From Anaerolineales bacterium (lineage in GTDB: Bacteria > Chloroflexota > Anaerolineae > Anaerolineales > Villigracilaceae), in the NCBI GenBank assembly GCA_020847435.1, contig JADLBX010000052.1:1-46035 (forward strand): a stretch of 46,035 nucleotides of DNA, written 5' to 3'. Positions 1 to 46,035 of this stretch are shown here, piece after piece. The notes beneath the pieces are model-generated. The model was not told the DNA's origin. It ran no database searches and saw nothing but the letters and a program-made list of their open reading frames with translations. Both the position numbers and the translations under genes were made by a program. How positions within the stretch are numbered: position 1 is the stretch's first letter; every line of letters begins with the position of its first letter.

Positions 1-2
1 TA

Positions 3-173
3 GACCTCTTGCGAAAGTCATTTTCGCCACAGAGAACACACCGTTCGTGCCGCGAGCACGACGGTGCGAGACGGCAGAGAAAAAGAGAATTTCCACCTGC
101 CCCGAACGCAGGTGCGGGGTCAAAGGTCTCTGTGGACTCTGTGGCTGAGCAAGAAACGCTTATGCAAGAGGTC
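3..173. mobile_element. MITE-like non-autonomous element with terminal inverted repeats
   Basis: The stretch begins with GACCTCTTGC (3-12) and ends with its reverse complement GCAAGAGGTC (164-173). Inside lies a second, imperfect inverted repeat built from CCACAGAGAACAC (about 28-40) and TCTCTGTGGACTCTGTGG (about 127-144). There is no credible reading frame in between. A 171-bp non-coding unit with matching ends fits a miniature transposable element, but no target-site duplication can be judged because the left edge is at the window boundary. Confidence 0.45.
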
Positions 174-176
174 AAA

Positions 177-476
177 TTATGCTTTTTGCCTTGTTAACTT
201 AACATACTCCGGATTCGCCCGAATGTGCGTCGCAACGTACGAGCACATCGGAATCACCCGCAGGGATTTCTCTCGCGCGTACGCCAGCGCGACGTCCGTG
301 ATTTTGCCTGCAAGCCCTTGGCCGCGATCCTGCGGGTCTACACCGACGTGCGTCATCACGATGGTGTTGCCGGCTTCGATGTAATCCAACTTCGAGAGCC
401 GACCTTCGACCCATGTCTCGAAACGGTTCTCAGCCGGGTTGTGAGTGACTTCAAGTTCATCAAGGTTGATCTGCAT
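177..476 (-). CDS. Small GNAT-fold N-acetyltransferase (Acetyltransf_CG / YjdJ type)
   Basis: A 99-residue protein matching the compact GCN5-related acetyltransferases that act alone as single domains. The acetyl-CoA pyrophosphate-binding motif is visible as RGQGLAGK, directly after the beta strand IVMTHVGVDP. The C-terminal segment LRVIPMCSYVATHIRANPEY is typical of this family (C-S/T-Y followed by a short helix and a P-x-Y). It is expected to be cytoplasmic, and its acceptor substrate is unknown. A weak purine-rich stretch (AGAGGCG) lies upstream of the start. It stands alone between a MITE-like element and the cytochrome gene, so its context gives no hint of substrate. Family assignment is secure; function is not. 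Confidence 0.75.
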   Translation of the reverse strand: MQINLDELEVTHNPAENRFETWVEGRLSKLDYIEAGNTIVMTHVGVDPQDRGQGLAGKITDVALAYAREKSLRVIPMCSYVATHIRANPEYVKLTRQKA

Positions 477-561
477 CGGCGCCTCTTTATCGGTATTGTA
501 GTCCGATTAAATGAAAACGGACAGCTGGGAAATCTTACTGTCCGTTCGCAAATCGAAGCGC

Positions 562-1428
562 TTACTTTGAATTGATGAACGCGATCAACGCTTCGATCTC
601 AGTGTCGGATAACCCCAAATTCGGCATTTGCGTATCCGACTTTGCCAGCGCCGGGTCTTTCAAGCGAATCCGCAAAATTTCGGGACTGGCGGAAAAATTG
701 GAGAGGTTTGGCGCGCCCATTTCGATCGTTCGATACGCATGCCAATCCGGCACGTTCGTGTTGGCATGGCAGGTAATACAGCCCTTTGCGACGAACAACC
801 GCTGGCCCAACTCGACTTGCGAAACAAACGGATCGGCAATCGCCTGCCTCTTCGCTTCTACCGCAGGGACAGCCGACTCGACAAACAACGAGCCAATTCC
901 CACCGTCAGGCAGAGCGCGGCAAGCACGAACACGCCCCGACTCTTCGTCCGCCATGCGAATATCAACGCAAGCGCCCCCATAGTTAAACTTGCCAATGGA
1001 ACAACGGGCGATGTTGGGAGCGCTTCTGTCTTCGCAACCGGTAGGTTTGCCGCTGTGGTTACCGCGCCAGTCACGCGTAAGTTCGGCATGGGTTGTTCGT
1101 ACCCAAACGCGTCGATCTCCCATATCCATTCGCCCTCAGTGGGAAAATTCAATTCAGCGACATAATGACCGGGCAAGCCCTCTTCTTTCGCAATGAAAGT
1201 GAGTTTATCAAACCCGGTTTGGATCGTGACGGTCGCGTCGATCCCAACAAGCGGAGTCTTGCCGTGTTGACGGACGGTGAAACCGATCTGCACCGGTTCG
1301 CCCGCGATAACGGTTGAAGGCAATTCGTCCAGGGTGATAACTGCCCAACCGCCGGCAAAGACCGGGATGGCAAGCAAGAGCGCGAGCGTCAAAGCAAGAA
1401 CGAGCGAAATTCTGAAGCGAGAAATCAT
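562..1428 (-). CDS. Membrane-anchored c-type cytochrome with an N-terminal YtkA-like domain
   Basis: The frame is open upstream to 1641, but the start is placed at 1428 because a GGAGG ribosome site precedes that ATG and a signal peptide follows at once (residues 1-25, ending VFAGG). The 288-residue product has an extracytoplasmic beta-rich domain resembling YtkA/FixH-like folds (about 28-120), hydrophobic segments (about 143-158 and 165-183), then a monohaem cytochrome c domain with CITCH (217-221) as haem site and Met268 in DTQMPNLGLSD as likely sixth ligand. It should carry electrons at the outer face of the membrane. The redox partner is unknown. It lies downstream of the sigma and anti-sigma genes on the same strand, and its own upstream region carries the same ECF-type promoter as the sigma gene, so it is probably a target of that sigma factor. 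Confidence 0.8.
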   Translation of the reverse strand: MISRFRISLVLALTLALLLAIPVFAGGWAVITLDELPSTVIAGEPVQIGFTVRQHGKTPLVGIDATVTIQTGFDKLTFIAKEEGLPGHYVAELNFPTEGEWIWEIDAFGYEQPMPNLRVTGAVTTAANLPVAKTEALPTSPVVPLASLTMGALALIFAWRTKSRGVFVLAALCLTVGIGSLFVESAVPAVEAKRQAIADPFVSQVELGQRLFVAKGCITCHANTNVPDWHAYRTIEMGAPNLSNFSASPEILRIRLKDPALAKSDTQMPNLGLSDTEIEALIAFINSK

Positions 1429-1448
1429 GTCTGCCTCCGTGTTTATTG

Positions 1449-1477
1449 ATGTACACCGACTGTGGAGGTTTGGTTCC
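1449..1477 (-). promoter_or_regulatory. Putative ECF-type promoter of the cytochrome c gene
   Basis: Reading the minus strand, GGAACC (1477-1472) is followed by exactly 17 nt and then GTACAT (1454-1449), about 20 nt before the cytochrome start. GGAACC is the classic -35 of ECF sigma factors. The spacer ends in CGGT, as in the matching promoter before the sigma gene at 3010-3038. Assignment rests on this pairwise resemblance. Confidence 0.55.
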
Positions 1478-1481
1478 AAAG

Positions 1482-1580
1482 CTAGAGACTGAGGACTGGA
1501 CAAGTCTCTAGTTCCCAATTGAGTGAGCTTAGTAACGCAATTTGCTAAATTGCGTTTGGCAAATTGGCAATTTGCTCTAC
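1482..1580. repeat. Cluster of three palindromes, two resembling the GTAG-CTAC family
   Basis: A 9-bp hairpin (CTAGAGACT, 1482-1490, with AGTCTCTAG, 1503-1511) is followed by two overlapping 27-nt palindromes. The first (1532-1558) has arms around GCAATTT-GCT-AAATTGC. The second (1554-1580) has arms GGCAAATTG and CAATTTGCTCTAC around a central G. Both share length, single-base or near single-base centre, and the GCAAnTTG...CAAnTTGC core with the copies at 8047, 10605 and 32967. They fill the gap between the anti-sigma and cytochrome genes. Confidence 0.6.
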
Positions 1581-1612
1581 AACTTATGTTTGTAGATCGG
1601 CTAGATTCCAAT

Positions 1613-2422
1613 TCACGGAACAGGTTGGAGCGACTCGGCAACTTTAATCGCTTCCTCTAGCGGTAGAACCGTTTCAAGCCGATAGGTGACGTTGCCTTCC
1701 GCCCAGATCAGCACGTAGCCGTCAATCAACCGCGTGAACTCGAGGTTGCCGTTGGAATATCTAAGCGGGTATGGTCCCACCGCCCACACCGCGCGTTTAT
1801 CGTTGACAAGTGTTTCCTCGATCGTGACCGGTTCGGCTTTGCGAATCGCCCAACTTCCCTCTGGGATGAGGTGCAGGCTCAACAAAACTTTTTCCAAATC
1901 ATTTGGATCGAGCCAGATGAGGATGGTCATCGCGCCGTCGGCGTCTTGCACAAAGACATGGTCAGGCGCGCCTAAATCGGATGGATAGGTTGGCAAGAGA
2001 ATTTGATACTCGGACGCGACAAGCGACTGCGCTTGCGAAAGAGTCCGTTCACCGGCGAGTTTACTGAGGTCAACTAGAAGGGTTGAGGTTTCTAAATATG
2101 GCGTCGCGATTACAGGCGCATACGATTGAGGAGTTGTCGCTGTGGCTGTTTCGATCGGCGATTCGGTCGGGCGCGGGAAGATGCGGACGATTCCAATCTG
2201 GATGAATTCGAGGATGGCGGCGCGCGCCGGCGGGATGAGCATGAGGCTGAAGAGGAGGACAACGATGAGGGTTAGCGACCAAGCCCACCCTTTGGAAAGG
2301 AAGCGGGGTTTCGTCGCTGGAATGATGCGCGCCATCACACGTCCTGCAATATCGGGCGTGCGCGGATACGTTGTCTTTTTCGCGAGCGCTTGTAGTTGAT
2401 TCTCGAAATCCATTTCGCTCAT
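1613..2422 (-). CDS. Single-pass membrane anti-sigma factor
   Basis: A 269-residue protein with a short cytoplasmic N-terminus (1-45), one transmembrane helix (about 46-66, WAWSLTLIVVLLFSLMLIPP) and a large outer domain (about 90-269) with no cysteines or catalytic motif that I recognise. The topology, and a 4-bp ATGA overlap with the sigma gene upstream, identify it as the partner that holds the sigma factor at the membrane. No CHCC zinc motif is visible in the N-terminus, so it is not a ZAS-type anti-sigma. Translational coupling to the sigma gene would keep the two in balance. The outer domain is probably the sensor; its signal is unknown. Confidence 0.75.
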   Translation of the reverse strand: MSEMDFENQLQALAKKTTYPRTPDIAGRVMARIIPATKPRFLSKGWAWSLTLIVVLLFSLMLIPPARAAILEFIQIGIVRIFPRPTESPIETATATTPQSYAPVIATPYLETSTLLVDLSKLAGERTLSQAQSLVASEYQILLPTYPSDLGAPDHVFVQDADGAMTILIWLDPNDLEKVLLSLHLIPEGSWAIRKAEPVTIEETLVNDKRAVWAVGPYPLRYSNGNLEFTRLIDGYVLIWAEGNVTYRLETVLPLEEAIKVAESLQPVP

Positions 2423-2979
2423 GCTTTACGTCCTTCGACCAATACGGGGAAATCGTGACGAATAACGGTTCGCAATTTTTCGAGGGCGCGGCTCAACCGC
2501 GATTTGACGGTGCCCTCGGCAACCTGCAAGGTTTCAGCAGTTTCAACAACAGAGAGTTCGAGGAAATATCTCAGGTAGATGATTTGCTGGTCGGACATGT
2601 CCAGGCGTTGAACGGCGCGCCAGAGTTCGTTGGCGTCTGAGCGCTGGGCGCTGGCTTCGGCGAGCGGCGTCTCTGTTGGTTGTTCGCGAAAAGCGCGGGC
2701 TAGGGCAGCGAGGTAGCGCCCCGCGGAACGGCGGCGGTTGTGCGCGAGATTCGACGCGATGCTCAACAGCCACGGGCGCAATGGGCGCGTCGCGTCGAAG
2801 CGCTTGAGATGTTTCCAGGCGCGTAAAAAGGTTTCCTGCGCGATGTCTTCCGCATCGTCGGCATCGCCGAGGAGCAGGTAGGCAAGCCGGAAGACCGCTT
2901 GTTGGTGCGCCAACACGAGCGGTTCCCAAGCCGCCGCGTCGCCGTTTGCGGCGCGTCGAATTAGTGTGGGTTCATCCAA
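2419..2979 (-). CDS. ECF-family RNA polymerase sigma factor (sigma-70 family)
   Basis: A 186-residue protein of standard ECF size. Region 2 is visible from VFRLAYLLLGDADDAEDIAQ through TFLRAWKHLKRF and RPWLLSIASNLAHNRRR (residues about 30-85). Region 4 follows at about 120-180 with the helix-turn-helix LSVVETAETLQVAEGTVKSR. Regions 1 and 3 are absent, as expected. Its own upstream region carries a GGAACC-N17-GTATAA motif, which suggests autoregulation. A GAGG lies about 11 nt before the start. The gene overlaps its membrane anti-sigma factor by 4 bp. The regulon probably includes the cytochrome c gene two positions downstream. Confidence 0.92.
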   Translation of the reverse strand: MDEPTLIRRAANGDAAAWEPLVLAHQQAVFRLAYLLLGDADDAEDIAQETFLRAWKHLKRFDATRPLRPWLLSIASNLAHNRRRSAGRYLAALARAFREQPTETPLAEASAQRSDANELWRAVQRLDMSDQQIIYLRYFLELSVVETAETLQVAEGTVKSRLSRALEKLRTVIRHDFPVLVEGRKA

Positions 2980-3009
2980 TCATGCCTCTGCAGAGGTCCG
3001 GTTTATCAG

Positions 3010-3038
3010 TTATACACCGCCGGAGAATTTCAGGTTCC
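3010..3038 (-). promoter_or_regulatory. Putative autoregulatory ECF promoter of the sigma gene
   Basis: On the minus strand GGAACC (3038-3033), a 17-nt spacer ending in CGGCGGT, and GTATAA (3015-3010) precede the sigma start by about 30 nt. The arrangement is the same as at 1449-1477 (same -35, same spacing, GTA at the -10, CGGT before it). The remainder of the gap 2980-3303 holds only the palindrome at 3063-3115 and the kamA ribosome site. Confidence 0.6.
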
Positions 3039-3062
3039 GATTTCGATTGATCCACTAATCTT

Positions 3063-3115
3063 CGCTAATCCGCGCTAATCTATCAAGAGTTTGCGAAGAT
3101 TTGCGCGGATTAGCG
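3063..3115. repeat. Imperfect 19-bp inverted repeat (CTAATCCGCGC family)
   Basis: CGCTAATCCGCGCTAATCT (3063-3081) faces AGATTTGCGCGGATTAGCG (3097-3115), with one mismatch and a 15-nt loop. It lies between the divergent sigma and aminomutase genes. There is no T-tract, so a terminator is unlikely; a dispersed repeat is the better reading. Confidence 0.5.
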
Positions 3116-3303
3116 GATGAATGACTGCCAACTCGCCAAAAGGGACATTGACCCGATTTTTGTTTCCCCGTACAATTCAATTCAAGATGAACGCCTGTGT
3201 GCATAACGCCGGGTTTTTCAGACCCGACCACGATCCTCCGTTTCACTCATTTGCCGTATCTGTTTGAGTCGAATCCAAGCAATTACCCTCGGAGGAAAAC
3301 CCC

Positions 3304-4644
3304 ATGTCTGAACCTTTTGTTTCAAAGCGAGCGCCCATTTACGCCGACGTTCCCGATGAGAAGTGGAACGACTGGCGCTGGCAACTCAGCCACCGCATGA
3401 ATTCGGTCGAGGAGATCGAAAAAGTCCTGCCGCTCACCGACTCGGAACGCAAAGCCCTGCAAACGCAAGGATTGTTCCGCGTGGACATCACGCCCTATTT
3501 CATTTCGTTGATTGACCCGAACGACCCCGACGACCCGACCCGCAAACAGGTCATCCCGCTTTCGGAGGAACTGCAATCCTTCACTGCGATGATGGAAGAT
3601 TCGCTGGCAGAAGACCGCCACTCGCCGGTACCCGGGCTGGTGCACCGCTACCCGGACCGCGTCCTCATGCTGGTGACGACGCAATGCGCCTCGTACTGCC
3701 GCTATTGCACACGTTCGCGCATCGTCGGCGACCCGGGTCAAACCTTCTCGCGGCAGGAATTCGAGATGCAGATCGAATATCTCAAACGCACGCCGCAAGT
3801 GCGCGACGTCCTGCTCTCCGGCGGCGACCCGCTGGTGCTGGCGCCGAAAATTCTCGAGGAGATTCTCAGCCGCCTGCGCGAAATCCCGCACATCGAGATC
3901 ATCCGCCTTGGTTCGCGCGTGCCGGTCTTCATGCCGATGCGCGTCACGCAGGAACTGTGCGACATGCTCGCCAAGTATCACCCGCTGTGGATTAACATCC
4001 ACGTCAACCACTCGAACGAAATAACGAAGGAACTAGCCGAAGCCTGCGACCGTTTAACGAAGGCGGGCATCCCGCTCGGTAACCAGTCGGTGCTGCTGGC
4101 GGGCGTAAACGACAACGTGCATATCCAGCGCAAACTGGTGCAAGACCTTGTCCGTATCCGCGTGCGCCCGTACTACCTCTATCAGTGTGATTTGGTCGAA
4201 GGGGCTGGGCACTTCCGCACCCCCGTCGCGAAAGGAATCGAGATCATGGAAGGCTTGCGCGGGCATACCAGCGGCTACGCCGTCCCGCAATATATCGTCG
4301 ACGCGCCGGGCGGCGGCGGAAAAATCCCCGTCATGCCGAATTACCTGATCAGCATGTCCGACCATAAAGTCATCCTGCGGAATTACGAAGGCTACATTAC
4401 CACCTACGAGGAACCCACCAATTACCTGCCATCCGACGCGGCGAAGTTTAAAGGCGAAAAACGCCTCGAGCCCGGACAAGCCGGCGTACTCGGCTTGCTC
4501 GACGGCAGTGAGATGTTCATCAAACCTGAAAGTTTCGACGAAGTGCACGACCGTCACGGCATCCAACATCGCCTCAAGGATGAAAAGAAATGGCAGCCGC
4601 TTGGCATCGGCGACGGCGGCACAACCAAACCCAACGAAAAGTAA
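3304..4644 (+). CDS. kamA: Lysine 2,3-aminomutase (KamA family radical SAM/PLP enzyme)
   Basis: A 446-residue protein. It should convert L-lysine to L-beta-lysine using a [4Fe-4S] cluster, S-adenosylmethionine and pyridoxal phosphate. The radical SAM cluster motif is C128-x3-C132-x2-C135 (QCASYCRYCTRSR), GGDP follows at 173-176, and the PLP lysine is K340 in PGGGGK. The two aspartates known to bind the lysine side chain in the clostridial enzyme are present here as D296 (QCDL) and D333 (IVDAP), favouring lysine over glutamate. The C-terminal cysteine cluster that binds structural zinc in the clostridial enzyme is missing: after PTNY the chain runs through LPSDAAKFKGEK without cysteine. GGAGG precedes the start. 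Two lipoprotein genes follow in the same direction. Beta-lysine might serve as osmolyte precursor or in EF-P modification; no partner gene here decides this. Confidence 0.88.
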   Translation: MSEPFVSKRAPIYADVPDEKWNDWRWQLSHRMNSVEEIEKVLPLTDSERKALQTQGLFRVDITPYFISLIDPNDPDDPTRKQVIPLSEELQSFTAMMEDSLAEDRHSPVPGLVHRYPDRVLMLVTTQCASYCRYCTRSRIVGDPGQTFSRQEFEMQIEYLKRTPQVRDVLLSGGDPLVLAPKILEEILSRLREIPHIEIIRLGSRVPVFMPMRVTQELCDMLAKYHPLWINIHVNHSNEITKELAEACDRLTKAGIPLGNQSVLLAGVNDNVHIQRKLVQDLVRIRVRPYYLYQCDLVEGAGHFRTPVAKGIEIMEGLRGHTSGYAVPQYIVDAPGGGGKIPVMPNYLISMSDHKVILRNYEGYITTYEEPTNYLPSDAAKFKGEKRLEPGQAGVLGLLDGSEMFIKPESFDEVHDRHGIQHRLKDEKKWQPLGIGDGGTTKPNEK

Positions 4645-4664
4645 GTCAACGAAGGAGCAATAGT

Positions 4665-5318
4665 ATGGCAAACCACACGAAACGAATCCTGTTCACCGCG
4701 TTCAGCATCCTCTTTTTGGTCAGCGCCTGCCTGCCGCAACCTCAGGCGACACCCAACCCGGTGGATATCGCCAATCAAGTCGCGACTTCGGTCGCGCTGA
4801 CCGTCTCCGCCGCGCAGGCGCAGACGGAAGCCGCGCAACCGGTGGCGACGAACACCACGCTTCCCACCCAGACGGAGGCTGTCCCGCCCTCCCCGACCGT
4901 GCTCGTCCCTTCGGCGACTCCGCTCATCATCGTTCCCTCCACGCCCACGCTCGTCGTTGGCGGCGGTGGTGGAGGCGGGGTAGTGATTCAACCGGACTAC
5001 GATTGCACCCCCGTCAACAATAAGCCGCGCGACCTGACGGTCTTCAAAAAAGGCAACGAGTTCGATATCGTTTGGACTATCGTCAACACCGGCAAGAAGA
5101 TCATCCCGGCGAAGCACGATATCAAGTATTACAGCGGCACAAAATTGATGGAAGACCCGAACGACACCGTCCGCGAATTCGGCGTGGACCTCAAGCCGGG
5201 CGAATCGGTGACGATCATCATTGACGCCATTGCGCCCGCCGAAAAAGGCAAGCACGTGATGACCTGGCGCGTAGAGGGCGACATGTGCTACCCCTACATC
5301 GCGATCGTCGTCGAATAA
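4665..5318 (+). CDS. Lipoprotein with NBR1-like Ig domain, paralogue of the next gene
   Basis: The start at 4665 is chosen because GAAGGAG precedes it and a lipoprotein signal follows (lipobox LVSAC, lipidated Cys22). The 217-residue product has a Thr/Pro/Ala-rich linker (about 25-95), a run of glycines (GGGGGGG) and a C-terminal beta-sandwich (about 110-217) with the pattern VWTIVNTGKK...LKPGESVTIIID...GKHVMTWRV that marks NBR1/FW-type Ig-like domains. It is exposed on the outer face of the membrane, and no enzymatic motif is visible. It lies 20 bp after kamA and is followed within 30 bp by a protein of the same architecture, so the three are probably one transcript. Confidence 0.75.
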   Translation: MANHTKRILFTAFSILFLVSACLPQPQATPNPVDIANQVATSVALTVSAAQAQTEAAQPVATNTTLPTQTEAVPPSPTVLVPSATPLIIVPSTPTLVVGGGGGGGVVIQPDYDCTPVNNKPRDLTVFKKGNEFDIVWTIVNTGKKIIPAKHDIKYYSGTKLMEDPNDTVREFGVDLKPGESVTIIIDAIAPAEKGKHVMTWRVEGDMCYPYIAIVVE

Positions 5319-5344
5319 AACCCGCGCGGCAGTCTTGAGCAGGC

Positions 5345-5986
5345 ATGCAGAAAAACAAACTTTTGATCTGGTTGGGAGCCATCGCCCTGGCGCTGGCTTG
5401 CCTGCCAACTTCCAGCGTTTCACTTCCGACCGCTGAACCCGGCGCGGTCAATACCTACATCGTTCAAACAGCAGACGCCGCCGCCACGCAGACTGCCGCG
5501 GTCGCGCCCGCACCGGTCACTCCATCGTCAACTGCCAAGCCGACGTTCACGGTAACGCTCTCGCCCTCCCCGACGATCACGTTTGTGTTCATCCTGCCGG
5601 GCTTGGGCGTTTCCGGCACCCCAACCCTGCCCGGGATCGCCAGCGGCACGGATAAATCCCAATATGGTTGCAAGGTCTTCAGCGTCGAACCGGCGGATGG
5701 GACAGTTTATGAAACCCGCGAAGACTTCAGCGTCAAGTGGGGAGTAAAAAACATCGGCCGCGAAACATGGTATCGCGCCACCATGGATTACGTTTACTAC
5801 AGCGGCGCCAAATTACATAAGGTGGCTTCGTACAACCTACCCAAGGGCGCGGAACCCGGCAAAAACGTATACCTGAGCGCAGATATGGAAACGCTCAAGG
5901 AAAGCGGCACATTCACAACCAAATGGGCGCTTAAGATTGATAACCTCTATTTCTGCCCCATGACCCTCACCGTTATCGTAAATTAA
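5345..5986 (+). CDS. Second lipoprotein with NBR1-like Ig domain
   Basis: A 213-residue lipoprotein (lipobox ALALAC, Cys19) with the same plan as the gene before it: Thr/Pro-rich linker (about 25-95) and a C-terminal beta-sandwich (about 105-213) with VKWGVKNIGRETW, YYSGAKL and TFTTKWALKI. The two domains are similar enough (YYSG shared, same strand order, two conserved cysteines near the ends) to suggest tandem duplication. It is the last gene before a perfect rho-independent terminator. Function is unknown; binding to cell-surface polymer or protein is a guess. Confidence 0.72.
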   Translation: MQKNKLLIWLGAIALALACLPTSSVSLPTAEPGAVNTYIVQTADAAATQTAAVAPAPVTPSSTAKPTFTVTLSPSPTITFVFILPGLGVSGTPTLPGIASGTDKSQYGCKVFSVEPADGTVYETREDFSVKWGVKNIGRETWYRATMDYVYYSGAKLHKVASYNLPKGAEPGKNVYLSADMETLKESGTFTTKWALKIDNLYFCPMTLTVIVN

Positions 5987-5987
5987 A

Positions 5988-6022
5988 ACAGCGGCGACCA
6001 AAACGGTCGCCGCTGTTTTTTT
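5988..6022 (+). terminator. Rho-independent terminator of the kamA-lipoprotein operon
   Basis: A perfect 12-bp stem, ACAGCGGCGACC (5988-5999) with GGTCGCCGCTGT (6005-6016), and a 5-nt loop are followed by a run of T. It begins two bases after the lipoprotein stop codon. Confidence 0.93.
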
Positions 6023-6059
6023 GGCTCGTCCTTCTTACATAACGGGAAAGCCAATTCTT

Positions 6060-6338
6060 TTATTCGACACTGCTTTCCGGGGGAACCAAATCGCTCGCGT
6101 CCGGCTTCTTCCGCAAGGTGAAGAAACCGACGGCGACCGGCACAAGAATCATCAGGAAGGACAGACACAGGAACACATACCCATATGCCGTGGGCATCTG
6201 CTCGGTTGAATTTCCCAGCGTGTACGTTCCGCTGCCGGTGATTGTGCCGAAGCCCATGATGCAGGCGAACAGCGCGCAACAACCGCACAGGATCGCGGTC
6301 GCGACGGTCGCGATCATTCCAGTATTTTTGTTATTCAT
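6060..6338 (-). CDS. Small hypothetical membrane protein with two transmembrane helices
   Basis: A 92-residue protein with hydrophobic segments at about 8-32 (ATVATAILCGCCALFACIMG) and 52-74 (GYVFLCLSFLMILVPVAVGF), a short extracytoplasmic loop and a charged C-terminal tail. GGAGAG precedes the ATG, and a TATAAT (minus strand, 6371-6366) lies about 28 nt upstream, suggesting its own transcript. I do not recognise the family. It lies between the operon terminator at 5988 and the palindrome after pheT, convergent with the lipoproteins. Confidence 0.6.
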   Translation of the reverse strand: MNNKNTGMIATVATAILCGCCALFACIMGFGTITGSGTYTLGNSTEQMPTAYGYVFLCLSFLMILVPVAVGFFTLRKKPDASDLVPPESSVE

Positions 6339-6387
6339 TTCATCTCTCCTAATTTAATTTTCCAAATTATATCAAGACTTATCTAAA

Positions 6388-6426
6388 ACATGATTCTGCG
6401 GCAGTTGAACTGCCGCAGAATCATGT
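6388..6426. repeat. Perfect 39-nt palindrome after pheT, possibly also its terminator
   Basis: Arms of 19 nt (starting ACATGATTCTGCGG) are exactly complementary around a single central G, with core GCAGTT-G-AACTGC. It starts 4 bp after the pheT stop codon. Reading with pheT, only a short TGTTTT follows, so termination is possible but not textbook. The same core recurs at 38789-38813. Confidence 0.75.
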
Positions 6427-6429
6427 CAA

Positions 6430-9060
6430 TCAGCTTCGCAACTTCGCGCCGACTTCGTGCTCCAGCCGTTTGACGATCTTCGTGCGGATCGCCGCGGCTT
6501 CGGCGTCGGTCATCGTTTTGTCCGATTGATAGGTCAGGTTGTACGCCAGCGACTTCTTCCCCGCGCCGATCTTTTCATCGCGGTAGACGTCGAACAGGCG
6601 GACGCGGGTCACGGTTCTTCCGCCAGTCTGCCTGATGAGGCTCTCGACGCGTTCCGCCGCCACCGCTTCATCCACAATGACGGCGATATCCTCGAACACT
6701 GGCGGGAACTCGGAGACGGGCGTGATCCCATACGTCGGAGCGGCGTTTCGCAACGCGTCCAAGTCAAACTCAGCGACGATCACCGCTGTTTCAAAATCGT
6801 ATCTTTCTTTCGCCAGCGGATGCAATTCGCCGAACACGCCGACGGTCTGCCCGTTCACTTTCACTTCGGCGGCTTTGCCCGGGTGGAGGTATTCCGCGCT
6901 GAGCGGAGCCGAGGGCGAAGACGAAGCGGGGGCTGGGGCATAGGAAATGCCGCTAAGGCGCAGTCCGCTCAACAGGAGTTCGATGCGGCCCTTCATGTCG
7001 TAGAAATCGTACGAGGGGGAATCCTTCACATCCCACGCGGAGGCGAGACGTGCGCCCGTCATGACTATTGCAAGTTTGCGCGGTTCGTTAGGGAGTCCAT
7101 TTTGTTGCGGCTCGAAAACGGGACCAATCTCGAACATGGCGAGCGAACCGCCGCGCGCATTCTTTTCAGCGGTCTCAAGCAAAGACGCGGGCAGACTGCG
7201 CCGCATCACACTGCGTTCGGGCGCGATGGGATTAGCCAATACTACGTGTTCCCGAAGGGTCTGAGACCCTTCGGGAGCAAAGAGGCGGCTCTCGCGTTCG
7301 CGCGAAGTCATGCGATAGCTGACAACCTCCTGCAAGCCAAGCGCGACGAGGAGATCGCGGGTGCGCTCCTCCCACTCGTGTTGAGGGTTGCCCAACTGCG
7401 GCGGGAGCGAATCGGACATGCGCGTTTCGGGGATGCGGTCGTAGCCGTAGACGCGCGCAACTTCTTCCAACACATCCGCGAGACCGACCGCGCCCTCGCC
7501 AATATCGAGGCGATGCGGCGGAGTTTTCGCTTTGACAATATTCTTTTCGACCGTGCATTTGAATTCGAGACGCGTGAGCAGTTCGGCAATCTGTTTCGCC
7601 GTGAGTTCGATACCGAGCAAGCGTTTGACGTCTTTCGGCGTGATGGCGATCATCGGGTCTTTCGGCTTGAGCGGATATTCGTCCACCAGCCCGGGCGCGA
7701 TAACTCCGCCCGACCACTCTGCCATGAGTTGAAGTCCGCGCTTCACGCCTTGCTCCGCCAGTGCAGGATGCACGCCGCGCGAGAATCGAAATGACGCTTC
7801 AGACTGCAAGTTGTGCTGTCCCGCCGTCTTACGCGTGTTGATCGAATTCCAGTTCGCGCCTTCGAGCAAGACCGTCTTCGTTTTGTCGGTCACTTCGGAT
7901 TCAAGCCCGCCCATCACTCCAGCTAGCGCGAGCGATCCTTTTTCATCACAGACGAGCACATTTGCCGAGGTGAGCGTTCGCTCGTTGCCATCGAGCGTGG
8001 TGAGTTTTTCGCCGTCCTGCGCGGCGCGGGTGATGATTTTGATCTTGTAGGGCAAGTTGCCAACTTGCCCTACGCGTCCTACTAAAACATCATAATCAAA
8101 CGCGTGCAACGGCTCACCGACATCGAGCATCGCGTAGTTGGTCGCGTCCACAATATTGTTGATGGGACGCATCCCCGCCAGCCTTAGCCGTCGCTGAATG
8201 TGATACGGACTGGGTTTGATTTCGATGTCACGAATCAATCCCATCACAAAGCGCGGGTTGAGTTCGGGAACGGTGATTTCGATTTCAACGAGGTCGGTTA
8301 CTGATTTCTGCGTACTGCGTACTGCGTTTTTTCCCTGCTTACCTGTCTCCTTGTCTCCCTGTTTACCTGTTTCCTTGTTTACGTGTTTCCGCAATTCCCG
8401 CCCAGTCAACGCGGCGAGTTCACGCGCCACGCCAAGCACGTTCGCGTTGCGCGCCATGCTCGGCAAAATGGAAATATCCAACACGGCGTCGCCCATGTAA
8501 TCGGTGAGCGGCATCCCCACAGGCGCATCGTCATCGAGCAGGATGATCCCCTCGTGTTCCTCGGAAATGCCGAGTTCTTTTTCGGAGCAGACCATCGAGT
8601 AGGATTCCACACCGCGAATCTTGGCGCGCTTCAGTGTGGTTAACACCAACCCGTCCACGTGACCATCGTAAATTGTTGAGCCTTCCTTGGCATACGCGGC
8701 TTTGATCGGTTTGGCGAGTTTTCCAGTCCCTTTGAGGTGGAAAATATTCGGCGCGCCTGTCAGCACGGTTTGATTCTGTGTGCCGTCGAACAGATCGAGC
8801 AAGGTCAATCGGTCCGCGTTGGGATGCGGCATCACCTCGCGGATCTCCGCCACGACGAGTTTTTCCTTGTCCCAGCCGATGCCGCTGGTCTTGAACTCGT
8901 GCTTCTCGCCGTCTTTGTATTCGGGCATCGGCAAGCCCGCGTACTTGATCTCGTCCACTTCGAGACCTGCCAGCGTCAACTTGCGGGCGATGTCTTCAAC
9001 GGAGAGACCGTCGAGGTCAATGTAATCTTTGAGCCATGAAATAGGTATTTTCATCTTCAA
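6430..9060 (-). CDS. pheT: Phenylalanyl-tRNA synthetase beta subunit, with repeat-encoded insertions
   Basis: An 876-residue protein, longer than the usual ~800. With PheS it forms the alpha2-beta2 enzyme that charges tRNA-Phe. Visible parts are the N-terminal tRNA-binding domain (about 45-150, KLVVAEIREVMPHPNADRL), the B3/B4 editing region (about 260-450, RPINNIVDATNY, LAGVMGG), B5 (about 470-545) and the C-terminal FDX-ACB domain (about 780-876, FPPVFEDIAVIVDE). The extra length coincides with repeat DNA: residues about 226-241 (two copies of KETGKQGD), 330-338 (VGQVGNLPY, a 27-nt palindrome), 596-604 (a 25-nt palindrome) and a serine/proline stretch near ASSSPSAPLSAEY whose DNA shares CCGCGCTGAGCGGAGCCG with the repeat near 41460. 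All are in frame. AAGGAA lies before the start. It is co-directional with pheS and probably co-transcribed through the 82-bp repeat array. Confidence 0.95.
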   Translation of the reverse strand: MKMKIPISWLKDYIDLDGLSVEDIARKLTLAGLEVDEIKYAGLPMPEYKDGEKHEFKTSGIGWDKEKLVVAEIREVMPHPNADRLTLLDLFDGTQNQTVLTGAPNIFHLKGTGKLAKPIKAAYAKEGSTIYDGHVDGLVLTTLKRAKIRGVESYSMVCSEKELGISEEHEGIILLDDDAPVGMPLTDYMGDAVLDISILPSMARNANVLGVARELAALTGRELRKHVNKETGKQGDKETGKQGKNAVRSTQKSVTDLVEIEITVPELNPRFVMGLIRDIEIKPSPYHIQRRLRLAGMRPINNIVDATNYAMLDVGEPLHAFDYDVLVGRVGQVGNLPYKIKIITRAAQDGEKLTTLDGNERTLTSANVLVCDEKGSLALAGVMGGLESEVTDKTKTVLLEGANWNSINTRKTAGQHNLQSEASFRFSRGVHPALAEQGVKRGLQLMAEWSGGVIAPGLVDEYPLKPKDPMIAITPKDVKRLLGIELTAKQIAELLTRLEFKCTVEKNIVKAKTPPHRLDIGEGAVGLADVLEEVARVYGYDRIPETRMSDSLPPQLGNPQHEWEERTRDLLVALGLQEVVSYRMTSRERESRLFAPEGSQTLREHVVLANPIAPERSVMRRSLPASLLETAEKNARGGSLAMFEIGPVFEPQQNGLPNEPRKLAIVMTGARLASAWDVKDSPSYDFYDMKGRIELLLSGLRLSGISYAPAPASSSPSAPLSAEYLHPGKAAEVKVNGQTVGVFGELHPLAKERYDFETAVIVAEFDLDALRNAAPTYGITPVSEFPPVFEDIAVIVDEAVAAERVESLIRQTGGRTVTRVRLFDVYRDEKIGAGKKSLAYNLTYQSDKTMTDAEAAAIRTKIVKRLEHEVGAKLRS
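7251..7275. repeat. 25-nt perfect palindrome inside pheT
   Basis: CCCGAAGGGTCT (7251-7262) and AGACCCTTCGGG (7264-7275) surround a single G. It is translated in frame as part of a surface-like segment (FAPEGSQTLREH). The GGGTCT...AGACCC core recurs in the thiolase-like gene (38528-38551), and a close relative sits in the MITE at 15648. Confidence 0.7.
8047..8073. repeat. GTAG-CTAC palindrome (27 nt, perfect) inside pheT
   Basis: GTAGGGCAAGTTG (8047-8059), a central C, and CAACTTGCCCTAC (8061-8073). It is read in frame as VGQVGNLPY between FDYD and the segment ending in DGEK, where PheT proteins normally have a shorter loop (about 11 residues shorter in B. subtilis as I recall it). It is the best-preserved member of the family. 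Confidence 0.85.
8309..8384. repeat. Repeat insertion in pheT: GCGTACT motif plus two 24-nt tandem units
   Basis: TGCGTACTGCGTA (8309-8321), identical to half of the palindrome at 22660-22695, is followed by two near-identical 24-nt units (8337-8360 and 8361-8384) that encode KETGKQGD twice. The segment follows the conserved NVLGVARELAALTG helix and is extra relative to typical PheT. All units are multiples of three, keeping the frame. Confidence 0.7.
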
Positions 9061-9068
9061 ATTCCTTT

Positions 9069-9306
9069 TGAACCGCTAAGCACGCAATGAACGCAAAGAA
9101 AACCTTTTCTTTTTCTTAGCGGGTTTCGCGCGCTTCGCGGTGAGTCAGTTTGAACCGCTAAGAAGGCAACGAACGCAAAAAAAATCTTTTTCTCTTTCTT
9201 AGCGCACTTCGCGCTCTTCGCGGTGAGTCAGTTTGAACCGTAAAGCACGCAAAGTACACAAAGAAAATCTTTTGTTTTTCTTAGCGACCTTCGCGCTCTT
9301 CGCGGT
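9069..9306. repeat. Three tandem copies of an 82-83-bp hairpin repeat between pheS and pheT
   Basis: TGAACCG begins each unit at 9069, 9151 and 9234. Each unit has an AACCGCTAAG-like left end and a CTTAGCG...CTTCGCGGT right end, so each can fold on itself. The array fills almost the whole 255-bp gap between the two synthetase genes. Degenerate copies with the same words occur in the heparinase-like gene (42408-42476) and at the 3' end of the WecA-like gene (about 43785-43851), where they are translated as LTAKSAKNAKE and LTAKNAKVAKV. Confidence 0.85.
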
Positions 9307-9315
9307 AAATCATTT

Positions 9316-10374
9316 TTAGAACTGATCCAAAAACCTGAGGTCATTGCCCCAGAAATAGCGGATATCGTCAATCTTGTACCTCAGCATCAACTGGCGTTCG
9401 GGTCCCATGCCCCAGGCGAAACCCGAATAACGCGCGGGATCGTATCCGCCGTTTTGCAAGACGACGGGATGCACCATGCCGCAACCCAAAATTTCCAGCC
9501 AGCCTGAGTTTTTGCAGACACTGCATCCCTTGCCGCCGCACACGAAACATTCGATGTCCATTTCGGCGGACGGTTCAGTGAACGGGAAGTACGACGCGCG
9601 GAAACGCGTGCGCGCGTTCTGCCCGAACATGCGCCGAGCAAAATCAACCAACGTGCCTTTCAAATCGGCGAACGTGATATTCTCGCCGACGACGAGTCCC
9701 TCCACCTGATTGAACTGAATCTCAGACCGCGCGGTGATCTGCTCATAACGAAAACACATGCCGGGCAACGCGATGCGAATCGGCGGCGGGTTGTCTGGGT
9801 TCATCGCCGAAAACTCGCGCATCGCGTGGATCTGTCCCGGCGAGGTATGCGTCCGCAACAGAATCGGGTTATCGCCGCGCCCCTCCGCCTCGACAAAAAA
9901 CGTATCCTGCATATCGCGCGCGGGGTGGTTCGGCGGGAAGTTCAGCAGTTGAAAATTGTATTCGTCCGTCTCCACCTCACGCGACGTGTACACCTGAAAG
10001 CCCATGTCCGCGAGAATGCTCAACACCTTCCGCAACTGCTGTGTGGATGGGTGCAACCTCCCCACGTGGATTCCGCGTCCAGGCAACGTCACGTCCAACG
10101 CGTCTTCTTCGAGGGATTTCGCCAGCGCGGCTTCTTTCACCAATTTGGCGCGTTCCTCCAGCGCGGACTCGAGCGCCACTTTCACACGGTTCGCACCCTG
10201 ACCTACAACTGGTCGCTCCTCCTTCGACAGTTTCCCCAACCCCGCGAAGACCGACATCAGCGGCGAACTCCGCCCCAGATGCGACACGCGCCACGCCTCC
10301 AGCGCGGACGAATCCGTGACGGATTGCAACGACTCCAGCGCGGCTTTTTCGATTTCGTTCAGTTGATCTGACAT
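9316..10374 (-). CDS. pheS: Phenylalanyl-tRNA synthetase alpha subunit
   Basis: The start at 10374 (MSDQLNEIE) is preferred over an in-frame ATG at 10386 because a GGAG lies 7 nt before it. The 352-residue product carries the N-terminal coiled coil (about 1-85) and the class II catalytic core: motif 2 around MCFRYEQITARSEIQFNQVEG and motif 3 around GFAWGMGPERQLMLRYKIDDIRY near the end. An inserted CFVCGGKGCSVC four-cysteine zinc-like knot (about 275-290) is a feature of a subset of bacterial PheS. It aminoacylates tRNA-Phe together with PheT. Expression should be governed by the T-box leader directly upstream, and a 60-nt GTAG-CTAC element sits between that leader and the start codon. Confidence 0.96.
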   Translation of the reverse strand: MSDQLNEIEKAALESLQSVTDSSALEAWRVSHLGRSSPLMSVFAGLGKLSKEERPVVGQGANRVKVALESALEERAKLVKEAALAKSLEEDALDVTLPGRGIHVGRLHPSTQQLRKVLSILADMGFQVYTSREVETDEYNFQLLNFPPNHPARDMQDTFFVEAEGRGDNPILLRTHTSPGQIHAMREFSAMNPDNPPPIRIALPGMCFRYEQITARSEIQFNQVEGLVVGENITFADLKGTLVDFARRMFGQNARTRFRASYFPFTEPSAEMDIECFVCGGKGCSVCKNSGWLEILGCGMVHPVVLQNGGYDPARYSGFAWGMGPERQLMLRYKIDDIRYFWGNDLRFLDQF

Positions 10375-10390
10375 ATTTTTCTCCATTCAC

Positions 10391-10450
10391 GTAAGGGCAC
10401 AGCGAGTCATCAAACGACTTTGACGATCTCGCGTTTCGCTGTGCCCCTAC
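10391..10450. repeat. 60-nt GTAG-CTAC element in the pheS leader
   Basis: GTAAGGGCACAGCGA (10391-10405) and TCGCTGTGCCCCTAC (10436-10450) form nearly perfect 15-nt arms around a 30-nt loop. A sister copy of exactly the same length lies at 37511-37570, with near-identical arms and a loop that matches in part (ACGA, TGACGAT). It lies downstream of the T-box terminator and would be transcribed in the readthrough mRNA. Confidence 0.8.
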
Positions 10451-10462
10451 ATAATAATACAA

Positions 10463-10740
10463 ACAAAAACCTCCCGTCCACAAAATGGGACGAGAGGGAG
10501 TCTCGCGGTACCACCCAAGTTAATCATCCTTATCAGAACAATTCTCTTTGCGCTGACATTCATCAGCCACTCCGCTAACGTGGAGAATACGGTTCACACT
10601 ACTTGTGGCGCAAGATGGCATCTTGCGCTACGTTCACACGAACGGCTCGAGAGGGAACTTCGACTGGTTTCGGGCGAATGCAACTTTCAGCGAGTACGTT
10701 GCATCTCTCTGGCGGCTTCTGCCGGTTTACTTTCCTCTGT
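10463..10740 (-). promoter_or_regulatory. T-box riboswitch controlling pheS-pheT (tRNA-Phe, UUC specifier)
   Basis: On the minus strand, GAGGAAAGTAAACC begins Stem I at about 10737, CAGAGAGA follows, and the specifier position just before CCTCTCGAGCC is TTC (10657-10655), the codon for Phe. The T-box sequence GGGTGGTACCGCGAGA lies at 10516-10501. The terminator stem CTCTCGTCC/GGACGGGAG with a T-rich tail is at 10500-10463. Uncharged tRNA-Phe should stabilise the antiterminator. A 27-nt palindrome (10605-10631) is inserted between Stem I and the antiterminator. Confidence 0.93.
10605..10631. repeat. GTAG-CTAC palindrome inside the T-box leader
   Basis: GTGGCGCAAGATG (10605-10617), central G, CATCTTGCGCTAC (10619-10631). 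It has the same 27-nt length and layout as the copies in pheT and in the HMG-CoA reductase gene, with different but complementary core bases (ATG/CAT in place of TTG/CAA). Confidence 0.75.
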
Positions 10741-10846
10741 CACAGCCTTTGAGTTGATTGGGCTTATTATCTGCGGAAACGGGAGGCTGTCAAGGCGCTA
10801 GAAACGCCGACGCATGGCGAGGCAGGCTGAACCGTCGAACGAAGCG

Positions 10847-11620
10847 TTAATCCCCTTTGACGAGGCAATACGAATAGTAGATATAGTTGCGGTTGATGAA
10901 ATTATTGTAGACCCACGATCCTTCCACTGCGGCGAACATCTCAGCGAACGGATGCAGAATCTTCGGCGCGAATTGATGGACCAGGTCGCGGTACCATTGG
11001 CTGTTGCGCGTGAGCGCGCGGAGCACATGCGCGGTGATGTCGGCGTGGGCGCCGATCTTGAATCCTGCTTGTTGGATGTTTCGAGCCATCTGAGGCAGGT
11101 CGGCGGGGGTGCGAAAGTCGGCGTACAAAAATTTTCCGCCATCGCGCAGGACGCGATGGACGGATTGGAAGAATGCCTCCTGTCGCGGATAGCAGTGCGA
11201 GGCTTCGACGTTGATGACCGCGTCGAAGTGGTTTTCGGGGAAGTCGAGCGCTTGCGCGTCGCCAGTACGGAAGTCAATGCCGAGCGCGCCGTGCGCCTTG
11301 CGGTCGTATTCGATGGCTTTTTGATTTTGGTCAATGGCGATGTAGGATTCGGGTTTGTGATAGCGTTTGACGAACGACGCCCCGCCTCCGTGCCCGCAAC
11401 TGACTTCGAGCACGCGCTTGCCAGCGAGGTCGTCTCTGCTGGCAACATGGTGATAGAGTTGGATCGCGGCGCGGTTGACCTCATCCTCGGGCTGGAGTTT
11501 CACCGTCTCGCCTTCGGGGGGCCAGAAGCCGTAGTTCAAAAATGTGACGGGCGCGCTGCCGATGCGGCGCGTGAGGTATTGGTACCAATGTTTCCAAAAG
11601 AATTGCTTGAGGGCGGGCAT
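10847..11620 (-). CDS. Class I SAM-dependent methyltransferase
   Basis: A 257-residue Rossmann-fold methyltransferase. Motif I is VLEVSCGHGGGASF, the acidic end of strand 2 is YIAIDQN, motif II lies at GDAQALDFPENHFDAVINVE, and motif III at VLRDGGKFLYADFR. The N-terminal stretch (WYQYLTRRIGSAPVTFLNYGFW) and the ASHCYP segment resemble the phthiotriol/sterol-type C- and O-methyltransferases, which suggests a small lipid or quinone-like substrate, but I cannot name it. AAGGAG lies upstream of the ATG. The gene is alone, next to the pheS leader and divergent from the orphan genes that follow. Confidence 0.85.
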   Translation of the reverse strand: MPALKQFFWKHWYQYLTRRIGSAPVTFLNYGFWPPEGETVKLQPEDEVNRAAIQLYHHVASRDDLAGKRVLEVSCGHGGGASFVKRYHKPESYIAIDQNQKAIEYDRKAHGALGIDFRTGDAQALDFPENHFDAVINVEASHCYPRQEAFFQSVHRVLRDGGKFLYADFRTPADLPQMARNIQQAGFKIGAHADITAHVLRALTRNSQWYRDLVHQFAPKILHPFAEMFAAVEGSWVYNNFINRNYIYYSYCLVKGD

Positions 11621-11813
11621 AAGTCTCCTTGATTTGACTGGTAGAACACGGAGGGCGGTTTTTCGTCGCTGGTTTTTCAGGGCAAGAAGGAGGAAATCGG
11701 CGGGTTTGCGAATCTGTCAAAACCATCGTATAGTTGACGGAGAAGGCGAAAGTTAGCCGCCCTTTCCAAAACAAAGACAGTTTTTATGCTACACTTGCCG
11801 CAGGATAGATGCA

Positions 11814-12470
11814 ATGACTATTCAGAGTAGCGTTCAAATCGGCGATGTTATTCGCAATGCCGTTGTGTTCAACGTCAGAAACTGGCTAGGTGGCATGATG
11901 AATTCCGATTCTTTAATCCAGTCTGTGCAAGATTTTTTTACAGTGTTGGAAGAACGAAAGATAGATTATGTGCTCGCGGGGGGAATTGCGATCCTGCATT
12001 ATGTTGAAGGACGAAACACCCAGGATTTAGACCTGCTCATGTCGGCCTCCTCTTTAGAAAAATTACCCGAACTCAAAATTACGAGTCATGATATGTATTT
12101 TGTCCGTGCAAATTACGGCGAACTACAAATTGATCTTTTACTCACGCAAAATCCGCTTTTCAAGAAAGTGCATCAAGAGTATTCAAAGGTCCAAAAATTC
12201 CTCGATAGAAATATCCCTTTGGCAACGGTCGAAGGCTTATTGCTTCTAAAACTATACGCGCTCCCTTCCTTATATCGACAGGGTAATTTTGCAAAGGTTG
12301 GCATTTATGAAAACGATATCGCCACCCTGCTTCATTATTATCAGCCAGACACAGGCACTTTACTCAGTGAAATCTCAAAACATGTAAACGAAACAGATTT
12401 CGAGGAAATCAAAGGCATTGTGTCCGATATTCAAAAGCGGATTACGCGTTTCAAAAATGAGTCTCGTTAA
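11814..12470 (+). CDS. Nucleotidyltransferase-fold protein, possibly of toxin-antitoxin or abortive-infection type
   Basis: A 218-residue protein. Residues about 40-80 hold the nucleotidyltransferase signature VLAGGIAILHYVEGRNTQDLDLL (G-G, then R-x-T-x-D-x-D), and a further acidic strand, LQIDLLL, lies about 30 residues on. This matches AbiEii/DUF6036-like proteins. The helical C-terminal half (about 130-218) has no motif I recognise. An internal start at Met28/29 would remove an N-terminal extension with no family resemblance. The DNA is clearly AT-richer than its neighbours, consistent with transfer. No adjacent antitoxin-like gene overlaps it. A possible attC-like junction follows 9 bp after the stop codon. 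Confidence 0.6.
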   Translation: MTIQSSVQIGDVIRNAVVFNVRNWLGGMMNSDSLIQSVQDFFTVLEERKIDYVLAGGIAILHYVEGRNTQDLDLLMSASSLEKLPELKITSHDMYFVRANYGELQIDLLLTQNPLFKKVHQEYSKVQKFLDRNIPLATVEGLLLLKLYALPSLYRQGNFAKVGIYENDIATLLHYYQPDTGTLLSEISKHVNETDFEEIKGIVSDIQKRITRFKNESR

Positions 12471-12478
12471 TGGCGGTC

Positions 12479-12612
12479 GGCTAACAAACCGTCCGACAAG
12501 AGCGCCAGGTTGATGGCGCTTGACGCTGGGGGTTCTGCGGCGCCACGATAAGTCTTTTTCTGGTTGAACGGTTTCGCTGTCTGTCCCAGCGCAGGTAAGC
12601 AAGTTGTTGGGT
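12479..12612. other. Possible attC-like recombination site between two orphan genes
   Basis: GGCTAAC (starting about 12480) follows the stop codon of the first orphan gene, and GTTGGGT (12606-12612, matching the GTTRRRY core) precedes the second. In between are internal complementary stretches (GCGCCA/TGGCGC, and GCTGGG at about 12530 with CCCAGC at about 12587). GTTAGCC, the exact complement of GGCTAAC, lies at about 11753 before the first gene, as expected for a circularisable cassette. There is no integrase in the window, and the R'' box is not a perfect consensus, so this is tentative. Confidence 0.25.
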
Positions 12613-12639
12613 CGCCCCGTCCAAACAGACAGGTTTATT

Positions 12640-13317
12640 ATGGGCAAGCGCGAAAGTTACGTAATAGCAGGCGAGATATTTTCGACAAAGTATGCTTTAC
12701 AGGAACGTATCAAGAAAATTCTATATCGATATCAAGACGAGCAGTATTTATCAGATAACGATTTTGAGTTTATGTTCCAAGCATTGAATCGCCATCTTGA
12801 CTTCGAGATAAAAAAGGGCATTGGTATAAAAGCCTTTTTCGTCAGACAAAACCCCGTTTATAAAAACACTCGTTGCTTTTGGCTTGTCTGCTTCGACGGC
12901 AGCGAAACTGATTTTAGTTACCAAGAATGTCTAAAACCAACGTCGCAAGAAAAGAAGTTTTTCAACGCTTGCAGAGTAGCGATTGAACCATATACACAAG
13001 AATATAAGCGGAAGTTTTTTGACGACTTAAATGGTAAAACCTACTTTTGCCCTTACACAAATCAGCCTCTGAACTTTAAAGGCTCTCATGTTGACCATAA
13101 AGCGCCAAATACATTCCAACAAATTGTCATAACCTTTTTGAAGAAATATGCGATTGACATAAGCAACGTAAAAATAAATAGCAGCGCAATAGACAACAAG
13201 CATCAAGATACTTTTAGCGATAGTGATTTAGAGCAATTGTGGGTTGAATATCATAACTCGCAAGCAGTGTTTCAGATTATAAGCAGGAAGGCAAACTTGG
13301 GTCTTCCTAAAAGATAA
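12640..13317 (+). CDS. DCL/DUF3223-family protein with HNH-like C-terminal half
   Basis: The start at 12640 is chosen because family similarity begins at once with YVIAGEIFSTKYALQERIKKIL. The 225-residue product has the DUF3223 (plant DCL-like) core at about 5-105, including HLDFEIKKGIGIKAFFVRQ, CFWLVCFDGSETDFSYQECL and the conserved D-G-S and F-S-Y. The C-terminal half (about 125-225) contains CPYT and GSHVDHKAPNTFQQIV (C137, D152, H153), which resembles an HNH-type metal site. In plants DCL acts in plastid rRNA processing; for bacteria the role is unknown, and a nuclease is only suggested. The base composition is AT-rich like the preceding orphan gene. Confidence 0.6.
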   Translation: MGKRESYVIAGEIFSTKYALQERIKKILYRYQDEQYLSDNDFEFMFQALNRHLDFEIKKGIGIKAFFVRQNPVYKNTRCFWLVCFDGSETDFSYQECLKPTSQEKKFFNACRVAIEPYTQEYKRKFFDDLNGKTYFCPYTNQPLNFKGSHVDHKAPNTFQQIVITFLKKYAIDISNVKINSSAIDNKHQDTFSDSDLEQLWVEYHNSQAVFQIISRKANLGLPKR

Positions 13318-13429
13318 AGCAACCCCCAAAGCAATCTCACAAACCTTCTCTTCCAAAGCGGAATTGAGACGATTCATTCGAGGCAAAAGCAACGCGTTGT
13401 GCGGGGAACTCATCCAAGCGGTTAAATAC

Positions 13430-13461
13430 AAAAAGGCGTGGCACAATGTGTCACGCCTTTT
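13430..13461. terminator. Bidirectional terminator between converging genes
   Basis: AAAAGGCGTG (13431-13440) pairs with CACGCCTTTT (13452-13461), and further imperfect pairing continues inside. A-tract and T-tract flank the stem on both strands. It separates the DUF3223-like gene from the converging sugar dehydrogenase gene. Confidence 0.8.
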
Positions 13462-13538
13462 AGCCAGGTTGCTGCCATGCAAGCGCATGAGTGACAGCGA
13501 TTGTTGTCTGTGCGCCGTCCAAACGCGACGAAGTTGTC

Positions 13539-14747
13539 CTATTTCCGAACCAACTGATAGACCGCGCCGTTATCGTCCAGGATGTAGAGTTCGCCGTTCG
13601 CATCCTGCCCAAAGGACGTGATACGGAAATCCGTTCCAAACAACAATTGATTTTGCCACGCCTCCCCGGAGCGGATCAAGCCCCAAACTTGCCCGGTACA
13701 GTAATCGCCGTAGAGGTAGATGCCATTCCATTCGGGCATCGAGCCGCGATAGACATACCCGCCGGTGACGGAACACCCGCCTTCATTGTGGCTATATTCC
13801 GCGATGGGGTCAATCATCCCAGCGGGACCATCGCCGCCCTCGAAATCGTGCGCGCCTTCGCGATGGTCCCAGCCGAAGTTTTCGCCGCCGCGCGAACCGG
13901 CGGGGATGATGTCAATCTCCTCCCAATCGCCCTGCCCCACATCGCCGATGTACAGATCGCCAGTGAGCGAGTCAAACGACATGCGCCACGGATTGCGTAA
14001 ACCGTACGCCCAGATTTCATCTCCAAACGGATTGTCTGGCGGAACCCCGTACGGCACGGCAGAATCCACGTCAATGCGTAAAATTTTTCCAAGCAGGGTA
14101 TCCAACGATTGACCGTTGCCTTCCGGGTCGCCGCCGGAGCCGCCGTCGCCGAGACCGGCGTACAAATAGCCATCGGGACCGAAATTCAACGTCCCGCCGT
14201 TGTGATTCGGATACGGCTGTTCGACGCGCAACAGGTTGACTTCACTGTTCGGGTCGGCTGAATCGCCGCTGGCGGTAAAGCGCGAGATGAACGTGTCGCC
14301 GCGCGCGCCGGTGTAATTGACGTAAAAGTATCCGTTCTGCGCGAAGTCCGGATGCAAAGCCAGCCCCAGCAAGCCCATTTCATTCTCGGCGTCGTTGACG
14401 CGGTCTTCGATATCGAGGAACGGCTCGTCAACTTTCTGTCCGTTTTGAAACAGGTGAATGTGACCCGCTTTTTCGACAAGCCACAAACGACCGGCGTTAT
14501 CGGGTTGCAGGTCAACGGGGCGCTCGAGGTTATCGGTGAGCAGGCGCCAGGCGTACGCGTCCGGGTTGGGGAAGTTGGTTGTGTTGGGGGGCAGATCCGT
14601 CGGCGGGGTGGCTGTCGGCGGGAGCGGTTGTGTGGGCGAGTTGTCAGTCGAAGCGGGCGACCCAGTTTCACTCGGCGAAGGAGGCGGCGTACTTAATCCA
14701 TTGCATGCCAGAATCGGCAACAGAAGCAGAATCAAAAACCGTTTCAT
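13539..14747 (-). CDS. Glucose/sorbosone dehydrogenase-like lipoprotein (PQQ-type beta propeller)
   Basis: A 402-residue lipoprotein (lipobox PILAC, Cys15) with a Thr/Pro-rich linker to about residue 60, then a six-bladed propeller of the GSDH family. Recognisable pieces are ENEMGLLGLALHPDF, NHNGGTLNFGPDGYLYAGLGDGG, LLGKILRIDVD, YGLRNPWRMSFD, DVGQGDWEEIDII, ENFGWDHREGAHDF and GGYVYRG. The histidine of PNHNGG and the acidic calcium-site residues typical of PQQ-binding aldose dehydrogenases are present. It should oxidise a sugar or sugar-like alcohol outside the membrane with PQQ, though no PQQ biosynthesis gene is nearby and the true substrate is unknown. It overlaps the YkvA-like gene upstream by 4 bp, so the two are translated together. 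Confidence 0.88.
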   Translation of the reverse strand: MKRFLILLLLPILACNGLSTPPPSPSETGSPASTDNSPTQPLPPTATPPTDLPPNTTNFPNPDAYAWRLLTDNLERPVDLQPDNAGRLWLVEKAGHIHLFQNGQKVDEPFLDIEDRVNDAENEMGLLGLALHPDFAQNGYFYVNYTGARGDTFISRFTASGDSADPNSEVNLLRVEQPYPNHNGGTLNFGPDGYLYAGLGDGGSGGDPEGNGQSLDTLLGKILRIDVDSAVPYGVPPDNPFGDEIWAYGLRNPWRMSFDSLTGDLYIGDVGQGDWEEIDIIPAGSRGGENFGWDHREGAHDFEGGDGPAGMIDPIAEYSHNEGGCSVTGGYVYRGSMPEWNGIYLYGDYCTGQVWGLIRSGEAWQNQLLFGTDFRITSFGQDANGELYILDDNGAVYQLVRK

Positions 14748-15103
14748 TGATGATCCACATCCGTTGTTTCAGCATCCACCACATCGTCGGATGAATCGTC
14801 GTCCACATTGCTGGCGAGTTCGTTGCTATGCTCCTGCACCACTTTGGGCGGGCACAGTTCAACGAAGAGCGTCGAGCCGATCCACAAGATCGCCGCGTCG
14901 TCGAGCACACCGATGAAAGGAATGGCGATCGCGTCGAGGGGCCAGAAGAGATACGCCACTGAAGCCAGCGGCAGAACTTTGAGAAAGATATTGACGCGGC
15001 TATCCGCCATCAACCGCCCGATGAGTTTGAGGCGCGTCACGAGGTCGCGTAACATACCGCCTTGCGGCGGCACCATGATCTTGGAAGGTCGTTTGTCAGC
15101 CAT
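14744..15103 (-). CDS. YkvA-family protein (DUF1232)
   Basis: The start at 15103 (MADKRPSKIM) is chosen for the AAGGAG nine bases upstream; the longer frame to 15160 has no such site. The 119-residue product has the DUF1232 helical-hairpin core at about 30-85, LIGRLMADSRVNIFLKVLP, then YLFWPLDAIAIPFIGVLDDAAIL with the diagnostic PxDxIP-like and LDD elements. Two hydrophobic helices suggest membrane association. The C-terminus is acidic. Function is unknown in the family. It is coupled (ATGA overlap) to the sugar dehydrogenase gene. Confidence 0.8.
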   Translation of the reverse strand: MADKRPSKIMVPPQGGMLRDLVTRLKLIGRLMADSRVNIFLKVLPLASVAYLFWPLDAIAIPFIGVLDDAAILWIGSTLFVELCPPKVVQEHSNELASNVDDDSSDDVVDAETTDVDHQ

Positions 15104-15220
15104 GAAAGACTCCTTGAGAGAATGTGACATACATCCTGCGCCACACATTATAAAACACATATACGCCCGGCGTTTGGCGCATCGTCTATATTTACGGAAA
15201 ATTCACTCTGGAGTAGCGTA

Positions 15221-15625
15221 ATGGAAATTTTGATTGACTTTCCCGGCGGCGCGCGCGTGGACGCGCACTTCGACGGGCATACGGTGAAAACGGACCAGCC
15301 AGCGACGGGCGGAGGCGAGGATTCGGCGCCGACGCCGTTCGAGGTGTTCCTCGCTTCGATCGGCGCGTGCGCGGGCATCTACATCCTCGGCTTTTGCCGC
15401 CAGCGCAACCTGCCCACCGAAGGGATTCGCATCTTGCAACGGACTCGAACAAACTCCGACTCGGGCAAATTGGAAAAAGTGGAAATGGAAATCCAAATCC
15501 CTCCGTCTTTCCCACAACAATATCACAGCGCGTTGATCCGCTCGGCGGAACTGTGCAAGGTGAAAAAGACGCTGGAGAATCCTCCGCAGTTCGCAGTGAC
15601 GACGCGCAAAGTTGAAACGTCGTAG
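15221..15625 (+). CDS. OsmC-family peroxiredoxin-like protein
   Basis: A 134-residue OsmC/Ohr-fold protein. The two redox cysteines are C50 (IGACAGIYIL, at the start of the long central helix) and C112 (SAELCKVKKTL). The N-terminal beta strands and the PFEVFLASIGAC stretch are typical of the YhfA-like branch rather than Ohr. These proteins reduce organic or fatty-acid hydroperoxides in the cytoplasm, with lipoylated proteins or thiols as reductant in characterised members. CTGGAG lies upstream of the ATG. It stands alone, divergent from the YkvA-like gene, and is followed by a MITE-like element. Confidence 0.87.
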   Translation: MEILIDFPGGARVDAHFDGHTVKTDQPATGGGEDSAPTPFEVFLASIGACAGIYILGFCRQRNLPTEGIRILQRTRTNSDSGKLEKVEMEIQIPPSFPQQYHSALIRSAELCKVKKTLENPPQFAVTTRKVETS

Positions 15626-15647
15626 TATCTGAACGCCTTTTTTTATC

Positions 15648-15756
15648 AGGACTTACGCAAAACCACACTTTTTTGCAAAGACGGTCTGTGACCGCCGTGT
15701 TCTTCGAGCCGCCTCGCAGGGTCACAGACCCTGCGGGAGCATTCTGCGTAAGTCCT
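15648..15756. mobile_element. 109-bp MITE with 12-bp perfect terminal inverted repeats
   Basis: AGGACTTACGCA (15648-15659) and TGCGTAAGTCCT (15745-15756) are exact complements. Inside, GGTCTGTGACC and GGTCACAGACC are again complementary to each other, and CAGGGTCACAGACCCTG forms its own hairpin. The inner GGGTC...GACCC motif relates it to the palindromes inside pheT (7251) and the thiolase-like gene (38528). There is no coding frame. Terminal repeats of this kind are known from insertion sequences, but no parent element is in the window. Confidence 0.75.
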
Positions 15757-15787
15757 ATTAATGTCATTTACAACGACGGTTGACTCA

Positions 15788-15815
15788 ACGCCATGCCTGC
15801 TCACAGGCATGGCGT
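15788..15815. repeat. Perfect 12-bp hairpin before the hydrolase gene
   Basis: ACGCCATGCCTG (15788-15799) and CAGGCATGGCGT (15804-15815) surround a 4-nt loop. There is no T-run on either strand, so it is read as a dispersed palindrome. The remaining gap 15816-15920 contains the hydrolase leader and an AGGAG ribosome site. Confidence 0.6.
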
Positions 15816-15920
15816 GCTTCCGCGCCTGGAGTTAAACCGCGCCGATTGTCCTTGACGCTTGCTTAGAACAAGCGCGACGCTTACAATCCCTGTACTCAAA
15901 TTCCAATATAGGAGATTCGC

Positions 15921-17942
15921 ATGTCTCGAAGCAAGGTTTTTACTCTGTTGCTCTGCTTGTCTGTTTTTGTGCTGGCGTGTAATTTCGGAGGCTTGCTCAG
16001 CACGCCCGCGCCGACCGTGCCGCCTCCGCCCCCACCCACCGAAGCCGCTCGCCAAAACGGCGATATGACCGGTCTGCTCGAACGGTTGAACGGCGCGCCC
16101 TGCGAGGAAAATCCCGATTTCACTTGTGTCACCATCGCGGTTCCGCTGGACCATTTCGACGCGACCAACGCTGAAATGCTCGATGTAACCTTCGCCGTCG
16201 CGCAAGCCGCCGGGGAACGCTATGGCATGTTTGTCCAAGCCTTTCCGGGTGGACCCGGCGGCGAGGGCATCAGTTCGGGAGGCTTGAGTTGGTATGCCGA
16301 GGGCATCCTTGAGCATTTCGACATTGTGTATTTCGACCAGCGCGGTCTCGGTCTTTCCGGCGAGTTAGCCTGCCCCAGCGCGTACGCGAAAGATTTCCTG
16401 AACTCGCTGAACAACGTGGACGCGACCGGCGCAGAAGGTTTGGACACCCCCGCCGAACAACAAGCCGCAACCGACGAAGCCCAGACCTTCGTTGGAAGTT
16501 GCATCGCCGAGATTGGAATTGATCCCGCCAGGCTGGTCTATTACGGAACAAATCAGGTTGCGGAAGATATCGAATCGTTCCGGCAACAAGTCGGCGACGA
16601 TAAATTCTGGCTCTACGGCGTCAGTTACGGAACTTCCGTCGCGCAAACGTATGCGATGGCTCACAACGACCATTTGGCAGGTCTCATCCTCGACGGGACG
16701 ATTGACCTCACGCTGACCGGGGAGGCCGGCGCGTTCGCGCAAGAAAAAGCCTTCGACGAAACGCTCGTCGCCACACTCAAAGCCTGCGACGCAGACGACG
16801 CCTGCGCGGCAGAATTGGGCGGCGACGCGCTGGCGGTCTACGATGCGCTCGCCGCGCAGATCGCCGACAAACCGATCGCCTACGAATTCCCGCTCCCCTC
16901 AGGTGAAAAGGTCAAACGGACGTTCACCTTCACCGAGTTGGAATTCACCGCCGCGTATCAAATGTACTCGCTCGGCGGACGGGCGCTCTTCCTGCGCGCG
17001 CTTGCCTCCGCCAAGAACGGCGACATCGTCCCCATGGCGCGCTTGCTCTATCAACAAGCGAGCCTTGATCCCGTCACCGGCGAATATCTCGGCGACGCGA
17101 CGTTCTCGGATACGATGTTCTTCAGCGTGAACTGCACCGACGACTCGTACTTCAGCGGAACGCCCGAAGAAAAAATTGCAGAGACCATTGCCGCCGGTCA
17201 AGCCTCGAACGGAACCGTCCCGCGTTTAGACGGCAGTATCTACACCGGCTTATACTGCGCTTACTGGCCCAGCGCCCCGCAAGAAGCCGTCCAACGCCAG
17301 CCGCTCACCGCGCCCGGCGTACCCACGTTCGTGCTGAACGCCACCCTCGACCCAGCGACACCGTTCGCGCAAGGGAAAGCCGTGTTCGAACGCCTTGAAA
17401 ACGGCTACCACCTCTACGTGGAGGGCGGCAGACATTCGATCTACGGTTTCGGTCAGCCCTGCCCAGACGATTACATCACAGACTTCATGGTAAACGGAAC
17501 ACTGCCCTCCCAACGCGAGATCGTCTGCCAATGGGAGCCGTCCATCGTCAACGCGTATGCGCCGCACATGCCAGCCAAAGCCAGCGAATTCGATAACCCG
17601 CTCGACCTCTTCGCCGATATCGAAACCGAGCTTTCGCTTCAACCCGAATACTATTACGGTTCATTCACCGAAGATGTCTCCTTCGCCTGCCCGTTCGGCG
17701 GAGCGTTCACATTCGGTCCCGGCGAAGTTGGAGAAGCCTATCGCTTTACCGATTGCGAATTCACACAAGGCTTTGCCATCAGCGGCGTCGGCAGTTTCAA
17801 CTACGATACCAGCGTCCTCACCTTCGAGGCGCAAGTCGGCGGAGACAAGACCGGCACACTCACCTACACCAGCAACTACAGCGACGGCTCCATCACGGTC
17901 ACCGGCGAGTACGGCGGTGAAACGATTGATCTGAGCCAATAG
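15921..17942 (+). CDS. Secreted alpha/beta hydrolase (TAP-like, tripeptidyl-aminopeptidase family) lipoprotein
   Basis: A 673-residue lipoprotein (lipobox FVLAC, Cys20). After a Pro-rich linker the hydrolase core runs from about 50 to 560. The oxyanion region is FPGGPGGEG, the family motif FDQRGLGLSG follows, and the nucleophile is Ser235 in GVSYGTS. The C-terminal TAP-like segment holds the acid in LNATLDPATPF and the histidine in YVEGGRHSIYG. Extra C-terminal residues (about 565-673) form a beta-rich domain with repeated YTSNYSDGSITVTGEYGG-type strands that I do not recognise. Proteins of this group cleave N-terminal peptides outside the cell, and a role in peptide scavenging is likely. AGGAG precedes the start. 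The next gene follows after 33 bp. Confidence 0.85.
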   Translation: MSRSKVFTLLLCLSVFVLACNFGGLLSTPAPTVPPPPPPTEAARQNGDMTGLLERLNGAPCEENPDFTCVTIAVPLDHFDATNAEMLDVTFAVAQAAGERYGMFVQAFPGGPGGEGISSGGLSWYAEGILEHFDIVYFDQRGLGLSGELACPSAYAKDFLNSLNNVDATGAEGLDTPAEQQAATDEAQTFVGSCIAEIGIDPARLVYYGTNQVAEDIESFRQQVGDDKFWLYGVSYGTSVAQTYAMAHNDHLAGLILDGTIDLTLTGEAGAFAQEKAFDETLVATLKACDADDACAAELGGDALAVYDALAAQIADKPIAYEFPLPSGEKVKRTFTFTELEFTAAYQMYSLGGRALFLRALASAKNGDIVPMARLLYQQASLDPVTGEYLGDATFSDTMFFSVNCTDDSYFSGTPEEKIAETIAAGQASNGTVPRLDGSIYTGLYCAYWPSAPQEAVQRQPLTAPGVPTFVLNATLDPATPFAQGKAVFERLENGYHLYVEGGRHSIYGFGQPCPDDYITDFMVNGTLPSQREIVCQWEPSIVNAYAPHMPAKASEFDNPLDLFADIETELSLQPEYYYGSFTEDVSFACPFGGAFTFGPGEVGEAYRFTDCEFTQGFAISGVGSFNYDTSVLTFEAQVGGDKTGTLTYTSNYSDGSITVTGEYGGETIDLSQ

Positions 17943-17975
17943 AAAATACGGCGCTTCACTTCTTTTCAGAGCCTC

Positions 17976-18446
17976 ATGCCATATCTGATTGACGGACACA
18001 ACTTGATTCCCAAACTCGGACTGCGACTCGACTCGGCGGACGACGAGTTGCAGTTGATCGCCATCTTGCAGGAATTCTGCCGCCTCGAACGCCGCCAAGT
18101 GGAGGTTTTTTTCGACGGCGCGCCCCCGCATCTTTCCGGGACAAGGAAACTGGGCGCGGCTACCGCGCATTTCTCGCCCGTTGGCAAAACCGCAGACGAC
18201 GCCATCCGCAGGCGGTTGCAAAAGTTGGGCAAAGCCGCGCAAAACTGGACGGTCGTTTCCTCCGACCGAGAAGTTCAATCGAATGCGCGCGCAGCGCACG
18301 CGGAGGTCGTTTCATCGGAGGAGTGCGCAAAGATGATTCGCAAAGCGATGGATTCGCCGCAAGCGGGCAAGGGCGAGCGCGTGATCCACGAAGAGGAGAT
18401 CGAGGAGTGGATGAAAGAGTTTGGAGAGGGAAAAGAGGAGAATTAG
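17976..18446 (+). CDS. NYN-domain (YacP/Rae1-like) ribonuclease
   Basis: A 156-residue protein with the NYN/PIN-like fold. The acidic metal-binding residues are visible in order: LIDGHN (start), VEVFFDGAPP (about 46-55), TADDAIRR (about 72-79) and VVSSDREV (about 95-102). In Bacillus the relative Rae1 cleaves mRNA on the ribosome, so a cytoplasmic endoribonuclease is expected. The C-terminal tail is strongly charged (EEEIEEWMKEFGEGKEE). It lies 33 bp after the hydrolase gene with no terminator between, and is followed by one. Confidence 0.82.
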   Translation: MPYLIDGHNLIPKLGLRLDSADDELQLIAILQEFCRLERRQVEVFFDGAPPHLSGTRKLGAATAHFSPVGKTADDAIRRRLQKLGKAAQNWTVVSSDREVQSNARAAHAEVVSSEECAKMIRKAMDSPQAGKGERVIHEEEIEEWMKEFGEGKEEN

Positions 18447-18464
18447 AGAATTACCCCCTCCCTG

Positions 18465-18508
18465 CCCTCCCCCACATCCAACAAATGGATTTGGGGGAGG
18501 GTTTTATT
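18465..18508 (+). terminator. Rho-independent terminator after the NYN gene
   Basis: CCCTCCCCCA (18465-18474) pairs with TGGGGGAGGG (18492-18501), TCCA pairs with TGGA inside, and TTTT follows. It lies 19 bp after the stop codon and overlaps the -35 region of the next gene. Confidence 0.85.
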
Positions 18509-18519
18509 GAAGATATAAT
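18491..18519 (+). promoter_or_regulatory. Putative promoter giving a leaderless mRNA for the deacetylase-like gene
   Basis: TTGGGG (18491-18496), a 17-nt spacer and TATAAT (18514-18519). The ATG at 18526 lies six bases after the -10, so transcription would start on or next to the start codon. No Shine-Dalgarno sequence precedes the ATG, which fits leaderless translation. Confidence 0.45.
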
Positions 18520-18525
18520 TCAACC

Positions 18526-19542
18526 ATGACCACCGTGTATACGTTTGTTAAATCGCCGAAGCATGTTTTCCCCGATCACCCCGAACGTCCAGAGCGATTG
18601 GAGGTGTTGCAACCGAAACTCGATTCGTTCCACGCGCAAGCGCTGGATGCAAAACCCGCTTCGCGCGACGAAGTGAGTCTGGTTCACAAACCCCAGCTTG
18701 TTTCGGCGCTTGAACGCGTTTGCCGCGAGGAGGCGCCCGGCATCATTGACTACGCGCCGACGTATGTGACCTCTTCCTCGTTCGATGATGCTCTGCTCGC
18801 GGCAGGAGGCGCGTTGACCTGCACGCGCGCGGTGTTACGCGGCGAAGCGACGAACGCCTTCGCCATCGTCCGCCCGCCGGGGCATCACGCCGAACCCGAC
18901 CGCGCGATGGGATTTTGCATCTTCAACAATGTCGCCATCGCCGCGCGGGACGCGTTGGCGAATGGACTGGAACGCGTGGCGGTCATTGACTACGACGCGC
19001 ATCACGGCAACGGCACGCAAGCCGCGTTCCTCAACGATGAACGCGTCGCGTTTTTGTCGGCGCATCAGTTTCAGCCTGGGTTTTACCCCGGCGCTGGCGC
19101 GTTGAAGGAAGCGCCTCATGCAAAAAAGCGAATCGTCAATGTGCCATTGCCCGCTTACGCGGGCGATAGCGTTTACGAGCAAGTTGCAGATAAGATTTTT
19201 CGACCTTTTGTTGAGTCATTCAAGCCGCAGATGATTTTCGTCTCGGTCGGGTTTGACGCGCACTGGAGCGACCCGATCACGTCGCTGGGGCTTTCATCTG
19301 CCGGGTATTTCATGCTGGCGCAGAAAGTGATTGCGCTGGCGGAGGAATTCTGCAATGGCAAAATTGTTTTCGTCCTCGAGGGCGGCTACGACCCGGTCAA
19401 CGTGGCGAACGGGGCTGAGGCAACCTTCCTAGCGCTGACCAAGTCTCCCCGTCGGAATGAAGCGGGAGATTTGAGTCCGCACAAGGAACCGGATTGTGAG
19501 TCGCTTATCGAAGAGATACGAAAATGGCATGGATTTTCGTGA
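18526..19542 (+). CDS. Histone-deacetylase-like hydrolase (class II / acetylpolyamine amidohydrolase type)
   Basis: A 338-residue zinc-dependent deacetylase. The diagnostic stretches are HPERPERL near the start, RPPGHHAEPDRAMGFCIFNN (tandem active-site histidines), DYDAHHGNGTQ (zinc ligands D and H), GFDAHWSDP (third ligand D) and LEGGYDP (catalytic tyrosine region). Bacterial members deacetylate small molecules such as polyamines or acetoin-related substrates, or acetyl-lysine. The sequence does not decide which. Near the C-terminus KSPRRNEAGDLSP is encoded by an imperfect hairpin (about 19443-19475, CTCCCCG with CGGGAGA) and may be repeat-derived. The start has no ribosome site but a well-placed promoter. 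A short repeat (ACCACAAAGGACACAAAGG, about 19577-19595) follows the gene. Confidence 0.9.
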   Translation: MTTVYTFVKSPKHVFPDHPERPERLEVLQPKLDSFHAQALDAKPASRDEVSLVHKPQLVSALERVCREEAPGIIDYAPTYVTSSSFDDALLAAGGALTCTRAVLRGEATNAFAIVRPPGHHAEPDRAMGFCIFNNVAIAARDALANGLERVAVIDYDAHHGNGTQAAFLNDERVAFLSAHQFQPGFYPGAGALKEAPHAKKRIVNVPLPAYAGDSVYEQVADKIFRPFVESFKPQMIFVSVGFDAHWSDPITSLGLSSAGYFMLAQKVIALAEEFCNGKIVFVLEGGYDPVNVANGAEATFLALTKSPRRNEAGDLSPHKEPDCESLIEEIRKWHGFS

Positions 19543-19620
19543 GTAGAGTTTTATAATAGAGAAGTCCATCCTTTCACCACAAAGGACACAAAGGTCACAA
19601 AGGATTTTAAAGGAGCATTC

Positions 19621-20700
19621 ATGGCACGCAGGCGAACGGTTGGTTATGTTCAAAACGAATGGGTCTGCCCGAATTGCAATACGCGCAACAAGGGCGGCAT
19701 AAAAGCTTGTGAAAATTGCGGCGCGCCGCAACCGGAGAATGTGCAGTTCGAGTTGCCGTCGGAACAAAAATTTGTGACGGACGAGAACGCGGTGAAAGCC
19801 GCGCAAGCCGGCGCGGACATCCATTGTGGATTCTGCGGGACGCGCAACCCTGCAACGGCAACGACCTGCTCGCAATGCGGCGCGGACTTGAAAGAGGGCA
19901 AGGCGCGCGCGGCGGGACAGGTGATGCAACAGCCAGCCGCGCAACCGAAAATTGTGAAATGCGATAACTGCGGGACCGAAAACCCCAGCAGTAACGCGGT
20001 GTGTTCGAATTGCGGTTCGCCCTTGCCGAAACTTGCGCCCGCTCAACCCGCGTTCAACGCGCCGCAAGCGCGAAGCGGACTTTCGCCCGCCGCGCCATTA
20101 ACTGGAAAGAAGTCATCGCGCGCGCCGTGGGTCATCGCGGCGGCCGTGTTGGGATGTCTCGCGTTGATCTGCGTCGCTGTGCTGGTGTTGTTTGTCTTCC
20201 CCAGTTCATCGGTGCAAGCGACTGTGACCGATGTGTACTGGCAAACTTCTGTGCCAGTGCAGGAAGTTCAGGCTGTGAATTATTCGAACGAGCGTGGCAA
20301 TCCGCCCTCGGACGCGTACAATGTCTCGTGTCATGATGAAAGTCAGGATGTCTGCGAACAAAAAACAATTGACAAAGGCAACGGTTACTCGGAAGTTGTG
20401 GAGGACTGTCACACGGAAACAACCACGTATTGCTCCTACACCGTGGACGAGTGGACGACGATCCAAACGTATACGCTTGACGGACATGACTTACAACCCG
20501 TCTACCAAAATCCAAGCGTTTCCAGTGACCAGCGGCTTGGAAACGAATCCGAGACCTTGACGGTTTACTTCACCACCGAAGACGGCTCACAGGAAACTTA
20601 CACGGCTGACTCGATCTCGGAGTTTCAACAATTCACGATCGGAAGCGCGTGGACGTTGAACATGAATCTCGCTGGCGGGATTTTGAGCGTGGAGCCGTAA
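19621..20700 (+). CDS. Membrane protein with three N-terminal zinc ribbons
   Basis: A 359-residue protein. The cytoplasmic part has three four-cysteine ribbons: CPNC/CENC (about 16-36), CGFC/CSQC (about 69-86) and CDNC/CSNC (about 120-137). The first resembles RanBP2-type ribbons (W-C-P-N-C, N-T-R-N), the others the zinc-ribbon_2 type. A single transmembrane helix (about 170-195, WVIAAAVLGCLALICVAVLVLFVF) leads to an outer domain of about 165 residues with several cysteines (VSCHD, DVCEQ, EDCHT, TYCSY), probably disulfide-bonded. AAGGAG lies before the start, and a TATAAT lies at 19552-19557. Proteins of this layout are common in Chloroflexota and of unknown role. It is followed by a terminator. 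Confidence 0.75.
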   Translation: MARRRTVGYVQNEWVCPNCNTRNKGGIKACENCGAPQPENVQFELPSEQKFVTDENAVKAAQAGADIHCGFCGTRNPATATTCSQCGADLKEGKARAAGQVMQQPAAQPKIVKCDNCGTENPSSNAVCSNCGSPLPKLAPAQPAFNAPQARSGLSPAAPLTGKKSSRAPWVIAAAVLGCLALICVAVLVLFVFPSSSVQATVTDVYWQTSVPVQEVQAVNYSNERGNPPSDAYNVSCHDESQDVCEQKTIDKGNGYSEVVEDCHTETTTYCSYTVDEWTTIQTYTLDGHDLQPVYQNPSVSSDQRLGNESETLTVYFTTEDGSQETYTADSISEFQQFTIGSAWTLNMNLAGGILSVEP

Positions 20701-20731
20701 TCCGCAAAAACGATACACGCGTATACGCGGA

Positions 20732-20769
20732 AACACGTACACACGGAAATCCACGTGTACGTGTTTTTT
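20732..20769 (+). terminator. Rho-independent terminator after the zinc-ribbon gene
   Basis: AACACGTACAC (20732-20742) pairs with GTGTACGTGTT (20755-20765), continuing into a T-run. The small palindrome CGCGTATACGCG lies just upstream (about 20718-20729). Confidence 0.85.
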
Positions 20770-20805
20770 GTTCACCGCATGTTCAGCGTAAGGACCCAGC
20801 GATTG

Positions 20806-21144
20806 TTACGCCGTCCACGGACCGACGAGCGCGTCAATCGTGATCCCATACGCGACCGCGTTGACGAAGCGCATATCTCCGGGTTGGTCTTTTGCCTTTT
20901 CCCAGTATCCAGAAAAGACGAAGAAGGTCACAATGAGCGAGGCGATGAAGCGCGCAAGGATCATCGTCCACGAACCGAAGTTCCATGGACCGCCGGTGCG
21001 CGCCACCTCCACCGCGACGGTGTAGATCCAGCGCAAGATCACGCCGAGCAACACGCCGAAGAACACCTGCCATTTTGCGGCAGTGTCGTCTCGTTGGGTG
21101 GCGAGTTTGAAGGTGATCGCGTCGTTAAAGATGAAAGAGTTCAT
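20806..21144 (-). CDS. Hypothetical membrane protein, partner of the CreD-like gene
   Basis: A 112-residue protein with hydrophobic segments at about 25-45 (WQVFFGVLLGVILRWIYTVAV), 60-80 (MILARFIASLIVTFFVFSG) and a weaker one near 93-108. AGGAG is placed seven bases before the ATG. It starts 13 bp after the end of the larger membrane protein gene and is surely co-transcribed. I do not recognise the family. The tight spacing suggests the two proteins act together in the membrane. Confidence 0.65.
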   Translation of the reverse strand: MNSFIFNDAITFKLATQRDDTAAKWQVFFGVLLGVILRWIYTVAVEVARTGGPWNFGSWTMILARFIASLIVTFFVFSGYWEKAKDQPGDMRFVNAVAYGITIDALVGPWTA

Positions 21145-21157
21145 GGGGATTCTCCTG

Positions 21158-22405
21158 TTAATTTCCGCTCAAGATATGCCATTTGGAAATATCCGAACGG
21201 CTGACGAAAACCATAATGGACATGAAGATCAGGAAGATCAACACTACAAAGAGCAGTCCACGGAAGATGGGCATGAGGAAGATCAGCGAGAAAACAACCG
21301 TTAACAGGAACAAGTATAACCCCGACACTCGAAATGCGAACCATTTGCCAAAGACATTGGGACAATACAGGAGGAACATCGCGCCGGTCAGCAGGATGGA
21401 CACCCCGAACGTGACCGTCACACTGAAAAACCGAATCAGGTATGCCACAAACAAAAAATAGAATACATTGATCATCGCCAGGAATAGGTAATGGAACGCG
21501 TTGAATTTGACCGCATAGATTTGCGAGAAAAAGAAGATCACGGCGAGAAACAACGCCAGCGACATGGGAGAGTAACTGATCAGGCTTTGGATCGAATCCA
21601 AATAGCGTTGTTTGGCGAGGAAGGTGATCCCGAGGTCTTGCGTGGTCGAGAAGTTCTCCACGTCGAACTTTACAGTGGCGCCGTCGCGCGTGACTTCGGT
21701 ATTATGAGGCAAACCAAAACGGTAGACCCCGAACTCATCGGCATTAATCTGGATATTCGCGGTGATCCGCTCGATCACGCTGTTTTGATATGCCGACAAG
21801 TTGTATTTGAAGACATCCATACCCTTCGTGGCATAGGTGACCACAATTTCCGCTTCATCCCCCGGGCGCAGGCTGGAGATGAGCGTCACCGGGCGATCCA
21901 TTGCTGGCTGGATGGAAAGATTATCCTGGGCAGGGACAATGATCACATAGTCGTACATCAAATTGGCATTTTCAGGCTTGGTTACATTGACTTGTAACTC
22001 GCCCGTGTACTCCGTTTTATTCGAGATCACATACGTCTCGGTATTGTGCGCCTCGAAGGCATTGAAAATAAGCAAGTCCTGTTCCTGTTCTCCATAATCA
22101 ATGGTGGATTCGATATTGATTGACTTTGGAATCAGCGGAAAGGTTTCCGTTTTCAGCACATCTTCGTACTGCTTCGAGTCTTTGTTGAAAACCGATTCGG
22201 TGTAGGTGCGTTGCAGGGTGAAATGCGGCGGGATGATCCCAATCTCGCCGCCCCACGAGTTCTGAAACTGGAAATAGGCGTTCCCATATGTGCTGGATTT
22301 ATGTTCGCCCACCCGCGCGGCGGTTACAGAAAGAATGATCGCCCCCGCGACGATAAGCCCGCCCAGCCATACCAGTATCCCCAAAACCCGTGTCGATGCG
22401 TTCAT
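21158..22405 (-). CDS. Multi-pass membrane protein with CreD-like topology
   Basis: A 415-residue protein: one N-terminal helix (about 7-29), a large outer beta-rich domain (about 35-265) and a block of about six helices (about 275-405), with a short C-terminal tail. This order, and helices such as SPMSLALFLAVIFFFSQIY after an immunoglobulin-like outer domain, recall CreD/CetA-type inner membrane proteins, but I see no motif that settles the assignment. AAGGAGC precedes the start. It is transcribed from the tRNA-Asn side and leads into the small membrane gene at 20806. Role in envelope stress is a guess from the resemblance. Confidence 0.55.
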   Translation of the reverse strand: MNASTRVLGILVWLGGLIVAGAIILSVTAARVGEHKSSTYGNAYFQFQNSWGGEIGIIPPHFTLQRTYTESVFNKDSKQYEDVLKTETFPLIPKSINIESTIDYGEQEQDLLIFNAFEAHNTETYVISNKTEYTGELQVNVTKPENANLMYDYVIIVPAQDNLSIQPAMDRPVTLISSLRPGDEAEIVVTYATKGMDVFKYNLSAYQNSVIERITANIQINADEFGVYRFGLPHNTEVTRDGATVKFDVENFSTTQDLGITFLAKQRYLDSIQSLISYSPMSLALFLAVIFFFSQIYAVKFNAFHYLFLAMINVFYFLFVAYLIRFFSVTVTFGVSILLTGAMFLLYCPNVFGKWFAFRVSGLYLFLLTVVFSLIFLMPIFRGLLFVVLIFLIFMSIMVFVSRSDISKWHILSGN

Positions 22406-22506
22406 GAGTCGCTCCTTGATCCGTCGGATACGCCAAACTCGTTTTTAGTATACAACAAACAAGCGGAAAATTTCCACGACTTTTTTTGCAAGCAGGGAAA
22501 TTCAAA

Positions 22507-22532
22507 ACAAAAAAGACCCGCAAAGGGTCTTT
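22507..22532 (-). terminator. Terminator of the tRNA-Asn gene
   Basis: On the minus strand AAAGACCC pairs with GGGTCTTT (22532-22525 and 22519-22512) and a T-run follows. It begins three bases after the 3' end of the tRNA. Confidence 0.9.
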
Positions 22533-22534
22533 AG

Positions 22535-22607
22535 CTCCTCGACCAGGGCTTGAACCTGGAACCTAGCGGTTAACAGCCGCTCGCTCTGCCAATTGAGCTA
22601 TCGAGGA
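22535..22607 (-). tRNA. tRNA-Asn (anticodon GTT)
   Basis: A complete 73-nt cloverleaf without encoded CCA. The acceptor TCCTCGA (22607-22601) pairs with TCGAGGA, the D arm holds AGCTCAATTGGCAGAGC, the anticodon stem AGCGG/CCGCT encloses CTGTTAA with GTT at 22574-22572, and the T arm has GGTTCAAG. The discriminator base is G, as usual for tRNA-Asn. A terminator follows directly. Confidence 0.97.
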
Positions 22608-22659
22608 ATGAAGGCGAGCGGGATTATACGAGCAAGAGGAGAGGGTGTCAAGAATAGCA

Positions 22660-22695
22660 TTGCGTACTGCGTATTACGTAATACGCAGTACGCAA
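22660..22695. repeat. 36-nt perfect palindrome (GCGTACTGCGTA type)
   Basis: Two exactly complementary 18-nt halves starting TTGCGTACTGCG, with no loop base. It lies 4 bp after the end of glpX. Its word TGCGTACTGCGTA is found inside pheT at 8309-8321. There is no T-run, so a terminator is doubtful. Confidence 0.8.
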
Positions 22696-22699
22696 CAGA

Positions 22700-23689
22700 T
22701 CAATACTTTACTGCGCCGAAGTTGCGAAGTTTGTCAATGTGATGCGTGGCGGAGATCTGACGCACAGTGCCGGTCAGTCCGCGCACCACGAGCGAATCGG
22801 TGCTGGCGCCGTCGCCAAAGTAGCGCACGCCTTTGAGAAACTCGCCGTCGGTGATCCCCGTCGCGGCGAAGAACACATCCTCCGACGAAACGAGATCGTC
22901 CATCGTCAGAATCTTTTCAAAGTCGTAGCCAGCTTCGCGCCCACGACGGAGTTCGTCCTCGTCGCGCGCGTAGAGTTTGCCTTGAATCTCGCCGCCCATG
23001 GCGCGCAACGCGCACGCGGCAAGCACGCCTTCGGGTGTGCCGCCCACGCCGAACAACACATCCACGCCGGAGTTGGGCCAGGCGGTCATCAACGCCGCGC
23101 CCACGTCGCCGTCTGGGATTTGCCGAATGCGCGCGCCCGCCTTGCGGATTTCGGCGATCATCTCTTTGTGCCGGTCGCGGTCGAGGATGATGGTCGTCAG
23201 GTCTGCCACATCCTTGCCCTTCGCGTGAGCGATGGCGTATAAATTTTCCGTGATGGACTTCTCGATGTTGATTCTGCCCTTCGCTTCGGGTCCCACCGCG
23301 ATCTTGTTCATGTAGACGAACGGACCCGGGTCGAACATCGTGCCGCGCGGCGCGATGGCAACCGTCGCCAGCGAGTTGGAGCGGCCGAAGGCGAGCGGAC
23401 GCGTCCCGTCAATAGGGTCAACCGCCACGTCCATGTCTGGACTCGAACCGTTCCCCACCGCCTCCCCGTTGTAGAGCATCGGGGCGTTATCCTTTTCGCC
23501 CTCGCCGATGACGATCACCCCGTTCATGCTCACCGTCTGGAGGACGGTCCGCATCGCGTTGACGGCGGCGCCGTCTGCCGCTTCTTTATCGCCGCGTCCC
23601 ATGAAGCGTCCCGCCGCCATTGCCGCGGCTTCGGTAACGCGCACCAGTTCGAGCGCAAGATTTTTAGTTGGATCGCTTTTGATTTCCAT
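22700..23689 (-). CDS. glpX: Fructose-1,6-bisphosphatase, class II
   Basis: The start at 23689 (MEIKSDPT) is chosen because GGAGG lies just before it; a second ATG 15 bp upstream has none. The 329-residue enzyme shows the class II signatures GEGEKDNAPMLYNGE (metal site), DVAVDPIDGTRPLAFGRSNSLATVAI (DPxDGT lithium-sensitive phosphatase motif) and GVGGTPEGVLAACALRAMGGEIQGKL. It hydrolyses fructose 1,6-bisphosphate to fructose 6-phosphate in gluconeogenesis, and in some bacteria also sedoheptulose bisphosphate. It follows cdsA on the same strand, separated by a GTAG-CTAC element. Confidence 0.95.
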   Translation of the reverse strand: MEIKSDPTKNLALELVRVTEAAAMAAGRFMGRGDKEAADGAAVNAMRTVLQTVSMNGVIVIGEGEKDNAPMLYNGEAVGNGSSPDMDVAVDPIDGTRPLAFGRSNSLATVAIAPRGTMFDPGPFVYMNKIAVGPEAKGRINIEKSITENLYAIAHAKGKDVADLTTIILDRDRHKEMIAEIRKAGARIRQIPDGDVGAALMTAWPNSGVDVLFGVGGTPEGVLAACALRAMGGEIQGKLYARDEDELRRGREAGYDFEKILTMDDLVSSEDVFFAATGITDGEFLKGVRYFGDGASTDSLVVRGLTGTVRQISATHHIDKLRNFGAVKY

Positions 23690-23715
23690 TCGTCCTCCAT
23701 GCATTGTTTATTTGT

Positions 23716-23765
23716 GTAGGATGCGTTCTCTAACGCATCCATTGACGTTAGAGAACGTCGCCTAC
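23716..23765. repeat. 50-nt GTAG-CTAC element at the end of cdsA
   Basis: GTAGGATGCGTTCTCTAACG (23716-23735) faces CGTTAGAGAACGTCGCCTAC (23746-23765), mostly complementary. The last bases of the element contain the cdsA stop codon (TAG on the minus strand, 23764-23762). Confidence 0.75.
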
Positions 23766-24604
23766 GCGTTTAAGATGAAATATTGAATCAGAAAAAAGCC
23801 GAGCGGCGCGCCCCAAAGCCACGAATCGATGCGGTCGAGGAAGCCGCCGTGACCGGGCAGGACCTGGCTCGAATCTTTCATGCCGCTTTGACGTTTGAGC
23901 ATACTCTCGCCAAGATCGCCAAGCGGAGTCAACGCGCCGACGACAAGGCCGAACCACGCGCCTTGCGCGGGAGTGATCAGCCCGCCAAGCGGTTGCGGTC
24001 CCAGCGTGGAATACGCGTACGAGAAGAACGCGCCGACGATCACCGCGGTGAACACGCCGGCGAAGTAGCCTTCCCAACTTTTCTTCGGGCTGAGGCGCGG
24101 CGTCATCTTGTGTTTGCCGTAGACCGCTCCGATGGAATACGCGCCCGTGTCGCCCGCCCACACCAGCGGCAGGATGAGCATCAGCCACCATCCCCCGGCA
24201 GGCAGCGTTCTCAAGTCAAGCAAATAGGAACCAAGCCAGCCGATGTAGACGATGCCGGCGGCGGTGATGCAAAAATCCAGCGCGGCTTTATCGCGGCCGC
24301 GTTCAAACGCAAGCACATGGACGGTCATGGCTGCCATGATCGCAAAGACGAGAACGGGGATCGCCGCTTCGGAAAAAAAGAAGCGCGCTGTGGCAACCAA
24401 CAGCACGCCTCCGATCGTGACCCATTCATGCGGTTCGAACTCCACCGCCCGGTACATGCGCACGAATTCCCACGCGCTCCCCGCGAGGACGATGGCGATG
24501 ACGATGAAATAAAAAACTCCCCCAAAGATGATGGCTGGCAAGCCGATAACCGCCAACGCGAGCGCGGTCAGCACGCGGCTAGGCATTCGATGCCTCATAT
24601 TCAT
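23762..24604 (-). CDS. cdsA: Phosphatidate cytidylyltransferase (CDP-diglyceride synthase)
   Basis: A membrane enzyme that makes CDP-diacylglycerol from phosphatidate and CTP. About eight hydrophobic helices are visible, and the C-terminus carries the CDS signature KRQSGMKDSSQVLPGHGG followed by FLDRIDS. The frame extends to 24652, but starts at 24604, 24598 or 24586 are all possible. I give 24604 (280 residues), which overlaps the end of uppS by 26 bp. None has a strong ribosome site, so translational coupling to uppS is likely. The stop codon falls inside a GTAG-CTAC repeat, so the last residues (YFILNA) may be set by that insertion. Confidence 0.92.
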   Translation of the reverse strand: MNMRHRMPSRVLTALALAVIGLPAIIFGGVFYFIVIAIVLAGSAWEFVRMYRAVEFEPHEWVTIGGVLLVATARFFFSEAAIPVLVFAIMAAMTVHVLAFERGRDKAALDFCITAAGIVYIGWLGSYLLDLRTLPAGGWWLMLILPLVWAGDTGAYSIGAVYGKHKMTPRLSPKKSWEGYFAGVFTAVIVGAFFSYAYSTLGPQPLGGLITPAQGAWFGLVVGALTPLGDLGESMLKRQSGMKDSSQVLPGHGGFLDRIDSWLWGAPLGFFLIQYFILNA

Positions 24605-25340
24605 TGGAAGAGACTTTTCCGTAGCGGCGGTCGCGCGAGACGAAGGTTTCAAGCGCGCGGCGATATTCCTCGCGGTCGAAGTCGGGCCAATACTTCGGCG
24701 TGACGTACCATTCGGAATATGCCCCCTGCCAGATGAGAAAATTGCTCACCCGCAACTCGCCGGACGTGCGGATGATCAGGTCGGGGTCCGGCGTGCCGGC
24801 GGTGTAGAGATACCGGCTCACGAGTTCGTCGGTCACCTCTTCGGGAGGCACGCCGTCTTTCATGATATTTTGGATTGCGTTGACGATCTCATCGCGCCCG
24901 CCGTAATTGAACGCGACGTTCAACACGAGGCGCTCGTTGTGTTTCGTCAACTCGATGGCTTCGAGGACTTTTTCCTGCAAGTTCGGCGCAAGTCTTTCCA
25001 GCCGCCCGATGTGACGCAACTGCACGCCTTCTTTATTAAGTTCGGCAAGTTCGCGGTCAATCACATCTTCGAGGATGAACATCAACCCCTGCACTTCCTC
25101 GGGCGGGCGTCCCCAATTCTCCGTCGAGAAGGCGTAGATCGTGAGATATTTGACGCCAAACTCCACCGAAGCGCGGATGACGCGCCGTAAATTTTCCGTC
25201 CCCGCTTTATGACCCGCCAAGCGCGGCAAGCCGCGCGAAAGCGCCCAGCGTCCGTTGCCGTCCATGATCATGGCGACATGACGCGGGGTTTTATCGAGCG
25301 GAAGGTTGGGAGGGGAATCAGTCATTGGATCATCTGTCAT
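24579..25340 (-). CDS. uppS: Isoprenyl (undecaprenyl) diphosphate synthase
   Basis: A cis-prenyltransferase of 253 residues. The catalytic aspartate lies in AMIMDGNGRWA, followed by RGLPRLAGHKAG, YLTIYAFSTENWGRP, LNVAFNYGGRDEI, and the C-terminal substrate loop DLIIRTSGELRVSNFLIWQ with SEWYVTPKYWPDF. It builds the lipid carrier for cell-wall and glycan synthesis. The first ATG (25340) lies in a GTCATTACGAGGAGCG-type dispersed repeat; a start at 25325 (MTDSPPN) is equally plausible. It is co-directional with frr upstream and overlaps cdsA downstream. Confidence 0.95.
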   Translation of the reverse strand: MTDDPMTDSPPNLPLDKTPRHVAMIMDGNGRWALSRGLPRLAGHKAGTENLRRVIRASVEFGVKYLTIYAFSTENWGRPPEEVQGLMFILEDVIDRELAELNKEGVQLRHIGRLERLAPNLQEKVLEAIELTKHNERLVLNVAFNYGGRDEIVNAIQNIMKDGVPPEEVTDELVSRYLYTAGTPDPDLIIRTSGELRVSNFLIWQGAYSEWYVTPKYWPDFDREEYRRALETFVSRDRRYGKVSSNEYEASNA

Positions 25341-25379
25341 TACGAGGAGCGCAGCGATGAAGCGACGTTCGCAATGGCA
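25336..25379. repeat. GTCATTACGAGGAGCG-type dispersed repeat between frr and uppS
   Basis: The stretch starts GTCATTACGAGGAGCGCAGC and ends near GTTCGCAATGGCA, fitting the imperfect inverted form (GTCATTnCGA ... TCGCAATG) of a repeat seen in many environmental genomes. It supplies the first in-frame ATG of uppS. A related element (ATGTCATTCTGAGC...) is inserted in the heparinase-like gene at 43321-43393. Confidence 0.55.
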
Positions 25380-25381
25380 TT

Positions 25382-25939
25382 TTAGACTTCCATGATCTCG
25401 GCTTCTTTGGTCTTGCCCTGCGCGGCGACCTCTTCGACGTATTTGTCGGTCAGTTTTTGCAGTTCTTCCTCGCCGCGTTCGAGGTCGTCTTCCGAGATCA
25501 ATTTTTCCTTTTCGAAGTCGCGCAGATCGTTGTGCGCGTCGCGGCGGATGTTGCGGACGGCGATGCGCGTTTCTTCGAGGCGGTGATGGACATGCTTCAC
25601 CAGGTCGCGGCGGCGTTCCTCGTTCAACGGCGGCAGGTTGAGGTGGATGACCTTGCCGTCGCTGTTGGGGTTCAGTCCCAACTCGGAGGCTTGAATCGCT
25701 TTTTCGATGGCTTTCAACGTGGAGGCGTCGAATGGCTTGATCATCAACGTGCGCGGTTCGGGAACGCTGATCGAAGCCAATTGCAAGAGCGGCGTCGGCG
25801 TCCCGTAATATTCAACGGGCAGTTTTTCAACCAGCCCCGGGCTTGCGCGCCCGGTGCGAACGGCGCCGAGGTCGTCGTGCAAGACCTGCATGGCGCTACG
25901 CATTCGATGTTCGGCATCTGTAAGGATGTCTTTTATCAC
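25382..25939 (-). CDS. frr: Ribosome recycling factor
   Basis: A GTG start at 25939 is preferred over the ATG at 25987: AAGGAG lies seven bases before it, the family begins at VIKDILTDAEHRM, and it gives 185 residues, the standard length. Landmarks are LGAVRTGRASPGLVEKLPVEYYG, PLLQLASISVPEPRTLMIKPFD and NLPPLNEERRRDLVKHVH. It splits the post-termination ribosome together with EF-G. It lies in the conserved order pyrH-frr-uppS-cdsA. The short N-terminal extension in the longer frame (MVYPCCGTN) has no counterpart in the family. Confidence 0.96.
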   Translation of the reverse strand: MIKDILTDAEHRMRSAMQVLHDDLGAVRTGRASPGLVEKLPVEYYGTPTPLLQLASISVPEPRTLMIKPFDASTLKAIEKAIQASELGLNPNSDGKVIHLNLPPLNEERRRDLVKHVHHRLEETRIAVRNIRRDAHNDLRDFEKEKLISEDDLERGEEELQKLTDKYVEEVAAQGKTKEAEIMEV

Positions 25940-26048
25940 CACAGTCTCCTTGATTGTGAAATTGGTTCCGCAACAAGGATACACCAAAATTTCAAAATTC
26001 GCTATGCGGACGACGCCCTATGAGAGGTTTTGAAAATACTTGAGAGGC

Positions 26049-26774
<726 letters not shown>

Positions 26775-26866
26775 TTAATTCTCGTCTTGCCGCAGAGATC
26801 GCAGAGTCTGTGAGAAAAGTCTTGTTTTCTCTACGCGCTCGGCGGCGCTGATCTTTCGAAGAGTAT

Positions 26867-26897
26867 AAAAATGACCAACCGTCTGGTTGGTCATTTT
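26867..26897 (-). terminator. Terminator after tsf
   Basis: AAAATGACCAACC (26868-26880) and GGTTGGTCATTTT (26885-26897) are perfectly complementary with a 4-nt loop. On the minus strand the stem ends in TTTTT. It starts five bases after the tsf stop codon and separates rpsB-tsf from pyrH. Confidence 0.9.
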
Positions 26898-26901
26898 ACT
26901 T

Positions 26902-27507
26902 TTAATTGTTCAAACTCTCGCCCAACTCCCAGCGCTGGAAGCGGCGCACGATCACGTTTTCACCGATGGCGGCGACCGTTTGCAAAATCAACTTTTCCAC
27001 GGTGATCGTCTCATCGCGGATGTACGCCTGCCGCGAAAGCACAACTTCATCTTTGAATTTTTCGAGCCGCCCCTGCACGATCTTTTCGAGGATGTTATCC
27101 GGCTTCCCTTCTTCTTTCGCGCGGATGCGGGCGATCTCCGCTTCGTGCTCCAAAACGGCGGCGGGAATTTCCTCCACCTTGAGGTAACGCGGCGCCGACG
27201 CGGCGATCTGCAACGCCAGTTCGTGCGCCAGTTCGCGGAACTTATCCGAGCGCGCCACAAAATCCGTTTCGCAGTTCACTTCCACCATCACGCCCACGCG
27301 TCCGCCGCCGTGCGAGTACAACTCGACAATCCCCTGTGAGGCTTCGCGGTCGGCGCGTTTGGCGGCGGTTGCCATGCCCTTCTCGCGCAACCAGTCCACC
27401 GCCTTTTGATAATCGCCGCCCGCTTCCTCGAGCGCTTTGCGGCAATCCATCATGCCCGCATTGGTCGCGGCGCGCAATTCCTTGATCATGTCTTTCGTGA
27501 TTTCCAT
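26902..27507 (-). CDS. tsf: Translation elongation factor Ts
   Basis: A 201-residue EF-Ts. It shows IKELRAATNAGMMDCRKALEEAGGD (UBA-like N-domain and first signature), REKGMATAAKRADREASQG and VEVNCETDFVARSDKFRELAHEL (second signature). It is short, as in many bacteria, with a single reduced core domain. It exchanges GDP for GTP on EF-Tu. The gene starts 5 bp after rpsB; the ribosome site overlaps the rpsB stop codon. Confidence 0.97.
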   Translation of the reverse strand: MEITKDMIKELRAATNAGMMDCRKALEEAGGDYQKAVDWLREKGMATAAKRADREASQGIVELYSHGGGRVGVMVEVNCETDFVARSDKFRELAHELALQIAASAPRYLKVEEIPAAVLEHEAEIARIRAKEEGKPDNILEKIVQGRLEKFKDEVVLSRQAYIRDETITVEKLILQTVAAIGENVIVRRFQRWELGESLNN

Positions 27508-27512
27508 GTTCC

Positions 27513-28445
27513 CTATTCTCCCGCTTCTGCAGGGGCTTCTTCAGCCGCTTTCGGGGCTGCAGCCTCTTTCGCAACTTCAGGCGCGGCTTCCTCAACCGTC
27601 GGTTGGCGGGAGGCGCTCATCTTTGCCAGCGTGGCTTCGCCAAGCAGGGCATCATCGCCAAGTTCCTCGTCGGTTTCCACAACCTTCGGAGCCTTGCGTG
27701 AAGATCGCTCAGATTTAGCCTTCGTCTCCTCGGCAGGCAGCGCCTCCGAGTCATCCTCCTTGCGCGCGGCTTTCCCTTCAAGCACCGCATCGGCAACCTT
27801 CGCCACCAACAACTTGATGGCGCGGATCGCGTCGTCGTTCGAGGGGATCACGTAATCAATGTCTTGCGGGTTGCAATTCGTATCCACCATCGCGACGATG
27901 GGAATGCCGAGCAGGTTCGCCTCATGCACCGCCGAATCCTCGCGCCCCACGTCAATGATGAAGAGCAGGTCCGGGCGGCGCTTCATCGAGCGGATGCCCG
28001 AAAAGCGCGTCGTCAAACGGACGATCTCGCGTTCGATCAGCAAGCCTTCCTTCTTCGTCAGACGCTCGAGTTCGCCGGTATCGCGCATCTTCTCGAGGCG
28101 CTCGAATTCCTGAATGCGGTCGTGCATCGTTGTCCAGTTGGTGAGGATGCCGCCCATCCAACGCTCGGTCACGAAGGGCATACCGCAACGCGCGGCTTCC
28201 TCCGCCACCGTTTCCTGCGCCTGCCGCTTCGTGCCGACGAACAAAACCGTGCCGCCATTGGCGACCGTCTCGCGGATCACATTGTATGCCTGATTCAACA
28301 ACTTGGACGTCTGTTGCAGGTCAATAATGTGAATGCCGTTGCGCTCCGTAAAAATAAACGGCTTCATGCGCGGGTCCCACTTGTTCGTGCGATGTCCAAA
28401 ATGGACGCCGCTCTCAAGCAGGGCTTTCATTGAAATAACTGCCAT
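27513..28445 (-). CDS. rpsB: 30S ribosomal protein S2 with extended acidic C-terminus
   Basis: A 310-residue S2. The conserved core (about 1-232) includes [78 protein letters not shown] and [19 protein letters not shown]. The remaining 78 residues form a low-complexity tail rich in Glu, Ala and Lys, ending EAPAEAGE, which is not part of the ribosomal fold. AGGAG precedes the ATG. A 125-nt leader with four hairpins lies upstream, suggesting autoregulation. Co-transcribed with tsf. Confidence 0.97.
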
Positions 28446-28460
28446 GGTTCTCCTAACGTC

Positions 28461-28574
28461 TCTGCCGCATGGGGCAGAAAAAGTTTAGCGGGGTTTGATG
28501 ACCCGCTCAGGGACGCTCGATGCCCGTCCCAGGCAAGATAGCGCTCCCAAACCTTAGGGAGCGGCGGGATTATA
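28461..28574 (-). promoter_or_regulatory. Structured rpsB leader: promoter -10 and four consecutive hairpins
   Basis: On the minus strand TATAAT (28574-28569) is followed by four stems: CGCTCCC/GGGAGCG (28563-28542), GGGACG/CGTCCC (28530-28510), AGCGGG/CCCGCT (28507-28487) and TCTGCC/GGCAGA (28478-28461). The ribosome site and ATG of rpsB come next. The -35 is poor. Regular hairpins of this kind fit an autoregulatory ribosomal-protein leader, though I cannot match it to a named motif. Confidence 0.5.
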
Positions 28575-28633
28575 ACACAGGATTTAACGGAAACCCCGCT
28601 TCTTTTTCGACGGGGAAACTGGTCGCCCTCGTT

Positions 28634-28675
28634 AAATGTGCCATCGGGGCAGGCTTTCACCCCGATGGCACATTT
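28634..28675. repeat. Perfect 16-bp hairpin between dnaA and rpsB
   Basis: AAATGTGCCATCGGGG (28634-28649) and CCCCGATGGCACATTT (28660-28675) pair exactly around a 10-nt loop. It is placed as a dnaA terminator would be, but only three T follow on that strand. Confidence 0.7.
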
Positions 28676-28702
28676 CCGCAATTTAGCTTGGTCGAACCGA
28701 TC

Positions 28703-30049
28703 TCAAACCACCACCCCCTGACCGTACAATTGTTGTTTAACGCTCACCACGCGTTTTCGGAGGTCCGTCTTCGTTTCGATCTCGCCTGAAATTTTTTCAA
28801 TGGCATACATCACCGTTGTGTGGTCGCGTCCGCCGAGCGCGTCGCCGATCTGCGGCAGAGACGAGTCCGTCTCTTTTCGCAACAGATACATTGCCACTTG
28901 TCTCGGCTGGGCAACCTTGCGCGACCGGTCACGCCCGAGCATGGCATCCACCGAAACCTGCCATTCCTTCGCCACCAACTCGATCACCTTGGCGGGGACA
29001 ATATCGCCGCGCTGAGGCAACAAATCTGCCAGCGCGGCTTCCACCAGATTCGGCGCAAGCGGTGCGCCGCTTAAATCCGCAAAGGCAATGACGCGGTTCA
29101 ACGCGCCCTCCAACTCGCGGATGTTGGACTGCACGCGCCGCGCGATGCTTTCGAGGATGTCATCCGAAACCTGCCGCCCCGTCCGTTCCGCTTTCGAGCG
29201 GAGGATGGCGAGCCGCGTCTCCAAATCGGGCGGCTGGATATCCGCCGTGAGTCCCCATTCGAACCGGGAGCGGAGGCGTTCTTCCAGCGTGACGAGCGAC
29301 TTGGGCGGGCGATCCGACGAGACAATGATCTGCTTATCCTGCCCGTGCAAGGTGTTGAAAGTGTGGAAAAATTCTTCCTGCGTGGATTCTTTACCGGCAA
29401 TAAACTGGATGTCGTCAATCAACAGCACGTCAATCGAGCGATATTTCTCACGGAACGCCTGCGTGGTGTGCGTGCGGATGGCGGTGATCATATCGTTGGT
29501 GAATTCTTCGGAGGAAACATACAGCACGCTCAGCCCGCGCGTGTGACAAGCGTTGCCGATGGCGTGAAGCAAGTGAGTTTTGCCAAGCCCAACTCCCCCA
29601 TAGAGGAACAGCGGGTTGTAGGCGCGGGCGGGTTTCTCTGCCACCGCAAGGCAGGCGGCATGAGCAAGCCGATTACCGGAGCCAACCACAAAGTTTTCGA
29701 AGATATAACGCGGGTTCAGCGTCGAATTGCGCGGAGACGGCTCGGAAGCCGAGGCAGTCTCCACCGGGGAAAGATGCGGTTCGTCCGTTTCCGTTTCTTT
29801 TTCATTGCCGTATACGACAAAACTGACAGCCACGCTCCCATTCAAAAGACTGCCGAGCAGGCGGTTGACCGTGTTAGCGAGGCGGTTTTCAAGCCAATCG
29901 CGGGCATAGGCATTACGGACGCCGATGGTCAACATTCCGTTGTGAAAGGAAACGGGCTTTGTATCGCGCACCCACGTATCAAAAGATGCACGGGGCATTT
30001 CCATCTGTAGTTGTCCGAGCACGGATTGCCATGCCTGTTCTGCGTTCAT
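28703..30049 (-). CDS. dnaA: Chromosomal replication initiator protein DnaA
   Basis: A 448-residue DnaA of normal length. Domain I is at 1-80 (AWQSVLGQLQMEMPRASFDTW), a short variable domain II at about 81-110, and the AAA+ domain III from NPRYIFENF. Walker A is GGVGLGKTH (151-159), Walker B is VLLIDDIQF, and sensor and arginine-finger regions follow (RLRSRFEWGLT). Domain IV has the DnaA-box-binding signature GGRDHTTVMYA and VAQPRQVAMYLLRKETDSSL. It binds DnaA boxes and opens the origin. The 470-bp gap upstream carries a consensus DnaA box. Confidence 0.97.
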   Translation of the reverse strand: MNAEQAWQSVLGQLQMEMPRASFDTWVRDTKPVSFHNGMLTIGVRNAYARDWLENRLANTVNRLLGSLLNGSVAVSFVVYGNEKETETDEPHLSPVETASASEPSPRNSTLNPRYIFENFVVGSGNRLAHAACLAVAEKPARAYNPLFLYGGVGLGKTHLLHAIGNACHTRGLSVLYVSSEEFTNDMITAIRTHTTQAFREKYRSIDVLLIDDIQFIAGKESTQEEFFHTFNTLHGQDKQIIVSSDRPPKSLVTLEERLRSRFEWGLTADIQPPDLETRLAILRSKAERTGRQVSDDILESIARRVQSNIRELEGALNRVIAFADLSGAPLAPNLVEAALADLLPQRGDIVPAKVIELVAKEWQVSVDAMLGRDRSRKVAQPRQVAMYLLRKETDSSLPQIGDALGGRDHTTVMYAIEKISGEIETKTDLRKRVVSVKQQLYGQGVVV

Positions 30050-30519
30050 TGTTGCTCCTCAACGACCGTGATTAACAATGTGAAACTAATCCGCCTGGTC
30101 GGCGGTTTCTTTCACATGTATTTTGTTGTAATTCAGAGACTTTCAGGGATTGCCAGATGCGATTCGATCGCCACATCCATATCTCAGCGTGTTGACATTC
30201 TAGCATAACTATCGAAAAGTACAACACGCAAAGCCTACGATACGGTTAAAACATTTGTTTTTTTAAGGTCGCTCAATGTTAAAAAGTTCGTGGGTAGAGC
30301 CGCAAAAGAATTTTCTTAGGTAGAACACACGTTTCAGCCACGCACACTCCACAGGGTTATCCACACCCCCATATATGGGGCTGATTCAGTTTTTCAGCCG
30401 TTACCGCACAAATTTAGCGCCGCGTTGTTAAAGAACGCGCGTTGCAACCAATTTCACAGACGCAGAATGAGACGCAAAATTTTGAGATTCAACGTTAAAG
30501 AAAAAACGATTCGTTCGAT
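30050..30519. other. Gene-free region upstream of dnaA, candidate replication origin
   Basis: The 470 bp between dnaA and the histidine kinase gene hold one perfect DnaA box (TTATCCACA, 30357-30365), a nearby 8-nt hairpin CCCCATATATGGGG (30367-30380) and several A/T-rich runs (30243-30290). I find no second consensus box by eye. The location next to dnaA supports an oriC, but with a single clear box it may also be only the autoregulated dnaA promoter. Confidence 0.4.
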
Positions 30520-32196
30520 TCAAGCGCGTGTATGCCGCGGGACCCATGCTAAAACGGTCGTTCCCTCATTCACATGCGATGAAATTTCCACATCGCCGCC
30601 CGCCGAACGGGCGCGCGTCTGCATGTTGGCAAGCCCATGACCGAGATTGGCGTTCAACGAATCCATCGGGAAGCCTTTACCGTCGTCGGTGATCTCCATT
30701 AATACGCGTTCATCCGTCACCCAGATGGCAATCTGCACCTTTTTTGCCTTGGCGTGCTTTGCCGCGTTTGCCAACGCCTCCTGGCAAATGTGAAATAAGG
30801 TCAAAACGCGGGTTTGCGAAAGGTTGCTCAAGTCGAAATCGGGCTCGGTCAGTTTCACTTCGGCAAACGTATTGGCGCGAAACTCAGCGATCAGGCGTTT
30901 GATGCCGCTCATCAAGCCTTCATTGCCAAGTTGACGCGGTCGCAGGTCAAGGATATACGACCGCAGGTCGCGAATCGTCTGGTTTAACCCGTTGATCGCA
31001 TGCTGTACGCGTTCTTTTGCCTCTTGCGGATCGTCGTCCATGGTGTGGAACGCGCTCTCAAGCGACAACCCAACGCCATAAATGGATTGGATGATCCCGT
31101 CGTGCAGGTCCATGCCGATGCGGTCACGCTCCTCCAAAATGGCAAGACGGCGGGCATTGGTGTGCAGTCGTGAATTTTCGATCGCCAAACCTGCCCAGTT
31201 CCCCACTGCCGCCATCATTTCCACGTTACGATCGTCAAATGGATCGTCCCGGACCGTCGCGACGCTCATAACGCCCATGAGCATATCGCCCGAAAGCATG
31301 GGGATGCACGCCATTTGCCTAAATCCCGCCTTGACGACCGCCTCCCGCAGGAACTGCGCGTCATTCGCAAGCTCCGCGCTGAGCAAGGGTTTGCGCGTCT
31401 CAGCCACCTTGCCGATATACCCGTCGCCAATCTTGAAACGATCCCTCATCCAGAAGGCCTGGGCGGCTTCGCCGCGATGCAGCACCAACCGCAACGATTC
31501 ACGATCCTCCTCTAATAGGAAGATCTCGCCCGCTTCCACTTTCATATAATTCATCACCAGCGCCAGCGTTTGGTTTAGGATTTCGTCGAGTTCCAGGCTT
31601 GAGGTGAGGGTGGAGGCAATGTTGTTGAGAAATTCCATATCCACGGTGCGACGCGTCAGGGCAATATCCCGTTCGCGCATTTGCTCATACAAACGCGCGT
31701 TGGAGATGGCGGTGGCGGCATACGCCGCGAGCATTTGGATGATTTTCTCGTCGTCGGCAGTGAACTCGCTGGCGCTATTCTTGTCGGTGAGATAGATCTG
31801 CCCCAATTGCATCTCACCCGTGCGGATCGGAACGCCCAGAAACGATTTCATGTGCGGATGATGCGGCGGAAAACCGACCGAAAGCCGATGGTCGCTGATA
31901 TCCGCAACCCGCAACGGTTCTTTTGCGTTCATGAGCGCGCCGATCAACCCGCGCCCAACCGGCGGATGAGGGATGCGTTTGGTTTGTTCTTCGCTCATCC
32001 CGACGGTAATCAGTTTTTCCAGATCGCCTTTCGCGGTCAACACACCGAGCGCGGCATAACGCGCGTCCGCCTGTTGGCTAGCCAGAGTCACGATCCGTTC
32101 GAGCAAAGTATCCAATGAAAAGTCTTTAAACAACTCCAAGCTGGCGTTGTGCAAAGCGATCAAGCGTTCTTCCAATTGTTCACGAGTTAGCAACAT
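30520..32196 (-). CDS. GAF-domain sensor histidine kinase (NarL-type, HisKA_3)
   Basis: The start at 32196 (MLLTREQLEER) is preferred; the frame is open to 32250 without a better ribosome site. The 558-residue protein has no membrane segment. Two GAF domains (about 20-175 and 195-345) are separated by a short coiled coil. The dimerisation/phosphoacceptor helix follows with EERDRIGMDLHDGIIQSIYGVGLSLE (His in LHDG), then the ATPase domain with HICQEALANAAKHAKAK (N box), EITDDGKGF (G1) and GHGLANMQTRA (G2). It should sense a cytoplasmic signal and phosphorylate a LuxR-type regulator, but no response regulator gene is nearby. It is divergent from the HMG-CoA reductase gene. Confidence 0.92.
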   Translation of the reverse strand: MLLTREQLEERLIALHNASLELFKDFSLDTLLERIVTLASQQADARYAALGVLTAKGDLEKLITVGMSEEQTKRIPHPPVGRGLIGALMNAKEPLRVADISDHRLSVGFPPHHPHMKSFLGVPIRTGEMQLGQIYLTDKNSASEFTADDEKIIQMLAAYAATAISNARLYEQMRERDIALTRRTVDMEFLNNIASTLTSSLELDEILNQTLALVMNYMKVEAGEIFLLEEDRESLRLVLHRGEAAQAFWMRDRFKIGDGYIGKVAETRKPLLSAELANDAQFLREAVVKAGFRQMACIPMLSGDMLMGVMSVATVRDDPFDDRNVEMMAAVGNWAGLAIENSRLHTNARRLAILEERDRIGMDLHDGIIQSIYGVGLSLESAFHTMDDDPQEAKERVQHAINGLNQTIRDLRSYILDLRPRQLGNEGLMSGIKRLIAEFRANTFAEVKLTEPDFDLSNLSQTRVLTLFHICQEALANAAKHAKAKKVQIAIWVTDERVLMEITDDGKGFPMDSLNANLGHGLANMQTRARSAGGDVEISSHVNEGTTVLAWVPRHTRA

Positions 32197-32267
32197 GGCG
32201 CGAATTATCCCATAAAACATGATAGATTTTGGCAGAAATCGAGCATACAATCACGAGCATAAAAATC

Positions 32268-33557
32268 ATGACCACTTCACGCATCCCCGGCTTCTACAAT
32301 TTGACTCTCGCAGAGCGACGCGCCAAACTAGCGGACGCGGCGGGTCTTTCGCCCTTTGAGCTGACTCCGTTTACCAGCCCTCTCGCATCTGACGTCGCTT
32401 CGAACATGGTCGAAAACGCCGTAGGGACATTTTCTCTCCCCCTCGGCATCGCGCTCAACTTCATCGTGAACGGACGCGAGACACTCATCCCAATGGTTAT
32501 CGAGGAGCCGTCTGTTGTGGCGGGCGTTTCGTTTATGGCAAAGCTCGCCCGCGCGGGCGGAGGATTCACGGCTACAAGTACAGAGCCGCTGATGATCGGT
32601 CAATTGCAAGTGTTGGAGGTCGAAGACGCGGAAAAAGCCGCCGAGCGGATTTTGGCGCACAAAGCCGAACTGTTGACGTACGTTGACGCCGCCGAATCAA
32701 GCCTAAAGTCCAGAGGCGGAGGCGCACGTGATCTCGAAGTCCGCATCATCCCAGAATCCCCCATCGGAAAATTTCTCGTCGTGCATCTCATCTACGACGT
32801 GCGCGACGCGATGGGCGCCAACGCGGTCAACACGGCTTGCGAGCGTCTCGCGCCGAGAATCGAAACCATCACAGGTGGACGCGTCCACTTGAAAATTCTC
32901 TCGAACTTGACCGACAGGCGCATGGCAAAGGCAACGTGCATGATTCCCGTCAAAGATTTGGATTTTGTAGCGCAAGTTGCCAACTTGCGTTACAGCGGCG
33001 AGGATGTTAGAAATGGAATCATCGAAGCATGGGCGTTTGCGGCAAGCGACCCCTACCGAGCCGCGACGCACAACAAAGGAATCATGAACGGCGTGGACGC
33101 GGTCGTCATCGCCACTGGCAACGACTGGCGCGCCATTGAAGCGGGCGCGCACGCCTACGCGGCGCGTTCGGGGAAGTACACTTCGTTGTCGGTGTGGAGC
33201 AAAGATGGCGAAGGGAATCTGGTCGGCGAGTTGGCAATGCCGCTGGCGGTGGGAATCGTCGGCGGCGCGACCAAAGTCCACCCTGTCGCGCAAGCCGCAA
33301 TCAAGTTGATGAACGTCAAATCCGCTGGCGAGTTAGCAGAGATCATCGTCTCGGTGGGACTGGCGCAAAATCTGGCGGCTCTGCGCGCTCTCGCCACCGA
33401 AGGCATCCAGCGCGGACACATGTCGCTCCACGCGCGGCAGGTCGCCATCGCCGCGGGCGCGACGGGAGAATTGATCGAAAGAGTAGCGAACCAATTGGCG
33501 GCGGAAAAAAATGTGCGGGTTGACCGCGCAGCAGAGATTTTGAAGGGAATGGCGTAG
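32268..33557 (+). CDS. mvaA: Class II hydroxymethylglutaryl-CoA reductase with a repeat-encoded insertion
   Basis: The start at 32268 (MTTSRIPGFY) matches class II enzymes. The 429-residue product interconverts HMG-CoA and mevalonate. Landmarks are MVENAVGTF, VIEEPSVVAG (catalytic glutamate region, 79-80), DVRDAMGANAVNT (179-189), K270 in THNKGIMNG, D286 in ATGNDWRA and H384 in GIQRGHMSLHA. Residues 234-242 (VAQVANLRY) are encoded by a 27-nt palindrome. As I recall the Pseudomonas mevalonii enzyme, this loop is about six residues shorter there. The stop codon TAG is part of another GTAG-CTAC element. With the HMG-CoA synthase gene 3 kb on, it points to mevalonate-based isoprenoid synthesis rather than mevalonate degradation. 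Confidence 0.93.
   Translation: MTTSRIPGFYNLTLAERRAKLADAAGLSPFELTPFTSPLASDVASNMVENAVGTFSLPLGIALNFIVNGRETLIPMVIEEPSVVAGVSFMAKLARAGGGFTATSTEPLMIGQLQVLEVEDAEKAAERILAHKAELLTYVDAAESSLKSRGGGARDLEVRIIPESPIGKFLVVHLIYDVRDAMGANAVNTACERLAPRIETITGGRVHLKILSNLTDRRMAKATCMIPVKDLDFVAQVANLRYSGEDVRNGIIEAWAFAASDPYRAATHNKGIMNGVDAVVIATGNDWRAIEAGAHAYAARSGKYTSLSVWSKDGEGNLVGELAMPLAVGIVGGATKVHPVAQAAIKLMNVKSAGELAEIIVSVGLAQNLAALRALATEGIQRGHMSLHARQVAIAAGATGELIERVANQLAAEKNVRVDRAAEILKGMA
32967..32993. repeat. GTAG-CTAC family palindrome (27 nt) inside mvaA
   Basis: GTAGCGCAAGTTG (32967-32979), central C, CAACTTGCGTTAC (32981-32993), one mismatch. It is translated as VAQVANLRY. Layout and length are the same as at 8047-8073 in pheT. 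Confidence 0.85.
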
Positions 33558-33627
33558 GGGCAGACCTGCGTGTCTGCCCTTTGTGTATGCCCAAATAACA
33601 AGGGCGGACACATAGGTCCGCCCCTAC
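33554..33627. repeat. 74-nt GTAG-CTAC element overlapping the mvaA stop codon
   Basis: GTAGGGGCAGACC starts at 33554 and GGTCCGCCCCTAC ends at 33627. Inside, GTGTCTGCCCTTTGTG faces AACAAGGGCGGACAC, so the whole element folds into one imperfect hairpin. The TAG of the leading GTAG is the mvaA stop. The element extends to 10 bp before the next gene. Confidence 0.8.
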
Positions 33628-33637
33628 AAAAACAAAC

Positions 33638-34024
33638 ATGGAAAAAACATACCCTGAGAACAAAATCTTCGGCATTCCCCGCCCTCTCGCGGGCGGATTG
33701 ATCGGCATCCTGATCTTCCTGCTCATCCTCCTGCCGCTCAAATATCTGGATTACAACTCGGTTGCCCTGTATTCCTTTGCTCAGAATCTACAAGCGCTAG
33801 GCAGGATAACCATCCTGGTTATCGGGCTTGTCGCAAAATCCGACCTGCCGCGCGGACTTGCGACTCTCTTGAGCATCGCCGTCTCAACCCTCCCCGCAGG
33901 GATTTTCGGTATGCTGATCGCCTCGTCGAGCAAATCCACGCGGCGGAATGGACTCATCTACGCCGCCGTCTATCTCGTGTTCATCATGGCGTGCGGAACG
34001 TTGATGACGCTGGCGGGGATCTGA
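33638..34024 (+). CDS. Hypothetical membrane protein with four hydrophobic segments
   Basis: A 128-residue protein with hydrophobic stretches at about 16-36 (LAGGLIGILIFLLILLPL), 53-66 (RITILVIGLVA), 75-95 (LATLLSIAVSTLPAGIFGML) and 107-127 (IYAAVYLVFIMACGTLMTLAG). The N-terminal MEKTYPENKIFGIPRP is the only soluble part of note. There is no ribosome site before the ATG, and a palindromic element lies directly upstream. I do not recognise the family. Confidence 0.5.
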   Translation: MEKTYPENKIFGIPRPLAGGLIGILIFLLILLPLKYLDYNSVALYSFAQNLQALGRITILVIGLVAKSDLPRGLATLLSIAVSTLPAGIFGMLIASSSKSTRRNGLIYAAVYLVFIMACGTLMTLAGI

Positions 34025-34068
34025 AAGATGGGTTTGACGCCAGATTTTTGGTATATTCAAAGGTAATT

Positions 34069-34332
34069 ATGGCTCAGAAACGAACTCTTACACCTGAAGA
34101 AATCTCCGCCATCGTGAATGGACTTAATCCCATTGATCACAAACAGATGGAATTGTTGGCAAAAATGCCGCCTGGCAAACGGACTTCCCCCAGCCTTCGG
34201 GCGAGCGCCATGATACGCGCGGGTTTGCGAACCTCATTCAAAAGAAAGTTCCCGAACCTTTCCTTGTCAGAGATCAATATGAAAATTCTGGATTATCTAA
34301 TTTCCATGGATGGCAAATATGGACATGCTTGA
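34069..34332 (+). CDS. Small helical protein coupled to a nucleotidyltransferase, possible antitoxin
   Basis: The start at 34069 (MAQKRTLTPEE) is chosen for the AAAGG seven bases before it. The 87-residue product is basic in its middle part (KMPPGKRTSPSLRASAMIRAGLRTSFKRKFP) and otherwise helical, with no motif I can name. It overlaps the next gene by up to 23 bp, a typical arrangement for a regulatory or antitoxin partner translated first. The DNA is less GC-rich than the mevalonate genes around it. Confidence 0.55.
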   Translation: MAQKRTLTPEEISAIVNGLNPIDHKQMELLAKMPPGKRTSPSLRASAMIRAGLRTSFKRKFPNLSLSEINMKILDYLISMDGKYGHA

Positions 34333-34948
34333 CCTTTACATCCGTGTCGTAAAAGCATTGGATGAGATCGGCGCGCCTTATATGATTGTCGGCGCGTTTG
34401 GCGGCACAATTTATGGAATCACCCGCGCCACCCACGATATTGACATTATTGTAGATTTACAGGAGAAAGACTTTGAAGCCCTTTCTCAAAAATTCCCTCT
34501 TCCCCGCTATTACGCCGACCCTGAAATGATAAAAAATTCCGTTGAAATGGGAATCATGTTCAATATCATTGATTCAAGCGAAGGCATAAAAGCAGACCTT
34601 GTTCCCCTGAAACGTGAACCCGACTATCAACTTGCCTTCGACCGCCGCGTACGAGAGACCTTCACCGATCAAAACGATGTCCCGTTTGAGGCATGGGTCG
34701 CGCAACCTACGGACATCATCATTGGGAAATTAGAGGCGTGGAACGAGGGCAGGTCAAACAAACATCCCGACGATATTTTCGCTGTTTTATTTTTCTGCTT
34801 GCGAGGCTTTAGCAATTACCAAGTTGACATCGAAGAAGTCGCCGAACAAGCCGCCCGCATCGGACCCGAGACTCTCGACATGTGGCTCAAAACGCTGGCA
34901 AAAGCAAGGAATGAAATCGAAAAAGGAGATACGCCGCGCAAGTGGTGA
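34310..34948 (+). CDS. Nucleotidyltransferase-fold protein (AbiEii/DUF6036-like)
   Basis: A 212-residue protein with the minimal nucleotidyltransferase signature YMIVGAFGGTIYGITRATHDIDIIVDL (G-A-F-G then R-x-T-x-D-x-D, about 23-50) and a later acidic strand IKADLVPLK (about 102-110). The rest is helical (PTDIIIGKLEAWNEGRSNKHPDDIFAVL), a pattern shared by DUF6036/AbiEii-like proteins in which a Lys/Glu-rich helix follows the catalytic domain. Starts at 34310 or 34319 are possible, both overlapping the preceding small gene. Members of this superfamily include toxins that modify tRNA or proteins. Together with the upstream gene it is a candidate toxin-antitoxin or defence pair, though this is inference. 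Confidence 0.65.
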   Translation: MANMDMLDLYIRVVKALDEIGAPYMIVGAFGGTIYGITRATHDIDIIVDLQEKDFEALSQKFPLPRYYADPEMIKNSVEMGIMFNIIDSSEGIKADLVPLKREPDYQLAFDRRVRETFTDQNDVPFEAWVAQPTDIIIGKLEAWNEGRSNKHPDDIFAVLFFCLRGFSNYQVDIEEVAEQAARIGPETLDMWLKTLAKARNEIEKGDTPRKW

Positions 34949-34963
34949 AACCTGCCGAACATC

Positions 34964-35101
34964 GTAGCGGGACGCTACGCAGTCCCTCCCTCAGTCCATG
35001 AAAGCCACTTCGACAGGCTCAGTGCGCCGCCTACGGGCTGACAAGCCAGTCGGCTTCAGCCGACTTCCACGCCCTGAGGCAGGACTTTAGTCCGCACCGC
35101 A
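34964..35101. repeat. Compound repeat region with several hairpins
   Basis: GTAGCG/CGCTAC (34964-34978), then the CTTCGACAGGCTCAG word (about 35010), and AGTCGGCTTCAGCCGACT (about 35049-35066) form a patchwork of short palindromes in the 224-bp gap before the orphan gene. No gene or terminator is evident. Confidence 0.5.
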
Positions 35102-35172
35102 CACCGCACCGAAGATTTTCAACCACGCTGGTTTGACGTCAAAATTTTGGCGTATGGAAAATAGATATTACT

Positions 35173-36405
35173 ATGAAAAGAACACTCGTTAAGAAAAGTG
35201 CAAAAGGCAAGAGAATGGCTGAGTCAAAGCGCGGGACTCTTATTGCATCTGAGGTAGAAAAAGCCGAGACAAAATTCTCAGCTGTAAAGGAGCCAAACCA
35301 ATCCACGAAGGTTAGCACTATCATCTCCATCGTTAGTCTCATTTTAGTTTTAGTTAACATCATAGTAACTACAAATTTTGGCATCCAACAACAGAAGAAT
35401 CAGCAGGAGTTTCTGGCAACTCAGCAGATAAGAGATCAGGAATTTCAGGAAGAGAGCCAAAAGCGAAATGAGGATTTTCAAAAGCAATTCGCAGATTTGC
35501 AGATTCAGAATCAATTTGCAAACATTGAAATAATTCAAGAAGATGTTACAGGTTTTTCTATAGGGAATGCAATTAGAATCAAAAATCAGGGTCCTGCCAC
35601 AGCAACCAACCTTACGATTGCAGTTTGTATCCAGAATATCAATTTTTTGTGGCAGGATCATATTTCCGAAATTGATCAATTCCAAGTATCGCTTACTGAT
35701 CCCGCAATCAAGCATACCCAAGAATATAAATATGTGGACAACTGTCCAAACCCCATAACTTACATATTCGAATCCTCAAAACATAATGCGGTTCTGATAG
35801 CAGTGGATTCTCTTCCGCCGAATCAGGAAATCATCGTAAACGTTGAACACCCAATGAACCTTTATGCATCCGGGCCAGGGCGGGAAATTGGAGTGGAGAG
35901 GCAACTATTTACTATCTTTGATAAGAATCGAGTCGATGAGGATACACTTTCAGCAATCATCGAGGGTAAAGAAAAGATCAATCAATCATTTGAAAAGATG
36001 ACCTCGAATATATTTGAAATTGCTCGCTTTTGGACAAGTGTGCGATGTGATAACTGCCTACTTAATACAAACTATGAAAATTATTTCACCATTTCAAGTC
36101 TTAATTCTTCAATTATCTCAGAATTTGAAGTGATTAGTGATACAACCAACTATCTATTAACCCAAGCAGATGTTTCACTATATTTTCTTATAACTCCTTC
36201 GGGCACCTTCCCGATTGCCTTTGGCGATTTTTATCTTTTAGGTTATGGGGACCCCTTAACATTCATCGGGATTGATAGAAATCAATTTGAATCTACGCCA
36301 ACGTACCAGTGTAACGACAGCATTGACAATGATAACGATGCGTTTATTGATTTCCCATCCGATCCGCAGTGCAAGAATCCTTACGACATTGACGAAAGTA
36401 AGTAA
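35173..36405 (+). CDS. AT-rich orphan gene: membrane-anchored coiled-coil protein with Cys-Asp repeat tail
   Basis: A 410-residue protein that I do not recognise overall. It has a basic cytoplasmic N-terminus (1-45), one transmembrane helix (about 47-69, VSTIISIVSLILVLVNIIV), a Gln/Glu-rich coiled coil (about 72-115, QQQKNQQEFLATQQIRDQEF and onward), an outer beta-rich domain (about 115-375) with an NQGPATATNLTI strand typical of CARDB-like folds, and a C-terminal CNDSIDNDNDAFIDFPSD segment. That last element is the known C-x-D-x-x-D-N-D-x-D calcium-binding-like motif of secreted proteins. The codon use and base composition are much AT-richer than the flanking mevalonate genes, so recent transfer is likely. 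No good ribosome site precedes the ATG. Confidence 0.65.
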   Translation: MKRTLVKKSAKGKRMAESKRGTLIASEVEKAETKFSAVKEPNQSTKVSTIISIVSLILVLVNIIVTTNFGIQQQKNQQEFLATQQIRDQEFQEESQKRNEDFQKQFADLQIQNQFANIEIIQEDVTGFSIGNAIRIKNQGPATATNLTIAVCIQNINFLWQDHISEIDQFQVSLTDPAIKHTQEYKYVDNCPNPITYIFESSKHNAVLIAVDSLPPNQEIIVNVEHPMNLYASGPGREIGVERQLFTIFDKNRVDEDTLSAIIEGKEKINQSFEKMTSNIFEIARFWTSVRCDNCLLNTNYENYFTISSLNSSIISEFEVISDTTNYLLTQADVSLYFLITPSGTFPIAFGDFYLLGYGDPLTFIGIDRNQFESTPTYQCNDSIDNDNDAFIDFPSDPQCKNPYDIDESK

Positions 36406-36420
36406 TTACGGAAAATTAAA

Positions 36421-37503
36421 ATGACAACCCCTCACCCTCGCCATTCCCCCACCCTCCTCAAACCCGCCAAACCCGTTGGCATCATTGGCTACGGCGCGTA
36501 CGTGCCGCGTTATCGCCTGCCTGCCAAGGAAGTTGCCCGCGTATGGACGGGCGGCAAAGGCGGACTCCCCATCAAGGAGAAAGCCGTCCCTGGGCTGGAT
36601 GAAGACGTGATCACCATGTCCATTGAAGCGGCGCGCAACGCGATGAAACGCGCCCAAATTGACCCGACCGAACTGCGGGCGGTGTGGGTCGGGAGCGAGT
36701 CGCATCCGTACGCCGTGAAACCAACCTCCACGTTGGTCGCCGAAGCGATTGGCGCCGTCCCGAACACGCAAGCCGCCGACTGGGAATTCGCCTGCAAGGC
36801 TGGCACCGAAGCGATGGTCGCCGCGATGGGCTTGGTCGGCTCGGGCATGGGCAAATACGCGCTGGCGATCGGCATGGACACCGCGCAAGGCAAGCCAGGC
36901 GACGCGCTCGAATACACGGCAGGCGCGGGCGGCGGCGCGTACATCCTCGGTCCCGCCGAAGAATCGCTTGCGATCATCAACGCCTCGTATTCGTACGTCA
37001 CCGACACACCCGATTTCTGGCGCCGCTCCGATGCGAAGTATCCCGAACACGGTATGCGCTTCACGGGCGAGCCCGCCTACTTCAAACACGTCAGCGAAGC
37101 CGCCACGCATCTCATGGAAGCCGCAGGCACGACCGCCAAAGATTACAAGTGGGCGGTCTTCCACCAGCCTAACACGAAGTTCCCGCAACGCGTCGCCTCT
37201 CAACTCGGATTTTCAATGGACAGCATCGCGCCTGGGCTTCTCGTCCCTGTGATCGGGAACACGTACGCGGGCGCGGCGATGATCGGACTCACTGCGACTC
37301 TCGACATCGCCCAACCTGGGGATCGGATACTCGTCGTTTCATTCGGAAGTGGGGCTGGTTCAGACGCCTTCGACATCACCGTCACCGACGCCGCTCCGCT
37401 CCGCGCCAGCCTCGCCACGAAGACTCAAGAATACATCGCCCGCCGCACGGAAATTGATTACGCCACGTATGTCCGCTTCCGCGGGAAGTTGCAAATGAAA
37501 TAA
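36421..37503 (+). CDS. Hydroxymethylglutaryl-CoA synthase, archaeal type
   Basis: A 360-residue thiolase-superfamily enzyme that condenses acetyl-CoA with acetoacetyl-CoA. The catalytic residues look intact: the glutamate region in [16 protein letters not shown], the nucleophilic cysteine in [12 protein letters not shown], and the histidine in [15 protein letters not shown]. The start [16 protein letters not shown] and [17 protein letters not shown] near the end are typical of the archaeal/bacterial subgroup that functions together with a thiolase and a DUF35 protein. A thiolase-like gene follows, but no DUF35 gene is found. The ribosome site is weak. With mvaA it supplies the first committed steps of the mevalonate pathway. 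Confidence 0.92.
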
Positions 37504-37510
37504 ATTACAC

Positions 37511-37570
37511 GTAGGGGCACAGCGAGACGAATCACGATTCTGACGATTAACCATTTCGCTGTGCCCCTAC
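37511..37570. repeat. 60-nt GTAG-CTAC element between HMG-CoA synthase and thiolase-like gene
   Basis: GTAGGGGCACAGCGA (37511-37525) and TCGCTGTGCCCCTAC (37556-37570) form 15-nt arms. The 30-nt loop shares ACGA and TGACGAT with that of the sister copy at 10391-10450, and the total length is identical. Confidence 0.85.
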
Positions 37571-37584
37571 AATTGGACATAAAC

Positions 37585-38763
37585 ATGACAGAAGTTATCA
37601 TCGCAGGTATCGGACAAACGGAAGTCGGCGAGCATTGGGACATTGGTCTGCGTGAGCTTGCCTTCGCCGCCATTCAAGACGCGGTCAAAGATTCGGGCGG
37701 ATTGAAGCCGCAATCGCTATTCGTCGGCAACATGCTCGCGCCGAATCTTTCCAATCAGGCGCATCTTGGCGCGTTGATCGCCGACTATGCGGGTTTGCTC
37801 GGTATCGAAGCCGTGACCATCGAAGCGGCAGGCGCGTCGGGCGGCGCGGCGTTGAGACAGGGTTATCTCGCCGTCAAAAGCGGGCTTGTGGATGTTGCGC
37901 TCGTCGTTGGCGTGGAAAAGTTTACGGACAAGGTCGGCTCAGGCGTGGACGCGGCTCTCGCCACCACAGGCGATGCCGATTTTGAATCCGTGCAGGGGAT
38001 GACTCCCGCCGCGCAAGCCGCGCTGTTGATGAAGCGTTACATGCACGAGTACGATGTCCCTGCTGACGGCTTCGCTGGCTTTGCATTGACGGCTCATGCA
38101 AACGGCGTTGCAAATAAAAATGCGATGTTCCGCAAAGCCATCAAACCTGAGACCTATGCCAAAGCGGAGATGGTCAGCGACCCGCTCAACATGTTCGACA
38201 TGGCTCCGAATGCGGACGGCGCGGCGGCAATTGTGTTGACTCGGCAGGATTTGTTGCCAAGCAATTTCTCACATCCGCTGGTGAAGGTCGCTGGCTCGGC
38301 TTCTTCATCGGACACGTTGGCATTGCATGACCGAAAAGACATGCTGTACTTCGACACCGCGCAAATCTCCGCTGGCAAGGCGATGAAACAAGTCGGCGCG
38401 GTGTTGGATGATATTGACCTATTCGAATATCACGACACGTTCAGCGTGTATGCCGCGTTGCAACTCGAAGCGGTTGGGTTTGCGATCAAAGGGAAGGGTT
38501 GGCGTCTCGCCGCGGATGGGCTTATTTCGCTGGGGTCTGGAGACCCCAGCGGAGCGCGGCGCATTCCTTGCGCGACGATGGGCGGGATGAAAGCGCGAGG
38601 GTTTGCGGGCGGAGCCTCAGGCGTGTATCAGGCTGTCGACGCGGCGACCCAGCTTCAAGGTCGGGCTGAAGCGAATCAAATCCTGAACGCGCGTACGGCG
38701 TTGATCCAGTCATTGGGCGGACCCGCATCTACGGCAGTGAGTCACATTTTGCAAGTGGTATAG
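37585..38763 (+). CDS. Thiolase-like protein lacking the nucleophilic cysteine
   Basis: The start at 37585 (MTEVIIAGIG) matches the family start. The 392-residue product belongs to the archaeal-type acetyl-CoA acetyltransferase/SCP2-thiolase group that pairs with HMG-CoA synthase. The active site is eroded: the nucleophile position in IEAAGASGGAAL is Gly83 (codon GGC at 37831-37833, one base from TGC), and the C-terminal GHP motif reads GFAGGASG with Phe340 (codon TTT). The first histidine, H283 in EYHDTFS, is retained. Residues about 315-325 (SLGSGDPSGAR) are encoded partly by a palindrome. By family knowledge it should not catalyse normal condensation. A structural or channelling role next to the intact HMG-CoA synthase is possible, as is a base error at position 83, though two independent losses make that less likely. 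Confidence 0.85.
   Translation: MTEVIIAGIGQTEVGEHWDIGLRELAFAAIQDAVKDSGGLKPQSLFVGNMLAPNLSNQAHLGALIADYAGLLGIEAVTIEAAGASGGAALRQGYLAVKSGLVDVALVVGVEKFTDKVGSGVDAALATTGDADFESVQGMTPAAQAALLMKRYMHEYDVPADGFAGFALTAHANGVANKNAMFRKAIKPETYAKAEMVSDPLNMFDMAPNADGAAAIVLTRQDLLPSNFSHPLVKVAGSASSSDTLALHDRKDMLYFDTAQISAGKAMKQVGAVLDDIDLFEYHDTFSVYAALQLEAVGFAIKGKGWRLAADGLISLGSGDPSGARRIPCATMGGMKARGFAGGASGVYQAVDAATQLQGRAEANQILNARTALIQSLGGPASTAVSHILQVV
38528..38551. repeat. 24-nt perfect palindrome inside the thiolase-like gene
   Basis: CGCTGGGGTCT (38528-38538), GG, AGACCCCAGCG (38541-38551). It shares the GGGTCT...AGACCC core with the palindrome in pheT at 7251-7275. It is read in frame (SLGSGDPSGA) just before the conserved GGMKARG motif. 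Confidence 0.7.
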
Positions 38764-38788
38764 TGCGTCGCACAATCAACCCGATGAT

Positions 38789-38813
38789 CGTCCCGCAGTT
38801 GAACTGCGGGACG
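38789..38813. repeat. 25-nt perfect palindrome after the thiolase-like gene
   Basis: CGTCCCGCAGTT (38789-38800), G, AACTGCGGGACG (38802-38813). Same GCAGTT-G-AACTGC core as at 6388-6426. There is no T-run. A TATAAT (38874-38879) then precedes the next gene by 22 bp. Confidence 0.7.
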
Positions 38814-38901
38814 AACTGTTCTACTTGCAAATTTTCGAGATTCGGGGGTACAATCCGCCTGTCCAAAATTATATATAATGTACAATTTCTAAGGAGTCAG
38901 A

Positions 38902-40404
38902 ATGACAGGCTTCACTCCAGGACGACGCTGGCAACCCGCCTACCTCCCCTTCCAAAAAGAGACGTTCGGCGAGCGCGCCTTGCGCGTGATCGAATACAGC
39001 GTGAAGGGTCCGCTGTTCGGGTGCCGCATGTGCGGCAATTGCCTGCTCGCCGAAACCGCGCTCGTGTGCCCGATGGAATGCCCGAAGGGTTTGCGAAACG
39101 GTCCGTGCGGCGGCTCGACCTCCGAAGCCTGTTACGTTGACCAAAGCCGCCCGTGCGTGTGGTATCACATTTACGATCGTTCGTTCAAGTGGGGTCGCGA
39201 AGATGTGTTGCTCGAAGCGCTGCCCCCGCTCGATTGGGAAAAAGTGGGAAAAGATTCGTGGGGCGCGATCATTCGCAACGCGCACAACATTGGATTCAAA
39301 AAAATTTTTACGGGATTGCTTTCAGCGAAGACACGCGCGCAAACAATTGATGGGATTCTCCGCCCTGTGCGTCAGCCTGAATGGTGGAATGGCGATGCGG
39401 AGTATCATCCGCCTGCATACGTGGAACCCGCTTCTTCTCTTCAGGGACGGCTGGTCGCAGGCGATTTTGTCGTCACCGCCGAGTTGACGCCTCCCCTCTC
39501 CGCCTCGACCGAGAAGTTGATCCGCAACATCGAACTGGTGAGGAATCTCGTCACCGCAGTGAACTTCACGGACAATCAATCTGCGACGCCGCGCATGTCG
39601 TCGTGGGCGTGCAGTACGGTTGCGATTCAACATGGCGCAGAGCCTGTCCTGCAAATGTCGGCGCGCAACCGTTCTCGTGGAAGCCTGCAAAGCGAGATCG
39701 TCGGCGCGACTGCTTTGGGCGTGCGAAACGTTCTGTGCGTGACAGGCGACAGCGCGAAGATGTCTCCTTCCCCGCGCGACCAGATGGACATCAACGATCT
39801 GGATTCGATCCAAATGTTGTGGGTCTTGCGGCGAATGCGCGATGAAGGGAAATATCTGGACGGGCGCGAGATCAAACATCCGCCGATGTTCTTCCTCGGC
39901 GCGGCGGCTTCGCCATTTTCGTCGAACGTAAAGTTTCAGGCACTGCGCGAACAGAAGAAGGTCAATGCAGGTGCACAGTTCTTCCAAACGAATTTGATCT
40001 TCGATGTGGATGGAATGGAACTCTGGCTTAACGAACTTGCTAAGCGAAATATCTTGGACAAAGTTTACATTCTCGCTGGCGTCACTCCCATCAAGAGCTT
40101 GAAGATGGCGCAGAAACTGGCGGAAGTGCCTGGCGTGCATTTGCCAATGAATGTCTTGCGCCGCATGGAAACCGCCGACCGCGCGGACAACGCGCAGGAA
40201 GAGGGAATCCAAATTGCGCTTGAAGTCATCAGCCGAATAAAAACGTATCACAATCAGGGCATTCACGGAATCCACTTGATGCCCGTCGGCTGGGATGAGG
40301 TCATTCCGAGGATTGTCACGGAGGCGGGGATAGTTCGTCGGAATAAATTCCTGCCTCAGTTCATGGAAGTCCGCTCAAGCGGACTCGGAGTGCCTGCTGT
40401 CTAG
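38902..40404 (+). CDS. MetV-MetF fusion: zinc-type methylenetetrahydrofolate reductase
   Basis: A 500-residue two-domain protein. The N-terminal part (about 25-110) is the MTHFR C-terminal-like/MetV domain, rich in cysteines: C41, C44, C47 (CRMCGNC), C56, C60 (CPMECPKGLRNGPCGG), C69, C77 and C85. The MetF-like TIM barrel follows (about 188-490) with VTAELTPPL (catalytic Glu194), NFTDNQSATPRMS, LQMSARNRSR, LCVTGDSAKMSPSP and MNVLRRMETADRA. It should reduce 5,10-methylene-tetrahydrofolate to 5-methyl-tetrahydrofolate. In acetogens MetV and MetF are separate subunits; here they are fused with MetV first. AAGGAG lies before the start. A methyltransferase that could use its product follows. Confidence 0.88.
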   Translation: MTGFTPGRRWQPAYLPFQKETFGERALRVIEYSVKGPLFGCRMCGNCLLAETALVCPMECPKGLRNGPCGGSTSEACYVDQSRPCVWYHIYDRSFKWGREDVLLEALPPLDWEKVGKDSWGAIIRNAHNIGFKKIFTGLLSAKTRAQTIDGILRPVRQPEWWNGDAEYHPPAYVEPASSLQGRLVAGDFVVTAELTPPLSASTEKLIRNIELVRNLVTAVNFTDNQSATPRMSSWACSTVAIQHGAEPVLQMSARNRSRGSLQSEIVGATALGVRNVLCVTGDSAKMSPSPRDQMDINDLDSIQMLWVLRRMRDEGKYLDGREIKHPPMFFLGAAASPFSSNVKFQALREQKKVNAGAQFFQTNLIFDVDGMELWLNELAKRNILDKVYILAGVTPIKSLKMAQKLAEVPGVHLPMNVLRRMETADRADNAQEEGIQIALEVISRIKTYHNQGIHGIHLMPVGWDEVIPRIVTEAGIVRRNKFLPQFMEVRSSGLGVPAV

Positions 40405-40412
40405 CGTAAGAC

Positions 40413-40469
40413 GTAGCGCGACATTCATGTCGCCTTATGTTGGGTAGAGCGACATGAATGTCGCAGTAC
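40413..40469. repeat. 57-nt GTAG-TAC hairpin element
   Basis: GTAGCGCGACATTCATGTCGC (split as GTAGC plus the 16-nt arm GCGACATTCATGTCGC) faces GCGACATGAATGTCGC followed by AGTAC. The two 16-nt arms are exact complements. It lies between the reductase and methyltransferase genes. Confidence 0.8.
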
Positions 40470-40484
40470 ATTTTGGAGGAAATC

Positions 40485-41348
40485 ATGCACACCATCTTGA
40501 AAAGCAATTCCAAAACGGTGACTATCGGTCACGATAAGCCGTTCGTTATCATCGGCGAGAAGATCAACCCGACGGGAATCAAAAAGTTAGGGCAGGCGCT
40601 CGTTGACCAGAATTTTGAATACGTGCAACAACTGGCAAAGCGACAAGTCGCTTGGGGCGCGGACGTGTTGGATGTCAACGTCGGTCATCCGCAGATTGAC
40701 GAGGCGGCGATCATGCCGAAGGTGGTGCAGGCAATCCTCGAAGTGGCGGATGTGCCGCTGTGTATTGATTCAAACGAACCGAAGATTTTAGAAGCGGGAT
40801 TGAAGGTCACGCCTGGCAAGCCGCTGGTCAACTCGGTCAATGGCGAAGATAAGCAACTGCGGACCGTTCTGCCCATCGTCAAGGAGCGCGGCGCGGCGGT
40901 GATCGGGATGGCGATCGGCAACGACGGCATCCCACCCACTGCGGAGGGTCGTCTCGCCGCAGCGGGGAAGATCATCGAATACGCGGCAAAGATGGGCATC
41001 CCTGCCGAAGACATCGTCATTGATCCGTTGGTGATGACGGTCGGTCACAACAGTGTTGCAGGTTTAGTCACGTTGAAAGCAATCGAGTTAATCACAAAGG
41101 AATACGGCGTGAATATCAGCCTCGGCGCAAGCAACGTGTCGTTCGGTCTGCCTGACCGACATGCCGTGAATAGCGCGTTCCTTGCGCTGGCGATTCAGGC
41201 AGGCGTCACTACTTCGATCACCGATCCCATCAAGTTGGGCAATTCCATCAAAGCGATTGACCTGTTACTCGGCAAGGATGCAAATTCGATGCGGTATTTG
41301 AAGTATTTCCGCGCGGCGGAGAAGTTGAGGGCGGAGGAGGGGAAGTAA
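40485..41348 (+). CDS. Pterin-binding methyltransferase (methyltetrahydrofolate:corrinoid type, AcsE/MtgA-like)
   Basis: The start at 40485 (MHTILKSN) has GGAGG seven bases before it. The 287-residue TIM barrel carries pterin-binding landmarks: VIIGEKINPTGIKKL, WGADVLDVNVGHPQIDE, LCIDSNEPKILEAGL, LVNSVNGED, DIVIDPLVMTVG and NISLGASNVSFGLP. It lacks a corrinoid-binding domain. It should move the methyl group of 5-methyl-tetrahydrofolate to or from a corrinoid protein. It lies 80 bp after the MetV-MetF fusion, which would provide its substrate. No corrinoid protein or CO dehydrogenase gene is nearby, so use in acetogenesis, methionine synthesis or demethylation cannot be decided here. Confidence 0.88.
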   Translation: MHTILKSNSKTVTIGHDKPFVIIGEKINPTGIKKLGQALVDQNFEYVQQLAKRQVAWGADVLDVNVGHPQIDEAAIMPKVVQAILEVADVPLCIDSNEPKILEAGLKVTPGKPLVNSVNGEDKQLRTVLPIVKERGAAVIGMAIGNDGIPPTAEGRLAAAGKIIEYAAKMGIPAEDIVIDPLVMTVGHNSVAGLVTLKAIELITKEYGVNISLGASNVSFGLPDRHAVNSAFLALAIQAGVTTSITDPIKLGNSIKAIDLLLGKDANSMRYLKYFRAAEKLRAEEGK

Positions 41349-41645
41349 TTGGTAAGTGGTAATTGGAGTGATGGAGGATTAGAGAATTGGAGAATTGGAG
41401 AATTGGAGAATTGAGATTGGAGACTGGAGACTGGAAGGCTTCGGTGGTCGAGTAGCCCCGCCGCGCTGAGCGGAGCCGCTGTTCGTTGGCGGCGAAGTCG
41501 AAGCGCAAGCGGGGCGTATCCGCTGGGTTGAGCTTGTCGAAACCGAGACCACCGCACCGTACGGTAATTTTGTTACAAGATTACACTTGATTCCTGTTGG
41601 TCTCGATACGGTCTCGGCTATCGCCTCGCCCTACTCGACCAACGA
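41349..41645. repeat. Gene-free repeat patchwork (GAATTGGAGA tandem and GGTCTCGATACG-type elements)
   Basis: The stretch starts with low-complexity decamer repeats (GAATTGGAGA about four times, 41382-41419). A long imperfect hairpin follows from GGTGGTCGAGTAGCCCCG (about 41441) to CGAAACCGAGACCACCG (about 41555). A second element, TTGGTCTCGATACGG (about 41598) to CCTACTCGACCAA (41630-41642), overlaps the 3' end of the heparinase-like gene, which converges here. No gene is seen. Confidence 0.7.
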
Positions 41646-43733
41646 GTAGGGCTTTGAATTTATTTTCAAAATGTTCTCATTTATTTCAACAACATCGTTT
41701 TCAAACCCGAAGAAACTCCAAAATGTGACTTGGGGTTGATTCGCCTCTAGCATAACCGAGATGGCTGGTTCTTTGTGAGCATAATATCTCGAACGCCAGC
41801 CACGCGTCGAATTCGCATCCGCGCGGACAACAGAAAAGTTTCCGTCACCTTCGAGCAAACCCATTTGAATATTAACTCTGGAGTCGGACGGCTTGCCGTC
41901 CGAAGGTTTTAGCAGTAAACCAAGTGCAGGAGCAAGCTCCTGTACTCCAGAGTCTGCTAACAACCATTGAAGCGCGTAACGATGGGATTCTTTCGCTTCG
42001 AGTTTATCTATCACGAGCCAGCGATCCTCTTCAAGCGCCATCACTGTCCGCTTGTGGGAGACGGGCTTATAGCCGTTGTGTTCGCCCTGCCAAATATCTT
42101 TTTCATGCTTGAGGACTTTTCCCTTCGACCAGTTCGTCCACGTGAAGCGACTGACCATGGTCATTTGATCTTTGCCATCGACTGTCACAGTGTTGTGAAC
42201 GGAGGTGTGCGCTAGCCCATTGCGCCAGTGACCTGCTCCGCTGTAGAGGTAAGTGCCCGCGTCAATGGCAAGTTCCTGACCGTGAATCCACAAGTCCATG
42301 TGGAGTTGGTCGGCGTGGGATGGACGGGAGGCGAAGTCCGTGCAGTGGATGAGGGCGTGAGAGTTGGTTCGGCGGAGGAGGTAGACTCCCCCATCGGGGA
42401 AAGATTCACCGCTAAGCCCGCGAAGGTCGCTAAGATTTAATTTTTCTTTTGCGTTCTTTGCGCTCTTAGCGGTTAATGAATTTTCACCACACAACCAAAA
42501 CAAATCCTCATCCCATGGACCAGGCTCGAAGAGGCGTTCTCCTTTGGTGATGTACCAGCCCAATTGCAACAGCGGACGGTAGTCCGTGAAGCGGCAGTTA
42601 TTGAGAGGGAGAACGAGCGCGCCGTCGTTTGATCCGTAGACGGGCATCTCGCCTGTTTGAGGGTTGATGAGGTGGGAGAGGTATTCGATAGATTTGGTAA
42701 CGGATGTTTTGAGGGAATTGGTAAATGGTAATTGGTAATTTTCACCGAGGCGAATGGCGTAAAGATAAATATGAAAGATGAAACGATGGTAGTTGATGGA
42801 GTACATGGAGTAACTGCCATCGGGGAAAATCTGATTGGCGGCTTCTTGTTCAAGAAGACGTTTGCCGAGCGAGAGATATTTTTCGGCGTGTTTGAGTTCG
42901 GGAAAGAGCAATCCAACTAACCACAAGCCAAAGGCTTCGCTGATGGTGTGGTTGCTTCTCGTGGAGATAGCGTAGCCGATGTTTTTGTAGATCCGCTCGG
43001 CTTGTGCGGCGACGAGCAAAACAAATTTTGCTTTACGGTCGGGAGTTGAAGAAGGAGAATTAGAGAATTGACCAAAGCCGAACGTCCATGCCATGAGACG
43101 CAGCGCGATCTCTTGTCCGTCCATCCAGTTGGGTCCCGTGTTGGGAGGGTTGTGTTCCGCCCAGTCTTCGATGAGAGTCCAGAAGGCTGTGGGGTATTTT
43201 TCGTCGTGCGTGGCGGCGTAGGCGCGGACGAGGGTGTAGACAAAAGCGAAGCGATTCGGTTCCCAGATGAATTTGATGTCGTTGTTGGAGTCGTCGGAGA
43301 TTTGTGACCAATGTCTGTTCATGTCATTCTGAGCGGAGCGAAGAATCTCGGACGATCGTGGTAGAGACTCTTCGCTGGCGCTCAGAGTGACATTATTTTT
43401 GTGCCAATCTGGAGGAAAACCTGTTTTGATCCATTCGTGGGCGAAGTATTTGATTTCGCCAGGTAAGATTCGATCTGCTTCTTCAATTGCGGTTCGAGAA
43501 TTCCAGGAAGCGTTGGTTAGGTCTGGTCTCGATACGAGCGGAAGGAACGCCCGCTCTACTCGACCAGCGGATTTATTTGAAATGTGGTTTTTATAATCTT
43601 CCCACTTCCCCATTGGCATCTGCAAACGGATAAGTCCCGTGCGCAAGCGGAAAGCGTAGAGGAGGCGAAACAGCGTCCAACGCGGACCAAGTTGATGGTA
43701 GAGAGAAGCGAGGGTTTTTATTTTCGTCAACAT
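41631..43733 (-). CDS. Heparinase II/III-family protein riddled with repeat-encoded segments
   Basis: A 700-residue polysaccharide-lyase-like protein without an obvious signal peptide. The N-terminal alpha-toroid (about 1-400) includes WEPNRFAFVYTLVRAYAATHD, NWMDGQEIALRLMAW and STRSNHTISEAFGLW. The beta domain (about 420-690) has FPDGGVYLLRR, RPSHADQLHMDLWIHG, AIDAGTYLYSG and AHTSVHNTVTVDGKDQM. Such proteins act on acidic polysaccharides, often in capsule or exopolysaccharide loci, which fits the WecA-like neighbour. Repeat DNA encodes residues about 55-73, 113-139 (containing SAQNDM), a LTAKSAKNAKE stretch, the LLLKPSDGKPSDSR region and the C-terminal PYSLVE. All are in frame, making this longer and more irregular than its relatives. 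Whether it still folds is uncertain. Confidence 0.82.
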   Translation of the reverse strand: MLTKIKTLASLYHQLGPRWTLFRLLYAFRLRTGLIRLQMPMGKWEDYKNHISNKSAGRVERAFLPLVSRPDLTNASWNSRTAIEEADRILPGEIKYFAHEWIKTGFPPDWHKNNVTLSASEESLPRSSEILRSAQNDMNRHWSQISDDSNNDIKFIWEPNRFAFVYTLVRAYAATHDEKYPTAFWTLIEDWAEHNPPNTGPNWMDGQEIALRLMAWTFGFGQFSNSPSSTPDRKAKFVLLVAAQAERIYKNIGYAISTRSNHTISEAFGLWLVGLLFPELKHAEKYLSLGKRLLEQEAANQIFPDGSYSMYSINYHRFIFHIYLYAIRLGENYQLPFTNSLKTSVTKSIEYLSHLINPQTGEMPVYGSNDGALVLPLNNCRFTDYRPLLQLGWYITKGERLFEPGPWDEDLFWLCGENSLTAKSAKNAKEKLNLSDLRGLSGESFPDGGVYLLRRTNSHALIHCTDFASRPSHADQLHMDLWIHGQELAIDAGTYLYSGAGHWRNGLAHTSVHNTVTVDGKDQMTMVSRFTWTNWSKGKVLKHEKDIWQGEHNGYKPVSHKRTVMALEEDRWLVIDKLEAKESHRYALQWLLADSGVQELAPALGLLLKPSDGKPSDSRVNIQMGLLEGDGNFSVVRADANSTRGWRSRYYAHKEPAISVMLEANQPQVTFWSFFGFENDVVEINENILKINSKPYSLVE
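41884..41945. repeat. Two palindromes inside the heparinase-like gene
   Basis: TCGGACGGC/GCCGTCCGA (41884-41903) and GTGCAGGAGC/GCTCCTGTAC (41924-41945), both around an AA or TT centre. They are read as KPSDGKPSDS and ELAPALGLL. Confidence 0.65.
42408..42476. repeat. AACCGCTAAG-type repeat inside the heparinase-like gene
   Basis: ACCGCTAAGCCCGCGAAGG at the left and TTTGCGTTCTTTGCG...CTTAGCGGTT at the right match the ends of the 82-bp units at 9069-9306. It encodes LTAKSAKNAKEKLNLSDLRG. Confidence 0.7.
43321..43393. repeat. ATGTCATTCTGAGC inverted-repeat element inside the heparinase-like gene
   Basis: ATGTCATTCTGAGC (43321-43334) and GCTCAGAGTGACAT (43380-43393), one mismatch, with inner complementarity GAATCTCG/GAGACTC. 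It encodes VTLSASEESLPRSSEILRSA followed by QNDM, an insertion with no place in the family. Confidence 0.8.
43524..43566. repeat. GGTCTCGATACG element inside the heparinase-like gene
   Basis: TGGTCTCGATACGAGCGG (43524-43541) faces CCGCTCTACTCGACCA (43551-43566). Relatives lie at about 41441-41555 and 41598-41642. It encodes GRVERAFLPLVSRPD near residue 60. Confidence 0.75.
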
Positions 43734-43784
43734 AAGAAAGAGATTCTAAACACAAAGGCTTGCATTGAGCCTGTCGAAATGGCA

Positions 43785-43851
43785 CAAAGTACACGAAGGA
43801 AAATCCTAAAGGCTTTAAACTTTAGCGACCTTTGCGTTCTTTGCGGTTAAC
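43785..43851. repeat. AACCGC-type repeat forming the 3' end of the WecA-like gene
   Basis: GCACAAAGTACACGAAGG (about 43781) to TTTGCGTTCTTTGCGGTT (43831-43848) is a degenerate copy of the 82-bp repeat. It supplies the last codons (LTAKNAKVAKV) and the stop of the upstream gene. Confidence 0.6.
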
Positions 43852-44843
43852 GATTTCGCATGGCGAGAGAGAAGAATCCAAATGAGCGGAAGTCCGATGA
43901 TGATCAACGGGGGGGCGAGGCGACTGCCCTGCGACCATTCGTACGCAAGCGCGCCCGCGAGCAACGTGAGCATGAGATACAACGTACTGATGATGTGATG
44001 CGGATACCCTCCGATGACGAGCCGTTGATACAAATGCGTGCGATGTGATTCAAAAACATTTTCACGATTGAGCGCGCGGCGAATGAACGTGACGCCCGCG
44101 TCCATGATAAACGTCCACATCAACAGCGTGCCGATCAGGAGCGCGTCGCCGCCTTGCGTGGCGGAAAGAAGCGGCAACACCGCAAACGTGTAACCGAGAA
44201 ATGTGCTGGCAACGTCGCCCATAAAAATTTTTGCAGGCGACCAATTGTGTCCGAGAAAACCCAAACTGCTTGCGGCAACAACCAGCGCCAGCGAAAAAAC
44301 AAAATCGTTGCGCGTGTTCGAGGCGAGCGCCATCCAACCGAACGCGCCCGCCAACGCCACGCCGCCCGCGATGCCGTCAATGCCGTCCATGAAGTTGTAC
44401 GCGTTGATGAGTCCCACGATCCACAAAAATGTGATGACGATTCCCACCGCGCCCAAATGCAATTCGCCGAACAGCGGAATCGTGACGACCTTGAAATATC
44501 CCAAGCCATAGATCGAAACCGCCGCGACGATTCCCTGCACCGCAAAACGGACGCGCGCCGAAAGCGAATGGAGATCGTCGCGCCAACCGAGAATCGCAAT
44601 GACGACTCCGCACACGAGATACACCCACGCGTGACTCAACTGCACGGTTCTCATCGCCCATACGGCTGACCCGACCGTCAGGACGACAATCGCCAGCCCG
44701 CCCCCCCGCGGCGTCGGCGTGACGTGCGAACTGCGTTCGTTGGGGTGATCTATGATTTGACGTCGCTCGGCATACCTGCGTATCAAGGCGACGAGGAAGT
44801 AGGAGAGGACGGAGAGGAGGATGAAGAGGATGAGTTGGGACAC
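43815..44843 (-). CDS. WecA/MraY-type undecaprenyl-phosphate sugar-1-phosphate transferase
   Basis: A 342-residue integral membrane enzyme with about ten helices. Diagnostic cytoplasmic loops are IDHPNERSSHVTPTPRGGG, ILGWRDDLHSLS (DD pair), INAYNFMDGIDGIAGG, PAKIFMGDVASTFLG and ESHRTHLYQRLVIGGYPHH (the HxH loop). It should transfer a HexNAc-1-phosphate from a UDP-sugar to undecaprenyl phosphate, starting exopolysaccharide or wall-glycan synthesis with the lipid made by UppS. The C-terminal SLTAKNAKVAKV is repeat-derived and replaces a native end. It lies upstream of the heparinase-like gene on the same strand. Confidence 0.9.
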   Translation of the reverse strand: MSQLILFILLSVLSYFLVALIRRYAERRQIIDHPNERSSHVTPTPRGGGLAIVVLTVGSAVWAMRTVQLSHAWVYLVCGVVIAILGWRDDLHSLSARVRFAVQGIVAAVSIYGLGYFKVVTIPLFGELHLGAVGIVITFLWIVGLINAYNFMDGIDGIAGGVALAGAFGWMALASNTRNDFVFSLALVVAASSLGFLGHNWSPAKIFMGDVASTFLGYTFAVLPLLSATQGGDALLIGTLLMWTFIMDAGVTFIRRALNRENVFESHRTHLYQRLVIGGYPHHIISTLYLMLTLLAGALAYEWSQGSRLAPPLIIIGLPLIWILLSRHAKSLTAKNAKVAKV

Positions 44844-44860
44844 GGGATGATTGTAAACGA

Positions 44861-44891
44861 GAAATCGGAGGTTTTTTATACCTCCGATTTC
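44861..44891 (-). terminator. Hairpin after the nuclease-like gene
   Basis: GAAATCGGAGG (44861-44871) and CCTCCGATTTC (44881-44891) are exact complements with a 9-nt loop, placed 17 bp after the nuclease stop codon. The T-tract is short, so termination is likely but not certain. Confidence 0.65.
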
Positions 44892-44908
44892 TATGAACGA
44901 AAAACAAA

Positions 44909-45901
44909 TTATTTTTTTACTTTTCTCAGAACCTCAGTAATCAATTCGACATATTCATCTCGAATTCTGAAGTTATCCTTTTCCCAAGGGTGATTTGGAA
45001 ATTCATAATAAATAACTTGCCTTAGATAGTCGTTCCAGTTATACCCGAGCTGACTAGAGATAAGGGAAAGAAAATATCCAGCCTGACGCTCATCATCTGC
45101 TGCATTTAGACGGACAAACTCTTTTCTCAGCTGATCACGGGTCACCTGTCCTTTTTGTAGTAATGTAGGCAAGAAGTAATCTCGAATACGCTGAGAGGAA
45201 TATAAATTTTTAGAAAGATATTCTACAAGCTTCGCTTCTAATGTCTCATTATCGTAAGTTCCTGGTTTGTTTGACATTTCGATAATGATTTTTTTCTTGT
45301 TTGTTTTTTGCTTCTCAACCTCTTCAGGTATGATCACCATTCTCGACAAGATCGAGTCGCCCTGGCTCGTCTTTGCATAATTCAGCACAATCACATTTAT
45401 GCCAACACTATAACTATCAGATAGCCATTCAATCATCCTGCCAAGCGATTCCTCCACTGCGGAGCCAACCAGCAAGAGTCTTTGTGCTTGATTAATATTA
45501 AGGTCTTCAAGAGAAATATCGTCAAATTTTTCTTGAAGAAAATCCTCTAGCGCTTGTCCTGTATATGACTTACAGACCTCGCGAAAACGATCAATCTCCC
45601 AACCAGCGATATCTGAAGCGTAATCAATTGCTTGCGCAAGCGCCTCTCTTGGAAGCCTATCTCTTTTTAACTCAACAATTACAGTATTTCCATAATTGTC
45701 AATCCCAAGAAAATCAAGAGGCCCCGAGCTTGTTTGTACCTGCTCACCAATAATAGCAATATCATCTCCGAGTATTTGAGGATTCGATTTGATCCATTGT
45801 TCAAGGTCATCCTTTTCCCTCTTACCGTCGCTAACCAAAGATGATTGTAAAGGAACTAATCTACCGTCAATAATTTGCCATGATTTGATTTGTGATGCCA
45901 T
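44909..45901 (-). CDS. DUF91/NucS-like PD-(D/E)XK nuclease-fold protein
   Basis: The start at 45901 (MASQIKSWQI) is chosen for the GGAG seven bases upstream. The 330-residue product has the restriction-endonuclease-like core PLDFLGIDNYGNTVIVELKRD (D63, E77-x-K79), then LAQAIDYASDI, as in DUF91/NucS C-terminal domains. NucS cuts mismatched or branched DNA; related proteins are found in defence islands. The N-terminal segment DDLEQWIKSNPQILGDDIAII is also typical. The C-terminal third (about 210-330) is helical and unrecognised. The gene is AT-rich compared with the WecA-like gene next to it, suggesting acquisition. The final bases of the window (45902-46035) show no gene, only A/T-rich upstream sequence. 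Confidence 0.72.
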   Translation of the reverse strand: MASQIKSWQIIDGRLVPLQSSLVSDGKREKDDLEQWIKSNPQILGDDIAIIGEQVQTSSGPLDFLGIDNYGNTVIVELKRDRLPREALAQAIDYASDIAGWEIDRFREVCKSYTGQALEDFLQEKFDDISLEDLNINQAQRLLLVGSAVEESLGRMIEWLSDSYSVGINVIVLNYAKTSQGDSILSRMVIIPEEVEKQKTNKKKIIIEMSNKPGTYDNETLEAKLVEYLSKNLYSSQRIRDYFLPTLLQKGQVTRDQLRKEFVRLNAADDERQAGYFLSLISSQLGYNWNDYLRQVIYYEFPNHPWEKDNFRIRDEYVELITEVLRKVKK

Positions 45902-46035
45902 AACTTTCTCCAAATGCCTAAAATTTATGAATAACAATATTGTATCAAGTTTTCAATTCTTCTCTTATCCCTCCTCAAACAACATCGTATTGAATCCAAA
46001 ATCGTTTTACGCGTCAGCGTCTGCCAAACAAAAAA

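Follow-up and report, generated by a model that had tools for sequence, protein, structure and literature searches.

The palindromes scattered along the window, the whole stretch of 46,035 nucleotides analysed from an Anaerolineales bacterium (contig JADLBX010000052.1), are very probably REPs and REPINs, short non-autonomous mobile hairpins made and spread by RAYTs (TnpAREP, HuH Y1). They form about five families (F1 to F5), with different or not known partners, instead of the one family originally proposed. At least three families are paired with a RAYT flanked by the same hairpin (F1 with clade C, F4 with clade B, F5 with clade F), and orthologous sites in relatives are filled, empty or hold different elements. 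The kind of element is known; its turnover record is unusually clear, and the site reuse is less expected.

Palindrome families of the window

Inverted repeats are present as described in all ten intervals of the original prediction, and most carry the GTAG...CTAC ends assigned to them, the exceptions being 1532-1558, ending in TTG, and 40413-40469, ending in GTAC. The elements and their host features are as follows.

1532..1558: degenerate F1-type REP with CAATTTG arms; core 1.5 differences from a hairpin beside the genome's own clade C RAYT L150
1554..1580: adjoining degenerate F1-type REP; core identical to the clade C RAYT flank in L118
6388..6426: REP-like palindrome of clade H RAYT type (CGGCAGTTGAACTGCCG); 1 difference from a RAYT-flank hairpin
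6430..9060, minus strand: pheT (phenylalanyl-tRNA synthetase beta), host gene; Pfam B3_4, B5, tRNA_synthFbeta and FDX-ACB
7250..7276: REP-like palindrome of clade G type (GGGTCTGAGACCC) inside the pheT frame; 1.5 differences from a RAYT flank
8047..8073: F1 double-foot REP within the pheT coding sequence, read in frame on the minus strand as VGQVGNLPY; ortholog alignment
10391..10450: F2 element with GTARGGGCACAGCGA-like ends and unconserved interior; orthologous site with other elements or none
10483..10752, minus strand: T-box leader upstream of pheS (RF00230, 103.3 bits, gathering 93; pheS by Pfam)
10605..10631: F1 double-foot REP placed in the second T-box helix, at its apical loop, and for the most part inserted when compared with the RF00230 consensus; ortholog alignment
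15681..15735: REP-like pair of clade G RAYT type (GGGTCACAGACCC); a RAYT flank in L088 has the same core as 15715-15735
23716..23765: F5 REPIN, two GTAG hairpins head to head, GCGTTCTCTAACGC-type core identical to the clade F RAYT flank in L094
32229..33557, plus strand: HMG-CoA reductase (HMGR), host gene; Pfam PF00368, 382 bits
32967..32993: F1 double-foot REP within the HMG-CoA reductase coding sequence, read in frame as VAQVANLRY; 16 genomes compared at this site
33554..33627: F3 REPIN, two hairpins with GTAGGGGC foot; also present at the same place in G012
37511..37570: F2 element; a different element there in G012 (site compared in the window, G012 and a few rows among those listed)
38788..38814: REP-like palindrome of clade H RAYT type; 1.5 differences from a RAYT-flank hairpin
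40413..40469: F4 REPIN, two GCGACATTCATGTCGC hairpins; cores identical to the clade B RAYT flank in L113

F1 elements carry GT[AG]G at the hairpin foot and its reverse complement C[TC]AC at the 3' end, while 23716, 33554 and 40413 are REPIN-like, each composed of two hairpins head to head. In the F2 pair the ends are almost identical and the interior is not conserved; no shared hairpin was found in that interior, the folds varying between copies. RAYT-linked types extend beyond the ten intervals: of the 41 hairpins in the window, 13 match a member of a set of 150 from the vicinity of RAYTs, compared with 35 of 2000 random palindromes. The hairpin at 43015 is the limit case among these 13 and may be a chance match.

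The predicted excess over shuffled sequence is borne out. Footed palindromes, defined by a GT[AG][AG] start, a CTAC, CCAC or TTAC end and at most one mismatch over the next eight arm bases, occur six times in the window, against a mean of 0.06 and a maximum of 2 in 100 Markov shuffles. Inverted repeats with 12-base arms and at most one mismatch yield 140 overlapping matches, against 6-23 per shuffle in 10 shuffles. Covariation was assessed on copies not selected for pairing, using GTAG-N7-TGNCA-N7-CTAC, which leaves seven arm pairs free; this pattern was chosen over a covariance model because it makes the test less biased. The 18 congeneric genomes contain 60 forward matches and one match to the reversed control. 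Among the free arm pairs, 393 of 420 are complementary (shuffle mean 254, maximum 285, 2000 shuffles), with all seven complementary in 43 of the 60 copies and none in one. The arms thus co-vary as predicted, structure being conserved over sequence, except in 10391 and 37511, with their unconserved interior.

F1 is a dispersed multicopy repeat, found at 36 places in the window's own genome with up to two mismatches (control, 1), fewer than the >100 copies given as usual for REPs in the available excerpts of PMC2817692. One identical version, with arm GACAAAT, accounts for 19 of the 60 dispersed copies, and the GGTCAAATTG version makes up 9 of the 12 copies in G021.

RAYT partners of the hairpin families

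The expectation of RAYT genes elsewhere in the genome proved correct, and these are flanked by the same hairpins. The clade C partner of F1 (8047, 10605, 32967 and 1532/1554) lies in the own genome at C24:130218-130799, shares 65% identity with L118 and has F1-type hairpins on both sides. Clade C RAYTs occur in 6 of the 18 genomes, own included, draft assemblies limiting any claim of absence for RAYTs and elements. An F1-type hairpin stands beside all six copies, on both sides in five and on one side only in G017. The six genomes that have clade C show higher strict F1 counts than the 12 that lack it (one-sided Mann-Whitney p 0.011, uncorrected for kinship). Within the fetched stretches, no clade C RAYT was found near exact F1 at any of 27 named loci, one of which (L069) holds a clade I-like gene.

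The own clade B RAYT L005, at C45, carries GCGACATTTATGTCGC on both sides, matching the F4 family of 40413. Five clade F genes in relatives all have GCGYTCTCTARCGC-type hairpins; this partner of 23716 (F5) comes from relatives only, the own genome having been searched with PF01797 alone. Two inverted REPs with a cognate RAYT, as in a REPIN, are therefore seen for 40413 and 23716, for the latter with the RAYT in relatives only. F3 (33554) shares a foot with clade I, which is tentatively its partner, and no RAYT with GGGGCACAGCG ends was found for F2 among the loci read. The flank survey was confined to Y1 loci with a frame of at least 130 aa carrying NHxH, setting aside 26 loci (L032-L057), many of which, by length and score, are probably IS200-like or long Y1 proteins.

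Alignment of eight RAYTs revealed invariant His-x-His, Trp and Tyr residues and a Y-x-x-x-NP motif. WQ is present in the four clade C rows, clades A and B having other letters after W, and the own clade C motif reads THGH. Their profile, searched against the PDB, gave a sole match, TnpArep 4er8 (E 2.8e-7). L101 (86.8), L107 (118.3) and L117 (101.4) pass the NF047646 cut-off of 80. The own RAYTs L150 (clade C, 73.1), L004 and L005 (clades A and B, 73.9 and 73.3) fall just under it, with L118 (77.3), L149 (76.0) and L168 (63.1) also below; L003 reaches 35.7, in the core only. The own clade C RAYT also lies below the Pfam cut-off (20 vs 23 bits). In a 46-row RAYT tree, rows sharing one hairpin label group together with support in the case of A, D, E, F, G and H; neither B nor C comes out as a single clade. 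These labels, like those of the site elements, were assigned by eye. L115 and L119 are outside the tree, and L147, L151 and L152 duplicate the genes L118, L095 and L101, respectively.

Occupation and reuse of orthologous sites

At the HMG-CoA reductase site, compared in 16 genomes (G003 and G009 left out), a palindrome occupies the same position in 13, and at least three kinds can be told apart by eye: nine F1-type, two GTAGGGGC-type (G012 and G007), one nested and one other. Three genomes (G005, G006 and G017) are empty, and the distribution implies at least six changes on the tree. The pheT, T-box helix and RAYT locus sites show the same reuse. The predicted presence/absence variation among relatives is thus observed, with empty sites at pheT (4/10), HMGR (3/16), the T-box (1/9) and 10391 (3/9). 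Net length differences from empty relatives are 18 bases at HMGR (two genomes) and 15 at pheT (four genomes), not clean 27-base gains. The RAYT of G010 is flanked by GCGGGATG and GCGGATTG hairpins, near-identical versions of which both occur at the G010 pheT site. In-frame insertions were found in seven unrelated genes. A Pfam scan of own-genome frames around F1 covered five frames and L205, with no match for L205; F1 frames such as those in L206, L207, L208, L210, L212, L218, L228 and L233 were not counted as intragenic.

Mobility by RAYTs would explain these patterns as follows. The genus contains several RAYT lineages side by side, and many of these have a hairpin family of their own on their flanks. 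By extension from published TnpAREP biochemistry, a RAYT would recognise a single-stranded hairpin with its GTAG foot and cut at CT, and in a double-foot REP the closing CTAC would place CT right after the hairpin on either strand. Recognition would concern foot and pairing rather than arm sequence, leaving the arms free to drift and a genome-specific version free to spread. Sites that tolerate a hairpin (enzyme loops, the T-box loop, gene ends) would be struck repeatedly and their occupants exchanged, sometimes across families. With more doubt than confidence, we further suggest that RAYTs of different lineages may use existing REPs as landing or exchange sites, the GTAG/CTAC feet acting as reusable sockets. 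The few positions that tolerate an element (the loops in HMGR and pheT, the T-box helix and the RAYT locus itself) would then remain occupied over genus-level time, their occupants being swapped inside a family or across families without loss of the reading frame in genes.

The foremost alternative, which we regard as unlikely, is that these are old, vertically inherited REPs with little or no current movement, their arms kept complementary by replication template switching (quasipalindrome correction). In many species F1 does recur at the pheT, HMGR and T-box positions, its arms changing in pairs, and it is retained in the single-contig genome G012, where clade C RAYT is absent; quasipalindrome correction is itself established in general (PMC8794818 and PMC8604942, as excerpted). 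However, template switching cannot produce from F1 the GTAGGGGC elements and the empty sites found at HMGR, and leaves the dispersed identical GACAAAT and GGTCAAATTG copies unexplained. The base at the loop centre flips between orthologs, which is not decisive because re-insertion and template switching both predict it.

It is very improbable that the hairpins are retained for a function in RNA or DNA, whether as terminator, mRNA stabiliser or part of a riboswitch, and not through mobility. Many copies are intergenic or close to gene starts or ends, the T-box helix that houses one copy is a hairpin in 8 of 9 aligned genomes, if at times an imperfect one, and GTAG REPs are thought partly to act as RNA (PMC3733652, in part), but the empty sites in relatives and the in-frame insertions in unrelated genes argue against such a role. 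That the palindromes are MITEs of IS200/IS605 elements is scarcely credible: the genome carries an IS200-type gene, L002 (73 bits, cut-off 55), bordered by repeats of its own, but these are unlike F1, F4 and F5, which match RAYT flanks, and no IS200 copy bounded by F1 ends was found in the loci read.

Under the preferred reading of RAYT-mobilised hairpins, the sites bear on how REPs move and why RAYTs persist, two questions kept unsettled by the rarity with which insertion is observed. Within a single genus there are several RAYT lineages, the hairpins that match them, and sites that, across as many as 16 species, are occupied, exchanged or vacant, a natural series for telling apart insertion, excision, replacement and template-switch repair. 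It also presents a mobile hairpin that lengthens the coding frame of core enzymes and sits in a T-box helix.

Relation to known repeats

REPINs and BIMEs, reportedly the subject of Bertels and Rainey in 2011, share with 23716, 33554 and 40413 the head-to-head arrangement of two REPs, whereas F1 is a single perfect palindrome carrying both feet. T. roseum presumably belongs to the phylum Chloroflexota. With its clustered GTAG-23 repeats, it is the only member of that phylum named in the excerpts of Di Nocera et al. 2013 (PMC3733652), which place GTAG REPs inside genes, including tRNA synthetases. Those repeats resemble ours in the GTAG foot, in stems of 6-13 bp that admit alternative complementary residues, in forming dimers and in having copies inside genes; theirs are tagged at one end. 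The same source gives one case, recB of two Xanthomonas, of different REPs at about the same site. Rickettsia palindromic elements likewise lie in frame inside genes, but carry a CGTC tag and, in the passages of PMC3733652 seen, had no dedicated transposase known to its authors; with GTAG/GTGG feet here, this type was set aside.

A REPIN consists of two REPs in inverted orientation (PMC6006769). The same work (Quentin et al. 2018) reported 'double-foot' GTAG...CTAC REPs with in-frame gene insertions, linked to TnpAREP subclass 2.4 (RAYT group 4), and the notion of an undescribed symmetric Chloroflexota class fails for that reason. Common to both sets are the GT[AG]G 5' and C[TC]AC 3' feet, the in-frame insertions and a flanking cognate TnpAREP with NHxH, WQ and YIxNNP-type motifs, seen here in the clade C alignment, a likeness of motifs rather than of position in a tree with published subclass members. 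Theirs are reported to abound in Cyanobacteria and Bacteroidetes, with scattered occurrences in other phyla, whereas those described here belong to Anaerolineales, with several families per genome and reuse of sites across species.

Palindromic elements of the window

Inverted repeats are present in all ten intervals of the original prediction. The genome assembly spans 3.05 Mb in 74 contigs and is 88.6% complete, with the window constituting one contig. Palindromes bearing the predicted feet number six in the window, compared with a mean of 0.06 and a maximum of 2 in 100 Markov shuffles, and the core GCAAGTTGSCAACTTGC (≤2 mismatches) has 36 matches in the genome versus one in the reversed control. 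Covariation was assessed on copies chosen by feet and centre only (GTAG-N7-TGNCA-N7-CTAC), with 60 forward matches in 18 genomes and one control match. Among the free pairs, 393 of 420 are complementary, versus 254 on average and 285 at most when right arms were dealt among copies (2,000 rounds); one G008 copy with zero complementary free pairs is a chance match. Both the palindrome excess and the arm covariation are real. The proposal of a single family did not hold, as the elements resolve into two families, F1 and F2, and three head-to-head pairs.

Palindromic elements of the window, by start position
8047, 10605, 32967 and the degenerate 1532 and 1554: F1, palindrome of 27 bases, footed at each end
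10391, 37511: F2, ends nearly alike, unconserved interior of ~30 bases
40413, 23716, 33554: head-to-head hairpin pairs with three different cores

Demanding exact 12-base ends across 18 genomes, we found six F2 copies in the window's own genome (G000), five in G012, a single copy apiece in G010 and G014, and zero in the remaining 14. The interiors of these 13 copies from four genomes hardly align and are almost unrelated. Several F2 copies carry a weak TTTTGACGA motif mid-element. In G012, the closest relative, the orthologs of both F2 sites (contig C1) hold palindromic elements of another class, of the TCATTGCGAG and TCGTTGCGAGG types.

RAYT genes and their flanking hairpins

RAYTs (TnpAREP, HuH Y1 transposases) pair with at least three of the hairpin families. 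Thirteen of 41 window hairpins have a match among 150 hairpins located close to RAYT genes, versus 35 of 2,000 random palindromes; one of the 13, at 43015, is borderline and may be a chance match. A Pfam PF01797 search revealed five Y1 genes in the genome (L001-L005). The F1 partner is absent from these five and was recovered by protein search as clade C, one of the RAYT lineages labelled by flanking hairpin type.

Y1 genes of the genome with their flanks or type
L005, contig C45: GCGACATTTATGTCGC on both flanks, the 40413 family
L004, contig C57: GCAAACTT-AGTTTGC hairpins with GTAC feet
L003: GCGGACTT-AGTCCGC
L002: IS200-like
Clade C RAYT, C24:130218-130799: F1-type hairpins on either side

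Clade C occurs in six of 18 genomes (G000, G004, G010, G013, G016 and G017), with F1-type hairpins on both sides of five copies and on one side in G017. Clade F is represented by one gene apiece in five relatives, bearing the 23716 core. In a 46-row RAYT tree, rows sharing a hairpin label group into supported clades for A, D, E, F, G and H, but not for B and C. The aligned RAYTs retain His-x-His, Trp and Tyr in all eight sequences, and their profile matches a sole PDB sequence, TnpArep 4er8 (E 2.8e-7). NCBIfam scores of the genome's own copies (73.1-73.9) lie slightly under the cut-off of 80, and loci L101, L107 and L117 exceed it.

Other Y1 genes and repeats were also observed. A different RAYT lineage (L087, L091 and L105) has long palindromes at its flanks (e.g., AAGTGACAGTCACTTTAAAAGTGACTGTCACTT) that lack GTAG feet. 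A Y1-domain protein encoded in frames 408-567 aa long (PF01797 E 2e-15 to 5e-13, e.g., L040-L048) occurs once in each of 16 of the 18 genus genomes, more in keeping with a conserved single-copy gene than with a transposon. The repeat at 40334-40390, with many copies in the genus, is probably IS200-linked because copies flank L002 on both sides (C32:105932-105984 and 106561-106616). Two more dispersed repeats, at 34986-35095 and 41311-41400, also recur across many genomes of the genus.

The clade C RAYT of G010 carries GCGGGATG and GCGGATTG hairpins at its flanks, and near-identical versions of both lie adjacent to each other at the pheT site of that genome. Arm GGTCAAATTG occurs in nine of 12 strict copies of G021, from another genus, and in four among the 17 matches listed for G118. 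Strict F1 copies number 8, 12, 3, 14, 2 and 2 in clade C genomes versus 0 to 5 in the 12 genomes without it (one-sided p 0.011, uncorrected for kinship); G012, a single contig, has F1 copies and lacks clade C, which counts against simple co-divergence. The clade C locus directly precedes a homocysteine S-methyltransferase gene (PF02574 and PF02219) in five of six clade C genomes. Among the loci read at the same site (L237, L244 and L252), G012 holds a half hairpin, and a lone hairpin of double-foot-like form is present in both G011 and G005, as if the RAYT came or went between hairpins.

Turnover at orthologous sites

Hairpins turn over at orthologous sites. At the HMG-CoA reductase site (32967), classified by eye in 16 genomes, nine elements are F1-type (double in G001), two are GTAGGGGC-type (G012 and G007), one is nested (G011), one is another short palindrome (G004) and three sites are empty. 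These labels require six changes on a tree from the remaining protein and are hardly more clustered than shuffled labels (52 of 200 shuffles as low). The pheT site (8047) in 10 genomes holds F1 in five (two arm types) and the G010 pair in one, with four empty; the T-box site (10605) holds a hairpin in eight of nine, some imperfect, and none in one. At the 10391 site, three of nine genomes are empty and the other six hold at least four unlike elements. The closest relative, G012, shares the same element at 33554 and holds different elements at 37511 and 40413, the latter site having a GCGACATNAATGTCGC hairpin in G010, G013 and G014. Sites are filled, empty or differently occupied, and therefore the presence/absence variation between relatives, whose lack was named as refuting the original prediction, exists. 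The gains do not match a clean insertion: between occupied and empty sites the difference is 18 bases at HMG-CoA reductase and 15 at pheT, both multiples of three and neither 27.

Template switching may polish arms within one site, but family swap or site emptying is beyond its reach. For transposition by RAYTs, PMC8266576 describes an E. coli TnpAREP that requires GTAG and cuts at a CT 5' or 3' of the hairpin, and a choice of cut site guided by the foot in Marinomonas. A double foot would place guide and CT on both strands, and therefore either strand would be usable. Recognition of foot and pairing would leave the arm sequence free, and the RAYT-borne version may be the source from which copies spread.

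Relation to known REPs and copies within genes

The suggestion of an undescribed class gives way to published precedent. PMC6006769 covers REPs of the "double foot" type (GT[AG]G and C[TC]AC) together with their enzymes, of subclass 2.4, and reports insertions that keep the reading frame, and PMC3733652 describes 24 GTAG families with alternative complementary stems and intragenic copies; this kind of element is therefore known. The latter also reports that, in two Xanthomonas recB genes, roughly the same position is occupied by different REPs. In the literature searched, mostly at listing level and with few subscription journals, we found neither a description of REPs in Anaerolineae, nor one of a T-box carrying a REP or of families replacing each other at a single site across many species.

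The exact F1 27-mer occurs in 27 stretches of a GTDB-based collection, which may omit records close to the genome of the window; by title, 26 belong to Chloroflexota groups, 10 of them from the Prado092 assembly, and one to Blastocatellia. Within the order, the strict pattern is present in eight of 121 sampled genomes (53 forward matches versus 0 in the control).

Among 44 F1-like places in the genome, surveyed in the window and 35 loci selected for holding matches, at least seven lie in frame within genes whose domains were recognised: pheT, HMG-CoA reductase, family 4 glycosidase, class IV aminotransferase, recQ, a fused shikimate kinase/dehydroquinate synthase (between the domains) and methionyl-tRNA synthetase (behind the last domain). 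Six share one reading frame, V-[GAT]-Q-[VI]-[AG]-N-L-[PSR]-Y, and recQ uses another; read in the third frame, the GTAG foot yields a TAG stop. In the T-box, the F1 copy occupies the second helix at its apical loop, and most of it aligns as an insertion against the Rfam consensus.
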